The notes under the pieces were generated by a model. The model searched no databases, was not told where the DNA came from, and saw nothing but the letters and a program-made list of their open reading frames with translations. Positions 1 through 60,625 of a stretch of 60,625 nucleotides of DNA are shown one piece after another (the stretch's first letter is position 1; every line of letters begins with the position of its first letter). The DNA is from Clostridia bacterium (GTDB taxonomy: Bacteria; Bacillota; Clostridia; UBA1381): assembly GCA_017443895.1 (NCBI GenBank), contig JAFSXU010000063.1:1-60625 (forward strand), given 5' to 3'. A program made the position numbers and the translations under genes.

Positions 1-189
1 AAAACAGGCAACGATGTAAAAAATGATGTGGCAAACTGTGTTCTGGCCGGATTGGTCGAAATAATGCTGTATGAGTTATCCAGTGAGATAATTCCTGACG
101 AGTTCACCTATAAGATTGGTGACGGTATTATAAAAAAAGGCGTTGCACTGACATTAAATGAAGATTTGAATATCAAGTTTGGGAAGTAA
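1..189 (+). CDS. C-terminal end of an unidentified protein (cut by window edge)
   Basis: The first frame is open from base 1 to a TAA at 187-189 and gives 62 residues ending in NIKFGK. The start lies outside the window. The peptide is rich in Leu, Ile and Glu, with no Cys pairs or catalytic motif I recognise. It is followed closely by an HsdR relic, so it may belong to a decayed restriction or mobile region, but I cannot assign a family. That it is coding at all rests only on the uninterrupted frame and the neighbouring co-directional genes. Confidence 0.45.
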   Translation, partial: KTGNDVKNDVANCVLAGLVEIMLYELSSEIIPDEFTYKIGDGIIKKGVALTLNEDLNIKFGK

Positions 190-222
190 GCACCGCTTTC
201 TGCCGCAGATCTGTCCACCTGA

Positions 223-492
223 AGAGAGATAACAAAAACGCTCCCGAGCCGATGTGGTTCAGAGGCATTTGCAGAATTTTTGGACAGTACAAGCCTTGAT
301 TCAAGACAGATTTATTTCGTTAATCAGATTGTTGAATACATTGTGCATAACGGTATGTTAAAAGACTTATCCGTGTTGCAGGACGCTCCGTTTACCGACC
401 GTGGCAGTGTGGTTGAAATATTTACTGATAAGTCTGTATGGTTGGGTATACGAAAAGTTATTGAAAAAATAAATATGAACGCTGTCGCATAA
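223..492 (+). pseudogene. Relic of type I restriction enzyme HsdR (C-terminal end only)
   Basis: The frame from 223 to the TAA at 490-492 gives about 89 residues. They include EAFAEFLDSTSLDSRQIYFV, NGMLKDLSVLQDAPFTDRG and SVWLGIRKVIEKIN, which closely resemble the extreme C-terminus of type I restriction endonuclease R subunits. The frame has no plausible start: the only candidate is a TTG at 280 with no ribosome binding site, the HsdR-like match already begins upstream of it, and a stop lies at 220-222. The helicase and nuclease domains are absent, so this is a 3' remnant of a full gene of about 1000 codons. A strong terminator follows directly. The restriction system is presumably lost or moved. 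Confidence 0.75.
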
Positions 493-500
493 AATAAAGC

Positions 501-536
501 CCCCCGAAATTGGATTGCCGTTTCGGGGGATTTTTT
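501..536 (+). terminator. Rho-independent terminator after the hsdR relic
   Basis: A perfect 9-bp stem, CCCCCGAAA (501-509) with TTTCGGGGG (521-529), encloses an 11-nt loop and is followed by six T (531-536). It lies 9 bp after the relic's stop codon and insulates the eda promoter downstream. Confidence 0.9.
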
Positions 537-573
537 GCCCTTTAAATTTTTACAAATATTGTCGGTTTAGATA

Positions 574-602
574 TTGCCAAAATGCGAATATTGTGATACA
601 AT
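574..602 (+). promoter_or_regulatory. Sigma-A promoter of eda
   Basis: TTGCCA (574-579), a 17-bp spacer and TACAAT (597-602), with TG one base upstream of the -10 (extended -10). The distance to the eda start at 639 leaves a short leader with the ribosome binding site GAGGAGG just upstream of the ATG. Confidence 0.75.
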
Positions 603-638
603 ATTCCCAGTAAGATATTTTAGAGGAGGAGTTTTTTT

Positions 639-1289
639 ATGGAAAAGGAACAAGTTTTACAGAAGTTACAAGACGGTGGTCTTGTTGCCGTTGTAAGAGC
701 AAAAAGCGGTGAAGAGGCTATAAAGATTTGCGATGCTTGTCTTGCAGGCGGTTGCTCATCAATCGAGCTTACTTTCACAGTTCCGGGAGCCGATCAGGTT
801 ATGAAGGAGTTGGCAGCCAAGTATTGTAACGGCGAAATGCTTTTAGGTGCAGGTACAGTTTTGGACGCTCCTACAGCAAGAATTGCAATCTTAGCTGGTG
901 CTAACTATATCGTATCACCGGGCTTTGATGCAGAAACTGCAAAGCTTTGCGGTACATACAGAGTACCTTATATGCCCGGTTGTATGACAATTACAGAGTG
1001 TATGACAGCTATGCGTGCAGGCGCAGATGTATGTAAGATTTTCCCTGCTGATTTATTCGGCCCTGCAATCATTAAGGACATCAAGGGACCTATGCCACAG
1101 TGCAAAATGATGCCTACAGGCGGTGTTGATGTAAGCAATGTTGATCAGTGGATTAAGGCAGGTGCCATTGCCGTTGGCGCAGGTTCATCTCTTACCAAGG
1201 GCGCAAAAACCGGCGACTATGCCGCAATAACCGCTACAGCAAAAGAGTTTATAGCAAAGATTAAAGCTGCAAGAGCAGAAATGAAATAA
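639..1289 (+). CDS. eda: KDPG/KHG aldolase (2-dehydro-3-deoxy-phosphogluconate aldolase)
   Basis: A cytoplasmic class I aldolase that cleaves 2-keto-3-deoxy-6-phosphogluconate to pyruvate and glyceraldehyde 3-phosphate, the last step of uronate breakdown and of the Entner-Doudoroff route. The 216 residues match the usual family length and form a single TIM barrel. Visible signatures are Arg20, Glu43 in SSIELTF, GAGTVL near 70-75, SPGFD near 93-97, and VCKIFPADLFG, whose Lys133 is the Schiff-base lysine of the family. The ATG follows a GAGGAGG site. KDG kinase follows after 222 bp, so the two genes give the complete KDG to pyruvate plus triose-phosphate step. With PL11 and CE12 genes in the same window, the likely source of KDG is pectin. 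Confidence 0.95.
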   Translation: MEKEQVLQKLQDGGLVAVVRAKSGEEAIKICDACLAGGCSSIELTFTVPGADQVMKELAAKYCNGEMLLGAGTVLDAPTARIAILAGANYIVSPGFDAETAKLCGTYRVPYMPGCMTITECMTAMRAGADVCKIFPADLFGPAIIKDIKGPMPQCKMMPTGGVDVSNVDQWIKAGAIAVGAGSSLTKGAKTGDYAAITATAKEFIAKIKAARAEMK

Positions 1290-1352
1290 CAGAACGAAAA
1301 ATAAGTGGCGCATCTCACTGATTTTGGCGGCTTGAAGTATCAATGGTCAGCA

Positions 1353-1464
1353 ACTTTTGGCAGAGCCAAAAGTCAGCCTTAAGGCTGCCGCACATCTTTG
1401 CGGTGCATAAACGACTGCGCTTGCAAAAACAGCAATCTGCTTGCTTCTTTTTCGCCCTGTGCGG
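1353..1464. repeat. Cluster of inverted repeats between eda and kdgK
   Basis: Three hairpins stand back to back: ACTTTTGGC (1353-1361) with GCCAAAAGT (1365-1373); the 14-bp palindrome CAGCCTTAAGGCTG (1374-1387); and CCGCA (1388-1392) with TGCGG (1399-1403). TGCGGTGCA occurs at 1399 and again at 1460. CCGCACA (1388-1394) can also pair with TGTGCGG (1458-1464), which would exclude the local hairpin. No T-tract follows, so this is not a simple terminator. It could be an extragenic palindromic element, an mRNA-stabilising structure or an attenuator of kdgK. Confidence 0.55.
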
Positions 1465-1511
1465 TGCAGATTATAAAATAAATTTATAAAAAATAAGGAG
1501 AATACATAAAT

Positions 1512-2561
1512 ATGGCAAAAATCGTAACAATGGGTGAGATAATGCTCAGATTATCAACACCTAACAATGAAAAATACATTCAGGCTGATGAGTTTGATAT
1601 TAACTATGGCGGCGGTGAGGCAAATGTTGCCGTTTCACTTGCAAACTACGGCCATGACGCTGAATTTGTAACAAAGGTACCCGAGAACCCAATCGGTGCT
1701 TGTGCAGTTGCAGCATTAAGAAAATACGGTGTTGAAACAAAGCATATCGCTCGCGGCGGTGAAAGACTCGGTATCTATTTCTTGGAAACAGGTGCTTCAA
1801 TGCGTCCGTCAAATGTAACATATGACAGAGCGCACTCATCAATCTCAACAGCTGAAATTTCAGACTTTGATTTTGACGATATCTTTGAGGGTGCAGACTG
1901 GTTCCACTTTACAGGTATCACACCTGCAGTTTCAGATAAGGCTGCAGAGCTTACAGAGGCGGCTTGTAAGGCTGCAAAGGCTCACGGCGTAACTGTTTCT
2001 GTTGACTTAAACTTCAGAAAGAAGCTCTGGTCATCAGAGAAGGCACAGAAGGTTATGACAAACCTTATGCAGTATGTTGATGTATGTATCGGTAACGAGG
2101 AGGACGCTGAAAAGGTTCTCGGATTTAAGCCGGGCGAAACAGATGTAACATCCGGCGAGCTTGAAATGGCAGGTTATCAGGATATATTCAATCAGATGTG
2201 CGACAAGTTCGGATTTAAGTTTGTTATCTCATCATTGAGAGAGTCATTCTCAGCTTCACATAACGGCTGGTCAGCTTGTATCATGGACGGCGAGTCAAGA
2301 GAGTTCTACCGTTCAAGAAGATATGACATCAACCCAATCGTTGACCGTGTAGGCGGTGGCGATAGCTTTGCAGGCGGTTTAATCTGCGGTCTTATCGACC
2401 ATGCGGACAAGGCACCGGTTGACAGAATGAAGGCTGCTATTGAGTTCGCAGTTGCAGCATCAGCTCTCAAGCACACAATCCCGGGCGACTTTAACCTTGT
2501 AACCCGTGAAGAGGTTGAAACTCTTGCAGGTGGCGACGGTTCAGGTCGTGTACAGAGATAA
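1512..2561 (+). CDS. kdgK: 2-keto-3-deoxygluconate kinase (PfkB-family sugar kinase)
   Basis: It phosphorylates KDG to KDPG with ATP in the cytoplasm, supplying the aldolase encoded just upstream. The 349-residue protein has the PfkB/ribokinase fold. The N-terminal glycine-rich substrate motif is GGGEANVAVSLAN, and the C-terminal signature DRVGGGDSFAGG carries the catalytic base Asp284 and the anion hole Gly281-Gly283. It lacks signal peptide and membrane segments. AAGGAG at 1495-1500 sets the ATG at 1512. KDG kinase is preferred over fructokinase or ribokinase because of the adjacent eda. The sequence alone cannot exclude related 2-keto-3-deoxy sugar acids as substrate. A strong hairpin terminator follows. 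Confidence 0.88.
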   Translation: MAKIVTMGEIMLRLSTPNNEKYIQADEFDINYGGGEANVAVSLANYGHDAEFVTKVPENPIGACAVAALRKYGVETKHIARGGERLGIYFLETGASMRPSNVTYDRAHSSISTAEISDFDFDDIFEGADWFHFTGITPAVSDKAAELTEAACKAAKAHGVTVSVDLNFRKKLWSSEKAQKVMTNLMQYVDVCIGNEEDAEKVLGFKPGETDVTSGELEMAGYQDIFNQMCDKFGFKFVISSLRESFSASHNGWSACIMDGESREFYRSRRYDINPIVDRVGGGDSFAGGLICGLIDHADKAPVDRMKAAIEFAVAASALKHTIPGDFNLVTREEVETLAGGDGSGRVQR

Positions 2562-2615
2562 TAAAATTTTTGGGAATATTTTATAAAAATCCAATATTTT
2601 GTATAAAAAACCGTA

Positions 2616-2652
2616 AAAGGGAGTGCAATATGCTTGCACTTCCTTTGTTTTT
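2616..2652 (+). terminator. Terminator of kdgK, overlapping the next promoter
   Basis: A 13-bp stem with one G-T wobble: AAAGGGAGTGCAA (2616-2628), loop TATGC, TTGCACTTCCTTT (2634-2646), then a T-rich run. Its right arm begins with TTGCAC, which also serves as the likely -35 box of the symporter promoter. Confidence 0.75.
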
Positions 2653-2662
2653 GTGGTAAAAT
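2634..2662 (+). promoter_or_regulatory. Extended -10 promoter of the symporter gene
   Basis: TTGCAC (2634-2639), 17-bp spacer and TAAAAT (2657-2662), with TG at 2654-2655 giving an extended -10. Because the promoter lies here, an in-frame upstream start at 2634 cannot be the real start; the start at 2700 fits. Confidence 0.65.
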
Positions 2663-2699
2663 TAGCGTATATTTACAAATTTTTAATGGGGGTAGGAAA

Positions 2700-4217
2700 A
2701 TGACTACTAATATTTATATCTTGGTTTCCATTGTCGCATACCTTTTGGTAGTATTGGGTATCGGCGTATGGTGTTCAAGTAAGAACAAAACAACTGACGA
2801 TTTCTATTTGGGCGGAAGAAAATTAGGTCCGTTTGTAACGGCAATGAGTGCCGAGGCATCGGATATGTCAAGCTATCTGCTTATGGGTGTGCCCGGTGTT
2901 GCACTGCTTACAGGTATTGCAGACGCTTCATGGACAGCCATCGGACTTGCAATTGGCACATACTTAAACTGGCTCTTGGTAGCAAAAAAGCTCCGCCGTT
3001 ATTCAAGCAAGGTTGATGCGGCGACGGTGCCTGCATTTTTCTCAAACCGTTTTCGTGACAATTCAAAAATTTTAAGTATTATTGCGGCTATTGTAATTAT
3101 CGTATTTTTTATCCCGTATACCGCATCGGGTTTTGCGGCTTGCGGAAAGCTGTTTAATACGCTCTTTGGTGTTGATTACACCTTTGCAATGATAGTTTGT
3201 GCGGCGGTTATCATTATGTATACAATGCTTGGCGGATTTCTTGCCGCAAGTACAACGGATTTTATACAAAGTATTGTTATGACAATTGCGCTTGTTATTG
3301 TTCTTTGGTACGGCACAGTTCATGCAGGCGGAATGGATAATGTAATTGAGAATGCAAAGACATTACCGGGTTACTTGAGCTTTAGTCAAACCTATGTAGA
3401 CGGCACTGCAAAGCCGTATAGCCTATTTACAATCTGTTCTACTCTTGCATGGGGACTTGGCTATTTCGGTATGCCTCATATCCTGCTTAGATTTATGGCT
3501 ATCGAGGATACAAAAAAGCTCACATTATCAAGACGGGTTGCCTCAATTTGGGTTGTAATCTCACTTGGAGTTGCAGTTTTAATCGGTATCGTTGGTATGG
3601 GAATGATAATGAACGGCGCATTAACGCTTGACGATCCTGAGCGTGTTTTAATCGGTATTGCACAGCTTATAAGCCATCATGGCGCATTGGCGGCAATAAT
3701 TGCAGGTGTTATTCTTGCAGGAATTTTGGCGGCTACAATGTCAACTGCCGATTCACAGCTTTTGGCTGCATCATCATCAGTTTCGCAGAACATATTAAAG
3801 GAAAAGCTTATGCCAAACTTAGAGGAGAAAACAACAATGCTTATTGCAAGATTTACTCTTGTTGCAATAGCCGTTGTTGCGGTATTCTTAGCCCGTAACC
3901 CCGATAGCTCAATCTTTAAGATAGTATCATTTGCATGGGCAGGCTTTGGCGCGGCATTCGGACCTGTAATGCTGTTCTCCCTGTTCTGGAGAAGAACAAC
4001 AAAATGGGGTGCTCTTGCAGGTATGATAGTCGGCGGTGCAATGGTATTTATCTGGAAATACGGTATCGCAAACCTTGGCGGTGTGTTTGCAATCTATGAG
4101 CTGTTACCTGCATTTATCTGTGCATGTATAGCAATCGTGATTGTAAGCCTCGTAACTCCTGCTCCGTCAGAAGAAATTTTAAAGGAATTTGACGAAGTTA
4201 AAATGATGAGAGATTAA
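2700..4217 (+). CDS. putP: Sodium:solute symporter, PutP type
   Basis: A secondary transporter of the SSS family that imports its solute with Na+. The 505-residue protein has 12-13 hydrophobic helices. The family core is visible: YLGGRKLGPFVTAMSAEASD near the N-terminus, then SSYLLMGVPG, and later an ILAATMSTADSQLLAASSS segment that belongs to the second half of the LeuT-like inverted repeat. The ATG at 2700 is preceded by GGGGGTAGG; an in-frame codon at 2634 is rejected since it precedes the promoter. PutP (proline) is the closest family. The position after the KDG genes makes uptake of a sugar acid conceivable, but nothing in the sequence shows this. A strong terminator follows. Confidence 0.85.
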   Translation: MTTNIYILVSIVAYLLVVLGIGVWCSSKNKTTDDFYLGGRKLGPFVTAMSAEASDMSSYLLMGVPGVALLTGIADASWTAIGLAIGTYLNWLLVAKKLRRYSSKVDAATVPAFFSNRFRDNSKILSIIAAIVIIVFFIPYTASGFAACGKLFNTLFGVDYTFAMIVCAAVIIMYTMLGGFLAASTTDFIQSIVMTIALVIVLWYGTVHAGGMDNVIENAKTLPGYLSFSQTYVDGTAKPYSLFTICSTLAWGLGYFGMPHILLRFMAIEDTKKLTLSRRVASIWVVISLGVAVLIGIVGMGMIMNGALTLDDPERVLIGIAQLISHHGALAAIIAGVILAGILAATMSTADSQLLAASSSVSQNILKEKLMPNLEEKTTMLIARFTLVAIAVVAVFLARNPDSSIFKIVSFAWAGFGAAFGPVMLFSLFWRRTTKWGALAGMIVGGAMVFIWKYGIANLGGVFAIYELLPAFICACIAIVIVSLVTPAPSEEILKEFDEVKMMRD

Positions 4218-4249
4218 GAATTTAGTTACAGCTAAATAATATAACTTCA

Positions 4250-4290
4250 AATGTGGGTATTGTCAAAATAACAATGCCCGCATTTTTTTT
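4250..4290 (+). terminator. Terminator after the symporter gene
   Basis: A 14-bp stem, AATGTGGGTATTGT (4250-4263) with ACAATGCCCGCATT (4271-4284), contains two G-U wobbles and runs into eight T (4283-4290). Confidence 0.9.
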
Positions 4291-4313
4291 GTATAATCCT
4301 GTAAATTTGAGTG

Positions 4314-4342
4314 TTGACATATAATGGAGTATGCATTATAAT
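4314..4342 (+). promoter_or_regulatory. Consensus promoter with candidate operator, upstream of the ECF S component
   Basis: TTGACA (4314-4319) and TATAAT (4337-4342), 17 bp apart, are a perfect sigma-A consensus. The inverted repeat TATAATG (4320-4326), 7-bp gap, CATTATA (4334-4340) covers the spacer and -10. A promoter this strong with a dyad in it is typical of repressor control, for example by a vitamin- or metabolite-sensing regulator. The repressor is unknown. Confidence 0.75.
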
Positions 4343-4407
4343 AAAAAATACTAATCATGTATGATAAGTATGAATTAAAAATTCCGCATGAGAAAAGAGG
4401 GGAGAAT

Positions 4408-4911
4408 ATGAGTGAAAAAAATGTAAGCGAAAAAACGAAAAAACTGGTAACATCGGCAATGCTGACGGCGATTGTGTGTATTGCGACAATGCTTATAAAA
4501 ATCCCGACACCGCTTAAAGGGTATTTAAACTTAGGTGATTGCGCAGTGCTTTTATCGGGTTGGATTTTACCGCCTGCGTATGGCTTTTTGGCGTCAGGAA
4601 CAGGCTCGGCTTTTGCGGATATATTTTCGGGGTATGCATTATACGCCCCTGCAACATTTATTATAAAGGGCGTTATGGCGCTTGGCGCATATTGGATTTT
4701 TACTGTTTTGAGTAAGAAATTCAGCAATCTTTTGTCAAGACTTCTAAGCGGATTGGCTTGTGAGATAATAATGGTTTTGGGGTATTTTATATTTGAGGGC
4801 TTTTTATATGGATTTGTAAGCTCTGCTGTCAATATTCCAATCAACGGCATACAGGGTGTTATAGGGTTAATATTGGGTGTGTTGCTTATAAAATTATTAA
4901 AAAGGCTGTAA
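4408..4911 (+). CDS. ECF transporter S component (substrate-binding membrane subunit)
   Basis: A 167-residue membrane protein with about six hydrophobic segments, beginning TKKLVTSAMLTAIVCIATML. The patterns IPTPLKGYLNLGDCAVLLSG and PPAYGFLASGTGSAFADIFSGY are typical of energy-coupling-factor S components, which bind a vitamin or small metabolite and use the shared EcfA/EcfA'/EcfT module encoded elsewhere. The GAGGGGAG site places the start at 4408; an in-frame ATG at 4357 has no such site. No riboswitch is seen in the short leader, so the substrate cannot be read from regulation. Monocistronic between a terminator and the next promoter. Confidence 0.82.
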   Translation: MSEKNVSEKTKKLVTSAMLTAIVCIATMLIKIPTPLKGYLNLGDCAVLLSGWILPPAYGFLASGTGSAFADIFSGYALYAPATFIIKGVMALGAYWIFTVLSKKFSNLLSRLLSGLACEIIMVLGYFIFEGFLYGFVSSAVNIPINGIQGVIGLILGVLLIKLLKRL

Positions 4912-4924
4912 ATATCTTTTTCTC

Positions 4925-4953
4925 TTTACTAAATTATACCGTAGTGATATACT
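4925..4953 (+). promoter_or_regulatory. Promoter of the CE12-type esterase gene
   Basis: TTTACT (4925-4930), 17 bp, TATACT (4948-4953), with TG at 4945-4946 (extended -10). A second possible -10, TATAAT, overlaps at 4953-4958. The start codon follows at 4982. Confidence 0.6.
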
Positions 4954-4981
4954 ATAATCAGAGAAAAAGGGGGAGATATAA

Positions 4982-7666
4982 ATGCTAAAGAAAATAAATG
5001 CAATAATTATGTCGTGTGTGATGCTTGTCATATCGGCAGGAGTTGTAAGTGCGGATAATGCAGTTTACACCTTTTCGGGGGTAAACCTTGTAAAAAACTG
5101 CAATACGACCGATATTGAAAATGTGAAGCTCACAGACGATATTTTGGTAACAACCGCAGGGGATATGAACTATAAAACCGTTGCGATAACGGATATTGAG
5201 CATAATAAAGACTGCGGTTATTACCCGATTGACGAGGAGTTTACATCGGACTCGTCATATATTTTTATGGGTTGCGGTAACACGAATGAACATTCACAGT
5301 TCATTCTGAATTTGCCCAAGATTTCTGCAAATTCCAAGGTAACCCTGACCTTTGCAAAGCCTGTTATAACAAATAACGGCTCAACAAGGCGTAATGAGTA
5401 TGATCCATATGCGTATTTTACAATTGGCTCGGCAAAACTTTCGATTAACACAGATACCGAGTTTAATAAATGGTATACAAAGTCTGTTATAACCGATACC
5501 GAAACCGATTGCATCACCTTTGACTGCTCAAAATGGGGTGCGGTTGCAATCTCAAAAATTGAGGTTGAGCCGACAGATACACCTGTCTATAGCTTGAATA
5601 TCCGTTCAAATCAGTATGCAAACATAACCGCAAACGGAATTAAATACTATGCAGATAATGAGGGGAATTTGAGTATCGGCTCCTTGACCGACGGTGAAAC
5701 TGTTAAAATAACCGCCGCAAAAGACGGATATACACAAAAGAATGACGAGGTAAAAATTGACGGTAAAGATAAAGATATTAACATAAGCCTTGAAATTGAC
5801 GGCGACTATACATATTACGAGTCGGATTTCGGAAATTCTGCAGGCGTGCTTAATTTTACAGAAGGTGATGTATTCTTTGCACCGTTTGAAAATAACAAGT
5901 ATATATCCGCTTCCGTGACATTTAAGGAGGGCGGTGCGCTCTATCTTGGCTCAATACGCATAGAATACAGGGGCGATACAACAATGTTTGAGGGTGACGC
6001 TTTTGTAAGCGACAAGGGCGGAAACACCGTAAAGGACAAGGGCAAGGGTATATTTATAAATGATGAATTTATAACCTTAAAGAACAATATGGCATTTTCT
6101 ATATATCCTGATGCAAAAACCGTTACGGTTTATCAAAACAATTCCAAAAAGGAAATTGCATATGACGGTGATATTGCAAATGCTATGACAGGCGAAAATG
6201 TAAGCGTTGACTATATTGCAATTTCTGATAATCTGCCACAAACAAGAGCTGATAATAAGGAATTTAAAGACAGCCAAACAGCAAATGTTGATAATATATC
6301 AAGCTACTATATAAAGGGTGTTTCAAACGGCGAACACTGCTATGTAACAAACACGATTGTTGATAATGCAAATATTGTATCGTATCGGTTGATAAGTAAA
6401 TCGGGCAAGGAAACGGATATTGAGCCGACACAGATACCTGCAACAACGGTTACCAAAGACGGAGTTGTTATCTGCACCTATTATGATGATAACAAAAACA
6501 TTGTAAACACAAGATATTTCAAGGTAAGCGCAAATGATAAGGTTGAGGTATCACAGGATAACAAAAATGTATACTTTAGCGATTACAAAGAGCTTATAAA
6601 GCTTGAAAATCCCGACACTATCGCATCAGGCTTTGATGTAACTTCTTTGGGGGCAAATGATGAATTTGAGATTGCGCCGATTTACAGATTTAATGATGTG
6701 GGCGATGTAAAAGAGGAAAAGGAGCTTTGTACCGTTCCAAACGGGTTATATGATATAACTCTTAAAAAAGCCGATACATGGCGGGGCGATATATTCATAA
6801 ACGGGTTTATGGTCGGTAACAATGTTGACCAGGCAGATGCAGACAGGAAGGTAACAGACGGAGCACAGTATTTAGCTGAGGATATAAAAATAAACACAGG
6901 AAAATTGTGTGTATCTATGACCGACGGATCAACAATGCTTGACTATGTTGAAGCAGTTAAAAAGCCTGATTTTTATCAGAGGCCTCAAAGACTGTATGTA
7001 ATCGGAGATTCGCTTGCGTGTATCTATTACGGCGATTATAAACAGGAGGTAGGCGGCGGCAGAGCAGGCTGGGGACAGCAATTAGAAAACTTTTTAAATA
7101 TTCCCGTTACCGACCTTGCAAACAGCGGTCAGTATGCAAAAGGGCTGTATACTACAGCGTTCCCGGGGGTAATGCATAATGCATACGAGGGCGATATTTT
7201 GCTTATCGAATGCGCATATAACGACCGTAACTATTCAACAAGAGAGGAAATGACAAACTGTGTGCGTGATATGATTGCACAGTGTAGGGAGCAGGGTATA
7301 AATCCAATCCTTGTTACACCCAATGCATCAAGGCATGATTATAAGAGATCTGTTGCATGGAGCGGATATTTAAGGGATATTGCCTATGATACAAATACAC
7401 CTATGATTGACTTATCAAAGGAAAGCTATGACTTTTTGTACTCACTCTATGGCGATGATAAGGATAATGTGGTAACTATGAACTATAACCTTACCGCAGT
7501 CGGTGGAGATACTCTTCATTCATCATATGCAGGAGCAATGAAGTGGGCGCAGGTTGTTGCAAGCGGTTTGTCAAGGCTTGGATATAACGACATTGTAAAT
7601 TATGATTATAAGTATGAGTTTAAAGATACGGTAGGACATAGAATTAAGGTACAGGTAAATAAATAA
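4982..7666 (+). CDS. Large secreted SGNH esterase, CE12/rhamnogalacturonan acetylesterase-like
   Basis: An exported 894-residue protein with a signal peptide at 1-24 (hydrophobic core, cleavage near VSADNA). Residues about 25-200 are an unassigned beta-rich module, 205-270 look PEGA/Ig-like, and a further beta-rich part runs to about 665. The C-terminal 230 residues are an SGNH hydrolase: VIGDSL with Ser677 as nucleophile (block I), NSGQYAKG (block II Gly), AYNDRN (block III Asn) and GGDTLHSS with Asp843 and His846 (block V). This pattern fits CE12 enzymes, which remove acetyl groups from rhamnogalacturonan, in line with the PL11 lyase at 21.9 kb. A GGGGGAG site precedes the ATG. CE12 enzymes are usually about 250 residues, so the long N-terminal part is accessory, perhaps for binding or spacing. 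The exact acyl substrate is inference. Confidence 0.8.
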   Translation: MLKKINAIIMSCVMLVISAGVVSADNAVYTFSGVNLVKNCNTTDIENVKLTDDILVTTAGDMNYKTVAITDIEHNKDCGYYPIDEEFTSDSSYIFMGCGNTNEHSQFILNLPKISANSKVTLTFAKPVITNNGSTRRNEYDPYAYFTIGSAKLSINTDTEFNKWYTKSVITDTETDCITFDCSKWGAVAISKIEVEPTDTPVYSLNIRSNQYANITANGIKYYADNEGNLSIGSLTDGETVKITAAKDGYTQKNDEVKIDGKDKDINISLEIDGDYTYYESDFGNSAGVLNFTEGDVFFAPFENNKYISASVTFKEGGALYLGSIRIEYRGDTTMFEGDAFVSDKGGNTVKDKGKGIFINDEFITLKNNMAFSIYPDAKTVTVYQNNSKKEIAYDGDIANAMTGENVSVDYIAISDNLPQTRADNKEFKDSQTANVDNISSYYIKGVSNGEHCYVTNTIVDNANIVSYRLISKSGKETDIEPTQIPATTVTKDGVVICTYYDDNKNIVNTRYFKVSANDKVEVSQDNKNVYFSDYKELIKLENPDTIASGFDVTSLGANDEFEIAPIYRFNDVGDVKEEKELCTVPNGLYDITLKKADTWRGDIFINGFMVGNNVDQADADRKVTDGAQYLAEDIKINTGKLCVSMTDGSTMLDYVEAVKKPDFYQRPQRLYVIGDSLACIYYGDYKQEVGGGRAGWGQQLENFLNIPVTDLANSGQYAKGLYTTAFPGVMHNAYEGDILLIECAYNDRNYSTREEMTNCVRDMIAQCREQGINPILVTPNASRHDYKRSVAWSGYLRDIAYDTNTPMIDLSKESYDFLYSLYGDDKDNVVTMNYNLTAVGGDTLHSSYAGAMKWAQVVASGLSRLGYNDIVNYDYKYEFKDTVGHRIKVQVNK

Positions 7667-7679
7667 TCGTGGCTTACAC

Positions 7680-7840
7680 TAAATTTTGGGTTATATGCGT
7701 AAATGGGTATCACAAATTGTAGGGCAGGGGCTTGCTCCTGCCGTTATGAATATGCGTTGTCGGGGACGGTTGGAGCAAGCCCCAACCCTACGACCATACC
7801 AATTTACGATTTTTTAATTGGTATGCTAAACCAAAATTTA
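7680..7840. mobile_element. MITE-like nested palindromic element, 161 bp
   Basis: Terminal inverted repeats TAAATTTTGGGTTA (7680-7693) and TAAACCAAAATTTA (7827-7840) differ at one base. Inside them, CGTAAATGGGTAT (7698-7710) faces ATACCAATTTACG (7796-7808). The core is two hairpins that are also inverted copies of each other: GGCAGG/CCTGCC (7723-7728/7737-7742) and GGTTGG/CCAACC (7768-7773/7782-7787). It encodes nothing and lies between two convergent genes. The layout is that of a miniature inverted-repeat element or a cruciform-forming interspersed repeat. With one copy in view, mobility is inferred. Confidence 0.7.
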
Positions 7841-7860
7841 CCCCCAACCGCCATATTATA

Positions 7861-7907
7861 GAAAAATCGGAGATTTTTCCACCATAATTATTCATTATTC
7901 ATTATTC
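7861..7907. repeat. Hairpin plus ATTATTC microrepeat
   Basis: GAAAAATC (7861-7868) and GATTTTTC (7872-7879) form a perfect 8-bp hairpin with a 3-nt loop, followed by three tandem copies of ATTATTC (7887-7907). It adjoins the nested palindrome and may be part of the same composite repeat. Together with that element it fills the 356-bp gap between the CE12 and jag stop codons, apart from the jag terminator. Confidence 0.6.
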
Positions 7908-7979
7908 ATTTAATCAAAATTACACCTCTAAACCCAAATTTATCTTAAATTGAACAACCCTCAAATTGCGTAAAAATAA

Positions 7980-8012
7980 GGGACTGTATGCATTTTTAAT
8001 GCACACAGTCCC
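7980..8012 (-). terminator. Terminator of the rpmH-rnpA-yidD-yidC-jag block
   Basis: Read on the minus strand, GGGACTGTGTGCATT pairs with AATGCATACAGTCCC (one wobble), followed by TTATTTTT. It begins 10 bp after the jag stop codon. Confidence 0.85.
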
Positions 8013-8022
8013 ATTTTCTTTA

Positions 8023-9006
8023 TTACTCTTCTTCAGTTGTTACAGGATTTACCGGCGGTAAAATCTCACCGTTTTGAGCTGCAAGGTATTCATCATAGGT
8101 CTTGTATTCAGCCTTATGAGGAGTAGCCTTAAAATCAGCCTTGTAGGTTGTTGTATAGCTTCCTGTCTTTTCTGCCGTTACCTCGCTCTTATCACTGTTC
8201 TTTGGAGCAGGCTTTTTAGACTCCTTTTTCTCATAACGGGGCTTTGGATTTTTAGGTGCTATAACGACCTTTCTGTATGGCTCCTGACCTACAGAGAAGG
8301 TTGTAACATCTGCGTTGTTCTGGAGATTTGAATGTATAATTCTTCTCTCGTACGGGTTCATCGGCTCAAGAGTGAATTTCTTGCCTGTTCTTGAAACCTT
8401 GTCCGCAAGTCTGTTTGATAGGGCAATAAGTGCCTGTGAACGCTTCTGGCGATAGTTTTCGGTATCAATTGTAACCTTTATATAATCGTCTGATTTCCGA
8501 TTTACAACCAATGATGTAAGATACTGAAGACTGTCTAAGGTATCGCCGTGCTTGCCGATTATGATACCCATATTATCGCCCTCAAGTGAGATATTTAACA
8601 TATCCTTATCAAGGTTAGCGCTAATCTTTACATCAAGCTTCATTGCCTTAAACAGACTGTCAAGGAAAGCTGTTGATGCAGAGACAATGTCGCTGCTGTC
8701 CTGTATACTTGATACAGAAACAGTATTTTGCAAAATCTTTTCTGCCGTTTTTTTAACTGCCTTTTTAGGCTCTGATTTCTTATCTGCCTTTTTTGGCGAC
8801 TTTTTCTCGGCTTTTTTGTTCAGTGTTACATTTACGATTGCGTCCTTTGCGCCAAATCCCAAAAAGCCCTTTGAAGCCTCTTGTATAATATCTATTGTAA
8901 CCTCATCTTCTGTGGCGTTAAGCTCTTTTAAAGCGAGAGCAATTGCCTCATCTGTGCTTTTTGCGCTTTTTTGAATGAAGTTGTTTTTGTTCTGGAATGT
9001 TGACAA
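8023..9006 (-). CDS. jag: RNA-binding protein Jag/KhpB (SpoIIIJ-associated)
   Basis: A cytoplasmic RNA-binding protein thought to act with YidC and KhpA in cell elongation and RNA regulation. The 327 residues show the Jag_N domain (about 12-60, with EEASKGFLGFGAKDA-like sequence), a Lys-rich linker of about 45 residues, a KH domain with GKHGD as its GxxG loop, and an R3H domain around NPYERRIIHSNLQ; the C-terminal 60 residues are low-complexity. The start is a TTG at 9006 preceded by AAGGAGG; the ATG immediately after that site meets a stop after one codon. The gene overlaps the 3' end of yidC by 59 bp, implying coupled translation. Confidence 0.9.
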   Translation of the reverse strand: MSTFQNKNNFIQKSAKSTDEAIALALKELNATEDEVTIDIIQEASKGFLGFGAKDAIVNVTLNKKAEKKSPKKADKKSEPKKAVKKTAEKILQNTVSVSSIQDSSDIVSASTAFLDSLFKAMKLDVKISANLDKDMLNISLEGDNMGIIIGKHGDTLDSLQYLTSLVVNRKSDDYIKVTIDTENYRQKRSQALIALSNRLADKVSRTGKKFTLEPMNPYERRIIHSNLQNNADVTTFSVGQEPYRKVVIAPKNPKPRYEKKESKKPAPKNSDKSEVTAEKTGSYTTTYKADFKATPHKAEYKTYDEYLAAQNGEILPPVNPVTTEEE

Positions 9007-9910
9007 CTATCTCATCCTCCTTCTTTTTATCAAAATACAAGTTTAGCGCAAGCTGCTGTATTATTTGGGTAACGGAGCTTACTATCCAGTAAAGGCCGAT
9101 ACCTGCGGGCAAGGTCAATGTAAAGAAGCCTGTCATTACAGGCATCATCATTGTCATTGACTTTGACATCTGGTTTGCCGTTTGCGCTGCAGCGTCGTCG
9201 GATTTGTTATTCTGACCCGATAACGACTGTGAAATTTTCATAGAACCGACTGATGCAAGAACTGCAAGAATCGGAATTATAAGCAAAAGTACAATGCTAA
9301 GATGCTCCATATTCCCTGTAAACACCTCGCCGATATACGAAAACGCCTTTGACGGAATGTTTGCAAGGTCTAAGAAAAACATCTTGAAATTGATTATCCA
9401 GTCCTTATCGCCGTTTAGCTGTGCCCACTGTGAAATGTTTATCTGATTCATATTTGCAAGCTGTTCCTCTGTTCTTGTAATCAGCTTTGAATCGGCATAC
9501 GCATCACGGAGCGCATAAACCCTTCTTATTACATCGGGGTCGTTGAAATTAACATGTAAAAGGTACGATAACGGCTTTTGGATAACCTGGTAAAGACCGA
9601 TAAGGATAGGCATCTGAATTAGCATCGGAAGACAACCGCCTGCCATTGAGATATTGTTCTCCTTATAGAGCTTCATTGTTTCGCGATTAAGCTTTTCCTG
9701 GTCATTTGCATATTTTTTTTGTAATTCTGCCAGATACGGCTGAATTTTCTGCTGTTTCCGCATTGATTTTTGAGATTTAACATTCAATGGGGTTAAAATC
9801 AGCTTAATAACAACTGTGAACAGAATAATCGCAATACCGTAGTTTTGAACAAGGTTATATATAAACTCTATTATATAACCCATAGGTCTTGTGATAATGT
9901 ATTCAAACAT
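8948..9910 (-). CDS. yidC: Membrane protein insertase YidC/Oxa1
   Basis: It inserts proteins into the cytoplasmic membrane, alone or with Sec. The 320 residues have the Gram-positive YidC layout of about five transmembrane helices: one near 20-42 followed by the coiled cytoplasmic loop SMRKQQKIQPYLAELQKKYA, then GCLPMLIQMPILIGLYQVIQ, a long outer loop, and three C-terminal helices ending in the basic tail SKKRKKHR. There is no lipobox at the N-terminus, unlike many Bacillus YidC proteins. It lies between yidD (32-bp gap) and jag (overlap), the standard order. Confidence 0.93.
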   Translation of the reverse strand: MFEYIITRPMGYIIEFIYNLVQNYGIAIILFTVVIKLILTPLNVKSQKSMRKQQKIQPYLAELQKKYANDQEKLNRETMKLYKENNISMAGGCLPMLIQMPILIGLYQVIQKPLSYLLHVNFNDPDVIRRVYALRDAYADSKLITRTEEQLANMNQINISQWAQLNGDKDWIINFKMFFLDLANIPSKAFSYIGEVFTGNMEHLSIVLLLIIPILAVLASVGSMKISQSLSGQNNKSDDAAAQTANQMSKSMTMMMPVMTGFFTLTLPAGIGLYWIVSSVTQIIQQLALNLYFDKKKEDEIVVNIPEQKQLHSKKRKKHR

Positions 9911-9942
9911 AGTTATTTATCCTCTCCGCTGTCTGATGCTTG

Positions 9943-10155
9943 TCAAGGTACGGGATCGTATCCGCCCTTGTGTAGAGGGTGGCATTTCAGCACACGGCGT
10001 ATGCTAAGGTATCCACCTTTTATGGCACCGTATTTTTCAATCGCCTCCATTGCATACTGCGAGCAGGTTGGGGTAAACCGACAGCAAGATGCCCCTTTAT
10101 ACGGTGAAATAGCGTGTCTGTAAAATTTAATTAAAAAAATCAATAGCCTTTTCAT
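9943..10155 (-). CDS. yidD: Membrane protein insertion efficiency factor YidD
   Basis: A 70-residue protein with an amphipathic N-terminal helix that helps YidC-dependent insertion at the inner face of the membrane. The family signature [12 protein letters not shown] and the later [18 protein letters not shown] are intact, including the conserved cysteines. The ATG at 10155 directly abuts the rnpA stop codon, so translation is probably coupled. Confidence 0.95.
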
Positions 10156-10491
10156 TCAGTTTGCCTCCAAAACCATTTTGACGGCGTAGCTCATATCCCG
10201 TTTAATCTGGTCTAAGCTCTTGCCCTCGGCGCGGTTTCTTGCAACGAACACAAAATCAAAGCCGTCGGGCAAAGTTGGTTCAAGTATGCGGTAGCTCTCA
10301 CGCATAAGCCGTTTTATGCGGTTTCGCTTTACTGCCTTGCCGAAGGATTTTCCGACGGTAAGACCGATTCTTTTATCATGGCGGTTTGTTTTTAGCATAT
10401 ACACTACAATATATCCGCCTGCATAGCTTTTGCCTTTTTTATAAAGACGCCCGAAATCTCTGTTCAGCTTCAGAGTTGAAGTATTTAGCAT
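10156..10491 (-). CDS. rnpA: Ribonuclease P protein component
   Basis: The protein subunit of RNase P, which assists the catalytic RNA in trimming the 5' ends of tRNA precursors. The 111 residues carry the diagnostic RNR-type motif GKAVKRNRIKRLMRESYR in the basic helix, after an N-terminal LNRDFGRLYKKGKS. It follows rpmH by 67 bp in the normal order rpmH-rnpA-yidD-yidC. Confidence 0.95.
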   Translation of the reverse strand: MLNTSTLKLNRDFGRLYKKGKSYAGGYIVVYMLKTNRHDKRIGLTVGKSFGKAVKRNRIKRLMRESYRILEPTLPDGFDFVFVARNRAEGKSLDQIKRDMSYAVKMVLEAN

Positions 10492-10558
10492 AAAATTACC
10501 TCTTTAAAATTTAAAAGGGCATAAGTCATAAAGACTAATGCCCGACATAGCTAAATGT

Positions 10559-10693
10559 TTATGCAGTTAAGGACTTTCTGCCTCTTGCTCTTCTTCTTGC
10601 TAAAACCTTTCTACCTGCTTTGGTAGCCATTCTCTTTCTAAAGCCATGCTCTTTCTTTCTATGACGCTTTTTTGGCTGGAATGTCATCTTCAT
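10559..10693 (-). CDS. rpmH: Large ribosomal subunit protein bL34
   Basis: A 44-residue, strongly basic protein of the 50S subunit. It begins [20 protein letters not shown] and continues [20 protein letters not shown], the universal L34 pattern and length. The ATG at 10691-10693 is preceded by GGGAGGTG. First gene of the minus-strand block, under a perfect consensus promoter. Confidence 0.97.
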
Positions 10694-10775
10694 TGTGCAG
10701 CACCTCCCAATTCTTAGTTAATTATACAGTTCCGTTTAACTGTCTTATTTTACAAAATAATCAGACACTTCCCAT

Positions 10776-10804
10776 ATTATATAGACTTTATCGTAAATTG
10801 TCAA
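10776..10804 (-). promoter_or_regulatory. Perfect sigma-A promoter of rpmH
   Basis: On the minus strand TTGACA (10804-10799), a 17-bp spacer and TATAAT (10781-10776). It drives the rpmH-rnpA-yidD-yidC-jag block. There is no cluster of DnaA boxes (TTATCCACA) around it. Confidence 0.9.
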
Positions 10805-10846
10805 GCCTTTTTTGCAATTTTAGCAGGAATTTTCGCTAAAATATGT

Positions 10847-10875
10847 TTGCAAATGAAATTGTGTTGTGATATAAT
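10847..10875 (+). promoter_or_regulatory. Promoter of the structured RNA candidate
   Basis: TTGCAA (10847-10852), 17 bp, TATAAT (10870-10875), with an extended -10 TG at 10867-10868. The predicted start of transcription, about 7 bases further on, falls at the first nucleotides of the long terminal stem. Confidence 0.8.
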
Positions 10876-10881
10876 CAAGAT

Positions 10882-11109
10882 TGCAAAACACATTCGGTTA
10901 ATGCACTTTAGCGTTTAACCATCATTTACATTTAATAATTATATTCAAACGACGCATAGTACATTTGATAAAAATGTATTATGCTCCGATTTAATGTGCC
11001 TGTTTGAGTATACCGATATGTTTTTGATGGTTTATCAAGGTGATTGAATGTGTTTTGCGACTAAGGAGCGATACATTTTTTGCGTCGCTTAATATGCGAC
11101 GCTTTTTTT
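10882..11109 (+). ncRNA. Candidate structured RNA, about 228 nt, 6S-like rod shape
   Basis: Four nested helices form one rod. P1 is GCAAAACACATTC (10883-10895) with 11046-11058, 13 perfect pairs. P2 is AACCATCA (10917-10924) with 11025-11032. P3 is ATATTCAAAC (10941-10950) with 11002-11011, one wobble. P4 is GCATAGTACATTT (10954-10966) with 10972-10984, one wobble, closed by a 5-nt loop. Large internal loops lie between P1/P2 and P2/P3. A separate 7-bp terminator hairpin follows. A rod with a big central bubble recalls 6S RNA, but I see no decisive sequence match. As the terminator ends only 21 bp before the next gene, a regulatory leader is the alternative. No SRP, RNase P or tmRNA signature is present. 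Confidence 0.7.
11082..11109 (+). terminator. Terminator of the structured RNA
   Basis: GCGTCGC (11082-11088), 7-nt loop, GCGACGC (11096-11102), then seven T (11103-11109). It ends 21 bp before the start codon of the next gene, so it could also act as an attenuator. Confidence 0.92.
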
Positions 11110-11130
11110 ATGGAACGGAGATGATTTATT

Positions 11131-11457
11131 ATGAAAATTTACGGGCAGACACAGGACATTATTGTACGGGAAATGGTAAAGAGCGATTGCGAAAAATTTC
11201 TTGAAATGATGACAGAGCATGGAACAAATGAGGATTTTACAGTTTGGGATATTGAGAATTTATGGGAAATTCGTAAAAAAAGGAAATATATACAATGCAC
11301 AGTTACAAGTATTGACGGCTCTGTCGTCTACGGGTTTTGCGGAGTAGTCCATGGCAAGTTGTGCGTTGACCTTCTTAGAAATTATCTTCAATATGAGGAG
11401 CAGACAGAAAAAATTACGGAAAAATTGTACATAAGTTATCACGAAGCATTGAAATAA
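11131..11457 (+). CDS. Small protein of unknown function, perhaps a shortened GNAT
   Basis: A 108-residue protein with an ATG at 11131 and an ACGGAG site 10 bases upstream. It begins MKIYGQTQDIIVREMVKSDC, and VREMVKSDCEKFLEMM resembles the first strand and helix of GNAT acetyltransferases (IREMTxxD type). The following SVVYGFCGVVHGKL fits a GNAT middle strand, but the acetyl-CoA binding segment (Q/RxxGxG/A) is absent. It may be a degenerate or minimal GNAT, or unrelated. It sits directly behind the terminator of the structured RNA, so its expression may depend on read-through. Confidence 0.5.
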   Translation: MKIYGQTQDIIVREMVKSDCEKFLEMMTEHGTNEDFTVWDIENLWEIRKKRKYIQCTVTSIDGSVVYGFCGVVHGKLCVDLLRNYLQYEEQTEKITEKLYISYHEALK

Positions 11458-11479
11458 CTCAAACGATTGGTAAAATAGG

Positions 11480-11529
11480 TTGACTTTATCCTATAATTTA
11501 TATATAATAATCATAGGAGATGATATCAT
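11480..11529 (+). promoter_or_regulatory. Promoter and candidate auto-operator of phd-doc
   Basis: TTGACT (11480-11485), 17 bp, TATAAT (11503-11508), AGGAGA (11514-11519). An inverted pair ATAGG (11475-11479) and CCTAT (11490-11494) brackets the -35, and ATAGG recurs near 11513. The 10-bp palindrome ATGATATCAT (11520-11529) abuts the start codon. Antitoxin autoregulation through such palindromes is usual for Phd/Doc. Confidence 0.7.
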
Positions 11530-11772
11530 ATGAACATAAATACAAATACTATCGTATCTATGACAGAGGCAAATCAAAATTTCTCTAAAGTTGCACGGAT
11601 AGTTGAAAAGAGCGGCGAAGCTGTGATTTTTAAAAATAACAAGCCCAAATTCGTTGTAATTGATATTGACCGGACAGACTATATAGATATTTCCGATGAT
11701 GAAAAAATAGATGTTGTGGCGGCTCGTATATTAAAGAAATTCAAGCCTGCATTTGAGGAGCTTGCAAAATGA
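11530..11772 (+). CDS. phd: Type II antitoxin, Phd/YefM family
   Basis: An 80-residue antitoxin. The N-terminal DNA-binding half, TIVSMTEANQNFSKVARIVE, continues with KSGEAVIFKNNKPKFVVIDI, which is the Phd/YefM pattern. The C-terminal tail (DEKIDVVAARILKKFKPAFE) is the part that usually wraps the toxin. It would neutralise the Doc toxin encoded next and repress the pair's promoter. The stop codon overlaps the doc start by 4 bp (ATGA). Confidence 0.9.
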   Translation: MNINTNTIVSMTEANQNFSKVARIVEKSGEAVIFKNNKPKFVVIDIDRTDYIDISDDEKIDVVAARILKKFKPAFEELAK

Positions 11773-12149
11773 TAAAATTTAGTCAAGAGAAAGTTTTATT
11801 GTTGCACCAGTTGATAACGCAGGAGACGGGGGGCAGCAATGAAGTCAGAGATTTTAATTTGCTTGACAGTGCATTGGAAAGTGCATATGCGACCTTTGAC
11901 GGAAAAGAGCTTTACCCGACAAAGGAAGAAAAAGGGGCAAGGTTAGGATTTGCACTTATTTCAAATCATGCATTTGTTGACGGAAATAAGCGCATCGGAA
12001 TGTATGTTATGCTTACCTTTTTAGCGGTCAACGGGATTGAAATTGAATGTACAAATGAAGATGTTGTTACAGTCGGTTTAGGCATAGCCTGCAGTGAGAT
12101 TGGGTATGATGAATTGCTTGAATGGATTAAAGAGCATATAATAAATTAA
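11769..12149 (+). CDS. doc: Doc-type toxin, Fic fold
   Basis: A 126-residue Fic/Doc protein. The active-site motif reads HAFVDGNKRIG (His67, Asp71, Lys74, Arg75), matching Doc HxFx(D/N)(A/G)NKR. Family members phosphorylate elongation factor EF-Tu and block translation until bound by Phd. The length is the usual one for Doc and the fold elements (helix before the motif, LTFLAVNGIE after it) are intact, so it is probably functional. It is translationally coupled to phd. The GH2 gene begins 17 bp downstream and could be co-transcribed. Confidence 0.92.
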   Translation: MIKFSQEKVLLLHQLITQETGGSNEVRDFNLLDSALESAYATFDGKELYPTKEEKGARLGFALISNHAFVDGNKRIGMYVMLTFLAVNGIEIECTNEDVVTVGLGIACSEIGYDELLEWIKEHIIN

Positions 12150-12166
12150 ATCGGAGGTATAATCTA

Positions 12167-14476
12167 ATGCGTGAGAAAATTTGTATAAACGATAACTGGA
12201 AATTCCATTACGGGGATATAATATCCGTAAGAAACCGCTGGGCGTGGGGAAAATCAGGCTCATGGAACCAAGGGCCTGAGAGCGCAGGCTTTGACGATAC
12301 CTCATGGGAGGATGTAACCCTACCGCATGATTTTGTGATAAAAACAGAGCCGTATGAATATACAAAACAGGAGTTTAACGATGCTGATAATGCCATTCCG
12401 CTTATGGAGGATGTCGGGAATATTCATACAACAGCAGGCTCGTTTGCAAAAAATGCAGGCTGGTACAGAAAGAGATTTTCATTAAATAAAACCGATATTG
12501 GCAGGCGTATCTACCTCGTTTTTGACGGTGTGTACAGGGATATGTCACTATACCTTAACGAGTTTTATATAGGCTCCCACAAAAGCGGATATACAGGCGT
12601 AACCTTTGATATTACCGATTTTGTATTATATGATGATGAAAACATACTGTCCGTAAAAACCGATGCAAGAGAGGCAGAAGGTTGGTTTTACGAGGGCGGC
12701 GGAATTTACAGAAGCGTCTGGATTTTAAAAACAAGTCCTGCGCATATAAAGGATGTGTTTGCCGATTATACACTCGATATTGATACAAAAGTGGCAAGCC
12801 TTAACTTTAAAACCGAATTTGAAAACCCGAATAATGAAGCCTTGTCAGTTACGCATTATATTATCAATCAAAACGGCGATACGGTAAAAACCATGACTAA
12901 AAACGGCGATATTTCCAAGGTTTTAGGCACAATGGAGAATGTGCATCTTTGGGATATTGATAATACATATTTATACACCGTTAAAACCGAGCTTATTTCA
13001 AACGGCGTGGTAATAGACAGTTACACCGTTCCGTTAGGGTTTAGGACAATAGAATTTAGTGAGAACGGATTTTATCTAAACGGCAAAAAAACAAAGATAA
13101 AGGGTGTTTGTAACCACCAAAACCATGGCGGTATCGGAACTGCACTCACAAGCGAGATATTTAACTACAGAATACAAAAATTAAAGGAAATGGGCGCCAA
13201 TGCTTACCGTTGCGCACATTACTGGCAGGGCGAGGCGGTGCTTGATGCTTGTGACAGGTACGGGCTTATGGTTATGAGTGAAAACAGGCTGTTCCAAAGT
13301 GCCGATGATGACCTTACACAGCTTGAATTTGTAGTAAGAAACAGCCGAAACCACCCGTCTGTTATACTCTATTCAATAGGCAACGAGGAGGCGCAGTCGC
13401 AGACATCAAAGCAAAGCGGAAGAATTGCAAAAACAATGGTAAATACCGTTAAAAGGCTTGATAGCACAAGACCTGTAACCATGGCGCTTTTGATGTGGGA
13501 TTTAAAGCACAAAAAACCGCTTGAAAGCGTGGATATGATAATGGGTATTGCAAATGAAATTGATGTTGCAGGCTTTAACTACCACGATTACCGCTGGGAG
13601 GAATTTCATAATAAAAAACCGCATCAGCCTATGATTGCAACGGAGCAGGACGCAATCCATTCGACAAGGGGAATAATGAAAACGGATAGGGCGCTTTGCC
13701 ACCTTGCTTTAAACGATACCGATGATGTTAAGCATTTGGCAGGAGTGGGGCAGTGGCAAAAGACCGACAGCACCGATTATGTATGCGGTACATTTATCTG
13801 GACAGGCTTTGATTATTACGGCGAGCCGACACCCTATGCATGGCCTGCAATTTCATCACAGTTTGGTGTAATGGACTTGTGCGGATATAAAAAGGACACA
13901 TACTATTACTATAAATCGTGGTGGGATAATAACACCGATACAGTGCATATCTGTACGCATTGGAATTTAGACGAGGGAACAGTGGAGAATGTGCATATTT
14001 TCTCAAACTGCGATACAGTCGAGCTTTTTGTAAATGAAAAAAGCTGTGGCAAGCTTGAAATTTTAAAAAACGGCTATGCACTTTTTGAAAATGTCAAGTT
14101 TGAAAAGGGCAAAATTTCCGCCATAGGCTATAAAAACGGCATAGCAGTGTGTAAAGACGAGGTTAAAACCGCCGATGTGCCATATAGGGTTAAATTAAGC
14201 GTTGATTATGAGGAAAATGATATTTTTATTATTAAGGCTCAGATAAATGACTGCAACGGAAACACTGTTCCGTATGCGGATAACGAGATGCTTATAGATA
14301 CGCCCGATGCCATATTCTTAGGCGCATCAAACGGCGACCCCTCAGACCACACCTTGGTAACAAGCAAAAAGCGAAAAGCATTTTGCGGTCTGGCACAGTT
14401 TATTATAAAAGGTAAAAAAGGCACAAAAATTGCCGTTACAAGTAACGGCATAATCGGCGATGATATTATAATTTAA
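12167..14476 (+). CDS. GH2 family glycosidase (probable beta-galactosidase)
   Basis: A 769-residue enzyme with no signal peptide, so probably cytoplasmic and acting on imported oligosaccharides. Domains in order: N-terminal sugar-binding jelly roll (about 70-175), Ig-like (185-290), TIM barrel (295-590), a DUF4982-like segment and a C-terminal Ig-like module. YSIGNEE holds the acid/base Glu407, and PMIATEQD the nucleophile Glu493; NHPSVILYSIGNEE is the classical GH2 signature. Beta-galactosidase is the likeliest activity given the pectin genes nearby (galactan side chains), but beta-glucuronidase or beta-mannosidase are also GH2. A CGGAGG site precedes the ATG. It follows doc by 17 bp, and its last 11 bp overlap the convergent gene. 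Confidence 0.9.
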   Translation: MREKICINDNWKFHYGDIISVRNRWAWGKSGSWNQGPESAGFDDTSWEDVTLPHDFVIKTEPYEYTKQEFNDADNAIPLMEDVGNIHTTAGSFAKNAGWYRKRFSLNKTDIGRRIYLVFDGVYRDMSLYLNEFYIGSHKSGYTGVTFDITDFVLYDDENILSVKTDAREAEGWFYEGGGIYRSVWILKTSPAHIKDVFADYTLDIDTKVASLNFKTEFENPNNEALSVTHYIINQNGDTVKTMTKNGDISKVLGTMENVHLWDIDNTYLYTVKTELISNGVVIDSYTVPLGFRTIEFSENGFYLNGKKTKIKGVCNHQNHGGIGTALTSEIFNYRIQKLKEMGANAYRCAHYWQGEAVLDACDRYGLMVMSENRLFQSADDDLTQLEFVVRNSRNHPSVILYSIGNEEAQSQTSKQSGRIAKTMVNTVKRLDSTRPVTMALLMWDLKHKKPLESVDMIMGIANEIDVAGFNYHDYRWEEFHNKKPHQPMIATEQDAIHSTRGIMKTDRALCHLALNDTDDVKHLAGVGQWQKTDSTDYVCGTFIWTGFDYYGEPTPYAWPAISSQFGVMDLCGYKKDTYYYYKSWWDNNTDTVHICTHWNLDEGTVENVHIFSNCDTVELFVNEKSCGKLEILKNGYALFENVKFEKGKISAIGYKNGIAVCKDEVKTADVPYRVKLSVDYEENDIFIIKAQINDCNGNTVPYADNEMLIDTPDAIFLGASNGDPSDHTLVTSKKRKAFCGLAQFIIKGKKGTKIAVTSNGIIGDDIII

Positions 14477-14681
14477 AATCATCGGGGTCAAAGTCGGTTT
14501 TTAACGGCTTTTTCCTGTGCACGGTTTTTTTGAAAATATCATATGAAAAATGCTTGCAGGCATCGCTTATGGGAGTGATGCCTGTTTTTTTCTTGTGCTT
14601 TATACAGTGTATCGTATCAGCGTCGGCTTTGTAGTATTTGCAAAGCGAGCAAATCCTGTCTATATCATGTGAATAAATCAT
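14466..14681 (-). CDS. Small four-cysteine protein of unknown function
   Basis: A 71-residue protein starting MIYSHDIDRICSLCKYYKAD. Four cysteines (CSLC, IHC, DAC) with nearby His suggest a zinc site of the treble-clef or ribbon kind. I do not recognise the family by name. The start at 14681 follows a GGGGGG site on the minus strand; an in-frame ATG at 14750 would lie inside the upstream gene. It is 19 bp after the WG-repeat gene and probably in its operon. Confidence 0.65.
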   Translation of the reverse strand: MIYSHDIDRICSLCKYYKADADTIHCIKHKKKTGITPISDACKHFSYDIFKKTVHRKKPLKTDFDPDDFKL

Positions 14682-14700
14682 AATACCCCCCAAAAAAAAA

Positions 14701-15957
14701 TTAAAAAGTTTTATAACGGCTAAAGGTGTTGTAATAATATGTGCGGTCATACGAGATAAAACGGTAGGTCGGTTTTATTATAACTCTTTTCCTGTTTACA
14801 TCATAAATCCCGTAAAGAGTTTTATCTTCGTTTGAGAACACCGCATACCCATCGTCATAGAGGGATAGAGATACCTCATTATCATTCATTACAAAATCGC
14901 CCTTTTTGTTTATTATCCCAAATCCGTTTTCGGTTTTTACCACCGCCATATCGCAAGCCATAAACTTATCTGCGCTCATAAACCGTGGCTCAATTTTTAT
15001 TGTACCCGTTGTGTCAATAAATCCCCATTTTCCGTTAATGTTGACTCCTGCAAGTGAGCATGGTGAAAAATCGGTAACATCCGAGTAAAATTCATCGGTA
15101 ACAGCCCTTCCGTTACGGTCAATAAATGTCCAGCCCATTTTTGTATGCACTGCGCACAGTCCGCATACAAAATCATGAACACTGTCATATTTAAAATCTA
15201 TAACCGTATGTCCGCCCTTGTCGATAAATCCCCATTTTCCGTTTTTCTTCACCGCCGCATATCCGTCATATGAAAAATCGCCTGTTTCGTCATATTCAAA
15301 GTCAATTGTAATATTGCCGTCGGAGCGGATAAATCCCCATTTACCGCCTGCCATAACGGCGGCGTATCCGTTTTTAAACGGCCTGCCGTCCGAAAAAGCG
15401 CTATCGCCTAAAGCATTACCCGATTTTGTGATGTATAAAACCTTGTTATCCTCTGTGGGAACAAGCGCATATCCGTCATAAAAGCCCGAAACCTTTGAAA
15501 GGGTCATAGGATACGGACCTAAAACCGTCTTTTTTGCTCTTGATATATAAAAATACTCGTTCTTGTCGGTGCATACAGGGGCAAGAGAGTCCGAAAACGA
15601 AAATGCAAGCGTGTATGACGGCTTTATTATAATACTTCCCGATTTATTTATATATCCCCAATAATTGCCGTCATAAACGGGTGTTAAATTATCAAAAAAC
15701 AGATATTCGTCAGATGCTTTGTATCTTGAAAGGTTACGGTTATATTTGTAAAAACAAGCGCCCGAAAAGATTATACCCAAAACCAATAAAACTGCGCTTA
15801 TTGTAAGGTATATGGATTTTAGCCTGTCATTTTGTTTTTGGCGCTCGTTATCAAGGCTTTTTGAAACCGCATAATTGTCAAATGCAAGCCTTTGTGAGCA
15901 GTACGGACACTTATCTGTATCGTTTGAAAGCTCCTTACCACAGCGTGGACAGCGCAT
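14701..15957 (-). CDS. Zinc-ribbon, membrane-anchored WG-repeat protein
   Basis: A 418-residue protein with three parts. An N-terminal zinc ribbon, MRCPRCGKELSNDTDKCPYC, has two CPxC knuckles. One transmembrane helix lies near 48-70 (TISAVLLVLGIIFSGACFY). The remainder is an extracellular stretch of about six WG repeats (for example KWGFIRSDG, KWGFIDKGG, KWGFIDTTG), which fold as short beta-hairpins in a solenoid or propeller. The role is unknown; cytosolic ribbon plus outside repeats suggests sensing or binding. The start follows GGGAGG. Confidence 0.85.
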   Translation of the reverse strand: MRCPRCGKELSNDTDKCPYCSQRLAFDNYAVSKSLDNERQKQNDRLKSIYLTISAVLLVLGIIFSGACFYKYNRNLSRYKASDEYLFFDNLTPVYDGNYWGYINKSGSIIIKPSYTLAFSFSDSLAPVCTDKNEYFYISRAKKTVLGPYPMTLSKVSGFYDGYALVPTEDNKVLYITKSGNALGDSAFSDGRPFKNGYAAVMAGGKWGFIRSDGNITIDFEYDETGDFSYDGYAAVKKNGKWGFIDKGGHTVIDFKYDSVHDFVCGLCAVHTKMGWTFIDRNGRAVTDEFYSDVTDFSPCSLAGVNINGKWGFIDTTGTIKIEPRFMSADKFMACDMAVVKTENGFGIINKKGDFVMNDNEVSLSLYDDGYAVFSNEDKTLYGIYDVNRKRVIIKPTYRFISYDRTYYYNTFSRYKTF

Positions 15958-15996
15958 ATTAAAACCTCCCGAATGTGATGTTTAGAACATAATGCT

Positions 15997-16024
15997 ATTC
16001 TAACACAAATATTAAATTTTTCAA
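15997..16024 (-). promoter_or_regulatory. Promoter of the WG-repeat gene
   Basis: On the minus strand TTGAAA (16024-16019), 16-bp spacer, TAGAAT (16002-15997). It is back to back with the dinB promoter in a 150-bp divergent region. Confidence 0.6.
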
Positions 16025-16058
16025 ATACATTTTGTGTAAACTTTCTATGAATTTAGGC

Positions 16059-16087
16059 TTGTAAAGAGGGGGAATGTGTAATATAAT
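16059..16087 (+). promoter_or_regulatory. Promoter of the dinB-PL11 gene run
   Basis: TTGTAA (16059-16064), 17 bp, TATAAT (16082-16087), 20 bp before the dinB start. I see no Gram-positive LexA box (GAACnnnnGTTC) here, so SOS control is not evident. Confidence 0.65.
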
Positions 16088-16107
16088 TAAAAGATGAGGT
16101 AACAGAT

Positions 16108-17271
16108 ATGGAAAGAACAATTTTGCATTGTGACTGCAACGGGTTTTACGCATCGGTTGAAATGGTGCTAAATCCCGAGCTTAAAAAGGTGCCGATGGCA
16201 GTCGGTGGGGATAAAGAGAGCAGGCATGGCATAATTTTAGCCAAAAACGAGCTTGCAAAAAAATACGATATAAAAACTGCCGAAACGATATGGCAGGCAA
16301 AACGCAAATGTCCAGAGCTTGTTATCGTGCCGCCGCACCACAGTCTGTATATGGAATACTCAAGGCGTGTTATGGATATTTATAAAAGGTATACCGACCT
16401 TGTCGAGCCGTTTGGACTTGACGAGGCATGGCTTGATGTTACAGGCTCTAAAAGGCTCTTTGGCGACGGTGTAACAATAGCCAATAATCTAAGGGAAATC
16501 GTAAAAAAAGAGATAGGAATTACAATATCTGTGGGCGTGTCGTTTTGTAAGGTGTTTGCAAAATTGGGAAGCGACTATAAAAAGCCCGATGCAACAACTG
16601 TTTTCTCACGCTCAAACTGGCAAAGCTATATTTATCCCATGAGTGTGTCGGATTTACTCTTTGTCGGGAAGAACACAAATAAGGTATTATCCCGTCTTGG
16701 TATAAAAACGATAGGTCAGCTTGCAATAGCCGATGAGGGGCTATTGGTGTCCCAGCTTGGGAAATTGGGGCATCAGCTCCATATCTACGCAACAGGTAAC
16801 GATACCGACCCTGTAAAATCCATATATGATAAGGACGAGGTAAAGTCCGTAGGAAGAGGTCAGACCTTTGCAGAGGATATTACAGGCTATGATGAAATTA
16901 AGCACAGTATCCGCTGGCTTTGTGATGATATTGCCTCCCGTATGCGAAAGAGGGATTTAAAATGCACAACTGTTCAGGTTACGATAAAAGACCCCAATTT
17001 TCACACTATTCAACGGCAGAAAAAGACCGATAAGCCTACATTTTTGGCACGGGAAATACATGGGATAGCAATGGAAATAATCAAGGATAACTGGAATTTA
17101 AAATTGCCGATCCGTATGATAACCGTTACAGGTACGGGACTGATAAAAAGCGATAATGTAAACGAGCAGGTAAGCCTGTTTGATGCGCCCGATGAGAAAC
17201 GGCAAAAGGCGGAACGGCTTGAAAAAACAGTTGATGATTTAAAAAAGCGTTTTGGAAAAACCATAAAATAA
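16108..17271 (+). CDS. dinB: Y-family DNA polymerase IV
   Basis: A translesion polymerase of 387 residues, normal length for the family. The palm carries the catalytic carboxylates Asp9 (in LHCDCNGFYASVE) and Asp105-Glu106 (GLDEAW), so activity is expected; the common forms are HVDMDAFYASVE and SIDEA, and this variant resembles a DinB subgroup common in Clostridia. Little-finger residues follow from about 240. The tail NEQVSLFD is a beta-clamp-binding QxSLF motif. The start is the ATG at 16108 behind GATGAGG. It heads a tightly spaced co-directional run with a carbohydrate enzyme 12 bp downstream, an unusual partner. Confidence 0.93.
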   Translation: MERTILHCDCNGFYASVEMVLNPELKKVPMAVGGDKESRHGIILAKNELAKKYDIKTAETIWQAKRKCPELVIVPPHHSLYMEYSRRVMDIYKRYTDLVEPFGLDEAWLDVTGSKRLFGDGVTIANNLREIVKKEIGITISVGVSFCKVFAKLGSDYKKPDATTVFSRSNWQSYIYPMSVSDLLFVGKNTNKVLSRLGIKTIGQLAIADEGLLVSQLGKLGHQLHIYATGNDTDPVKSIYDKDEVKSVGRGQTFAEDITGYDEIKHSIRWLCDDIASRMRKRDLKCTTVQVTIKDPNFHTIQRQKKTDKPTFLAREIHGIAMEIIKDNWNLKLPIRMITVTGTGLIKSDNVNEQVSLFDAPDEKRQKAERLEKTVDDLKKRFGKTIK

Positions 17272-17283
17272 GGAGATAAAATT

Positions 17284-18969
17284 ATGAAATTAGAGAGCAG
17301 GAAAGATTTTTGTGAGTTGTTATTTGATATGCTAAATCCGCTAAAGCCATACTATACCAAAGGAAAGAGCGGTGCGATTTTAGGGCATCACGCAACCTGG
17401 TATGATGATGCGGCGGCAAGGTGCGAGTCGTTTTCAAGACCGCTTTGGGGCTTAGTGCCGTTTTTTGCAGGCGGTGGAGAGGATAGTGAATTTCAAAATA
17501 TCTGCCTTGACGGTTTTAGAACGGGAACGGACAAGGAAAATCAAGAATACTGGGGCGATTGCCGTGACCGTGACCAGCGCTTTGTTGAAATGGCGGCAAT
17601 GGCATACGGTATGATATTTTGTCCCGATAAGTTATGGAATCCGTTATCGGATAAGGAAAAGCAGAATTTGGTAAGCTGGTTAGGACAGATAAATTCACAT
17701 GAGGTTTGCGACAGTAACTGGATATTCTTCAGAATTTTGGTAAATGTCGCATTAAAAAAGCATAATTTGAGTGAATTTAGTGCTGATATTCTGGAGCGTG
17801 ATTTAAACAGAATAGACGATTTTTACATAGCCGACGGCTGGTATATGGACGGTGTTCAGGGGCAAAAGGATTATTACATTCCGTTTGCGATACAGTTCTA
17901 CAGCCTTATATACGCCTCCGTTATGGAAAATGAGGACAAGGAAAGATGCCAAATTTACAAGGACAGGGCGCTTGCTTTTGCAAAAACCTTTATATACTGG
18001 TTTGCCGATAACGGCGAGGCATTGCCGTATGGAAGATCCTTAACATACCGTTTTGCACAGATTGCATTTTTCAGCGCTTGCCTTCTGGCGCATGTTTATC
18101 CGTTCTCCGTTGGCGTTATGAAGGGAATAATCGTACGGAATTTTGAAAAATGGTATCAAAGTGATATGTTTGATAATTCGCATATCCTAACTGTCGGATA
18201 TAAATATCCAAACCTTATTATGGCGGAGCATTATAACGCCTACGGCTCGCCGTACTGGGGTTTAAAGGCGTTTGCATTTTTGGCATTAGCTGATAATGAC
18301 GAGTTTTATAAGGCAAAAGCAGAGCCTTTGCCAAAATTAGACGAATTAAAGAAAATACCGTCAGCGGATATGATTATAAAAAGAAAAAATGGCGAGGCTT
18401 GCGCATATGTTGCAGGCACGCATGAGAATTTCGGGTGCGGACAGATAATACCAAAATATTTAAAGTTTGCATACTCAACCAAGTACGGCTTTAATGTTGC
18501 ATATTCAAATGTGTATCTTGAGGAGCTGGCGCCCGATAATATGCTGTGCTTTAATGTGAATGGCACATACTTTACCCGTAACCATTCCGAAAATTACAAA
18601 ATGCTTGATGACGGATTTATTATAAACTGGAGCGCATTTTCCGATATAAAGGTAGAAACGAGGGTTATAATAACCGATACGGGGCATAAGCGTATTCATA
18701 AGATAAACAGCCCATATGACTGCCGTGCATATGATTTTGGCTTTGCCATAGCATCAAGGGATTGTGACAATGCAAAAGCGGAAGAGGGCGACAATTTTGC
18801 CTATGCGCACAATGATTTTTCAGGCTGTAGAGTAACAGGCGGAAAGGGCAGAGTATTGGGTGTTTCGCCAAACACCAATATTATGTATAACAAAACCGTT
18901 ATACCAATGGTTGAGTTTGAAATTAAAAAGGGCGAAAACATAATAGAAACCGAAATTTTTGAGGATTAA
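17284..18969 (+). CDS. DUF2264 protein, probable (alpha/alpha)6 glycosidase
   Basis: A 561-residue soluble protein without signal peptide. The N-terminal SFSRPLWGLVPFFAGGGED and the following QRFVEMAAMAYG, NWIFFRILVNVALKKH, and DGWYMDGVQGQKDYYIPFAI are characteristic of DUF2264. To my knowledge this family includes the GH154 beta-glucuronidases acting on plant glycans such as arabinogalactan; that link is from memory and should be checked. The Trp- and Tyr-rich helices fit an (alpha/alpha)6 barrel and the C-terminal 200 residues a beta-sandwich. The context (GH2, PL11, CE12) suggests an intracellular step on pectin side-chain oligosaccharides. AAGGAG precedes the ATG. Confidence 0.8.
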   Translation: MKLESRKDFCELLFDMLNPLKPYYTKGKSGAILGHHATWYDDAAARCESFSRPLWGLVPFFAGGGEDSEFQNICLDGFRTGTDKENQEYWGDCRDRDQRFVEMAAMAYGMIFCPDKLWNPLSDKEKQNLVSWLGQINSHEVCDSNWIFFRILVNVALKKHNLSEFSADILERDLNRIDDFYIADGWYMDGVQGQKDYYIPFAIQFYSLIYASVMENEDKERCQIYKDRALAFAKTFIYWFADNGEALPYGRSLTYRFAQIAFFSACLLAHVYPFSVGVMKGIIVRNFEKWYQSDMFDNSHILTVGYKYPNLIMAEHYNAYGSPYWGLKAFAFLALADNDEFYKAKAEPLPKLDELKKIPSADMIIKRKNGEACAYVAGTHENFGCGQIIPKYLKFAYSTKYGFNVAYSNVYLEELAPDNMLCFNVNGTYFTRNHSENYKMLDDGFIINWSAFSDIKVETRVIITDTGHKRIHKINSPYDCRAYDFGFAIASRDCDNAKAEEGDNFAYAHNDFSGCRVTGGKGRVLGVSPNTNIMYNKTVIPMVEFEIKKGENIIETEIFED

Positions 18970-18982
18970 AGAGGATTATATA

Positions 18983-19159
18983 ATGGAAATGCCAAAGGAT
19001 AATGCAATTTTACTGAGCGTTATAAATACAAAGCTCCGCGATTTTTACGGAAGTCTTGATGAATTATGTAAGGATTTATGCTGGGACAGGGGCGAGATTG
19101 AAAAAAAGCTCCTGACTCTTTCGTATACATATGATAAGGACAAAAATCAGTTTATTTAA
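18983..19159 (+). CDS. DUF4250 protein
   Basis: A 58-residue protein. MPKDNAILLSVINTKLRDFY and SLDELCKDLCWDRGEIEKKL match DUF4250, a short family frequent in Clostridia and Bacteroidetes with no established function. The sequence looks like a small helical bundle. The start at 18983 follows GAGGA; the frame is open upstream but overlaps the DUF2264 end. Gap to the next gene 12 bp. Confidence 0.85.
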   Translation: MEMPKDNAILLSVINTKLRDFYGSLDELCKDLCWDRGEIEKKLLTLSYTYDKDKNQFI

Positions 19160-19171
19160 GTGGAGGCATAT

Positions 19172-19747
19172 ATGCTTGAAAAGGAATATAAAAGTCTTTT
19201 AACAAAGGACGAGTACGAAAAAATCAAAACAGCATTTGAATGGGACAGTGCCAAGGTACAGGAAAATCATTACTATACCGATAACGAGGGCATTTTACGG
19301 CGTAACAGGGTAATGATGCGTGTAAGGGTAAAGGATAATAAGAGCGTTATCCAGGTAAAGCTCCATAAAAACCCCGGTAGTGCCCTGCAAATCTGCGAGG
19401 AAACGGAATACACCGTAGACGGTGTGCCAAAAAGTTTTCAAGACGGCGAAAAGTACACAGGCATAAAAACAGGTGTGCTTTATAATATCGGCTGTGCAAA
19501 AACTCTAAGACACAGTAAAATGTGGGACGATAAAACCGAGATATGTCTTGATAAAACCGAGTATTTAGGGGTATGCGATTATGAGATTGAGATTGAATAT
19601 ACAACGGACGAAATTAACCCTGAGCTTATGCAGAAAATAAACGGTATGGGGATTTTGTTTAAGGAAAATTCAATCGGTAAGTTTTCAAGATTTTTGTGTG
19701 CTTTGGATATTGATAAAAGGGCAATGGAAATTATTAAAAAGGGGTAA
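19172..19747 (+). CDS. CYTH-domain protein (triphosphate-binding tunnel family)
   Basis: A 191-residue protein beginning MLEKEYKSLLTKDEYEKI, which contains the ExExK triphosphate-binding motif. Basic and acidic strands follow (LRRNRVMMRVRVKD, VIQVKLHK, EICLDKTEY, YEIEIEY), as expected for the eight-stranded triphosphate tunnel metalloenzymes. Family members hydrolyse inorganic triphosphate or thiamine triphosphate; which one cannot be told. GGAGG at 19162-19166 selects the ATG at 19172 over an upstream in-frame codon. It is preceded by the DUF4250 gene, 12 bp away. Confidence 0.85.
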   Translation: MLEKEYKSLLTKDEYEKIKTAFEWDSAKVQENHYYTDNEGILRRNRVMMRVRVKDNKSVIQVKLHKNPGSALQICEETEYTVDGVPKSFQDGEKYTGIKTGVLYNIGCAKTLRHSKMWDDKTEICLDKTEYLGVCDYEIEIEYTTDEINPELMQKINGMGILFKENSIGKFSRFLCALDIDKRAMEIIKKG

Positions 19748-19752
19748 GGCAT

Positions 19753-20889
19753 TTGAAACTGTTAAATAATGAGGAAAAGAAGGTTGAATATTTAGAACTT
19801 ATATATGACTTGATATTTGTATACATCATAGGCCATAACAATTCACTGCTACACGGTATCGAGAACGGTTTTTTCAGCTTCCATGCGTTTTTAACCTATC
19901 TTACGAGCAGTCTTGCTATTATTCAGATATGGAATTTTTCAACCTTTTTTACAAATATGTACGGCAAAAACGGAGTAAGGGACCATATTTTTATATTTAT
20001 CAATATGTACCTGCTCTATTACATAGGCGAGGGAACACGCATACATTGGGAGAGCTTCCAAAACCAATACCATATTGCATGGGCGCTTATTTTAATAAAC
20101 ATAGGCGTTCAGTATGTGATAGAGTGGCGAAACCAAAAAGGCGACAGCACATCCCTTGCAACAATCCGAGGACTTATGATTGCTATTTTTGGCGAAGTGG
20201 CTCTTATACTTATTGCAATCCCCGTATTCAACCGCACAGGTGTGCAAATAGCACCTGTTGCAATTCTTTACGGTGTTTTTGCAACATTTATTTTTGCCGA
20301 CCGTACAAAATCTAAGCAGGTGGATTTTATGCACTTATCCGAGCGTGCAATGCTATATGTGGTGTTTACATTCGGAGAAATGATTATCGCAATTGCATCG
20401 TATTTTGAAGGCGGATTTTCGCCCAATTCCATTTACTTTTCGCTTATGTGCTTTTTGATAGTTGCAGGGCTTTTCCTGTGCTATGAGATTTTATATAACA
20501 GCATAGTTGACAGGGAAATGCAAACATCGGGTATGGGATATATGATGATACATATATTGCTAATATTCGGACTCAATAACATAACCACATCACTTGAATT
20601 TATGCATGATACAGAAGTTGCGTTGATGCCAAAAACTCTGTTTTTAATATCATCGTTTTTACTGCTGTTTATGTGTATGTTTTTACTGCTCATCTATGCA
20701 AAACCGCAAATGAAACGGTGCAAAAAATTCCTTATTCCGACTGTCATATCATCGGTATTATTTGCTGTAATGATGGTGGTATTAAGAGAAAAAATGTATC
20801 TTAATATAGCATTGAGCGTTGTGTATGTATATACGACAGTTATAATGCTATATAGGTTCAGTAAACAAGGGAATATAATAAACGCTTAG
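19753..20889 (+). CDS. LtrA-family integral membrane protein
   Basis: A 378-residue polytopic membrane protein with about ten hydrophobic helices. VEYLELIYDLIFVYIIGHN is the LtrA (low temperature requirement A) signature (ELFYDLxFV). The function of the family is not established. The start is a TTG five bases after the CYTH stop codon, with only a weak GGGGTAAGG site, so expression is likely coupled to the upstream gene. C-terminal residues are basic and cytoplasmic by the positive-inside rule. Confidence 0.8.
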   Translation: MKLLNNEEKKVEYLELIYDLIFVYIIGHNNSLLHGIENGFFSFHAFLTYLTSSLAIIQIWNFSTFFTNMYGKNGVRDHIFIFINMYLLYYIGEGTRIHWESFQNQYHIAWALILINIGVQYVIEWRNQKGDSTSLATIRGLMIAIFGEVALILIAIPVFNRTGVQIAPVAILYGVFATFIFADRTKSKQVDFMHLSERAMLYVVFTFGEMIIAIASYFEGGFSPNSIYFSLMCFLIVAGLFLCYEILYNSIVDREMQTSGMGYMMIHILLIFGLNNITTSLEFMHDTEVALMPKTLFLISSFLLLFMCMFLLLIYAKPQMKRCKKFLIPTVISSVLFAVMMVVLREKMYLNIALSVVYVYTTVIMLYRFSKQGNIINA

Positions 20890-20902
20890 AGGAGGTTTAT
20901 AC

Positions 20903-21904
20903 ATGAGAGCTGCTATACTTAACGGATACAGTAAAAAAGGCAGGGATTTGGAAATAAAGAATATCCAAATTCCTAAAATCTACGGTAACGAGGTGCTTAT
21001 AAAGGTACATACAGCAGGAGTTAATCCGCTTGATAATATGATAATAAAAGGCGAGGTAAAGCTTATTGTGCCATATAAAATGCCGTTGGTTATGGGTAAT
21101 GAGTTTTGCGGAACGATAGAGGAGCTTGGCGATAATGTGTCGGGCTTTAAAAAGGGCGACAGGGTGTATGCCCGTATGCCTCTTACAAAAATCGGCGCAT
21201 TTTCAGAATATGTAGCCATTGATTACAGGCATATAGCATTAGTTCCCGATTATTTATCCGATGAAGAGGCGGCGGCAGTGCCTTTGACGGCGCTTACGGC
21301 TTTGCAATCATATGAGCTTATGGGACTTAAAAAGGACGATACAATCTTTATTTCGGGCGGTACGGGAAGCGTTGGCGCAATGGCAATACCCATTGCCGTA
21401 AATTTTGGCGCAAAGGTGTATACAAACGGAAACGGCGAGAGCAAAGACAGGGTAGAGGCGCTTGGTGTTGATAGGTTTATTGACTATAAAAAAGAGGACT
21501 ATTCAAGTGTTTTATCAAATATTGACTGTGTTCTTGATACCATAGGCGAGCGTGAGCTTGAAAAGGAGATGTCTGTTTTAAAGCGTGGCGGAAGCATTGT
21601 ATCGCTAAGGGCAATGCCAAACAAGGAGTTTGCAAAAAGGTGCGGTATGGGTGCATTTAAGACTATGCTGTTTGGCTTTGCAGGTATGAAATTTGATAAA
21701 ATGGCGTCAAAGAAAAATCAAACATACTATTTCATATTTGTGCATGAGGACGGAAAAGGCTTAGAGAAGATATCAAAAATATTTGAGGAGAAAAGAATAA
21801 AACCGTCTGTTGACGGTGTGTTTGCCCTGTCAGATGTAAATAAGGCACTTAAAAAAGTTGCATCGGGCGGATCAAAGGGTAAACCCATTATTAAAATATC
21901 TTGA
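20903..21904 (+). CDS. Zinc-independent MDR oxidoreductase (quinone reductase type)
   Basis: A 333-residue NAD(P)H-dependent medium-chain dehydrogenase/reductase. The N-terminal GroES-like half contains HTAGVNPLDNMIIKGE and GNEFCGTIEELGDNVSGFKK; the Rossmann half has ISGGTGSVGAMAIPIAVNFG for cofactor binding. The catalytic zinc ligands and the four-Cys structural zinc loop of classical alcohol dehydrogenases are missing, as in quinone oxidoreductases. Substrate unknown. A strong AGAGGAGG site precedes the ATG. Part of the dinB-PL11 run, with no obvious functional tie to it. Confidence 0.88.
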   Translation: MRAAILNGYSKKGRDLEIKNIQIPKIYGNEVLIKVHTAGVNPLDNMIIKGEVKLIVPYKMPLVMGNEFCGTIEELGDNVSGFKKGDRVYARMPLTKIGAFSEYVAIDYRHIALVPDYLSDEEAAAVPLTALTALQSYELMGLKKDDTIFISGGTGSVGAMAIPIAVNFGAKVYTNGNGESKDRVEALGVDRFIDYKKEDYSSVLSNIDCVLDTIGERELEKEMSVLKRGGSIVSLRAMPNKEFAKRCGMGAFKTMLFGFAGMKFDKMASKKNQTYYFIFVHEDGKGLEKISKIFEEKRIKPSVDGVFALSDVNKALKKVASGGSKGKPIIKIS

Positions 21905-21944
21905 GCATTATAAAATTACATAATAAAAATGAAAGGGACTACTT

Positions 21945-24923
21945 ATGAAAATGAAGAAAATTTTAGCTCTTGCCTTGGGCTTTACGGTTGTTGCCTCGTC
22001 ATTTGGCGCATTGGCAGAGGATAAGCCAAATGTCGGCGATGTGCTTACAATCGGCACATATGAAGACAGCGCAAAGGAAACCGAGGCGCTTATCAGCTCA
22101 CGGCCCGAAACCCTAAGACCAATGGAAAAGCTGGGGCTTGGCGCTGTTGCAATAAGGTGTGAGGGATATACCTATATAACATGGCGTATGCTTGGCACAG
22201 ATACGCCCGACACTTGCTATAACATATACAAAACGCTTGGCAGTGAATGGACAAAGTGTAACAGCGAGCTTGTTAAGGTAACAAACTATACCGAGCTTAG
22301 CGATATATATGATTTGTATAAGATTGTGCCCGTAAGGTATGAAAACGGAAGCTTTAAGGAGGTTGAGGAATTAGCCCAAGAGGTTAGCGTATGGGACAAG
22401 AATTATATGGATATACCCATACAAAGACCTGCCGATAATGAGGTAAACGGCGAGAAATATACATATAATCCGGGCGATGCATCGGTAGGCGACCTTGACG
22501 GAGACGGAGAATGGGAGTTTGTTTTAAAATGGGATCCGTCAAACGCAAAGGACACATCTCAGGCAGGCTTTACGGGTGAATGTATAATTGATGCATATGA
22601 ACAGGACGGAACAAGACTCTGGCGGATAAATTTAGGCCCGAATATAAGGAGCGGTGCGCACGATACGCAGTTTATGGTTTATGACTATGACTGTGACGGT
22701 AAGGCAGAGGTTGCAATGCGTACGGCTGACGGAACGGTTGCAGGTGACGGCACCGTTATAGGTGATAAGGACAAAAATTATGCAGTATTGGATAACGGAA
22801 AAAATCTGTCGGGACCTTTGTATCTTACAGTGTTTAACGGTCAGGACGGCAGTGTGATTGACACTACAGATTATTATCCCCAGACTCAGGGTACAACCTC
22901 AGACGGCTATAAATGGGATGTTATTACATGGGGTGATGATCCAAACGGCGAATGGGGAAACCGCTCGGAGCGCTATCTTGCGTGCGTTGCCTACCTTGAC
23001 GGTGTGCGCCCGAGTATGGTATTTGCACGAGGCTATTATTACGGCCCGGGCGGAGATATAGGTGGAAGAACGGCTATTGCCGCATTTGACCTTGTAGACG
23101 GCAAGATTAAAAAGCATTGGTTCTTTGATACGCTTGATGAACAGTACAGATTTAACAATAAGCTCATCGGTCAGGGCAACCATTCAATGAGTGTTGCAGA
23201 TGTTGACTATGACGGCTGTGATGAGATTATATACGGTGCGCTTGCCGTTGATAATGACGGAACGCCCATGTATTCAACAGGCTTAGGTCATGGCGATGCA
23301 CAGCATGTTTCAGACCTTGTCCCCGGGAGGCCGGGACTTGAGGTATATTCATGCCATGAGGACAGAGGTGTTGAGTACGGCTATGAAATGCGTGATGCGC
23401 GCACAGGTGAGCTGTTGTTCGGCAAATTTACAGGCACCGATAACGGCCGTGCGGCGGCAGGCGATGTTGACCCACGCTATAAAGGAGCGGAGAGCTGGTC
23501 ATCGGCAGGTGTAATGACAGCATCTGACGGAACGGTTATTTCAAACAGCTATACCATGCCGTCTAATTTCCTTTGCTATTGGGACGGAGATTTAGGCAGG
23601 GAGATTTTGGATAATGTGTATGTGAGCAAGTGGAACTCCGATACCCAAAAAGCCGATACAATTTTCACGGCAACAGGCTGTGTAAGCATAAACTGGACAA
23701 AGGCAACTCCTGCACTTTCGGCAGACTTGTTTGGCGACTGGCGAGAGGAGCTTGTATTCCCGACAAAGGACGGCAATGCGCTTAGGATTTTTACAACTAC
23801 CGAGCCTACATCATATAAGATACCTACCCTTATGCACGATATTCAGTACAGAATGCATATCGCATATCAGAATACCTGCTATAATCAACCGCCACATCTT
23901 AGCTATTACTTAGGCTATGACACAACAACGGTGCCTGTACCAAAGATGTATACGGTTTTAAATGATGCGAAAAATCCCGATTTAAAAAGCGATAAATGGG
24001 ATATATCCGATTTTTATGCAGGGGATAGGACAGAGCTTGTTTTGGGTGTGCCTACGGCGGTTGTAAACGGAGTGCCGCAGCGTATAGATAATGACAATAC
24101 CGATGTTGTGCCTGTAATTGATGAAAATGACAGAACACTTGTGCCGGTACGCTTTATTTCAGAGGCTTATGAGTGCGAGGTTAATTGGTATGCCGATACA
24201 AAGGCGGTTGAAATAATCGACAAAAACCAAAAACGCATAGTTATGTATATCGGGAACAAGAGCTACAGTGTAGATAACGAGCCTGAAAAGACTATGGACA
24301 CTTCACCCATAATTTTGGAGGACAGGACATATGTGCCGTTAAGAGTAATTTCGGAATTGCTTGATAAGAAGGTTTATTGGAATAGCGCTCTTATCACAAT
24401 AAGTGATATTGATACTGACATAAAAAATGCACACGAAAGATTGTTGCAGATAACAAATGCACCCGTTCCAAAGCGTAACGAAAGAGTTGCAATAAACACT
24501 CTCGGTAAGAAATATTATCCTAACCAGCTTGATGTGTTCGGCGTATCGGCGTCCGACAACGATGGAAATAAAGAAGAAGGCGCAATTGACCTTGATATAA
24601 ACACACGCTGGTCTGCAAGCGGACCCAATACGCTTGTGGTTGACTTGGGCGATGAGGCTAAGGAGGTTATAGGCGTTGCGATTGCAATGTGGAAGGGGAG
24701 CGAGAGAACATATCCGTTTATGATTGAGTATTCTCTTGACGGCAAAACTTGGTCAGAGGCTATGCCAAAAACTCAAAACAGCGGTGAGAGCGAGGAATTT
24801 GAAAAGTATATGTTCCCGCAAACCGTAAAGGCAAAATATATCCGCTATGTGGGCGATGGCGATACAGTACCGAACAAGAACTATTGCCATATAAGCGAAA
24901 TAGCAATTCTCGGTGTTGAATAA
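21945..24923 (+). CDS. Secreted rhamnogalacturonan lyase, PL11, with stalk and F5/8C domains
   Basis: An exported 992-residue enzyme that cleaves the alternating rhamnose-galacturonate backbone of rhamnogalacturonan I by beta-elimination. The signal peptide is at 1-24 (ALGFTVVASSFGALAE). The PL11 eight-bladed propeller covers about 55-690, with repeated calcium-type loops such as VGDLDGDGEWEFVLKWDPSN, DYDCDGKAEVAMRTADGT, VADVDYDGCDEIIYG and LFGDWREELVFPT, as in YesW. Residues about 697-825 are a copper-amine-oxidase-like stalk domain (TLVPVRFISEAYECEVNWYA) and 845-992 a discoidin/F5-8C module that may bind glycan or cell wall. It is the last gene of the run; a terminator follows 7 bp after the stop. 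Confidence 0.93.
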   Translation: MKMKKILALALGFTVVASSFGALAEDKPNVGDVLTIGTYEDSAKETEALISSRPETLRPMEKLGLGAVAIRCEGYTYITWRMLGTDTPDTCYNIYKTLGSEWTKCNSELVKVTNYTELSDIYDLYKIVPVRYENGSFKEVEELAQEVSVWDKNYMDIPIQRPADNEVNGEKYTYNPGDASVGDLDGDGEWEFVLKWDPSNAKDTSQAGFTGECIIDAYEQDGTRLWRINLGPNIRSGAHDTQFMVYDYDCDGKAEVAMRTADGTVAGDGTVIGDKDKNYAVLDNGKNLSGPLYLTVFNGQDGSVIDTTDYYPQTQGTTSDGYKWDVITWGDDPNGEWGNRSERYLACVAYLDGVRPSMVFARGYYYGPGGDIGGRTAIAAFDLVDGKIKKHWFFDTLDEQYRFNNKLIGQGNHSMSVADVDYDGCDEIIYGALAVDNDGTPMYSTGLGHGDAQHVSDLVPGRPGLEVYSCHEDRGVEYGYEMRDARTGELLFGKFTGTDNGRAAAGDVDPRYKGAESWSSAGVMTASDGTVISNSYTMPSNFLCYWDGDLGREILDNVYVSKWNSDTQKADTIFTATGCVSINWTKATPALSADLFGDWREELVFPTKDGNALRIFTTTEPTSYKIPTLMHDIQYRMHIAYQNTCYNQPPHLSYYLGYDTTTVPVPKMYTVLNDAKNPDLKSDKWDISDFYAGDRTELVLGVPTAVVNGVPQRIDNDNTDVVPVIDENDRTLVPVRFISEAYECEVNWYADTKAVEIIDKNQKRIVMYIGNKSYSVDNEPEKTMDTSPIILEDRTYVPLRVISELLDKKVYWNSALITISDIDTDIKNAHERLLQITNAPVPKRNERVAINTLGKKYYPNQLDVFGVSASDNDGNKEEGAIDLDINTRWSASGPNTLVVDLGDEAKEVIGVAIAMWKGSERTYPFMIEYSLDGKTWSEAMPKTQNSGESEEFEKYMFPQTVKAKYIRYVGDGDTVPNKNYCHISEIAILGVE

Positions 24924-24930
24924 AACAAAA

Positions 24931-24966
24931 AAATGCTTGTTTTACTTTAGTAAAACAGGCATTTTT
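24931..24966 (+). terminator. Terminator of the dinB-PL11 run
   Basis: AAATGCTTGTTTTAC (24931-24945) pairs with GTAAAACAGGCATTT (24950-24964), 15 bp with one wobble and a 4-nt loop, followed by T (24962-24966). Confidence 0.92.
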
Positions 24967-24976
24967 GTCATCTTGG

Positions 24977-25004
24977 TTGACTTTTTTTAGAATGAATATA
25001 TAAT
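24977..25004 (+). promoter_or_regulatory. Promoter of the MATE exporter gene
   Basis: TTGACT (24977-24982), 16 bp, TATAAT (24999-25004), directly after the preceding terminator. Confidence 0.75.
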
Positions 25005-25064
25005 ATAAATTGTACATTCTAAATCTTTAAAAATCGAATATACACTTTTAAGGAAACGGTGATT

Positions 25065-26420
25065 ATGGAAACAAAGAAAATTTCTCAATATGATAAAATG
25101 ATAAATACGCCTGTATCAAGGCTTATTTTAACGCTTTGTGTTCCCACAATAATATCCATGCTTGTTACAAATATATATAATCTTGTTGACACTGCATTTG
25201 TCGGAAGACTCGGCACAAGCGCAAGCGGAGCTGTCGGTGTTGTATTTGGCTTTATGGCTATAATCCAGGCATTTGGGTTTATGTGCGGACAGGGAAGCGG
25301 AAGCGTAATTTCGAGAATGCTTGGAAAGCGTGATAAGGAAAATGCGTCGCTATATGCATCAACGGGATTTTTTCTGTCGTTTTTGTGCGGTTTGCTGATT
25401 TTTGTTACAGGCTTTATATGGCTCGATAATATTGTGAGGATTTTGGGAAGTACGCCTACCATTGCGCCCTATGCAAAAACATATATTAAATATATTTTAA
25501 TTGCCGCTCCGTTTATGAGCTCAAGCCTTACAATGAATAATATTTTAAGATACGAAGGCAAGGCGGCACTTGGCATGATAGGGCTTATGACAGGCGCTGT
25601 AGTGAATATGGTATTGGATCCTATCCTGATGTTCGGGCTTAATATGGGTATAGCGGGCGCAGGACTATCAACAGCACTCAGTCAGCTTATAAGCTGGTTA
25701 ATCCTTATCACCATGTTTGGGCGCGGTATGACGGAAACAAAAATCAGTCCTTATATACTTTCAAAAAGCAATTTTAAAACGGCATGGATTATTATGACAA
25801 CAGGCTTGCCAAGTATGCTTCGTCAGGGGCTTAACAGCCTGGCGACGGTTGTTTTAAATTATCAGTGCGCGGCATACGGAGATGCGGCGGTTGCGGCGAT
25901 GAGTATTGTGTCAAGAATTGTTTTCTTCGCGTTTTCTTTTGCACTGGGTATAGGACAAGGCTTTCAGCCTGTTGCAGGCTTTAATTACGGCGCAGGAAAA
26001 TATTTGCGCCTTAAAAAAGCTTACCGATTTACAATACTGCTTTCAAGCGCAGTTATAGTTTTTGGCAGTATATTTCTGATTACATTTTCGGATATGCTCA
26101 TAGGCCTGTTCCGTGACGATCCGGAGGTTATAAAAATCGGAACAAGGGCATTAAGACTGCAATCAGTCGCACAGATTGTTATGCCCGTTTGTATGTCAAC
26201 GGAAATGCTGTTCCAATGCGTCGGAAAACGCTTGAGCGCCTCAATTCAATCGTGTTTAAGGAGCGGAGCGATATTTATACCGTTGCTTATAATTATGGCG
26301 CATACAAGGGGTATTGCAGGCATACAGGAGGCTCAACCTTTGGCATTTGTCCTGTCATTGCCCGTGCCGATAGTGTATGCGGTAGGTTTTTTTAAGAAAC
26401 TTCCCAAAGAGGATAAATAA
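25065..26420 (+). CDS. MATE-family multidrug/sodium antiporter
   Basis: A 451-residue membrane protein with about twelve helices in two homologous halves. The N-terminal half shows MINTPVSRLILTLCVPTIIS, NIYNLVDTAFVGRLGT and GQGSGSVISRMLGKRD; the second half has TTGLPSMLRQGLNSLATVVL and IGQGFQPVAGFNYGAGKY, hallmarks of the MATE exporters of the NorM/DinF type. The substrate is unknown. The start at 25065 follows AAGGAAACGG. It stands alone between a terminator and a promoter. Confidence 0.92.
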   Translation: METKKISQYDKMINTPVSRLILTLCVPTIISMLVTNIYNLVDTAFVGRLGTSASGAVGVVFGFMAIIQAFGFMCGQGSGSVISRMLGKRDKENASLYASTGFFLSFLCGLLIFVTGFIWLDNIVRILGSTPTIAPYAKTYIKYILIAAPFMSSSLTMNNILRYEGKAALGMIGLMTGAVVNMVLDPILMFGLNMGIAGAGLSTALSQLISWLILITMFGRGMTETKISPYILSKSNFKTAWIIMTTGLPSMLRQGLNSLATVVLNYQCAAYGDAAVAAMSIVSRIVFFAFSFALGIGQGFQPVAGFNYGAGKYLRLKKAYRFTILLSSAVIVFGSIFLITFSDMLIGLFRDDPEVIKIGTRALRLQSVAQIVMPVCMSTEMLFQCVGKRLSASIQSCLRSGAIFIPLLIIMAHTRGIAGIQEAQPLAFVLSLPVPIVYAVGFFKKLPKEDK

Positions 26421-26469
26421 ACTTTTGGGTATGTAACACAAAAGCACAATTTTTGTTACTTTATATCAA

Positions 26470-26498
26470 TTGATTTTACGGGACAAACAAACTATAAT
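26470..26498 (+). promoter_or_regulatory. Promoter of the DUF975-type gene
   Basis: TTGATT (26470-26475), 17 bp, TATAAT (26493-26498). Confidence 0.7.
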
Positions 26499-26562
26499 GA
26501 GTGTATATATTTATGATAATCTATCCATAAAAATATAATATAAACAAAAGGGGGACTATAGT

Positions 26563-27504
26563 ATGTGGATAAGAAAAGATTTAAAAGAGAAAGCAAAGGC
26601 AGCATTTAAAGCAAATTACTGGAGCTGTGTTGTTGTGGCGCTGATACTTACGGTACTTGTAGGCGGAGCTGCGTCCATTGCAGGAGTTACAAGCAAAAGC
26701 AGTAACACAAATACAGATACATCCAAACCTCAAACAAGCAGTGAGGAATTAAACCTTGACGGTGATACGCTCAATATTAACGGTCTTGACATTGACCTTA
26801 GCACTGTTGACGGCTCAGGCATTGAAGATGCTTTAAACGCTTTTTCACAAGGTCTGGACAGTGGTGTGATAAACATTAACGGTCAAGATGTTGATCTTTC
26901 GGATGAAGAAGAGGTTGAGAACTTAAAGAATGCAATAGAAGAGTTAAATGACATTGATTTGAGTCAGTATTCTCATGACGATATTGCATCCGGTGTATTG
27001 GGCGCAGTTGCCGTAATCGGCGGAATAATTTTAATGGCTTCTATAGTCGGCGCTCTTATAAGAATATTTCTTTACAATCCGCTTGTTGTTGGCTGTGAGG
27101 GCTTTTTCATGGTAAACAGCAAAGAAAAGGCAAAGCTTAGCGAGATAAAGAGGGGCTTTTCACCAAACTGGTTACACAATGTCGGAGCAATGCTTTTAAA
27201 GGATATTTTCCTTTGCTTGTGGAGCTTGCTTTTCATAATTCCCGGGATTATCAAATCATATTCATATTGTATGGTTCCGTTTATTCTTGCCGATAATCCC
27301 AACATCGGCGCAAAAGAGGCAATAACTCTTTCACGCAAAATGATGGACGGTAATAAGTGGAGGGCATTTGTTCTTGATCTTTCGTTTATCGGCTGGTTTT
27401 TGCTGGCTGGCTTAACAGGCGGAATTTTGGGTATATTCTATGTAAATCCGTATGTCTACAGCACACATGCCGAGCTTTACCATGCGCTTAAAAATAACGC
27501 CTAA
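26563..27504 (+). CDS. DUF975-type membrane protein with an acidic insert
   Basis: A 313-residue protein. It begins MWIRKDLKEKAKAAFKANYW, the basic start typical of DUF975, followed by a first membrane helix near 23-42. Residues about 45-140 are an acidic, Asn/Asp-rich insert holding a twofold motif (INGLDIDLS and INGQDVDLS). Three or four further helices follow, with GCEGFFMVNSKEKAKLSEIK, DIFLCLWSLLFIIPGIIKSY and ADNPNIGAKEAITLSRKMM, all usual in the family. Function unknown. The insert would face outward if the N-terminus is inside. GGGGGA precedes the ATG. Confidence 0.75.
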   Translation: MWIRKDLKEKAKAAFKANYWSCVVVALILTVLVGGAASIAGVTSKSSNTNTDTSKPQTSSEELNLDGDTLNINGLDIDLSTVDGSGIEDALNAFSQGLDSGVININGQDVDLSDEEEVENLKNAIEELNDIDLSQYSHDDIASGVLGAVAVIGGIILMASIVGALIRIFLYNPLVVGCEGFFMVNSKEKAKLSEIKRGFSPNWLHNVGAMLLKDIFLCLWSLLFIIPGIIKSYSYCMVPFILADNPNIGAKEAITLSRKMMDGNKWRAFVLDLSFIGWFLLAGLTGGILGIFYVNPYVYSTHAELYHALKNNA

Positions 27505-27678
27505 CCAGTCGGTATTGAGGGAGAACGGTATATTTTACTAACGGCTCATTAAGAAGAAGAGTGGCAAAAGGGCAGGTAACTCAGGTTATTGAGAAACTAA
27601 TATTGATCCTTGACAGCTGACTATGAAAAATGTTAGCTAAATAACAAATAAATTGGTTTTATGTAGTATTACATACAG

Positions 27679-27717
27679 AAAAACACTGTGGTTGAGTAAA
27701 CAGGCCACAGTGTTTTT
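27679..27717 (+). terminator. Terminator downstream of the DUF975-type gene
   Basis: A perfect 13-bp stem, AAAAACACTGTGG (27679-27691) with CCACAGTGTTTTT (27705-27717), ending in five T. A small dyad TATGTA (27660-27665)/TACATA (27670-27675) lies just upstream. The symmetric A/T tails let it work in both directions. Confidence 0.88.
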
Positions 27718-27755
27718 GCGTTTTAAGGTATATACTTATAGGTATTGTGGCAGGC

Positions 27756-27900
27756 AAGGATACAGGCGGTAATATCCTTGTTATTCATTGCTTGAGCAGT
27801 GCAAATAATGTTGTTTTGGCAACTGCTTCAAGCGTAGGATTTACAGTTTTTCGCAGACCAAACTGCTACTGAAAATACGGGAGCATAAAATCGCTCCCGT
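27756..27900. other. Series of four hairpins in a gene-free stretch
   Basis: The 693 bp between the DUF975-type and SLH genes hold no credible ORF. Besides the terminator, four hairpins follow one another: AAGGATA/TATCCTT (27756-27762/27773-27779), GCTTGAGCAGT/ACTGCTTCAAGC (27790-27800/27822-27833, one bulge), CAGTTT/AAACTG (27844-27849/27860-27865) and ACGGGAGC/GCTCCCGT (27877-27884/27893-27900). They could be a structured RNA or decayed element. I see no convincing promoter for it. The segment 27505-27650 shows nothing I can identify. Confidence 0.4.
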
Positions 27901-28074
27901 AAGATGTTTTACATGGCATACATGGAATATGGATGATGCTAATGGTGCATTGGTGTATTATAGTATAATTACACAGGGCTAAAACAAATTTAAGTGTAGT
28001 TAAATGCCGAATTTGGTTATGCTTAGCAGCACAAAAACAGTCAGTGTTTTTAATTGTTGACTTAAAAGGAATTG

Positions 28075-28141
28075 TATCTAAAAATTGTGCTTATTTATCT
28101 AAGAATTGTACATTTTTAGTTGACGGACTGAATGTTATAAT
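28075..28141 (+). promoter_or_regulatory. Activator-type promoter of the SLH/ABC operon with twin half-sites
   Basis: Direct repeats TATCTAAAAATTGTGCTTAT (28075-28094) and TATCTAAGAATTGTACATTT (28096-28115) are exactly 21 bp apart. An extended -10, TGTTATAAT, has its hexamer at 28136-28141, 28 bp after the GT of the second repeat; there is no good -35. The same layout recurs at 49379-49445. Two in-phase half-sites next to a -35-less promoter are typical of AraC-family activators, and a YesN-like regulator is encoded at 46.2 kb. Confidence 0.75.
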
Positions 28142-28197
28142 TAAAATGTATAAAAGGCTGTATATGATACATTGATTGGAAATGGAGGTCGTAAGGT

Positions 28198-30774
28198 ATG
28201 AAAAAAGCGTTGCCGTTGTTTTTAATACTGTGCATTATTCTTGGCATCCCTACTGCAACATACGCTGAAGTAACAAGCGATATTGTGGATAGAGAGCCGT
28301 ATATATATGCTGAAAAACTGTTGTCCGATATGGGGATTTATGATGGAGTAGAGGCGTTTGAGGCAGCGGACGGTTTTGTAAAGAAGGATATATTTGCGGT
28401 AATTATTACCCGAATTATGAAAATGGAAAATTGCGTTGATACAAGTAACGACATCGGCTTGATTGATGTAGGACCTGACGATTTTGCCGCAAAAGAAATT
28501 TTTACATTGATGAGTTTGGGAGTTCTTGATGTACCCTCGGACGGATATTACTATCCGGGAAAATATATCACATACAAGGAAGCGTCCAAGGCTTTGGTAC
28601 AGGTTTTAGGGTATGATATTACCGTAACGAATAAGACTTTTGACGGGTATTTGTCAAAAGCAAGCGAGCTGGGTATTTTAAAGCATGTTCCGATAGCTCA
28701 GGATGAAAGATTACAGGTAAAACAGCTTACTATGATGTTATATAATGCACTGTTTGTGGATTCTATGGGAATGTCATTTTCGCGTGGCGGACAGGCATAT
28801 GAAATTTCAAATGGCGATACTTTGCTGTCTGATAAATTTAATTTAGAGGAAATAAAGGGGATTGTCAGTGCCAACAGTATTACAAATTTGAATTTCGGAG
28901 AAAGTCTTGCAAGAGGCTATGTGACGATTGGCAATAATTCATACAGCGCAGGAGAGACGAATGCGGAGGAGCTTATAGGCTACAAGGTAAGGGCTTATGT
29001 TAATAAGGATACCGACACGCTTGTTTCGGTTGACCCTGTAAGGTATACAGCCGAATTAAGACCTGAGCTTCACGATTTGGAATATGAGGAACAGGCATAT
29101 ACATACTATGTTGGCAATGCAAAAAAAACAGCCAAAATATCGTCAAAAGCGGATATTATTTATAACCGAGAGGTAGTAGTGTTTGATAAGGACCTTATGG
29201 TACCACACGAGGGAGAGGTGCTTTTGCTTGACCACGACAAGGATAATACATATGATACAGTGATTATAACAGCTTCAGAATCGAGGGTTGTGCAGGAGTA
29301 TTCAAAATCGCGGGGGCAGCTTGCATTTAAGTATTCCTATGAGTCAATAGACCTTAACGCTTTTTCTGAGGACAAAATAACCGTTTTAAAGGAGGACGGA
29401 ACAGAGGGTAAGCTTACTTCTTTGGTTGAATGGTCGGTGTTGAACATATGCCAAAGTCTCAGTGGCAATTACATTGAGATAACAATAACAAACAAAAAAA
29501 TATCGGGTAATGTTGACAGGGTGGTAAGCCGTAAAGGAAAGACCTTTGTGACGATTGGTGATAGTGAATATGAGATTTCATGGTACTATCCGAATAAGGA
29601 TAAGGATGCAATAACTGCAGGAACAACAGCCGTGTTCTATTTGAATAAATACGGAAATATTGCAGGTGTGGATTTTAAAGATGAATGGTATTGTGGCTAC
29701 TTTATAAAATCAGCATTTACAAACGATGACCACGATGCATATATTTTCAGAATTTTTTCTGAGGAAAACGGTGGAGAGATAAAGCGGTATCCTGCAGCAA
29801 AAAGATTTAGGATAGACGACATTTCCTGCGACAGGAACGGCAAGAACAAGCAGGGTACGGATATAGTTCAGAATAAGCTTACATCTCCGCAGCTTGTAAG
29901 ATACAAACTAAATGCGGAGGAGGAAATCACGCAGATTGACACTGAGGACACGCCGGCTCATGAATTGGGGCTAAGGATTGATGTGGCAAACGGAAACAGG
30001 AAATACAGAGCAAACCAGTTTATGGGTGATATAAGCATAAACAGCAATACAAAGGTCTTTGTTGTGCCTGACACTACCAGAGCTTCACATCCTGACGATC
30101 TGAATAATTCAGAGCTTTATATACTGACTAATTCATCATGGCTTGTAAATGACGGATACTATAATGTAACCTCGTATGTGGTTGACAAGGAATCGCTTAT
30201 TGCCGATGCAATTGTTGTAAAGCGTAAGATGGAAGCGGCAAATCTCAATTCCTTTATGGTTGAAGAGATATATACAGTTTATGATAAGGACAGAGGCGAA
30301 GCACTTGATAAGGTTACGGGACGATTGGGAGCAATGACATATGAATATATGGCACCTCAGGGACTTTTAGAATCCAATAATGTAAAACAGGGTGATATAA
30401 TCGCCGTTGGAACACAGCCGGGCGGACTGCTGGAGATTATTACAAAAATTTATGATTATGAGACGGATAAGGTTGTATCCCAGTACGCATCGGGTAACTA
30501 TGATGCACAAATCAAGGTTATAGACGGATATGCGTATAATAAGCAAAACGGAATCGTGCAGGTATCGGCAGGAAGTACATCTCTCTCAGGGCAGAAAAAG
30601 GTGCCTGTAGGTTCGGCAACTGTAGCAATATATGATGTGGAATCGGGTGGAAATCCGGTATTGGAGGGTACTGTAAAGGATATAAGTGATTATGTTCACT
30701 ACCGCAATGCAGACAGAATAATTTGTATTTTAAATTATCAAGTTTTAAAATCGGTGTTTGTATATAAGAGATAA
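28198..30774 (+). CDS. Secreted SLH-domain surface protein
   Basis: An exported 858-residue protein with a signal peptide at 1-24 (LFLILCIILGIPTATYA). Residues about 30-190 contain three degenerate SLH repeats, for example KLLSDMGIYDG, LMSLGVLDVPSDGYYYPG and ASELGILKHVPIAQDERL, which would bind the secondary cell-wall polymer. The remaining 650 residues are a series of small beta-rich modules (FVTIGDSEYEISWY, VFVVPDTTRA) that I cannot name. It is the first gene of the operon with the sugar ABC transporter, so a structural or glycan-capturing surface role is likely. GGAGG lies 9 bp from the ATG. Confidence 0.75.
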   Translation: MKKALPLFLILCIILGIPTATYAEVTSDIVDREPYIYAEKLLSDMGIYDGVEAFEAADGFVKKDIFAVIITRIMKMENCVDTSNDIGLIDVGPDDFAAKEIFTLMSLGVLDVPSDGYYYPGKYITYKEASKALVQVLGYDITVTNKTFDGYLSKASELGILKHVPIAQDERLQVKQLTMMLYNALFVDSMGMSFSRGGQAYEISNGDTLLSDKFNLEEIKGIVSANSITNLNFGESLARGYVTIGNNSYSAGETNAEELIGYKVRAYVNKDTDTLVSVDPVRYTAELRPELHDLEYEEQAYTYYVGNAKKTAKISSKADIIYNREVVVFDKDLMVPHEGEVLLLDHDKDNTYDTVIITASESRVVQEYSKSRGQLAFKYSYESIDLNAFSEDKITVLKEDGTEGKLTSLVEWSVLNICQSLSGNYIEITITNKKISGNVDRVVSRKGKTFVTIGDSEYEISWYYPNKDKDAITAGTTAVFYLNKYGNIAGVDFKDEWYCGYFIKSAFTNDDHDAYIFRIFSEENGGEIKRYPAAKRFRIDDISCDRNGKNKQGTDIVQNKLTSPQLVRYKLNAEEEITQIDTEDTPAHELGLRIDVANGNRKYRANQFMGDISINSNTKVFVVPDTTRASHPDDLNNSELYILTNSSWLVNDGYYNVTSYVVDKESLIADAIVVKRKMEAANLNSFMVEEIYTVYDKDRGEALDKVTGRLGAMTYEYMAPQGLLESNNVKQGDIIAVGTQPGGLLEIITKIYDYETDKVVSQYASGNYDAQIKVIDGYAYNKQNGIVQVSAGSTSLSGQKKVPVGSATVAIYDVESGGNPVLEGTVKDISDYVHYRNADRIICILNYQVLKSVFVYKR

Positions 30775-30792
30775 GGGGGCGACAGTACGAAA

Positions 30793-31728
30793 ATGAAAAC
30801 AGAAAAAAAGGCTGTAAGAAGAACGGGCAAAAAGAAAATTTCAAATGCTGATTTATATGTTATGATTTTCCCTGCCGTAGTGTATTTCATTATTTTCGCG
30901 TATTTACCGATGATAGGACTTATCATTGCCTTTAAAAATTATAATTACACAGATGGTATACTGTTTAGCCCGTGGTGTGGATTGGATAACTTTAAGTTTT
31001 TGTTTGAGTCCGGTAAAGCATGGATGTTAACAAGAAACACAATCGTGTATAATATTGTTTTTCTGATAACGGGCATCTCGTTTGAGGTAGTATTAGCAGT
31101 TTTCTTATCGGAGATTGGCGGAACAAAACTGAAAAAACTGTGTCAATCAGTTATGATTTTACCAAACTTTATTTCATGGGTAGTAATTGCGGTATTCGCC
31201 TATAGCTTTTTAAACTTTGAAACGGGCGTTGTAAACAGATTGCTTATTAGTATGGGGCATAACCCGGTACAGTTTTATTCGGAGGTTGGGGCATGGAAAT
31301 ATATTCTTGTGTTTGTAAATCTGTGGAAGAGTGCAGGTTACGGCAGTATTATATATCTTGCAACGATAACCGGAATGGACACATCAATATATGAGGCAGC
31401 GGAAATTGACGGAGCAAATGCATGGAAAAGAATTCGCTATATTACCTTGCCACTTTTAACACCGACGATAATTACAATGTCCCTGTTGTCTGTTGGACGG
31501 CTGTTAAGAGGTAATTTTGATATGTTCTATCAGCTTATAGGCAATAACGGAATACTTTACGATTCAACCGATATTATAGATACATATATTTTCAGAGCCC
31601 TTATGACGAGTCCGAATATAGGAATGTCGTCGGCGGTGGGATTTTTGCAGTCTGTATTGTGCTTTTTGATTATAATTGCGGTGAACAAGGCTGTAAAAAT
31701 GTACGAAGCGGACTATGCTTTGTTCTAA
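30793..31728 (+). CDS. ABC sugar transporter permease, LplB type
   Basis: A 311-residue permease of the carbohydrate-uptake-1 class. It has about six helices (PAVVYFIIFAYLPMIGLIIAF first) and the cytoplasmic EAA loop EAAEIDGANAWKRIRYITLP, which docks the ATPase. The N-terminal basic stretch KKAVRRTGKKKIS is cytoplasmic. It pairs with the second permease 14 bp downstream and the lipoprotein after that. A GGGGG site precedes the ATG. Confidence 0.93.
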   Translation: MKTEKKAVRRTGKKKISNADLYVMIFPAVVYFIIFAYLPMIGLIIAFKNYNYTDGILFSPWCGLDNFKFLFESGKAWMLTRNTIVYNIVFLITGISFEVVLAVFLSEIGGTKLKKLCQSVMILPNFISWVVIAVFAYSFLNFETGVVNRLLISMGHNPVQFYSEVGAWKYILVFVNLWKSAGYGSIIYLATITGMDTSIYEAAEIDGANAWKRIRYITLPLLTPTIITMSLLSVGRLLRGNFDMFYQLIGNNGILYDSTDIIDTYIFRALMTSPNIGMSSAVGFLQSVLCFLIIIAVNKAVKMYEADYALF

Positions 31729-31742
31729 AAGGAGGGTAAGCA

Positions 31743-32642
31743 ATGAAAAACATTAAATCAAAGCCACTTTATAAGGATGTGCTGTCGCTTAATGTAGTAG
31801 GCTATGTTATAGTAATAGCGTTTTCAATCATGTGCCTCTACCCGTTTTTACTACTTGTTATAGGCTCGTTTACGGCAGAGAGTGAAATATACAGAGCAGG
31901 TTATTCTCTGTTACCAAAGCAATACTCACTTGATGCATACAGAGTGCTTCTTAAAAATCCTGCAAAGATTTTAAATGCTTACGGGCTTACAATATTTGTA
32001 ACAGCGTCCGGCACTGCATTGGGAATATTCTTCACGGCAATGACAGCATTCGTGTTAAGCAGAAAGGACTTTAAGCATGCAGACAAGTTTTCGTTCTTCT
32101 TCTACTTTACAACGCTGTTTTCGGGTGGACTGATACCATATTACATTGTAGTTTCAAGGTATCTGCATATGAAGAACACTATATGGGTGCTGATAATCCC
32201 GGGTGCACTTCAGGTTTTCAATATCCTGATAATGCGGAATTTCTGTAAATCCATACCCGACGCTTTGAGTGAATCTGCCAAAATTGACGGTGCGACGAAT
32301 TTTAAAATATTTACAAGGATATATCTTCCGCTTATGGGACCGTCGATTGCGACAATAGGATTGTTTATCGCTTTGGCATACTGGAATAACTGGGCAAACG
32401 CCATGCTCTATATTGACCGTCAGGAGCTGTACCCACTACAGTATTTGCTGTATAGGATGACCTCAAATGCGGAGTTTGCATCGTCCATGGCGTCGGGCGC
32501 TGCAGGGGATATGCCTGATATGCCCAAAGAAACCGTAAAGCTTGCAATGACGGTTTTATCTATCGGACCTGTTGTTCTGTTTTATCCGTTTATACAGAGA
32601 TACTTTGTTAAGGGCATAACGGTAGGCTCTGTAAAAGGTTAA
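31743..32642 (+). CDS. ABC sugar transporter permease, YtcP/MalG type
   Basis: A 299-residue permease with six helices, first near VIAFSIMCLYPFLLLVIGSF, and the EAA loop ESAKIDGATNFKIFTRIYLP. The C-terminus RYFVKGITVGSVKG is characteristic of the YtcP/YesQ branch that imports complex oligosaccharides. AAGGAGGG precedes the ATG. No ATPase gene is found in the locus, as is usual for these importers, which share an MsmX-type ATPase. Confidence 0.93.
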   Translation: MKNIKSKPLYKDVLSLNVVGYVIVIAFSIMCLYPFLLLVIGSFTAESEIYRAGYSLLPKQYSLDAYRVLLKNPAKILNAYGLTIFVTASGTALGIFFTAMTAFVLSRKDFKHADKFSFFFYFTTLFSGGLIPYYIVVSRYLHMKNTIWVLIIPGALQVFNILIMRNFCKSIPDALSESAKIDGATNFKIFTRIYLPLMGPSIATIGLFIALAYWNNWANAMLYIDRQELYPLQYLLYRMTSNAEFASSMASGAAGDMPDMPKETVKLAMTVLSIGPVVLFYPFIQRYFVKGITVGSVKG

Positions 32643-32675
32643 AAATATAATAAAAAATTATAGGAGTTGTTGAAG

Positions 32676-34163
32676 ATGAAAAAGAAAATTTTAAGCGTAA
32701 TTTCATTGATACTGGCGATGGTATTTGTTTTGTGCTCATGTGGCACAACTAATAAAAAAACAGCTGATGAGTCTACCAATAACCATGTAAAGCTTGTAAT
32801 GTACCTTATTGGTGATGAGCCGGAGGATTATAAAGAGGTATTGGCTCAAATAAACACCATGCTTAACAAGGACATCAATGCCGAATTAGAGGTACGGTGG
32901 ATGGCATGGGGCGAGTGGTCGCAGAAATATCCGATGCTCCTCTCCTCTGGAGAGCCGTTTGACCTTATTTATACAGTCGGGTATATGGGCTTCCAGAACT
33001 ATGCTCAAAGCAAGGGCTTTAAGGATATTACGGAGCTGTTCCCCAAATATGCACCAAAGACATATGAGGCATTATCAAAAGAAAACATACAAAAGGTAAC
33101 CTATGGTGGCAAGATATATGCCGTTCCGGCAAACTTTTTGGAGGTAAACCCGAACGGATATGTGGTAAGAGGCGATTTAAGGGAAAAGTATAATTTGCCC
33201 GAGGTAAACTCTCTTGATACATTCTTTGCATATCTTGATGCAGTAAAGCAAAATGAGGATATAATGCCGTTTAATGCGTCAGTCACCGATAGCGTTTCAA
33301 ATTTCGGTTGGGCATCGGTAGGCGGTACAATTGCTAACTGGGATTATGTGTCGGGCGATTATGAAAAGCTGTTTCTTCCATACGACAAGCCCGAGTATCT
33401 TGACTTTTTAAAGAAAATGCGAGAGGGCTATCAAAAGGGTTATTGGTCAAAAGATGTTATAATGAACAAGCTCTCCTCAAAGGACGCCTTCTTAAACGGA
33501 ACAAGTGCGTCAACGGTAAGCAATATGAAGAATTTTGCAGATTTGTACGCTACTGCAAAAGAGACTCATCCCGAATGGAAGGTAGAGTGGGCACCGCTTG
33601 AAGACGCTAAGAATTATCCTACACTGCTTATGTCAAACGGTGCAGGTATTGCAATAAGCAATTCTTCAAAAAATCCCGAGCGTGCACTCATGCTTCTTGA
33701 ACTGTTTAATCAGGACGAGCGATATTTTAACCTTACAACATACGGTATCGAGGGTAAAAACTATATTATCAACGATGACGGATATTTGGAATTACCGGAC
33801 GGTGTAACAGCCGATACAAACGGCTTCCCTGCTGACGGAGCAGGTAACTATGGCTGGAGAAACAATAACTATATGAAGAGCTTTGTAAGAGAATGGAAGG
33901 GCTACGAGGAGTATGAGTCAAAGATTATGGAGAACACACTCTGGGATCCTTATAACGGATTTATGCTTGATTCCTCAGCAATACAGAATAAGATAACTGC
34001 TATATCCAGTGTAACCGAACAGTACCTGATGCCTCTTTATTGGGGCACGATAGAGCCGGAAAAAGGGCTTAAAGAAATGCGAGAAAAATTAAAGGCGGCA
34101 GGTCTTGACGAGGTGTTTGATGAGGTACAGCGCCAGGCACAGGAATATTTAAAATCCCGTTAG
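32676..34163 (+). CDS. Extracellular sugar-binding lipoprotein (DUF3502 type)
   Basis: The substrate-binding protein of the importer, 495 residues. The lipobox LCSC makes Cys22 the lipidated residue, after a hydrophobic signal (VISLILAMVFV). The middle resembles family 1 solute-binding proteins (PMLLSSGEPFDLIYTVGYMG, KYAPKTYEALSKENIQKVTY), and the C-terminal GTIEPEKGLKEMREKLKAAG is the DUF3502 signature. Binding proteins of this size take oligosaccharides rather than monosaccharides. The ATG at 32676 is preferred over a TTG at 32667 because AGGAG then lies 9 bases away. Confidence 0.93.
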   Translation: MKKKILSVISLILAMVFVLCSCGTTNKKTADESTNNHVKLVMYLIGDEPEDYKEVLAQINTMLNKDINAELEVRWMAWGEWSQKYPMLLSSGEPFDLIYTVGYMGFQNYAQSKGFKDITELFPKYAPKTYEALSKENIQKVTYGGKIYAVPANFLEVNPNGYVVRGDLREKYNLPEVNSLDTFFAYLDAVKQNEDIMPFNASVTDSVSNFGWASVGGTIANWDYVSGDYEKLFLPYDKPEYLDFLKKMREGYQKGYWSKDVIMNKLSSKDAFLNGTSASTVSNMKNFADLYATAKETHPEWKVEWAPLEDAKNYPTLLMSNGAGIAISNSSKNPERALMLLELFNQDERYFNLTTYGIEGKNYIINDDGYLELPDGVTADTNGFPADGAGNYGWRNNNYMKSFVREWKGYEEYESKIMENTLWDPYNGFMLDSSAIQNKITAISSVTEQYLMPLYWGTIEPEKGLKEMREKLKAAGLDEVFDEVQRQAQEYLKSR

Positions 34164-34172
34164 GAGCATACT

Positions 34173-35195
34173 ATGAAATTAAAAAAATATAAAAACAACC
34201 CAATTTTATCCCCAAACGATAATTATTGGCAAAACTTAAGCGTATGCAATCCCGGAGTTTGGTATGAGGACGGAATATTTTATATGCTCTACCGTGCCGC
34301 AGGAAACGACAAGGACTACATAATCCATTTCGGATTGGCGACAAGTACGGACGGATTTAAATTTAAGAGAATGTCAACTGAGCCTGCCATGTCGCCCAAG
34401 GATAACGGCTATGACGAGGGCTGTATCGAGGATCCGAGAATTGTAAAATTCCATGATGAATATTATATCACCTATGCATACAGACCGTTTCCGCCGGGAC
34501 AGTATTGGCTGCCTGATGAGCCGTTTGAAAAACGCTATCCCGTATCGCCCGAAGCTCCGCTTATGCTAAAGGAAAATATTGCCTGCAGTGCATTGGCGGT
34601 TACAAAGGATTTCAAAAGCTTTAAAAGACTGGGACGGATAACCGATTCAAGACTTGACGACAGGGATGTTATTCTGTTCCCTGAAAAAATAAACGGGAAA
34701 TTTGCAATGCTCCACAGACCTAAAGAATGGGTGGGCAAAAAATACGGCTGCGACGAGCCTGCCATATGGATAACCTATTCAGATGACTTGCTTGAATGGG
34801 ATAATGAGAGCAAGCTCTTTGCAAAGGGCGAATACGAATGGGAAACAAAGCTTGGCGGAAGTGCACCGCCGATAAAGACCGACAAGGGTTGGCTTATGCT
34901 ATACCACGCCGTAGACGAAAATAAAACCTATAAAGTAGGGGCAATGCTTTTGGATCTCAGTAATCCCGAGAGGATAATCGCAAGGACAAAGGCACCGATT
35001 TTAGAGCCTGAATATGATTATGAGAAGATAGGTATATACTCAAAGGGCGGCGGCTGTGTTTTTCCAACGGGTAACTGCGTGGTTGACGGTACATTGTTTG
35101 TCTACTACGGAGCAGCCGATAAAAATATCGGTGTTGCAACCTGCGGGCTTGATGAACTGCTTGATTTTTTGATAAACGAAAATCTGTATGTTTAA
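34173..35195 (+). CDS. GH130 glycoside phosphorylase or hydrolase (copy 1)
   Basis: A 340-residue cytoplasmic five-bladed beta-propeller enzyme. GH130 members act on beta-mannosides, most by phosphorolysis, releasing mannose 1-phosphate. Characteristic runs are NPILSPND, CNPGVWYEDGIFYMLYRAAG, DEGCIEDPRI with the presumed catalytic Asp87, DDRDVILFPEKINGKFAMLH, and the late GGSAPPIKTDKGWLMLYHAV. Phosphorylase or hydrolase cannot be fixed without an alignment of the phosphate-binding residues. It lies 9 bp after the binding-protein gene, so it probably works on the imported sugar. A second, diverged copy is at 45.1 kb. Confidence 0.88.
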   Translation: MKLKKYKNNPILSPNDNYWQNLSVCNPGVWYEDGIFYMLYRAAGNDKDYIIHFGLATSTDGFKFKRMSTEPAMSPKDNGYDEGCIEDPRIVKFHDEYYITYAYRPFPPGQYWLPDEPFEKRYPVSPEAPLMLKENIACSALAVTKDFKSFKRLGRITDSRLDDRDVILFPEKINGKFAMLHRPKEWVGKKYGCDEPAIWITYSDDLLEWDNESKLFAKGEYEWETKLGGSAPPIKTDKGWLMLYHAVDENKTYKVGAMLLDLSNPERIIARTKAPILEPEYDYEKIGIYSKGGGCVFPTGNCVVDGTLFVYYGAADKNIGVATCGLDELLDFLINENLYV

Positions 35196-35236
35196 ATAGG
35201 AAACGGCAGAGGTTTATAAAGTTTAAAATGCTTTAA

Positions 35237-35267
35237 GACAGCATCGGGCATAGGCTCCGTTGCTGTC
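35237..35267 (+). other. Intercistronic hairpin
   Basis: GACAGCA (35237-35243) pairs with TGCTGTC (35261-35267), with CGG/CCG continuing inside. No T-tract follows, so partial termination, RNA processing or mRNA protection between the importer genes and the surface-protein genes is more likely than full termination. Confidence 0.5.
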
Positions 35268-35388
35268 GGTAAAAACACGAACAAATCAAATGTGAACATT
35301 GAAAGGAGAGGATGTGCAGTTGATTTTTATATAAAACACATATACACAATTCTAAATAAAAATTATATTTCAAGGAGGAAAAGAAAAA

Positions 35389-36750
35389 ATGAGAAAATTG
35401 TTATGTTTGGTTTTGACAGCTTGTATGCTGTCAGTGGGAGTAACAGCATTTGCGGCAGAGCAGGGAGATGCATATCTTGAAACATCAAATCTTATTGCAG
35501 TCGAAACACTTGTTTATGACCAGTTTGACGCAGGTACATGTGATTGGGCAAATCGTGGTTCAACCGCAAGCTGGGTAAATGCAACAGATTTTAACGGTAA
35601 GACAGGTTACTTGAGAGGTAGTAATAACAACGGTACTGTTTCGATACAAAGAACAATTTCTGTACCGCAGAAGTATATTACAAACAATAATTACTACCGT
35701 GTTAGCTTCAAAATGAAGTCTGCTCAGGCAGGAAATTTCCAATTGTATTTGAGTTACGATTCCACTCCCCCTGCTAATGTATCATTTTATCAGCAGTTTG
35801 CCAATCAGTGGCGTGAATTTTCCATTTGTACGGCACCGCTCAAAGGCACATCAATTCAGATGGGTATCTATAGGACGAGTGCAACCGCCGATATTGATAT
35901 TGATGATTTCAAGGTTGAAGTTATGCCTATGGATAACACAAACGGTTACAGCACAGCTATCACATCCTTGCCCGAGGGAACATATACTATTCCTTCAAAG
36001 GTATGGCAGAACTCTGATAGCGCTGTAAGCGGAAAGGTAATCAGCGCTTTGTACAGTGGCAGCAATGAAATGCTTGATGTTGATGTAGCTGATTTTACTA
36101 CAACAGGTACTCAGGGCGAGTATGTTGAAGTATATACTTCATTGGATGTTCCTGCGAATTTAGACGCAAATGCATATGTTAAGAGCTTTTTATGGGACGG
36201 TTTTTCGGAAATAATGCCGTATTGTCCAAGCAGTCAGGCACATGATGAAGAGCTTGACCTTCATAACGGTGATTTTGAGATAAAAACAAAGCTTCCCGGC
36301 TATATAGGCGATGCTTGGGGAAGAAGAGGTACCGGCGGAACTGCAGAATGGACTTCGGAAGCAGCACATAGCGGTAAATACGGAATTAAATTCCAAGGCG
36401 GCTCAGGCGGTATTGTAAACTATTTCGGTATCAGAAATGCGTTTGGCTCAACCGCTACTGCTACTACTGATTTCAAGCTGAAGTTCTGGGCAAAAGCAGA
36501 GGGTGGTACATCACCGCAGTTAAAATTGTACATTATTGGTGCAAACGGCGCAGCAACAGCGGTTTCGGGTACTGTATCAACGGATTATCAGGTGGAAATA
36601 GGAACGGAATGGGCAGAGTATACCCTTACTATTCCTAAGAGCTTCTATACAGGTTTTACAAACAATCATTTGTTCTTAGGAACATACGGAGGCGGCACAA
36701 CAAATGCCACAACCTTTTATCTTGACGATGTGAGAATTATACGCAACTGA
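35389..36750 (+). CDS. Secreted protein with two carbohydrate-binding-like modules
   Basis: An exported 453-residue protein with signal peptide at 1-23 (LVLTACMLSVGVTAFA). Two jelly-roll modules of the CBM4/9/22 kind are visible: about 38-175 (FDAGTCDWANRGSTASWVNA to ATADIDIDDFKVEV) and 298-453 (NGDFEIKTKLPGYIGDAWGR to TTFYLDDVRIIRN). A linker domain of about 110 residues separates them. No catalytic motif is seen. A glycan-binding partner of the surface enzymes is likely. AAGGAGG precedes the ATG. Confidence 0.8.
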   Translation: MRKLLCLVLTACMLSVGVTAFAAEQGDAYLETSNLIAVETLVYDQFDAGTCDWANRGSTASWVNATDFNGKTGYLRGSNNNGTVSIQRTISVPQKYITNNNYYRVSFKMKSAQAGNFQLYLSYDSTPPANVSFYQQFANQWREFSICTAPLKGTSIQMGIYRTSATADIDIDDFKVEVMPMDNTNGYSTAITSLPEGTYTIPSKVWQNSDSAVSGKVISALYSGSNEMLDVDVADFTTTGTQGEYVEVYTSLDVPANLDANAYVKSFLWDGFSEIMPYCPSSQAHDEELDLHNGDFEIKTKLPGYIGDAWGRRGTGGTAEWTSEAAHSGKYGIKFQGGSGGIVNYFGIRNAFGSTATATTDFKLKFWAKAEGGTSPQLKLYIIGANGAATAVSGTVSTDYQVEIGTEWAEYTLTIPKSFYTGFTNNHLFLGTYGGGTTNATTFYLDDVRIIRN

Positions 36751-36773
36751 TTTTCTCAAATGGAGGCAATATA

Positions 36774-37691
36774 ATGAAAAGAATTATTGGTTTAGTGTTG
36801 AGCTTAATATGCCTTATGACCGGCAGTGCATCGGCAGATTTTAATCTGCTTATTGATGATGTCAAGATTGAACTGGCAAAAAGCCCGTTTATGATAAACG
36901 ATACGGTTATGTTGCCTTTGAGGGAAGTAATGGAGCATTTCTTTTACGATGTACATTGGAATGGTATAAGCAAAACCGTCGAAATGTTAAGAGAAAACGA
37001 CACGGCAAGCGTTAAGCTTGACTCGGACATTCTTACCGTAAACGATAAGGTGTATATTATGCCGCAAAAGACCGTAAGCGTAGGCGGAACGACATATTTT
37101 CCGTTTTATGCCGTAAGACAGCTTGTCAGGGCAGAGGCTGAATGGAATTATGACAGTGCGGTTTTAAAATTTGCACTTAACGAGCGCTATAAAAATGCAT
37201 TTAACTTTGATGCAAACGCCGCAGGCGAAGTTGTTAAAATCGTATCGCTCATCCCGAACTCCGATTTTGAGGAGGGTAGCGAGCCTTGGAGTGCAAGGTA
37301 CATAGACACTACCTTGACGGCTGAAAAAGATACGGTACACAGCGGTGACGGTGCGATAGCATTCACAGGTGTGGCAGGTAAGGCGTCCGGTATACAGGTA
37401 AATGTCAAGGATATACTTATGGAAGAGGGCGACGGGACATATATCCTGAGCTTCTGGGCTAAAACGGGCGGCGGAACTGTTGTAATGAGTGCATACCCTG
37501 CAAAGATAAACGAGCAGAATAATGTACCATATAGAGATGTTACCGTAGGTAGCGAGTGGCAAAAATATGAGGTTAAAGCAAACCTTACATGGGGAGATTT
37601 AACATCTGCGCCAATGATTTTCTTTATCGATACGGGTAAGCATAACGGCGAAACGGTTTATATTGACGATTTATTGTTTGTAAAAGAATAA
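36774..37691 (+). CDS. Secreted protein with stalk domain and carbohydrate-binding module
   Basis: A 305-residue exported protein with signal peptide at 1-21. Residues about 22-140 are a copper-amine-oxidase N-terminal-like domain (DTVMLPLREVMEHFFYDVHW), the same type found in the PL11 and DUF4832 proteins of this window. Residues about 155-305 are a CBM4/9-like jelly roll (LIPNSDFEEGSEPWSARY to GETVYIDDLLFVKE). No catalytic residues are recognisable; the protein probably binds glycan at the cell surface. TGGAGG precedes the ATG. Confidence 0.8.
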   Translation: MKRIIGLVLSLICLMTGSASADFNLLIDDVKIELAKSPFMINDTVMLPLREVMEHFFYDVHWNGISKTVEMLRENDTASVKLDSDILTVNDKVYIMPQKTVSVGGTTYFPFYAVRQLVRAEAEWNYDSAVLKFALNERYKNAFNFDANAAGEVVKIVSLIPNSDFEEGSEPWSARYIDTTLTAEKDTVHSGDGAIAFTGVAGKASGIQVNVKDILMEEGDGTYILSFWAKTGGGTVVMSAYPAKINEQNNVPYRDVTVGSEWQKYEVKANLTWGDLTSAPMIFFIDTGKHNGETVYIDDLLFVKE

Positions 37692-37701
37692 TTTTATTAA
37701 C

Positions 37702-37728
37702 GGTGCCTGTCTTATACGGGCAGGCACC
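37702..37728 (+). other. Intercistronic inverted repeat
   Basis: GGTGCCTGT (37702-37710) pairs with GCAGGCACC (37720-37728), one wobble. The T content after it is low, so I read it as a processing or stabilising hairpin rather than a terminator. It lies upstream of the chosen start of the next gene. Confidence 0.55.
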
Positions 37729-37753
37729 AAATCATTTTACGGAGGTTACGGTT

Positions 37754-39742
37754 ATGAAGAAAATATTTGTTATAGCGGTTGTTGCCATAATGGGACTTTT
37801 TACGGCCTCCCATGTCTTTGCAGCGCCTGTCTGTGAATATTTTGAGGACATCGGCTTTGTGTACATATCTGGGAGTGCGGGTAGCGAGAATGCGTATAAG
37901 ACCGTAAATATGATGGTAAAAGAAAAGGATAACGATGAGCCTGATAAAGACTCTCTGATATATATTGCCGATTTTAAAACGGATAAAAACGGCGACTATG
38001 TATATAAATTCAAAATAAAATTAAGCAAACAGCCCGAAAACTACTATATACACACTAACATTGGCGGAAAAACTACCGAAAAAACTGATTTGATAAAGGG
38101 TGAATGGCTTTTGGTAAATACGCCTGTTTATGACAGGGATAATAGTACCATAACCTTTTCGGGACTGTATAAATACGAAAGCGATAATAAGGATTTAAGA
38201 ATAAAGATAAAGTCGGGTAAGCTTGACACTGTTACAGACTGGGATACGGACCTGCTGTATCAGGAACAGGTGCCGACAAATGAGGATAACGGCTTGTTTA
38301 AAATAAGCGTGGGTATTACAGAAAACAATTTGACACCGGGTAACTACAGTGTCAGAATTTATGACGATACAACAGTGTGCAGTCAGGAAACGGAATTTGA
38401 AATTTATGACATAAATTCCGTACTTAAAAATATTAACGCATATATAAAGAGCAAGGACAGTGCCTCTTTGGTGACATACATAAACGGAAAAACCGATATT
38501 TTGGGAATAGAGGACTGGGAAATAGCAGAGGGTGTTAAAGTAGTTGACCTAACCGCCTCTGTATACGGATTACTTGTAAATAACGACGATAACATTGCCG
38601 ATATTAAAGAGTTACAGCTTGAAATACAAAGAGCGTATGTAACGGATATTATAAATAAGCTTGGGGATAGTGAGTATGGCAAGGCAGAGGACATTATCTT
38701 CAACACTTATAAGGACATATTTAATATTGAGCAGTTTTCATATTATGAGCAGTATAAGGATTTAAAAGAAAAGAACAAAGAAGACGCTGTATTAAATGCA
38801 GTTACCGCAAAAAAAGGCGGATTTGATTCATTTGGAGATATTCTTGATACTTTGAGTGAACAGACTTTGATTACGGCAATAAACAATGCCGATTTCTGGA
38901 ACAAGGTGCAAGAAACTGTGTCAGCAAACAGCGATTATTTCACGCTTAAAAATATCCCAACACAAGTATGGAAGGATATATGCGAGTACAGACCGTTTGA
39001 CACATTGGAGGCATTTGAAAAGCGTTGCAATGAATTAAAGGAAAAAATCAGCAAAAGCACAAACACAGCCGGCAGCGGTGGCGGCGGTGGTGGCGGATCA
39101 GGAAGCAGCGGTATGATAGTTGTCGGCAAGCCATCGGTGCCTACAGATGAAAAAACGCCCGGGAATTTTGAAAACACAGACTCGCAAAACAACACTTATA
39201 CAAGCTTTAAGGATGTGCCAAAATCACATTGGGCATATGACTATATTGAAAAGCTGTATCAAAAGCAAATTGTAAGTGGCAGCGGTGATGATAAATTCTC
39301 GCCCGATGCTCAGTTAAAAAGAGAAGAGCTTATAAAAATGCTTGTTACCGTAATGGGAATTTCGCCTATTGAGGCAGATGAGAGCTTTACGGATGTAGAA
39401 GCTGATAAATGGTATGCGGGATATATCGCAGCGTCAAAGGCTTTGGGAATAACAAAGGGTAAAAATGACGGAAGCTTCGGCGTGGGTGAAACCTTAACAA
39501 GAGAAGATGCCGCTGTGCTTTGCTACCGTGCTTTAAATAAGGAAACGGAGCAAAGCTATACCGAAACGGAGTTTAAGGACGATGCTTTAATATCAGATTA
39601 TGCCAAAGGTGCAGTTTTAGGAATGGTAAAATCGGGCATAATAAGCGGAAAAGATAACGGAAACTTTGCTCCTAAGGAGCATTGCACAAGAGCAGAGGCT
39701 GCAAAAATTTTGTGCGGAATACTTGATGGTATTTCAAAATAA
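37754..39742 (+). CDS. Secreted SLH-anchored protein with glycine linker
   Basis: A 662-residue exported protein with signal peptide at 1-24 (VIAVVAIMGLFTASHVFA). Residues about 25-215 are beta-rich, 215-450 helical, then a flexible linker AGSGGGGGGGSGSSG and three SLH repeats at the C-terminus, two with a conserved TRE/TRAE motif (DKFSPDAQLKREELIKML, GVGETLTREDAAVLCYRA, CTRAEAAKIL). It would be tethered to the cell wall with its N-terminal part displayed. No enzymatic motif is seen. GGAGG sets the ATG at 37754; an in-frame codon at 37703 lies inside the hairpin and is rejected. Confidence 0.85.
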   Translation: MKKIFVIAVVAIMGLFTASHVFAAPVCEYFEDIGFVYISGSAGSENAYKTVNMMVKEKDNDEPDKDSLIYIADFKTDKNGDYVYKFKIKLSKQPENYYIHTNIGGKTTEKTDLIKGEWLLVNTPVYDRDNSTITFSGLYKYESDNKDLRIKIKSGKLDTVTDWDTDLLYQEQVPTNEDNGLFKISVGITENNLTPGNYSVRIYDDTTVCSQETEFEIYDINSVLKNINAYIKSKDSASLVTYINGKTDILGIEDWEIAEGVKVVDLTASVYGLLVNNDDNIADIKELQLEIQRAYVTDIINKLGDSEYGKAEDIIFNTYKDIFNIEQFSYYEQYKDLKEKNKEDAVLNAVTAKKGGFDSFGDILDTLSEQTLITAINNADFWNKVQETVSANSDYFTLKNIPTQVWKDICEYRPFDTLEAFEKRCNELKEKISKSTNTAGSGGGGGGGSGSSGMIVVGKPSVPTDEKTPGNFENTDSQNNTYTSFKDVPKSHWAYDYIEKLYQKQIVSGSGDDKFSPDAQLKREELIKMLVTVMGISPIEADESFTDVEADKWYAGYIAASKALGITKGKNDGSFGVGETLTREDAAVLCYRALNKETEQSYTETEFKDDALISDYAKGAVLGMVKSGIISGKDNGNFAPKEHCTRAEAAKILCGILDGISK

Positions 39743-39782
39743 ACCGCACTTAGGAAGATTATTAAGTGTATCGGAGGTTAGT

Positions 39783-42476
39783 ATGAAAAGGAATATAGCT
39801 TTAATACTTAGTTTTATTTTAATATTGTGTTCTGTAAATTGTTCGGTATATGCTGATGATATGCTTGAAATTTCTTTATCCGAAAATGACGCAATTATAA
39901 GCGGAAACCCCGGTAAGGGCTGGGTAAGGTACTCAACTATCTCTTCAGGGCTATCCGATGAGCTTTTGAATTTGATATCAACAGGCTATGCAAGATTTAA
40001 CTGGTATGAAATTGAGCCTAAGGAGGGCGAATACAACTGGGCCTTAATAGATTCGGCACTGGAATCATGGTCGGCGGTAGGTAAAAAGTTTGCATTTGGT
40101 ATAATGAGCGTCAATACCGCGACAACAGAGGAATATGTAACGCCAAAGTGGGTGTTTACCGCAGGAGCAAGATACACAAGAATGTCGAGTAACGCATCAT
40201 CTGACGGGCTTACTGCAGCAAGCGGACAGTTTATCCCCGTATGGGACGATGAGGTGTATCTTGAAAAGGTCAGAAATCTGGCAAGCGCTCTTGCCAGTCG
40301 TTATGACGGAGATGAAAGGATAGCTTTTATTGATATCCGATCATACGGAAACTACGGTGAAACACATTTGCTCAGACTTGAAAGCTCAGGCTCAAAGGCG
40401 CTTGACTTTGAAGGTGAAAAAAAGCATATTGATGCTTATGCAGATAGTTTTAAAAAGACAAAGCTTATATATCCTACCGCAAATAAATCCACGCACAAGG
40501 CTATAACCGAATATGCCGTAAACAGGGGCGTCGGCCTGCGTTATGACGGAATTATGCAGGACTCTACAAACGGCATTTTATTGAAGCCCGCAAAGGATAA
40601 AAATACGGCAATTTTTGAATTTGCTCTTCCGTATTCAAATTTAAAAGCAACCAAGAGCGGTAACCGTTCATGGAATGAGAGCGCATACATTGCGGCATTT
40701 AACAGGGCGTTGCCAAGCTATATGGATTTAGGTCAGTATAATGAGGACAGCGAGTTGTTTTATAAGGATAACAAAAAGCTTGTAACAAAAATGACAAACA
40801 CCATGGGCTACCATTTTGTTATAAGGAAATTTGCCCTAAACCGTGAATTTGCAGTGGGCGATAATGTAAGAATAAACTGTGAAATCGAAAACAAGGGTGT
40901 AACAAAGCTGTTTGAGCCTGCATTTACAGCGTTGGTATTATTAGACGACAACAATAATGAAGTGAGCAGAATGTGGCTTGATAGTATTGATGCCAACGGC
41001 TTTGGAGCAAACGAGGTGTCAGCGTGCAGAGACAGCGTGGTATTTGGGGATGTCCCCGACGGTACATACAAGCTCGCCTTTGGAATGTTTTTGGACAAGG
41101 AGGATAAATATCCTGCATATAAGTTCGGAAATTTCAGCATAAACGACTCAAACTATTATCAGATTGCCACTGTTAATAAGGCGGGAAAGAACTTTACGGC
41201 TGAGGATCCGTATGTACATATAAACGGTAAAACATACGCAAAAGAGATAAATAACGGCAAGGTATATTTGCCTGTCAGGGCTTGCTTTGAGGGAATAGGA
41301 GCAAAGGTCGGCTGGAGCGAAGAAACGGGTGCCTTTGTCGAGTTTGAGGGAAATACAATATATTTAAGAGGTGACAAAGCTTACTTAAACGATTTATCGG
41401 AGCCTATAGGCAAAGCATATGTAAATCAAAACGGCATTTCATATCTTGAAATGGATATTTTTAAGAGGCTTGCTGATTTCAATTACAGGCTTGATACAAA
41501 AACCGGCGGATATATAATAAATACCGCAAAATATGACTTATCTCTTGAAACCCAAAATAACGGCATTATAAGCGACGGCAGCTTTGAGGCATATTCCGAC
41601 GCATGGTCGTTTAATTATTCCGATTTTGAATATTCAAATAACAGTTCATTTTCAGGTAAAACCGCCTTAAAGGTAAACAATAACCAAAAGGGAGCCTTGG
41701 CATATCAAAGCTTTACGGCTTTAGCGGGCAAGGAATATAACATCAGCTTTGCGGTAAATGATGCCGCCTCAGTCGGATATGTTATATCGGACGGAAACGA
41801 TGCAGAGCTTTACAGTGGTATTGTACCGAAAGGGCAGGGAGAGTGGCAGGAATACTCTTTTAAGTTTGGCTATGATTACGATGCCCTGAACGGTTCAAAA
41901 AACATTACAAAAATAGGATTTATCTCTGAACAGGATAACGCAGAATGTGCATATATTGACAATGTCTCGGTAAGCCTTATAGGTGATATAGATAATACAA
42001 TGAACGGTCTGTTTGCAGATAACGGAATTGAAACAAACAGAACAAAGTGGCAAGGAAGAAACGGTGCAACCTTTGCAAGGACAAGTGAAAATCCTCATTC
42101 GGGTAATCTGTGCGGTGTCTTAAAGGAAAGAGCAGGTACATGGTACGGAGGAATGATAGATATTTATGACAGCCTTGAAGAAAGCGGACCGGGAATTTAC
42201 AAATTTGAGGGCTGGTTCAGAACTGCACCCGGGGACGGTGAAATGGGCATAACCCTTTACTCATTTAAGCTTAATAACGCTATTGATATTACACAGGTGT
42301 TTAAAATAGGTGAGGAGTGGACATACCTATCCTTTGAAAGTGAAATAACAAAGGAACAGTATGAGACCATATATTCAGCGTATGCCCTCATCATGGGTGA
42401 TCCCAATGATAATGAAAAGAGCATAACAAAAAATATTTACTTTGACGATATTAAATTAACAAAGGTAAGTGATTAA
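39783..42476 (+). CDS. Secreted DUF4832-type putative glycosidase (copy 1)
   Basis: An exported 897-residue protein with signal peptide at 1-24. Residues about 28-460 are a TIM-barrel-like module of DUF4874/DUF4832 type: GNPGKGWVRYSTISSG, WYEIEPKEGEYNWALIDSAL, TPKWVFTAGA, IDIRSYGNYGETH with the candidate catalytic Glu193, PSYMDLGQY, then the DUF4832 tail (ENKGVTKLFEPAF). A stalk domain (about 476-590) and two CBM4/9-like modules follow. The activity is not established; the barrel resembles GH42/GH5-like retaining enzymes. GGAGG fixes the ATG at 39783; an upstream in-frame codon overlaps the SLH gene. A tandem homologue follows. Confidence 0.78.
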   Translation: MKRNIALILSFILILCSVNCSVYADDMLEISLSENDAIISGNPGKGWVRYSTISSGLSDELLNLISTGYARFNWYEIEPKEGEYNWALIDSALESWSAVGKKFAFGIMSVNTATTEEYVTPKWVFTAGARYTRMSSNASSDGLTAASGQFIPVWDDEVYLEKVRNLASALASRYDGDERIAFIDIRSYGNYGETHLLRLESSGSKALDFEGEKKHIDAYADSFKKTKLIYPTANKSTHKAITEYAVNRGVGLRYDGIMQDSTNGILLKPAKDKNTAIFEFALPYSNLKATKSGNRSWNESAYIAAFNRALPSYMDLGQYNEDSELFYKDNKKLVTKMTNTMGYHFVIRKFALNREFAVGDNVRINCEIENKGVTKLFEPAFTALVLLDDNNNEVSRMWLDSIDANGFGANEVSACRDSVVFGDVPDGTYKLAFGMFLDKEDKYPAYKFGNFSINDSNYYQIATVNKAGKNFTAEDPYVHINGKTYAKEINNGKVYLPVRACFEGIGAKVGWSEETGAFVEFEGNTIYLRGDKAYLNDLSEPIGKAYVNQNGISYLEMDIFKRLADFNYRLDTKTGGYIINTAKYDLSLETQNNGIISDGSFEAYSDAWSFNYSDFEYSNNSSFSGKTALKVNNNQKGALAYQSFTALAGKEYNISFAVNDAASVGYVISDGNDAELYSGIVPKGQGEWQEYSFKFGYDYDALNGSKNITKIGFISEQDNAECAYIDNVSVSLIGDIDNTMNGLFADNGIETNRTKWQGRNGATFARTSENPHSGNLCGVLKERAGTWYGGMIDIYDSLEESGPGIYKFEGWFRTAPGDGEMGITLYSFKLNNAIDITQVFKIGEEWTYLSFESEITKEQYETIYSAYALIMGDPNDNEKSITKNIYFDDIKLTKVSD

Positions 42477-42491
42477 ACGAGGTAATCCGGA

Positions 42492-45077
42492 ATGAAAAAG
42501 ATAATAATTTTTTTGGCATTGGTTTTTATGCCGACGCTTTTGCAAATGCCTTTTGTCGCTGCAGCCAAGACGGCAGAGGCGGTATATAATGACGAAACAA
42601 GTAAGATGGTTTTAAATGTTGATGGGCTGTCGGGAAAAGGAGAGGCTGCAATAGCTATGTTTGATACCGACAATCCCGATATGCCGGTGTATTTTGCGCA
42701 GGTTGCGGTAAACGAAAACGGAGCAATCAATTACAGCTATGTTTTTCATATGCCAAATGGAAAAGAATGTGAGGATTATTTGATTAAGATCAATGCTTCA
42801 AGCAGTGAAATTATTTCAATAACTCCAAAGTCTATCTATGATAAAAAATACAAAATTCATATTGATGATTTGAAGTATTTACCAAGCAACGGTGAATGGT
42901 TACCACTAAACGAGGAAAATATTTCACATCTTTACGGACAAAATGTAAATGTAGCATTTGATATAACAGGTAAGGGCGCTTCAAGCCTTGGTGCAACTAT
43001 AGCAGTCGCACTAAAGGTAGGCGATAGGCTGCATTATGTTGATGTGTTATATAACGATGATATAAGCTTTGAGCAGACCGTTCCTCTGGAATTTGAAACT
43101 GAATTCCCTGAAGATTGCAGACTTGAAATATATGCATGGGAGGACTTTGAAAGTATTAAGCCACTAAGACCGCTATTTGTTGTTGCGAATGAAGAAAAAA
43201 CGATCCTCTCTCTTGCAAATACAAATGAAAAAATTTACACAAATCCCGGAAAAGGATTTTTAAGGTACGGATCAAGCTTTTCGGGTAATCAGGCTGACGG
43301 TATTACAGAATATGCGTCCGCAGGTTATTGGCGATTTAGCTGGGCTGATATCGAACCGAGCGAAGGGAATTATAATTGGTCGCTTATTGACAATGAGATA
43401 AGCTACTGGAAACAACGGGGAAAAGGTTTTGCTTTTGGTGTTATGTGTGCAAATTCGGCAAGCTATGTAAACTATATAACACCCAAATGGGTGTTTGACG
43501 CCGGTGCTCAATACACACAGTCGACTTTGGCAAACGGGACTGTTCAATACACTCCGGTATGGAATGATGAGGTTTTTTTATCAAAACTGACCGAGTTTGT
43601 AAAAGCACTTGCCAAAAGGTATGATGGAAACGATTCTATTGAGTTTATAGATATACGCTCATGCGGTAACTACGGAGAAATGCATGTCGGCAATCTTAAT
43701 TCGACATTTTTACCCGCGACTACTATAAAGGCGCATATAGATATTTACTCAAATGCATTTGAAAATACTAATCTGATGATGTGCGTCAACAAGCGTGGCG
43801 ATATGGGAGAGATTACCAAATACGCAGTATCAAAAGGGGTAGGCTTGAGAAACGATGGTATGGCAAATAATGCCGAAAACCCGCTTCTCACACTTGATGC
43901 AAAGCACAAAGCACCTGTTGCATTTGAGTTGGCAGCTTCATACCAGACGCTAAAAAACAATGCCGCTAATGCCAATCAGGATAATCTCAACCGTTTATGG
44001 AACAGGCAAAGCTATTTGAGAGCTATTGAGCTTGCAACTCCAAACTATATGGATTTAGGGCAGTACGGTAACGATCCTGATGTGTTTATTGCAGACAATG
44101 AAGATATTGTTAAGGATATTGCAGATAAGCTGGGCTATAAGTTTGCTTTAAAAAACATCAAGTTGCCGCATATTTTAGAAGCAGGCAGATCGTACGGTAT
44201 TACAACTGCATGGGAAAATACGGGAATTTCTTATTTGTATAACGATTGCAATATTGCAATAGCTGTTATTGATGCAAATGAGAATGTGCTTGCTTATTCG
44301 TGGCTTGACGGTACGGATGCGAATAGTTTTGTCCCGGGATGTGTTACTGTGTGCGATGATACATTCAGAATAGAAAGCGTAGCAAACGGAAGTTATACTC
44401 TTTCCGTAGGCTTGTTTAAGAGTAAAACAGGGCAGTCTCCCGATTTTAAAATATGCAATGTCGGCAGGTTTGGCGGCGGATGGTATCCTGTTGCCGATAT
44501 AGTTTTTTCAGGAGGCAAATATACAGTTTCTGCAATGGATGATATTTCCGAAGAAATAGTAAATATTCCAAGTTATCCGGGACCTTCGGAGTATACTCCG
44601 GACGGAGAGCTTATTGCAGATTATAGTATTACTTCCGAAAGTGATTTTAGCTGGACAGGAAAGAATGGTTCAAATGCCGATTTCTTCTCTTCAACCTCTG
44701 CCTACAGCGGTACATACTGCGGAAGAATATCGTTTAGAAACGGCACATTATATGGGGCGCAGGTAGATATTACCGAAAGACTCCGTGCAAACGGACCGGG
44801 AACTTATAAAATGAGCGGATATTTTAAGGCTGATGCCGGTACCGGTATATCAATCTATTTAGGATATATGAATGCGGGAGCGACAACAAAGTCGACAGCC
44901 TTCTCGTCTGTCAACACATCATGGAAAAAGCTTGAACAAACCGTTACATTTACATCTGAAGATATAAATAATATGGCGCAAATGTCACTTTTAATTACAG
45001 GAAGGGACGGCACTTATGCAGGAAGCACAACTGCAAATATTTATTTTGATGATGTCAGAATTACTAAAATAAACTAA
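42492..45077 (+). CDS. Secreted DUF4832-type putative glycosidase (copy 2)
   Basis: A tandem paralogue of the previous gene, 861 residues, with signal peptide at 1-25 (LALVFMPTLLQMPFVAAA). It has an extra N-terminal beta-domain (about 27-235), then the same barrel: TNPGKGFLRYGSSFSG, WADIEPSEGNYNWSLI, TPKWVFDAGAQYT, IDIRSCGNYGEMH with Glu396 as the candidate catalytic residue, and the DUF4832 tail (ENTGISYLYNDCNIAIAV). One CBM4/9-like module ends the protein (NIYFDDVRITKIN). It lacks the stalk domain of copy 1. The two are clearly homologous but differ at many positions, so they may act on different bonds. Confidence 0.78.
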   Translation: MKKIIIFLALVFMPTLLQMPFVAAAKTAEAVYNDETSKMVLNVDGLSGKGEAAIAMFDTDNPDMPVYFAQVAVNENGAINYSYVFHMPNGKECEDYLIKINASSSEIISITPKSIYDKKYKIHIDDLKYLPSNGEWLPLNEENISHLYGQNVNVAFDITGKGASSLGATIAVALKVGDRLHYVDVLYNDDISFEQTVPLEFETEFPEDCRLEIYAWEDFESIKPLRPLFVVANEEKTILSLANTNEKIYTNPGKGFLRYGSSFSGNQADGITEYASAGYWRFSWADIEPSEGNYNWSLIDNEISYWKQRGKGFAFGVMCANSASYVNYITPKWVFDAGAQYTQSTLANGTVQYTPVWNDEVFLSKLTEFVKALAKRYDGNDSIEFIDIRSCGNYGEMHVGNLNSTFLPATTIKAHIDIYSNAFENTNLMMCVNKRGDMGEITKYAVSKGVGLRNDGMANNAENPLLTLDAKHKAPVAFELAASYQTLKNNAANANQDNLNRLWNRQSYLRAIELATPNYMDLGQYGNDPDVFIADNEDIVKDIADKLGYKFALKNIKLPHILEAGRSYGITTAWENTGISYLYNDCNIAIAVIDANENVLAYSWLDGTDANSFVPGCVTVCDDTFRIESVANGSYTLSVGLFKSKTGQSPDFKICNVGRFGGGWYPVADIVFSGGKYTVSAMDDISEEIVNIPSYPGPSEYTPDGELIADYSITSESDFSWTGKNGSNADFFSSTSAYSGTYCGRISFRNGTLYGAQVDITERLRANGPGTYKMSGYFKADAGTGISIYLGYMNAGATTKSTAFSSVNTSWKKLEQTVTFTSEDINNMAQMSLLITGRDGTYAGSTTANIYFDDVRITKIN

Positions 45078-45092
45078 AAAAGGTTACTGATT

Positions 45093-46043
45093 ATGAAAGA
45101 TGCAACAAACATTTTAAAAAGGTATGAGAATAATCCAATATTGCATGTCAAAAATTATCCGGGAATAGCTCAGCTTTACAATCCGTCGGTTGTTAAATAC
45201 GGCGATGAATATATTATGCTTGTGTCTGTAGTTGAGCATGCGGCAACTCAGGGGTATGGAAGAGATGTTGGACAGACGAGAATTGCAAGAAGCAAGGACG
45301 GTGTTAATTTTACGCTTAGTGATAAAAATTTCATATATGCACCGAAGGATTTGTACGGTATGGAGCTATACCATCACTTCATAGATAATCGAATTACAAA
45401 AATTGATGATACCTATTACATAATAACTCCGGTTATGGTGAAGGGATTTCAGTCTCCTGTCGGAATGCTTGGAAAGACAAAGGATTTTGAATCTTACGAG
45501 CCGATTGATATTATAACAGCGCCAAAGAACAGAGGAGCATCGCTTTTCCCGGAAAAAATAAATGGTAAGTATTATAAACTTGACAGACCCGGCGGAGGCT
45601 ATGATTTATGTGATATATGGATTTCTGCGAGCGAGGATTTAGTGCATTGGGGAGAGTTTAAGCCTGTCTTAAACCCGGGATACCGTTTTTGGAATGTTTC
45701 AAAAATAGGACCTACACCGCCGATAAAGACTTCTAAGGGCTGGCTCGATATTATTCACGGAGTGTTTACGCCCTCGGGCGGAAGGACCTATTACCTTGGT
45801 GCAATTTTGCTGGATTTAGAACAGCCATGGAGGGTTATAGGTAAAACAAACAGCTATATCCTTGCGCCCGTTGAGGAATACGAAAAACACGGCAATTGCG
45901 ATAATACTGTTTTTGCCTGCGGAGCTATTGCAGATAATCAAAAGGATGAAATTGTTGTATATTACGGTGCGTGTGATAATTACATTTGTATGGCTAAGGG
46001 TAAATTGTCTGAGCTTATAGATGCTTGTATTGAACAAATATAG
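45093..46043 (+). CDS. GH130-type enzyme (copy 2, diverged)
   Basis: A 316-residue cytoplasmic beta-propeller enzyme. It shares with copy 1 the pattern NPILHVKN, YNPSVVKYGDEYIMLVSVVE, RGASLFPEKINGKYYKLDRP and GPTPPIKTSKGWLDIIHGVF. FIDNRI (Asp99) replaces the EDPRI motif of copy 1 (Asp87), keeping the catalytic Asp. This subgroup differs from the mannosylglucose phosphorylases; it may be a hydrolase or use another mannoside. The ribosome binding site is weak (AAAAAGG). It is the last gene before the regulator pair. Confidence 0.82.
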   Translation: MKDATNILKRYENNPILHVKNYPGIAQLYNPSVVKYGDEYIMLVSVVEHAATQGYGRDVGQTRIARSKDGVNFTLSDKNFIYAPKDLYGMELYHHFIDNRITKIDDTYYIITPVMVKGFQSPVGMLGKTKDFESYEPIDIITAPKNRGASLFPEKINGKYYKLDRPGGGYDLCDIWISASEDLVHWGEFKPVLNPGYRFWNVSKIGPTPPIKTSKGWLDIIHGVFTPSGGRTYYLGAILLDLEQPWRVIGKTNSYILAPVEEYEKHGNCDNTVFACGAIADNQKDEIVVYYGACDNYICMAKGKLSELIDACIEQI

Positions 46044-46054
46044 TATTCTGTTCG

Positions 46055-46085
46055 ATTAAGCCATGGATTATATCCGTGGCTTAAT
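46055..46085 (+). other. Inverted repeat between GH130 copy 2 and the regulator genes
   Basis: ATTAAGCCATGGAT (46055-46068) pairs with ATCCGTGGCTTAAT (46072-46085), one wobble and a 3-nt loop. A T-tract is lacking, so it is a weak terminator or an mRNA 3'-end protector. Confidence 0.6.
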
Positions 46086-46114
46086 ATGCGTTAAGACATA
46101 TATATGATAATATG

Positions 46115-46143
46115 TTGGGATTTCGTACTGTTTGTTGTATAAT
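46115..46143 (+). promoter_or_regulatory. Promoter of the regulator pair
   Basis: TTGGGA (46115-46120), 17 bp, TATAAT (46138-46143) with TG just upstream. It allows expression of the two-component genes independent of the upstream operon. Confidence 0.7.
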
Positions 46144-46171
46144 TATAGTAGTATATTAGGAGGTGGCAGTT

Positions 46172-47668
46172 ATGAATATATTGATAGTTGACGATGAAGT
46201 TTCTGTAAGAAAATCATTAAGCTATGTTATCAATAATGAATTTGGAGGTAAGTGCCGTGTTATAACATCAAATAGTGCGGAAACGGCTTTGAAAACAGCG
46301 GAGAAAAAGGAAATAGATTTATTGATTTCAGATATTTGCCTTGGGAATATGAACGGAATAGAATTGAGCAGAAAAATTTTAGATATTTACCCAAAATGCA
46401 AAATTATATATATCAGCGCATATGATGAAAAAGATTATTTAAAAGCGGCAATCAGTATGAAGGTGCTTGGATATATAGAAAAACCGATTGATAAAAATCA
46501 AATACTCAGGATTGTCAGTGAATTATTGATTGACGAAGAAAACAGAACGAGCAAAATAGATTTATACACAAATATTGAAAAAAATGAACACTTTATTGAC
46601 CTTTTGCTAAAGGATGAAAAAAACGATGAGGTTAAGGCTCTGTACAGAAAAAGTTATCTGTATGATTGCCCGTATTATTCGGTTGTCTGCTTTGCGGGAA
46701 AGGTTCTTTTGGATGTATCTGCAAGAAATAAATTAGTGAATATGGTTGCGGTTGACTTGCATGAGAGAAAAATAAAATTTGAATTGCAAACACGAAACGA
46801 ATTTATTATAGTTGCGGGCGGCAGGGAGTATACGCTTATAAGTAAGCTCAGAGAATGTATTTTGAGTGCTTTTGAACAGCTTAATTTAAAAGATAAAGTA
46901 ATAGTCGGCATTGGCTCGGTTAAAAGGGATTGGTATGAAATTTCAAGCTCCTATAAATCCGCTTTGGCGGGACTGAATAAAGGCTTTTTTGAGGGTTATA
47001 ACATATACTCTTCAATAAATGCAGAGTTTGATTTTAAAGACTTAAATATTTTTGAAACGACAAATACTTTTTGGGAATTATTAGAAAAGCAAAAAGAAGA
47101 TTTGCTTATTGATTATGTAAGGCATATGGCAAAAAAGATAAAGCAAGAAGAAAATATCAGTAAGCAGACGGCGGTAAGGCTCATTGAAGCAATGGCTTAC
47201 CAAATAAATTTATACTCTGAAAGAAATAATATTTTGCTCAGTCGTTCAGCATACATTGATGTAAATTCAGACTTTTTATTTGATGAGATGATTAAAAGTC
47301 TTGAGAAACTGATAAGGGAGTTTTGCAACGAGAATAGAATTGCAGATAATATTGTAACATTAACGAAAAAATTTATAATGGAAAATTATAAAAGAACGGA
47401 TTTATCTATAAAGGATGTTGCCGATTCTGTTCATTTGAATGTCAGTTATTTAAGTACGCATTTTAAAAAAGTGTGCGGAATTACAATCAATTCATATTTA
47501 ACTGAGTTCAGAATAGAAAAGGCAAAAGAGTATATACGCTCCAGCAGATATAATGCGGATGAAATCGGTCGGTTAGTGGGTTATGAGGACGGTAATTATT
47601 TTTACAGGATATTTAAAAAGCAAACAGGTATGACTACAAAGGAATATAGAAAGAGTGTGGGAAAATGA
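46172..47668 (+). CDS. YesN-type response regulator with AraC DNA-binding domain
   Basis: A 498-residue transcription factor. The receiver domain (1-120) starts MNILIVDDEVSVRKSLSYVI and has phospho-acceptor Asp54 in LLISDICLG; YISAYDEKDY and the Lys of YIEKPIDKNQ complete the site. A middle region of about 260 residues follows. Residues about 395-498 are an AraC double helix-turn-helix (SIKDVADSVHLNVSYLSTHF and YNADEIGRLVGYEDGNYFYR). It probably binds the twin half-sites at 28.1 and 49.4 kb and activates the locus. AGGAGG selects the ATG at 46172. It overlaps the kinase gene by 4 bp. Confidence 0.92.
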   Translation: MNILIVDDEVSVRKSLSYVINNEFGGKCRVITSNSAETALKTAEKKEIDLLISDICLGNMNGIELSRKILDIYPKCKIIYISAYDEKDYLKAAISMKVLGYIEKPIDKNQILRIVSELLIDEENRTSKIDLYTNIEKNEHFIDLLLKDEKNDEVKALYRKSYLYDCPYYSVVCFAGKVLLDVSARNKLVNMVAVDLHERKIKFELQTRNEFIIVAGGREYTLISKLRECILSAFEQLNLKDKVIVGIGSVKRDWYEISSSYKSALAGLNKGFFEGYNIYSSINAEFDFKDLNIFETTNTFWELLEKQKEDLLIDYVRHMAKKIKQEENISKQTAVRLIEAMAYQINLYSERNNILLSRSAYIDVNSDFLFDEMIKSLEKLIREFCNENRIADNIVTLTKKFIMENYKRTDLSIKDVADSVHLNVSYLSTHFKKVCGITINSYLTEFRIEKAKEYIRSSRYNADEIGRLVGYEDGNYFYRIFKKQTGMTTKEYRKSVGK

Positions 47669-49362
47669 GAAAAATGGTTGAAGCGTTAAGAAAAACCTCA
47701 TGGAAGGACAAGCTGTTGCTCCTCCAAATAATGGTAGTTTCCTTTGTGATTATCATAAATATTGTCACGATTTTTTTGTGCGTGAGAGTGTATTTTGAAC
47801 AGCAGATATCTTTTTCGGCTGAGCAGAATATAGCGCAAGCCCAAGTTATTCTCGACAGAGTTGTTTCCGATAATAAAAAAGCGTTGGACGAGGTAACAAG
47901 GGATGAGCGTATTATCAGCCTGATAAGCTCCCAAAGTGATTTTATGAACGGTAATGACAGTGAAATACTGTCAGGCTATAATGAATACAAATATATGATA
48001 TCAAAGCTTAATGAGATACAGCAATCATATAATATTGAAAATATAAAAATTTATATGCGCAGCGGCTATGTATATGATGCCGAGAATAGGATATCGTATC
48101 CGTGGAAAGATGTTATGTCCTCTAAATGGATGGAGAAGTTGAGAACGGAAGGTGTAAATTCGATTTTTTTGGACAATTCCTATTTTGACTATGAAATGAC
48201 GCAAAATAAATTATTTCATCATATTCAAGTGATAAAATCATCGACAAATTATCAGGAAATAATAGGAGTTATGCATATACCTGTTTCTGAAGAGTTCATT
48301 CAGAATTTGCTGATAAAAAGCAAGCTGTCTCAAAACAGTGTCCTGTATTTGGAAAATTCTCAGGGTGATATCGTCACACAAATTGATAAGGCGGCATCTT
48401 CAAAAAAATATAAAACATTTCGTGTAGGTGTTCCGCATTCTGATTTGTCCTTGGTAAGTAAAATTTCAATGGACGATATGATGAAAATGTACTATATGAT
48501 TGTGCTTATTACAATAAGCATATCGCTTATATTGCTCTTAATCGGCATATTTGCTTCAAAAACCATAATAAATAACTTAACAAAGAAAATGATACTTCTT
48601 ATCAATCATATGGAAAAAACAAAGGACAGAATATTTGAGCCTGTTCCCTTAAACGAGGTTTACGACGATGTTGACAGAAGCATAGAAGGGTACAATAAAC
48701 TGCTTTGCGAGTTTGAGAAAATACTTGAGGAGCAAAAAAGAAATGCAGAAAACACAAAAAGGCTGGAGCTTAAGATTTTAAGAGAGCAAATAAACCCGCA
48801 TTTTTTGTATAACACATTGGAAATAATAAACAGCTTAGCAATTATAAACGAGCAAACCGAGATTTCGGATGTTGCAAAATGGATGTCCGAATATTATAAG
48901 CTGACATTAAATCACGGCGAGGATTTAATGACAGTTCGGGAAGAACTAAGACATGCAGAATTATATATTAAGCTTCAGAATTTGAGATTTGATAAAAATA
49001 TAGTTTTTCTCTATGATGTTCCGGAGGAAATATTAGACCGCAATATTTTGAAAATGATTATGCAACCAATTATCGAAAATTCCGTAAAACACGGATTTAA
49101 AGATAAAGTATCCGATGATAATACAATCAGCATAGTTGCCTATGACGAAAACGAATATATGATTTTCATAATCAATGATAACGGATTGGGTATTCCTGAG
49201 GAAAAAATATGTACATTACTTTTAAAATCAAGCTCGGATTTTGGACTTAATAATGTCAATGAACGAATTAAGCTATTCTATGGAGAAGATTGCGGTATCA
49301 GTATAGAAAGCAAATATGGAGTATACACCTCGGTTATTATTAAAATAGCGCACAGAGATTAA
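47665..49362 (+). CDS. YesM-type sensor histidine kinase
   Basis: A 565-residue membrane kinase. Two membrane helices (about 23-45 and 275-297) flank an extracellular sensor of about 230 residues, followed by a short HAMP-like linker. The dimerisation region carries LREQINPHFLYNTLEIINSL with the phosphorylated His379. The ATPase part shows MIMQPIIENSVKHGF (N box) and NDNGLGIPEE (G1 box). In related systems the sensor domain, often with a binding protein, detects extracellular glycan or its fragments. It overlaps the regulator gene by 4 bp (ATGA). Confidence 0.93.
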   Translation: MRKMVEALRKTSWKDKLLLLQIMVVSFVIIINIVTIFLCVRVYFEQQISFSAEQNIAQAQVILDRVVSDNKKALDEVTRDERIISLISSQSDFMNGNDSEILSGYNEYKYMISKLNEIQQSYNIENIKIYMRSGYVYDAENRISYPWKDVMSSKWMEKLRTEGVNSIFLDNSYFDYEMTQNKLFHHIQVIKSSTNYQEIIGVMHIPVSEEFIQNLLIKSKLSQNSVLYLENSQGDIVTQIDKAASSKKYKTFRVGVPHSDLSLVSKISMDDMMKMYYMIVLITISISLILLLIGIFASKTIINNLTKKMILLINHMEKTKDRIFEPVPLNEVYDDVDRSIEGYNKLLCEFEKILEEQKRNAENTKRLELKILREQINPHFLYNTLEIINSLAIINEQTEISDVAKWMSEYYKLTLNHGEDLMTVREELRHAELYIKLQNLRFDKNIVFLYDVPEEILDRNILKMIMQPIIENSVKHGFKDKVSDDNTISIVAYDENEYMIFIINDNGLGIPEEKICTLLLKSSSDFGLNNVNERIKLFYGEDCGISIESKYGVYTSVIIKIAHRD

Positions 49363-49378
49363 GCGTGTTTTATACACA

Positions 49379-49445
49379 AATCTATAAATAGTGCTTTTAT
49401 AAATAAACTTTGTCCATTTATCTGTAAGAGTAGCAATGATAAAAT
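49379..49445 (+). promoter_or_regulatory. Activator-type promoter of the GH94 operon with twin half-sites
   Basis: Half-sites AATCTATAAATAGTGCTTTT (49379-49398) and TAAATAAACTTTGTCCATTT (49400-49419) are 21 bp apart. The extended -10, TGATAAAAT, has its hexamer at 49440-49445, 28 bp after the GT of the second half-site. The geometry is identical to 28075-28141. No good -35 box is present. Confidence 0.72.
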
Positions 49446-49479
49446 AATATTGATAATAGCGGTGCAGGAGTATACGACA

Positions 49480-51888
49480 ATGAAAGATTATTTGTTTGAC
49501 GATACAGAAAAAAGTATAAGGATTAACAAGCAGGATTTGCCCTCACCGTGGATTAACTATTTATCAAACGGTAATTTACACGCAATAGTATCACAGGTTG
49601 GTGGGGGCTTTTTATGGTATAAAGATGCTGTTAATTGCAGAATTTCAAGATACAGAATGAACCATTTGCCTATTGACAGCCCCGGGTTTTATATATACAT
49701 AAAGAATGCTGATGGCAAAGTGTGGTCGCCCACCTTCAGACCGACGGAAGAAAGGCTTGATGATTGGTATTGCACACACACTCATGGGGAAACTTACTTT
49801 TATGCCAAGTGCGGTAGCAATGAGGCTTTTTTGAAGCTGTTTATAACTCCTGATTATGATGTTATGGTATGGGAGCTTGAAATTAAGAATAACGGCGAAA
49901 CTGTTACAAATTATGATGTTTTTGCGTATGTAGAGCTGGCACAGCTTGCGTGGCACGGAGATGAAGAATCGGGCTATTACTGGAGGCATATGTTAAAAAC
50001 ATGGTTTGACGAAAAATCGCAGTCACTTATGTATTTATTCCATTATCCGAAGAATGAATATGAGAAGAAAAATTCGCCTCTGGTGTGGTTTGCATCCGAC
50101 AGTGAGATTGTCAGCTTCAGTGGTGACAGAGATGCTTTTGTAGGAAATTACAGATACGAAAAAAATCCTATAGCTGTGGAAAAAGGAATTTGCGCAAAAG
50201 ACGAAATTTGGTCGGGTAATCCGTGTGTGGCACTTCATACAAAAATCGGTGTTTCAAGCAGAAAAAGGATTAGGTTCTACTTGGGCTTGACGGCGGGAGC
50301 ATTAGTTGAAATTGAAAGTGCCAAGAATAAGGTCAATGAGCTTTTAACAAAGCTAAGAACAACGCCTGAGGTGGAAATTCAGTATTCAAAATTAAAGGAT
50401 TGGTTCTCAGACTATTTCGGTAAATTTTCCTGTTCAATCCCGAATAAAAATGCCGAGCGTCAGATAAATATTTGGGGACCTGCAAATGCCTTACAAACGG
50501 CACTGTATTCACGCTCTGTAAATACTCTTGCACCGGGAGTCAGACAGATTGGCACAAGGGACAGTGCCCAGGATATGTTGGCTCTATGTCATACAAACCC
50601 TCAAATGGCAGAAGAAATGCTTTTATATCTTTTAACAAGACAGTTAAAAAACGGTTCATGCACGCCCATGTCGAGCAAACGCGAAGGTTTTGTGTGCAAT
50701 ACACAAAACATAAAGAGTGATGTACATTTGTGGCTTCCGTTGCTTGCATATTTCATAGCCTCTGAAACCGATTTGAAATTTTTGAATAAACGCATTCCCT
50801 ATCTTGACAAAGACGGAGTGAGCAAAGTAGGGAATGCAACAGTTTGGGAGCATCTTATAAAGGCAATAGATTTTACGCAATCGCATTTGGGAGCTAACGG
50901 TATTCCGCTTACTTTAAAAGGGGATTGGAACGATATTATCGGAAAGTTTTCACAAGGAGGAAAGGGCGAATCGGTATTTGCGGCTCAGCAATATGTTGTG
51001 GCTTTAGATAAGCTTATGTTGATGGCAGAAGCTATAGGTGATAATGAAACCTCAGACAAATTCAGGCAATATAAGAGCAAACAGGAAGAGGCAATCTTAA
51101 AATGCGCATGGAACGGAAAATGGTGGTACAGGTGCTTTAAAGATGACGGAACGCCGGTGGGCTGTGAAACAGATGAATTCGGCAAGGTGTGGATCAATTC
51201 TCAAACATGGTCTGTAATAAGCGGTGTAGGAACACGGGAGCAACAGCAGGCCGGAATGAATGCGGTCAGTAAATATCTTGATACAGGCATGGGATTAAGA
51301 AAGCTTGCCCCCGGGTTTAAAACATACCCTGATGTAGTTGAGCCGTTCAGTACATATAATCCCGGTAACGGTGAGAACGGTGCAATATTCTGCCATGCAC
51401 ACACATGGGCAATAATTGCAGAAGCGATGCTTGGTAATGCCGACAGAGCATGGAAGTATTATAACGATATTCTCCCTCACAACTGTATAGAAAAGGTCGG
51501 GCTTGATGTGTATCAATCGGAGCCTTATGCGTGGGTAAGCAATATTGTAGGTATTGAAAATCCAAAGCATGGCTGGGGTAATGTATCGCATATTACGGGG
51601 ACGGCACCGTGGATGGTTCTTGCGGCGCAAAGATACCTTCTGGGAGTGCAGAGTGAGCTTAACGGACTCAGAATAAATCCGTGCATTCCTAAGGACTGGG
51701 AAAAAATCTCTATCCGCAGAGAGTATCAGGGCAAGAAATTGAATATTATTGTTGAAAATCCAAACAAAACGAGTAAGGGCATACAAAAACTGAAGCTTGA
51801 CGGAAATATTGTTGAGGGAAACTTTATAGCTAAGGAATTTATCAAAAACAGTGATAGAGATGAAATAGAAATAATTGCTTATATGTAG
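49480..51888 (+). CDS. GH94 family glycoside phosphorylase
   Basis: A cytoplasmic phosphorylase of 802 residues that cleaves beta-glucosides with phosphate to give alpha-glucose 1-phosphate. The N-terminal beta-sandwich has NYLSNGNLHAIVSQVGGGFL and the usual YRMNHLPIDSPG; the helical barrel contains GTRDSAQDMLALCHTNP and LKGDWNDIIGKFSQGGKGES, where GDWND (481-485) holds the general acid Asp. The late ENGAIFCHAHTWAIIAEAML and VSHITGTAPWM help bind phosphate. Cellobiose, laminaribiose and other beta-glucobioses are all substrates in GH94; this one is not resolved. The start at 49480 follows GCAGGAG. First gene of an operon ending in a phosphohexomutase. Confidence 0.9.
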   Translation: MKDYLFDDTEKSIRINKQDLPSPWINYLSNGNLHAIVSQVGGGFLWYKDAVNCRISRYRMNHLPIDSPGFYIYIKNADGKVWSPTFRPTEERLDDWYCTHTHGETYFYAKCGSNEAFLKLFITPDYDVMVWELEIKNNGETVTNYDVFAYVELAQLAWHGDEESGYYWRHMLKTWFDEKSQSLMYLFHYPKNEYEKKNSPLVWFASDSEIVSFSGDRDAFVGNYRYEKNPIAVEKGICAKDEIWSGNPCVALHTKIGVSSRKRIRFYLGLTAGALVEIESAKNKVNELLTKLRTTPEVEIQYSKLKDWFSDYFGKFSCSIPNKNAERQINIWGPANALQTALYSRSVNTLAPGVRQIGTRDSAQDMLALCHTNPQMAEEMLLYLLTRQLKNGSCTPMSSKREGFVCNTQNIKSDVHLWLPLLAYFIASETDLKFLNKRIPYLDKDGVSKVGNATVWEHLIKAIDFTQSHLGANGIPLTLKGDWNDIIGKFSQGGKGESVFAAQQYVVALDKLMLMAEAIGDNETSDKFRQYKSKQEEAILKCAWNGKWWYRCFKDDGTPVGCETDEFGKVWINSQTWSVISGVGTREQQQAGMNAVSKYLDTGMGLRKLAPGFKTYPDVVEPFSTYNPGNGENGAIFCHAHTWAIIAEAMLGNADRAWKYYNDILPHNCIEKVGLDVYQSEPYAWVSNIVGIENPKHGWGNVSHITGTAPWMVLAAQRYLLGVQSELNGLRINPCIPKDWEKISIRREYQGKKLNIIVENPNKTSKGIQKLKLDGNIVEGNFIAKEFIKNSDRDEIEIIAYM

Positions 51889-51904
51889 TGTATAGGAGCT
51901 TGAT

Positions 51905-53809
51905 ATGAAAGTTATAGACTCGTATTTGAAATTGTCAGATGACAAAATACAACGACATAATATCAGTGTCAGCGTCAAAGAGGACGGTATAGTATCTTTG
52001 GTAAGCATAAACGGCTTTTCAAATTCTAAATTAAATGGCGATTTTTCCGCAGGTATTGACATTGAAATAAATAATGTATGTGAAATTTTTTCGGATTATT
52101 CTGTGGGAATTTTTTGGGCAGAGCCTTATTTTAGTCAGGATTTTTGCAGTGTACCCGATGCAACACAGGAGCTTGTTTATAAAAAGAATAATGGAAAATT
52201 TGGTGTTATTATACCGGTTGTTTCTGAAAATTTTAAATGTGTCTTGGTTGGAAAAGATAAAAATGTAGTTACTGCAAAGCTATATAGTTGGTATGAACAT
52301 CTTTGTGAGTGCAAGGGACTTGCGTTTGTGTGGGCCGAGGGCGAGGATCCTTATCATTTGCTTGAGCAATGCTTTACTGTTGCAAGTAAAGCGTTGGGAA
52401 ACAGATGTAATACCAGAAAAAACAGACGCTATCCCGAAATTTTTGAATATCTTGGCTGGTGTAGCTGGGATGCATTGCAAATCCGCGTGAATGAAAAGGA
52501 TATACTAAGAAAATGCGATGAATTTACAGAAAAAAATATCCCCGTAAAATGGGTTATTTTAGATGATATGTGGGGCGATGTAAGAGATTTCTACGGCACT
52601 GAATATAAAACTCGTGAGGAAATGTTTAATGTTATGCATGCTGCAAAGCTTTATTCTAAGGAGGCGGACATAAAAAGATTTCCAAACGGCTTGAAAACCT
52701 GCGTGTCAAAAATCAAGGATAAGGGATATAAGGTTGGTATGTGGCATCCTACAACAGGCTATTGGATGGGAATTGATCCTGACGGTGATTTATACAAAGA
52801 ATGTAAAGGCCTGCTTATACAAACTGATTCGGGGAGATATATTCATGATTACAAACGGGATAAATCATATATGTATTATAATTTAATCCACGATTTTTAC
52901 AAGGAATGTGATGTTGATTTTGTAAAGATAGATAATCAGAGTATGATGTCAAGGTTGTATAAAGGACTTGCTCCTATCGGTAAGCTTGCAAGGGAATATC
53001 ACGATGGTATGGAGGCATCCGTCGGACAGCATTTTGATAATAATGTGATAAACTGCATGGGTATGGCAAGCGAGGATATGTGGAGCAGAGGTGTTAGTGC
53101 CATTTCAAGATGCAGTCCCGATTTCTTGCCTGAAAGTGCGCAATGGTTTGTGAAAAACACAATAAGATGTGCATATAATTCGGCGGTTTGCGGACAGCTT
53201 TACTACTGCGATTGGGATATGTGGTGGTCTGATGACGGACAGGCTGTAAAAAACAGTATATTAAAAGCAATCAGTGGCGGACCTGTATATATCAGTGATG
53301 AGCTTGACAGAAGTACTCGTGATGTTATTATGCCACTTGTGTTAGATGACGGCAGAATTTTAAGATGTGACAGACCTGCTATGCCAAGTGTTGATTGCTT
53401 AACTGAGGCTCCCACAAAATCAGGTAAAATATTCAAGCTTCAAAATGTGTGCTCGGACAGCGGTGTAATTGCAGTATTTAATTTTAATGAGAATGAAGCA
53501 GTCGGCACTGTTTCGCCTAAGGATATCTATGGAATTTCAGGCGAGGAGTTTGCCGTATACGAGCATTTTTCAAGAACATACAGCATTGTAAAATACAGCG
53601 AGTATATTCCGTTAGAACTAAAACCGAATGAATATAAACTGTATATTATTGTGCCTATAAAAGACGGCTTTGCGCCGATAGGCAGGGTGGATAAATTTAT
53701 TTCACCCAAAACAATAAAATATGTATGCGGTGAACATATTGAGCTTTATGAAAAAGGGGAATACGCTTTTATTAAAGACGGCAGACTTCATATAAAATAT
53801 TCAGAGTAA
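51905..53809 (+). CDS. GH36-type (raffinose-synthase-like) alpha-galactosidase family enzyme
   Basis: A 634-residue cytoplasmic protein of the Sip1/raffinose-synthase branch. The N-terminal beta-domain covers about 1-170 and the TIM barrel follows: YLGWCSWDALQIRVNEKDIL, VKWVILDDMWGDVRDFYG, and CDVDFVKIDNQS with Asp343 as the candidate nucleophile. SEDMWSRGVSAISRCSPDFL and WWSDDGQAVKNS complete the barrel. It probably removes alpha-galactosyl (or other alpha-linked) units from imported oligosaccharides; the substrate is inferred. It lies 16 bp after the GH94 gene. Confidence 0.85.
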   Translation: MKVIDSYLKLSDDKIQRHNISVSVKEDGIVSLVSINGFSNSKLNGDFSAGIDIEINNVCEIFSDYSVGIFWAEPYFSQDFCSVPDATQELVYKKNNGKFGVIIPVVSENFKCVLVGKDKNVVTAKLYSWYEHLCECKGLAFVWAEGEDPYHLLEQCFTVASKALGNRCNTRKNRRYPEIFEYLGWCSWDALQIRVNEKDILRKCDEFTEKNIPVKWVILDDMWGDVRDFYGTEYKTREEMFNVMHAAKLYSKEADIKRFPNGLKTCVSKIKDKGYKVGMWHPTTGYWMGIDPDGDLYKECKGLLIQTDSGRYIHDYKRDKSYMYYNLIHDFYKECDVDFVKIDNQSMMSRLYKGLAPIGKLAREYHDGMEASVGQHFDNNVINCMGMASEDMWSRGVSAISRCSPDFLPESAQWFVKNTIRCAYNSAVCGQLYYCDWDMWWSDDGQAVKNSILKAISGGPVYISDELDRSTRDVIMPLVLDDGRILRCDRPAMPSVDCLTEAPTKSGKIFKLQNVCSDSGVIAVFNFNENEAVGTVSPKDIYGISGEEFAVYEHFSRTYSIVKYSEYIPLELKPNEYKLYIIVPIKDGFAPIGRVDKFISPKTIKYVCGEHIELYEKGEYAFIKDGRLHIKYSE

Positions 53810-53839
53810 TAAAGGATTACAACAGAACGGAGAATAAAA

Positions 53840-56800
53840 ATGAGTGTAAAAGCAAGTAGAAAGAAGCAAGCTATACCTACATATGTTCCGGCAAAGGCAA
53901 TAAAATTACCGATGTTTTTTGAACATAAGCCATATCAGGGGGCAAGCGGAAGACTATATCCGTTGCCGTTTTCTGACAGTATAAGTGATGATAAAACAGA
54001 TGTCGAATATGACATTGTAACGCTTGAAAATGAGTATATTTGCACACAGATTGCCCCGGAATTGGGTGGTAAAATTTTGCGTGGCTTTGATAAAGTCGGA
54101 GGCTATGACTTTATTTACTATAATGAAGTTGTAAAGCCTGCTCTTGTCGGGCTTGCGGGGCCGTGGATTTCGGGTGGTATTGAATTTAACTGGCCACAGC
54201 ATCATCGCCCTACAACATTTATGCCGCTTGAAGCTATAGTGGAAGAGAATGCCGACGGTTCAAAAACTGCATGGACAGGAGAAGTTGATCCGTTTTACAG
54301 AATGAAGGGTATGGCAGGTATAACCATTGATGAGGGGCGCTCGTACATAAAGGCTAAAATTAAGGTATATAACCGCACAGAACAGAAACAGATATTCATG
54401 TGGTGGGCAAATCTTGCTGTTCCCGTTAATGAAACATATCGCACAATTTTCCCACCTGATGTTGAATGGGTAAACGACCACGATAGGCGTGCCGTATTGG
54501 AATGGCCTGTTGCAAAAGGCATATATAAAACAGCAAGACCTTATGATTTTGGTGAAGGGACAGATATTTCAAAATATGATGCTGTCAAGGTGCCTTCGTC
54601 TTACCTTGTTTCACAGGGACAGTCAGATATGGATTTTGTTGCGGGATATGACGGTGGCAAGAATATGGGTATTGCTACAGTTGCAAATCATCATATTTCT
54701 CCGGGAAAGAAAATGTGGCATTGGGGTGTTGGTGATTTTGGCGATATGTGGTGTTCAAATCTTACCGATGAAAACGGCCCGTATATTGAACTCATGACAG
54801 GCGTGTTTACCGATAATCAGCCTGATTTTACATGGATTGCACCGTATGAAACAAAGGAATTTGAGCAGTATTGGTACCCTATTCGTGATATTGGTGATGT
54901 TAAAAATGCAAGTATTGATGCGGCAATAAATGTTGAAGTAAGAGGTGAAAATCTGTTCTTTGGCTTTAATGTTACAGGTACATTTAACAATGCAACAGTT
55001 GTTGTAAAGAATAAGGGTAATGTTGTATTTGAAGAGAAGGGTGATTTTACACCGGATAAGTCATATCTCAAAGAAATTCCGATGAGGGGAATGAGTATTG
55101 ATGATATTACTGTTGCACTGATTGATGAAAATAACAAGGTTCTTATTTCTTACAAAACATACATAAGAGGTCAAAAACAGCCTATTGAACCGAGAATGCC
55201 TGTTTTTAGGCCTTGTGAAATTGAAACAGTAGAAGAGCTTTATATAAACGGTTTGCACCTTGAACAGTACAAACAGCACAATTATAATTCCTGCGACTAC
55301 TTCATGGAAGGTTTAAAGAGAGACAGTGGTGATATTCGTTGTAATACTGCAATGGCAAGATATTCATTTAAAAATGGGCAGTTTGACAAGGCTATTTCAT
55401 ATGCAGATGTTGCAATTAAAAGACTTACATCAAGAAATCAACACCCGGCAGATGTGGAAGCATTCTATTTAAAAGGTTTGGCTCTTAAATATCTCGGAAA
55501 ACTTGATGATGCTTATGATACATTATATCGTGCTGCTTGGGATTATAGCTACAGAAGTGCTGCATTTTTTGCACTGGCTCAAATCGACTGCCAAAAAGGC
55601 AGATTTGCAGATGCACTTCGTAATCTTGATGAATCAATCTCACTTAATAATGGTCATACAAGAGCAATGAACTTAAAGTCTGCGATTTACAGAGCTCTTG
55701 GCGACAATGAAAAATCATTGGGTATTGCAAATCAGGTTATAGAGCTTGATAAGCTTAATATGCTTGGCAGAGTAGAGCTTTCAAATCACATTGACAATAA
55801 GGCTCAAATATGTGATATGTTTGATTCAAAGCCTGAAAACTTTATTGATGTTGCAGTTGCATACATAAATGCAGGCTTTTATAAAGATGCCATAAGAGCT
55901 ATTGAATTATCAAAAAACAAATACCCACTGTATTACTATTATATAGCATATTGCTATGCTATGCTTAATGATAACGATAGTGCAATTAAAGCGATTAAAT
56001 CGGTGGAAGCAATGGATGAAGAATATTGTTTCCCATCAAGAATTGATGATATTGCAGTTTTAGGAAATGCCATAAAGCTTTATAAAGATACTGCAAAAGC
56101 TAATTATTATCTTGGATGTCTTTACTATGACCGTTTCGGTTATGATAAAGCAATAGAACTTTGGGAAAATGCAATTTCCATAAATCCTGAATATGCAAAG
56201 GCATACAGAAATCTTGCTCTTGCATACTTTGACAAGAAACAGGACTTCTTAGGTGCAAAAATCTGTATGGAAAAAGCACTTAAGTATTTGCCTACAGAGC
56301 CAAGGCTTATTATGGAATATCAACAGCTTCTTAAAAATATGGACTATTCTCCGCAAAAGCGTCTTGAAGTATATGAAAAATATAATGATTTGATGATGAA
56401 GCGTGATGACTGCTATCTTGATAAGATTACTTTGAAATGTCTTTTAGGTCAGTATGCCGACGCCATTGAAATGGCTAAAAATCGCCGCTTTCATATTTAT
56501 GAAGGCGGAGAGGGCAAGCTCACAAAACAGCATGCTTGGATGCATGTACTTTACGCTAATGAGCTTGCAGATGACGGTGATTATGAAAAGGCGGAGGAAA
56601 TCTACAAAAACGGTATAAATATGCCTAAATCTTACGGTGAGGCTAAGACCTTCTTCAATCAGGAGGCGCATATATTCTATTATCTCGGTCAGCTTTTAGA
56701 AATGCAGGATAAGGATGCAAATGAGTGCTATGAAAAGGCGTCTGAATACAAAGCTACGGTTTCAGAACTTTCATTATTCAGAGCATTGGCACTGCGAAAG

Positions 56801-57103
56801 CTCAATAAGTTTACAGAGGCAAGAGCTGTATTGGAGGAAATGCTTGCTACGGCTGAGGAATTTATCAAAAATTGCGACAGAAGAACTTATTATGGTGTTG
56901 GTTCACCCTCACCGCTCCCGTTTGAAGATGATATTGTAAAAAATAATCGTTTAAACGGATATACATTAAAAGCGTATGCGCTTTTAGGATTGGGCAGGTT
57001 CAATGAGGCAGAGCAGTTTATTGATGTGGCAAAAAGTATACAAAAGTATGAATTTCCGATTTATGCGTTTGATCAAATTAAAAAATCCGTAATCGGTAAG
57101 TAG
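53840..57103 (+). CDS. DUF5107 protein fused to tetratricopeptide repeats
   Basis: A 1087-residue cytoplasmic protein. Residues about 1-330 (DUF5107, mutarotase-like beta-sandwich) include NEYICTQIAPELGGKILRGF and GIEFNWPQHHRPTTFMPLEA; conserved His, Glu, Trp and Asp suggest a sugar-binding or catalytic pocket. An Ig-like part follows to about 440, then about 14 TPR-like helix pairs to the end (YYLGCLYYDRFGYDKAIELW, LARAEEIY-like units). The function of the family is not established to my knowledge. Being between GH36 and mutarotase genes, it may be a glycosidase with a scaffold tail. Confidence 0.8.
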   Translation: MSVKASRKKQAIPTYVPAKAIKLPMFFEHKPYQGASGRLYPLPFSDSISDDKTDVEYDIVTLENEYICTQIAPELGGKILRGFDKVGGYDFIYYNEVVKPALVGLAGPWISGGIEFNWPQHHRPTTFMPLEAIVEENADGSKTAWTGEVDPFYRMKGMAGITIDEGRSYIKAKIKVYNRTEQKQIFMWWANLAVPVNETYRTIFPPDVEWVNDHDRRAVLEWPVAKGIYKTARPYDFGEGTDISKYDAVKVPSSYLVSQGQSDMDFVAGYDGGKNMGIATVANHHISPGKKMWHWGVGDFGDMWCSNLTDENGPYIELMTGVFTDNQPDFTWIAPYETKEFEQYWYPIRDIGDVKNASIDAAINVEVRGENLFFGFNVTGTFNNATVVVKNKGNVVFEEKGDFTPDKSYLKEIPMRGMSIDDITVALIDENNKVLISYKTYIRGQKQPIEPRMPVFRPCEIETVEELYINGLHLEQYKQHNYNSCDYFMEGLKRDSGDIRCNTAMARYSFKNGQFDKAISYADVAIKRLTSRNQHPADVEAFYLKGLALKYLGKLDDAYDTLYRAAWDYSYRSAAFFALAQIDCQKGRFADALRNLDESISLNNGHTRAMNLKSAIYRALGDNEKSLGIANQVIELDKLNMLGRVELSNHIDNKAQICDMFDSKPENFIDVAVAYINAGFYKDAIRAIELSKNKYPLYYYYIAYCYAMLNDNDSAIKAIKSVEAMDEEYCFPSRIDDIAVLGNAIKLYKDTAKANYYLGCLYYDRFGYDKAIELWENAISINPEYAKAYRNLALAYFDKKQDFLGAKICMEKALKYLPTEPRLIMEYQQLLKNMDYSPQKRLEVYEKYNDLMMKRDDCYLDKITLKCLLGQYADAIEMAKNRRFHIYEGGEGKLTKQHAWMHVLYANELADDGDYEKAEEIYKNGINMPKSYGEAKTFFNQEAHIFYYLGQLLEMQDKDANECYEKASEYKATVSELSLFRALALRKLNKFTEARAVLEEMLATAEEFIKNCDRRTYYGVGSPSPLPFEDDIVKNNRLNGYTLKAYALLGLGRFNEAEQFIDVAKSIQKYEFPIYAFDQIKKSVIGK

Positions 57104-57129
57104 CAAGGCTTTTACAGGGGTGATGAACT

Positions 57130-58047
57130 ATAAAGATTTATACGCTTGAAAATGAACGGTTATTAGCCCGGATATATCCTGCAAGAGGTGCAAATCTCAT
57201 AAAGCTTTTTGATAAAAAATATGGTATTGATATTTTGCGTACACCTGATAGGTTATCTGATTTTGAAACACAGAATCCGTATTTGTATGGTATGCCTATG
57301 TTATTTCCGCCAAACAGAATATCAGGTGCAGAGTTTGAATTTGAGGATAGAATATACAAATTGCCTCTGAATGAGCCAAAAACAGGATGCTTTGTACACG
57401 GTACAATGCACGAAACGGAATTTACCGTTTCAAAATTGGGCGATGCGGAAATTACATTATATTTTGAAGCAACTAAGGAAAATCCGTATCTGACATTTCC
57501 GCACACTTTTTCTATACAAGTTAAATATGCCTTGTCGGAAGAAAAACTATTGCAAACCGTAAGTATTTATAATAAATCAGATACCAATATGCCAATAGGT
57601 GTTGGTTTTCATACTACTTTTGACAGTAAAGACTGCAATAGCTTCAGGGTGAGGGCATGTATACAAAAAGAGTTTTTAAGAAATGAGAAATATTTGCCTA
57701 CGGGCGAGTATCAGACTGATAACGAGCGTATAAGGAGCTTAAACAGTCCTGATGGATATGACACCAAAAAAGAATTATCGGCACTTTTTAAACTGGGAAA
57801 CAGTCATCTTATCACTGTGCAAAGAGCTGATAATATAAAAATAAACTACCGATTAGATGAAAAATATAAATATCTGATGATTTTTAATACAGGCTCTTCA
57901 GGTGAATATGTATGTATTGAGCCACAGTCATGGATAAGCAACTGCCCTAACATAGATAACAGAGAGAAGTATGGATTTACATACATAAGGCCCGATGAAA
58001 CCATAACATATGATATGAGCATATCTGCACAGAGCAATAACTTATAG
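57130..58047 (+). CDS. Aldose 1-epimerase-like protein with a non-standard start
   Basis: About 305 residues of galactose-mutarotase fold. Characteristic runs are ARIYPARGANLIKLFDKKYG, MPMLFPPNRISG, GCFVHGTMHETEF and GVGFHTTFD with family His residues. It converts anomers or binds a sugar. The conserved beginning (KIYTLENERLLARI) is in frame only from 57127; the first codon at good distance from AGGGG (57116-57120) is ATA at 57130. The nearest usual start, a TTG at 57235, would remove conserved residues. Either ATA is used, or the ATG has been lost by mutation. Neighbours are DUF5107 and the mutase (10-bp gap). Confidence 0.8.
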   Translation: MKIYTLENERLLARIYPARGANLIKLFDKKYGIDILRTPDRLSDFETQNPYLYGMPMLFPPNRISGAEFEFEDRIYKLPLNEPKTGCFVHGTMHETEFTVSKLGDAEITLYFEATKENPYLTFPHTFSIQVKYALSEEKLLQTVSIYNKSDTNMPIGVGFHTTFDSKDCNSFRVRACIQKEFLRNEKYLPTGEYQTDNERIRSLNSPDGYDTKKELSALFKLGNSHLITVQRADNIKINYRLDEKYKYLMIFNTGSSGEYVCIEPQSWISNCPNIDNREKYGFTYIRPDETITYDMSISAQSNNL

Positions 58048-58057
58048 GAGAAAATAT

Positions 58058-59710
58058 ATGGCTGAGTACATAAAAGAATATGAACGGTGGCTGCGAAGGG
58101 CTGATGCTGCGACAAGAGCAGAGCTTGAAAATTTGTCTGATGCGCAAATAAAAGATAGATTTTACAGACATTTAGAATTTGGTACAGGCGGGTTAAGAGG
58201 CATTATCGGGGCAGGAATAAATCGAATGAATGAATATGTTGTTGCCCGTGCAACAAAAGGACTGGCTGATTATATAGTAAAGAACAGTAATGATACAAGT
58301 TGCCAAAGCGTTGTGATTGCTTATGATAGCAGAAACTATTCCGAGTTGTTTGCAAAGAAAGCTGCTGCTGTTTTAAGTGGCTGTGGTGTTAAAACATACT
58401 TGTTTGATGAATTAAGACCAACTCCGGAACTTTCATTTGCAATAAGATACTTGGCTGCTACTGCCGGCATTGTAATAACAGCTTCACATAATCCTGCTAA
58501 ATATAATGGTTATAAAGTCTATTGGAGCGATGGCGGACAAGTACCTCCTCATGTGGCCGACAGCATTCTTGAAAAAATAAACAATGTTGATGTTTTTGAT
58601 GTTGTTGTGAATTCAGATGATAGATTGATTGAAATTATAGGCAAAGAAGTTGATGATGCTTATATTGAAAATGTATATGCCCAATCGATAAATCCCCGCA
58701 TATCTAAAGAGAATTTTAAGCTTGTATATACACCATTACACGGAAGCGGAAACAAGCTTGTCAGAAGAATTCTTGATAGGAGCGGATTTAAAAATGTTTT
58801 AGTGGTAAAAGAGCAGGAATTACCCGATGGCGATTTTCCGACTGTAAAATCACCAAATCCCGAAAATAAAGAGTGCTTTGATATAGCAATTTCACTGGCA
58901 AAGAAAAATGATGTGGATTTAATAATCGGCACAGATCCCGATTGCGACCGCATGGGGATTGTTGTAAAAAATAAGAATGGTGATTATGTAACAATGACCG
59001 GAAATCAAGTAGGAATAATGCTTCTTAACTATATTTTAGAAACCGAGAAGTTAGCCCAAAATCCTGCGGTTGTTACGACCATTGTATCTACCAAGATGGC
59101 AGATACTGTTTGCGACAAATACGGAGTAAAGCTGTTAAGAACGCTAACGGGCTTTAAATTTATTGGTGAAAAAATATACGAGTTTGAAAGCACAAATGAA
59201 TATTCGTTTGTGTTTGGTTTTGAAGAAAGCTACGGCTATTTAAAGGGTACATACGCAAGAGATAAAGACGCGGTTGTTGCAAGTATGCTGACAGCTGAAA
59301 TGGCATCATACTATGCACAGCAGAATATGACACTTTATGAGGTTATGCAAAGCCTATATAATCAATTCGGAGGATTTTATGAAGAGCTTGAAAGCATAAC
59401 CTTTGAGGGTATTGATGGTGTTAAAAAAATCGGAGCGATTATGAATTTTTTCAGAAACAATACACCCCAAAAAATAGGCGATTGCAAAATAAATAAGCTT
59501 ATAGACTATCTTTATGATACCGAGCTTCCTAAATCTGATGTGCTTTGCTTTAAGTTAAGTAACGGAGTGGATTTTATCATTCGTCCTTCAGGAACCGAAC
59601 CAAAAGTAAAAATATATTACTTAGCAGAGGACAAAACATATGAAAAGGCAAGGAAAAATGTTGCCTGTGTGAAAAATGCGGTAAAAATAGTAATGCAAAA
59701 CAGTATATAA
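58058..59710 (+). CDS. Phosphoglucomutase/phosphomannomutase
   Basis: A 550-residue alpha-D-phosphohexomutase. It interconverts hexose 1- and 6-phosphates in the cytoplasm. The four domain signatures are intact: GTGGLRGIIGAGINRMNEYV, the catalytic serine loop ITASHNPAKYNGYK (Ser143), the metal loop GTDPDCDRMGI (Asp293, Asp295, Asp297), the sugar loop GFEESYG and the phosphate loop RPSGTEPKVKIYY. It would pass glucose 1-phosphate from GH94 and mannose 1-phosphate from GH130 to glycolysis. It is the last gene of the operon. TAGGAG precedes the ATG. Confidence 0.93.
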   Translation: MAEYIKEYERWLRRADAATRAELENLSDAQIKDRFYRHLEFGTGGLRGIIGAGINRMNEYVVARATKGLADYIVKNSNDTSCQSVVIAYDSRNYSELFAKKAAAVLSGCGVKTYLFDELRPTPELSFAIRYLAATAGIVITASHNPAKYNGYKVYWSDGGQVPPHVADSILEKINNVDVFDVVVNSDDRLIEIIGKEVDDAYIENVYAQSINPRISKENFKLVYTPLHGSGNKLVRRILDRSGFKNVLVVKEQELPDGDFPTVKSPNPENKECFDIAISLAKKNDVDLIIGTDPDCDRMGIVVKNKNGDYVTMTGNQVGIMLLNYILETEKLAQNPAVVTTIVSTKMADTVCDKYGVKLLRTLTGFKFIGEKIYEFESTNEYSFVFGFEESYGYLKGTYARDKDAVVASMLTAEMASYYAQQNMTLYEVMQSLYNQFGGFYEELESITFEGIDGVKKIGAIMNFFRNNTPQKIGDCKINKLIDYLYDTELPKSDVLCFKLSNGVDFIIRPSGTEPKVKIYYLAEDKTYEKARKNVACVKNAVKIVMQNSI

Positions 59711-59797
59711 CCGATCATTTTTATACGCCCTATTGCTAAGGCTGAGTTATTAAACGGTTTTTTAGCAAAACGAAAAATGTAAAAGGAGCCCTGCTTT

Positions 59798-60625
59798 ATG
59801 GATATCAAATTATATAACTATATTTTAGAAAAAAAACATCATAAATTCAGACAGAATATTGAAATAGAATTTGATGAGAATATGTCACCAATAGAGCGTA
59901 TGACATACAGATTTGAGCGCTTGTGCGAGGCTGAAACGCCTGTTATTTTAGAGGGTGAGCAAATATGCTTTTTAAGAACGATAAAAAATATCCCCGATAT
60001 ATTTACGGAAGCTGAATGGGCGGATATAAAGAAAAAGCACTATATCCATGAGCTTGGTTATCTGTCAAACCTGTCTCCCGATTATGAAGATGTAATAAAG
60101 ACAGGACTTTTATCACGATATGAGACGGCCGATGAATACGGAAAACGCTGTATAAATGCAATTATTAACTTGTCCGACAGATATAAAGACGAGGCACAAA
60201 ATCAGGGCAGGGACGATATTGTAAAGGTATTGGAGCGTGTTCCACGCTTTGGTGCAACAAATTTCCGTGAGGCACTGCAGTTTTTTAGAATTATTCATTT
60301 TGCACTGTGGCTTGAGGGTAATTATCATAACACCTGCGGACGCTTTGATAAATATATGTATCCGTATTTAGAAGCGGATATGGAAAAGGGAATATATACT
60401 GAAGAAACGGCACTTGAGCTTTTAGAGGACTTTTTCTTATCCTTTAATAAGGACAGCGATTTATATGTCGGTGTCCAGCAGGGAGATAACGGTCAGAGTA
60501 TGGTGCTTGGCGGTATGGACGAGAACGGACAGGAGGTATTTAATCTCCTTTCAAAGCTATGCTTAAAAGCAAGCGAGGATTTATTGATGATAGATCCTAA
60601 GATAAATTTAAGAGTTAATAAAAAC
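59798..60625 (+). CDS. Glycyl-radical enzyme (pyruvate formate-lyase-like), N-terminal part
   Basis: The frame is open from the ATG at 59798, after AAAAGGAG, to the window edge: 276 residues starting MDIKLYNYILEKKHHKFRQN. PRFGATNFREALQFFRIIHF, CGRFDKYMYPYL and ELLEDFFLSFNKD are typical of the N-terminal PFL domain of glycyl-radical enzymes. The catalytic Cys and C-terminal glycyl loop lie beyond the window, so PFL, dehydratase or another subclass cannot be decided. It is 87 bp after the mutase gene and may or may not share its operon. Confidence 0.82.
   Translation, partial: MDIKLYNYILEKKHHKFRQNIEIEFDENMSPIERMTYRFERLCEAETPVILEGEQICFLRTIKNIPDIFTEAEWADIKKKHYIHELGYLSNLSPDYEDVIKTGLLSRYETADEYGKRCINAIINLSDRYKDEAQNQGRDDIVKVLERVPRFGATNFREALQFFRIIHFALWLEGNYHNTCGRFDKYMYPYLEADMEKGIYTEETALELLEDFFLSFNKDSDLYVGVQQGDNGQSMVLGGMDENGQEVFNLLSKLCLKASEDLLMIDPKINLRVNKN

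Follow-up and report, generated by a model that had tools for sequence, protein, structure and literature searches.

A probable glycan utilisation locus in a gut Clostridia bacterium with tandem DUF4832 proteins and a linked glycyl radical enzyme gene

In this work, a gene set of about 32 kb in a gut bacterium was examined within a window of 60,625 nucleotides, the whole stretch of DNA analysed, and it is very probably a glycan utilisation locus. A regulator pair, a carbohydrate ABC importer and glycoside-active enzymes lie in one same-strand cluster, which is the mark of such loci in Gram-positive bacteria (Table 1). The original prediction placed the end of the locus at 59,710; instead, the contig breaks within the next gene, which encodes a glycyl radical enzyme (GRE). 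This GRE belongs to an undescribed clade whose genes recur next to comparable sugar-cutting genes in other bacteria, a pattern suggestive of a reaction on a sugar. We consider it likely that the GRE is part of the glycan pathway.

Table 1. Positions of the locus genes and nearby sites in the window.
Feature	Position	Strand	Basis and remarks
Terminator-like hairpin, possible upstream boundary	27876..27901	both	10-pair stem; weak evidence
858-aa predicted secreted protein, large lineage-specific family	28198..30774	+	paralogues; adjoins SLH genes elsewhere
LplB-type ABC permease	30793..31728	+	PF00528 2.7e-13
YtcP-type ABC permease	31743..32642	+	PF00528 7.5e-07
Solute-binding lipoprotein with DUF3502	32667..34163	+	PF12010 9.2e-23; lipobox LCSCG
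GH130a, cytosolic, nearest beta-1,2-mannoside phosphorylases	34173..35195	+	PF04041 1.4e-50; 9fj8 193 bits
453-aa predicted secreted protein, CBM-like by eye only	35389..36750	+	hydrophobic N-terminus
Predicted secreted Cu_amine_oxidN1 + CBM_4_9 protein	36774..37691	+	PF07833 1.1e-18, PF02018 1.1e-9
Terminator-like hairpin 5' of likely SLH679 start; may divide transcript	37702..37728	+	11-pair stem; weak alone
SLH protein, three C-terminal repeats	37754..39742	+	PF00395 1.2e-39; ORF listed from 37703, likely start ATG 37754
DUF4832a, predicted secreted TIM barrel with Cu_amine_oxidN1 + CBM_4_9	39783..42476	+	PF16116 6.9e-11, alignments; ORF listed from 39666, likely start ATG 39783
DUF4832b, predicted secreted TIM barrel with CBM_4_9; conserved E396, E479	42492..45077	+	PF16116 2.6e-11
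GH130b, cytosolic, IDNR at catalytic Asp	45093..46043	+	PF04041 2.3e-45; 1vkd 191 bits
YesN-type response regulator, AraC output	46163..47668	+	PF00072, PF12833
YesM-type histidine kinase	47665..49362	+	PF06580 4.7e-22
GH94 phosphorylase, cytosolic	49450..51888	+	PF17167 4.9e-98; 3qde 401 bits
GH36, raffinose-synthase type (Raffinose_syn)	51905..53809	+	PF05691 3.2e-66; catalytic Asp pair conserved
DUF5107-TPR protein	53840..57103	+	PF17128 5.2e-49
Aldose 1-epimerase family protein	57235..58047	+	PF01263 2.1e-28
Phosphohexomutase (PGM/PMM)	58058..59710	+	PF02878, PF02879, PF02880
GRE, N-terminal 276 aa, cut at contig end	59798..60625	+	no terminator-like site between 59710 and 59798

From 28198 to 59710 the locus comprises 18 tightly packed genes on the plus strand, separated mostly by gaps of 10–40 bp, and nearly every gene named in the original prediction was matched by Pfam. 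This applies to both permeases, the lipoprotein, the two GH130, two DUF4832, GH94, GH36-type, DUF5107-TPR, mutarotase-like and phosphohexomutase genes, and to the response regulator and histidine kinase domains of the YesM/YesN pair in mid-locus (46163–49362). The reading as a regulated locus for glycan uptake and degradation is supported. Two of its protein counts were borne out by half. One of the two proposed SLH proteins is clear, whereas the 858-aa protein has no Pfam or NCBIfam match; likewise, CBM_4_9 was found in one of the two CBM-type proteins, but the 453-aa protein matches no Pfam family. A paralogue of the 858-aa protein gives a weak SLH match, and by sequence the protein is probably a divergent SLH-type surface protein; its AlphaFold model (six sequences, pLDDT 46.7) was left out of our readings. 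The terminator-like sites in total are close to the shuffled mean, so single hairpins are weak evidence of boundaries, and none lies between 59710 and 59798. Promoter-like sites, near or modestly over their shuffled mean, were also left out. The window contains no Rfam match or tRNA, and its GC profile drops mildly past 45 kb with no clear sign of transfer.

A sister locus was found in another genus, in the rumen MAG RUI406 (JAIKVQ010000072.1). It contains an importer, tandem DUF4832 genes, an isomerase-like gene, a GH5-like gene, GH94, GH36, a GRE and its activase; GH94 and GH36 are each 74% identical to those of the window, and their order is kept. This conservation, together with the close same-strand packing, indicates that the locus is more than a chance assembly. 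There, the places of the GH130 and phosphomutase genes of the window are taken by a gene resembling GH5 beta-mannosidases and by one for mannose-6-phosphate isomerase, and all PDB matches of the 640-aa GH5-like product are GH5 beta-mannosidases or mannanases, which supports the beta-mannosyl unit proposed originally. Moreover, four other gut genomes carry a cassette of the regulator pair, lipoprotein, LplB, YtcP, DUF4832, SLH, 858-aa-type and DUF4832 genes. The neighbourhood, on whose conservation the original prediction had staked part of its case, is thus partly conserved, which goes against the refutation set out there, and it is real but modular.

Both DUF4832 proteins clear the PF16116 cut-off (42.8 and 44.1 bits against 29.2). 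The predicted model of DUF4832b (pLDDT 91.2) is a TIM barrel that resembles GH14 beta-amylase (Z 21.6, rmsd 3.4, 275 aligned) and GH42/GH35 enzymes (Z ~17, rmsd ~4, ~260–270 aligned), at 12–15% identity. These matches include both inverting and retaining families. In 55 DUF4832 sequences from several phyla, E479 is invariant and E396 nearly so. The conserved glutamates follow barrel strands 4 and 7 of the predicted model, with strands counted by hand, as in TIM-barrel glycosidases, and because of this arrangement we regard DUF4832 as a probable glycosidase. A search of genome contigs with the DUF4832b sequence alone returned nothing, and a search with an alignment returned 48 loci. Surface anchoring of the two DUF4832 proteins themselves is presumed, as neither carries an SLH domain.

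Inside the cell, GH130a and GH130b both have the family match and the catalytic Asp, preceded by Glu in GH130a (EDPR) and by Ile in GH130b, with phosphate-site residues judged by alignment alone. GH94 has both of its family domains and its catalytic Asp (DWND). The locus had been called probably phosphorolytic; the cassette kept in the four other gut genomes lacks both GH94 and GH130 and is therefore not defined by phosphorolysis. The nucleophile and acid/base Asp of GH36 (VKIDNQ and CSPDFLP) are intact and aligned in 18 sequences, in line with the alpha-galactosyl unit suggested before.

Of the GRE, the window contains just the N-terminal part; the PFL-like and Gly_radical domains, active-site Cys and glycine loop are present in its rumen orthologue and on contig C57. 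A radical SAM activase adjoins the GRE at nearly all loci of the clade and on C57. A 141-bp end of this contig is identical to an end of C40 and also to one of C43, either of which it may follow, and since the join to the window's contig is ambiguous, we infer that an activase lies beside the window's GRE copy. The clade is short, with unusual CWE and WGWS motifs. Of 17 close-clade loci, 8 have GH36 no more than 6 kb from the GRE, seven of these with GH36 immediately next to the GRE gene or that of its activase, as against 0 of 13 more distant GRE loci; this comparison is the sole internal control in these glycosidase-rich genomes. In the first seven genomes the linkage was seen four times against 0.019 expected. 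It occurs in genomes of five families, with about five changes of linkage on the GH36 tree, and several of the comparison loci lie on short contigs. In the window, the GRE stands four genes past GH36 and is not adjacent to it. At other loci the neighbours of the clade are LacI/AraC regulators, an FGGY kinase, an alcohol dehydrogenase or a ribose-type importer, and viral contigs contained no GRE relatives. Neither the GRE nor the GH36 linkage had been noted in the original prediction, and no paper on a GRE–glycosidase link was found in the open-licence literature. Sulfoquinovose-type and microcompartment readings were dropped because such genes are absent from the annotated neighbours. We read the GRE as a lyase acting by a radical mechanism on a compound of monosaccharide type; that such a compound is the substrate has a little under an even chance. 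More tentatively, the short CWE/WGWS enzymes may form a new reaction class, in which a monosaccharide, sugar acid or polyol freed by the linked GH36-type enzyme undergoes radical elimination.

Two alternatives concern the roles of single proteins. The glycan genes could stand alone beside a fermentation gene of the glycerol/propanediol dehydratase type, as GREs are common among the relatives (38 of 150 at E<=1e-40), glycerol dehydratase is the closest solved GRE, and 87 bp separate the GRE gene from the gene before it. However, the GH36 linkage recurs across five families and is absent at the more distant GRE loci examined. The clade also aligns with glycerol dehydratase only from residue 112 onward and differs from it at the aligned positions that we take to surround the active site. 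Furthermore, the rumen orthologue stays far below every named NCBIfam cut-off, including HypD (285 bits against 1100), CutC, sulfopropanediol dehydratase, the PFL types and TIGR01774 (299 against 678), and we consider a mere neighbour unlikely. The DUF4832 proteins, being two divergent tandem copies with CBM modules, could also be non-catalytic binding proteins, SusD-like in role, and we know of no assayed member of the family. This is rather improbable, given the conservation of their glutamates across phyla and the high-confidence fold.

The glycan itself is less certain. Galactoglucomannan in its plain form fits poorly with GH130a, whose best matches are 1,2-beta-oligomannan and beta-1,2-mannobiose phosphorylases. 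GH130a looks beta-1,2-specific, and other members would suit beta-1,4-linked plant mannans. Unless DUF4832 serves as one, the locus has no recognised mannanase. A beta-1,2-mannoside-bearing glycan, either a bacterial storage mannan or mannan from yeast, with GH130a perhaps even running synthetically, would agree with these matches and with Thermoanaerobacter, in which two beta-1,2-mannoside phosphorylases of GH130 type are neighbours (PMC4264767). On the other hand, GH94 and GH36 would have no obvious role, the sister locus lacks GH130, and the importer, regulator pair and predicted secreted proteins suggest uptake; we hold this substrate to be improbable. Still less probable is an N-glycan core, with GH130b acting on Man-beta-1,4-GlcNAc, GH94 on chitobiose, and GH36 removing terminal alpha-galactose. 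GH130b is near UHGB_MP (157 bits), GH94 is near chitobiose phosphorylases, the GH5-like protein of the sister locus matches GH5_18 enzymes, and GH36 homologues adjoin GH38 in one genome. Nevertheless, GH94 is slightly nearer cellobiose phosphorylases, GH130a is of the beta-1,2 type, and by Pfam the locus lacks endo-N-acetylglucosaminidase and GlcNAc-6-phosphate genes.

We hypothesize instead an inducible Gram-positive locus for a glycan that contains beta-mannosyl and beta-glucosyl as well as alpha-galactosyl units, a chain of steps which as a whole we give an even chance. The YesM/YesN pair would sense the glycan, the two DUF4832 barrels with their CBM modules would probably trim or cut it near the S-layer, and SLH-type proteins would organise the surface machinery. 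The LplB/YtcP/DUF3502 importer would bring in oligosaccharides, from which GH36 would remove an alpha-galactoside-type unit. GH130 and GH94 would then split beta-mannosides and beta-glucosides with phosphate, and the phosphohexomutase would pass the resulting sugar 1-phosphates on to glycolysis. A small molecule derived from a sugar would be the substrate of the GRE, with its activase, and radical elimination the most likely reaction.

The reactions of many abundant gut GREs are not known (review PMC11574389), and the recurrent GH36–GRE–activase unit makes one of them accessible to concrete tests. If the CWE/WGWS enzymes are a new reaction class, this and related gut bacteria would apply radical chemistry within glycan breakdown itself. 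From the DUF4832 cassette, a widespread family of probable glycosidases emerges, for which an active site is predicted. Both findings name proteins to express toward understanding the use of mannose-containing glycans by S-layered gut Clostridia.

The locus resembles Gram-positive polysaccharide utilisation loci with YesMN and LplB/YtcP in its regulator pair, ABC importer with lipoprotein, secreted CBM proteins and cytosolic glycoside-active enzymes, but differs in its SLH-type surface proteins, the paired DUF4832 proteins that replace a known endo-enzyme, three phosphorylase-family genes and the GRE. Phosphorolysis of mannan and glucomannan with GH130 and GH94 is exemplified by Ruminococcus albus; the GH130 pair, GH94 and phosphomutase are alike, whereas here GH130a is of the beta-1,2 type, a recognised mannanase is lacking and GH36 is of the raffinose-synthase type. 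DUF4832 shares the predicted barrel and the glutamates after strands 4 and 7 with GH14 beta-amylase and GH42/GH35 beta-galactosidase, although at low identity, with its own C-terminal sandwich and with a weak, partial match to the GH42 family PF02449 over the N-terminal half only. Finally, the GRE clade has in common with the glycyl radical dehydratases (HypD, CutC, glycerol dehydratase and sulfopropanediol dehydratase) the PFL-like and Gly_radical domains, the C-x-E motif and, at nearly all of its loci, the paired radical SAM activase, but it is about 100 residues shorter at the N-terminus, carries the CWE and WGWS motifs, scores far below the family cut-offs and has glycan genes as neighbours.

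Nearly all genes that the original prediction had claimed for 28198-59710 were borne out by Pfam, and the observation was then extended by a gene that the prediction lacked, a glycyl radical enzyme (GRE) of a short clade with CWE and WGWS motifs. The earlier interpretation of the locus as one for surface-anchored, probably phosphorolytic glycan utilisation is supported in part. All 18 locus genes lie on the + strand, mostly with intergenic gaps of 10-40 bp; the larger gaps and two hairpins are listed in the table. A hydrophobic N-terminus was found in the 858-aa protein, the lipoprotein, the 453-aa, 305-aa and SLH proteins and both DUF4832 proteins, and none was found in GH130a, GH130b, GH94, GH36, DUF5107-TPR, the epimerase, the phosphohexomutase or the GRE. 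Upstream of the locus, the window encodes a rhamnogalacturonan lyase (PL11) that is secreted and carries Cu_amine_oxidN1 and F5/8C modules.

Features of the window and of the compared loci
Feature	Location	Coordinates
Rhamnogalacturonan lyase	window	21945-24923
Hairpin, may close the preceding unit	window	27876-27901
858-aa protein	window	28198-30774
Larger gap	window	35195-35389
Hairpin, may divide the transcript	window	37702-37728
Larger gap	window	46043-46163
Larger gap	window	49362-49450
Larger gap	window	57103-57235
GRE, interrupted ORF	window	59798-60625
Pectin-type locus	L078 (G000:C43)	1-19674
Surface-pair locus with GRE	L083 (G012:C31)	3-12999
Two GRE genes	L220 (G559:C13)	9861-14797
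Two GRE genes	L089 (G145:C24)	10448-15474
617-631-aa protein	L086	1308-3203
617-631-aa protein	L087	2976-4859
617-631-aa protein	L091	2411-4291
617-631-aa protein	L225	7261-9114

The nearest relatives of GH130a are 1,2-beta-oligomannan and beta-1,2-mannobiose phosphorylases, and it shares the Glu typical of the beta-1,2-mannoside phosphorylase cluster, a residue formerly taken as a hydrolase mark, yet found in proven phosphorylases (PMC4264767). GH130b is nearest to TM1225 and Lin0857 and has its catalytic Asp within IDNR, and GH36 retains both catalytic Asp residues. GH94 is somewhat closer to cellobiose phosphorylases (401 bits) than to chitobiose phosphorylases (369), which does not settle its substrate. 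The sister locus G053 (contig JAIKVQ010000072.1 of MAG RUI406) contains LplB, YtcP, lipoprotein, DUF4832a, DUF4832b, GH94 and GH36 (both 74% identical to the window), GRE, activase, a 598-aa protein and an FAD oxidase. Where the window has GH130 and phosphohexomutase, G053 has a 640-aa protein whose PDB matches are GH5 beta-mannosidases and mannanases only, and a mannose-6-phosphate-isomerase-like gene; this swap gives independent support for a beta-mannosyl unit.

By searching 150 relatives with DUF4832b, matches were found in other genera, while four genomes of the same genus had none. Loci of four other gut genomes (L129, L132, L133 and L139) hold the regulator pair, lipoprotein, LplB, YtcP, DUF4832, SLH, an 858-aa-type protein and a second DUF4832, and neither GH94 nor GH130 was matched in them. 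The importer, the surface proteins and the paired DUF4832 are the stable part, and the enzymes behind them vary between loci. The DUF4832 domain is mentioned in the literature, including work on Gram-positive Pel clusters. In the 55 sequences compared, which span several phyla, R453, D455 and E479 (DUF4832b numbering) are invariant, and E396 is nearly so. The structure predicted for DUF4832b (pLDDT 91.2, pTM 0.91) consists of a barrel with a beta sandwich after it. VIA-align matches it best to GH14 beta-amylases (Z 21.6, rmsd 3.4, 275 aligned) and to GH42 or GH35 beta-galactosidases (Z about 17). Counting the strands ourselves, we place E396 after strand 4 and E479 at the end of strand 7. DUF4832 is probably a glycosidase family. 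The 858-aa protein is one of a very large family of paralogues, present in 60 of the 61 genomes searched and without a match in Pfam or NCBIfam; one genome (G010) has 129 first-look candidates, and the window's own genome has paralogues on contigs C72, C41, C5 and C36. An SLH protein often directly precedes such relatives, resembling a recurring surface pair. L083 is another surface-pair locus carrying the radical enzyme, with SLH and 858-aa-type genes, then GH43-like, GH101-like and GH4, then GRE and activase, without DUF4832.

The GRE ORF encodes the first 276 residues and is interrupted by the contig end, the window being the entire contig C40. The same genome carries this N-terminal part once more, at the end of C43 (protein 97% identical), and C57 starts with the GRE C-terminal part and a radical SAM activase. 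The three contigs have 141 identical bases in common at their ends, where a repeat broke the assembly; C57 therefore continues either C40 or C43. The C43 locus is of pectin type, with pectate lyase 2, GH3, GH39-like, LplB/YtcP, GH36 and GRE; its GH36 is only 48% identical to that of the window and its GRE far more similar, as if recently duplicated or converted.

GRE neighbours elsewhere include alpha-L-rhamnosidase families, GH4, LacI regulators, alcohol dehydrogenase and GFO/IDH, in G559 an FGGY kinase homologue and, read by eye, alcohol dehydrogenase with a gluconolactonase-like protein; G486 has a DUF4380 gene together with a ribose-type ABC importer. We infer a sugar-type substrate. Two neighbourhoods (L220 and L089) contain two distinct GRE genes, one of the CWE/WGWS clade and the other only about 25-28% identical to it. 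In the more distant GRE clade, a conserved 617-631-aa protein adjoins GRE or activase; the one member checked had no Pfam match.

The part of the locus likeliest to surprise a specialist is the GRE linkage. GH36 lies within 6 kb of the GRE at 8 of the 17 close loci (GRE at least 59% identical), namely this window, C43, G053, G012:C19, G652:C6, G559:C13, G583 and G581, and directly adjoins GRE or activase at seven of them; it was near the GRE at none of 13 more distant loci, both sets including several short contigs. By chance, 0.019 cases within 6.1 kb would be expected in the first seven genomes, and four were observed. In the GH36 tree, the linked genes fall into more than one group and about five linkage changes are needed, of which well-supported branches force at least two; the linkage was thus gained or lost more than once. 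Under strict cut-offs, few genomes carry the clade, 1 of 397 others in the phylum and 18 of 390 others in the class, and its NCBIfam model scores are far under the model cut-offs. AACWE(F/Y) and R(I/V)WGWS are present in every member covering the region. Clade members have about 650-700 residues, and their alignment with glycerol dehydratase starts only at query residue 112, which corresponds to residue 211 of that enzyme.
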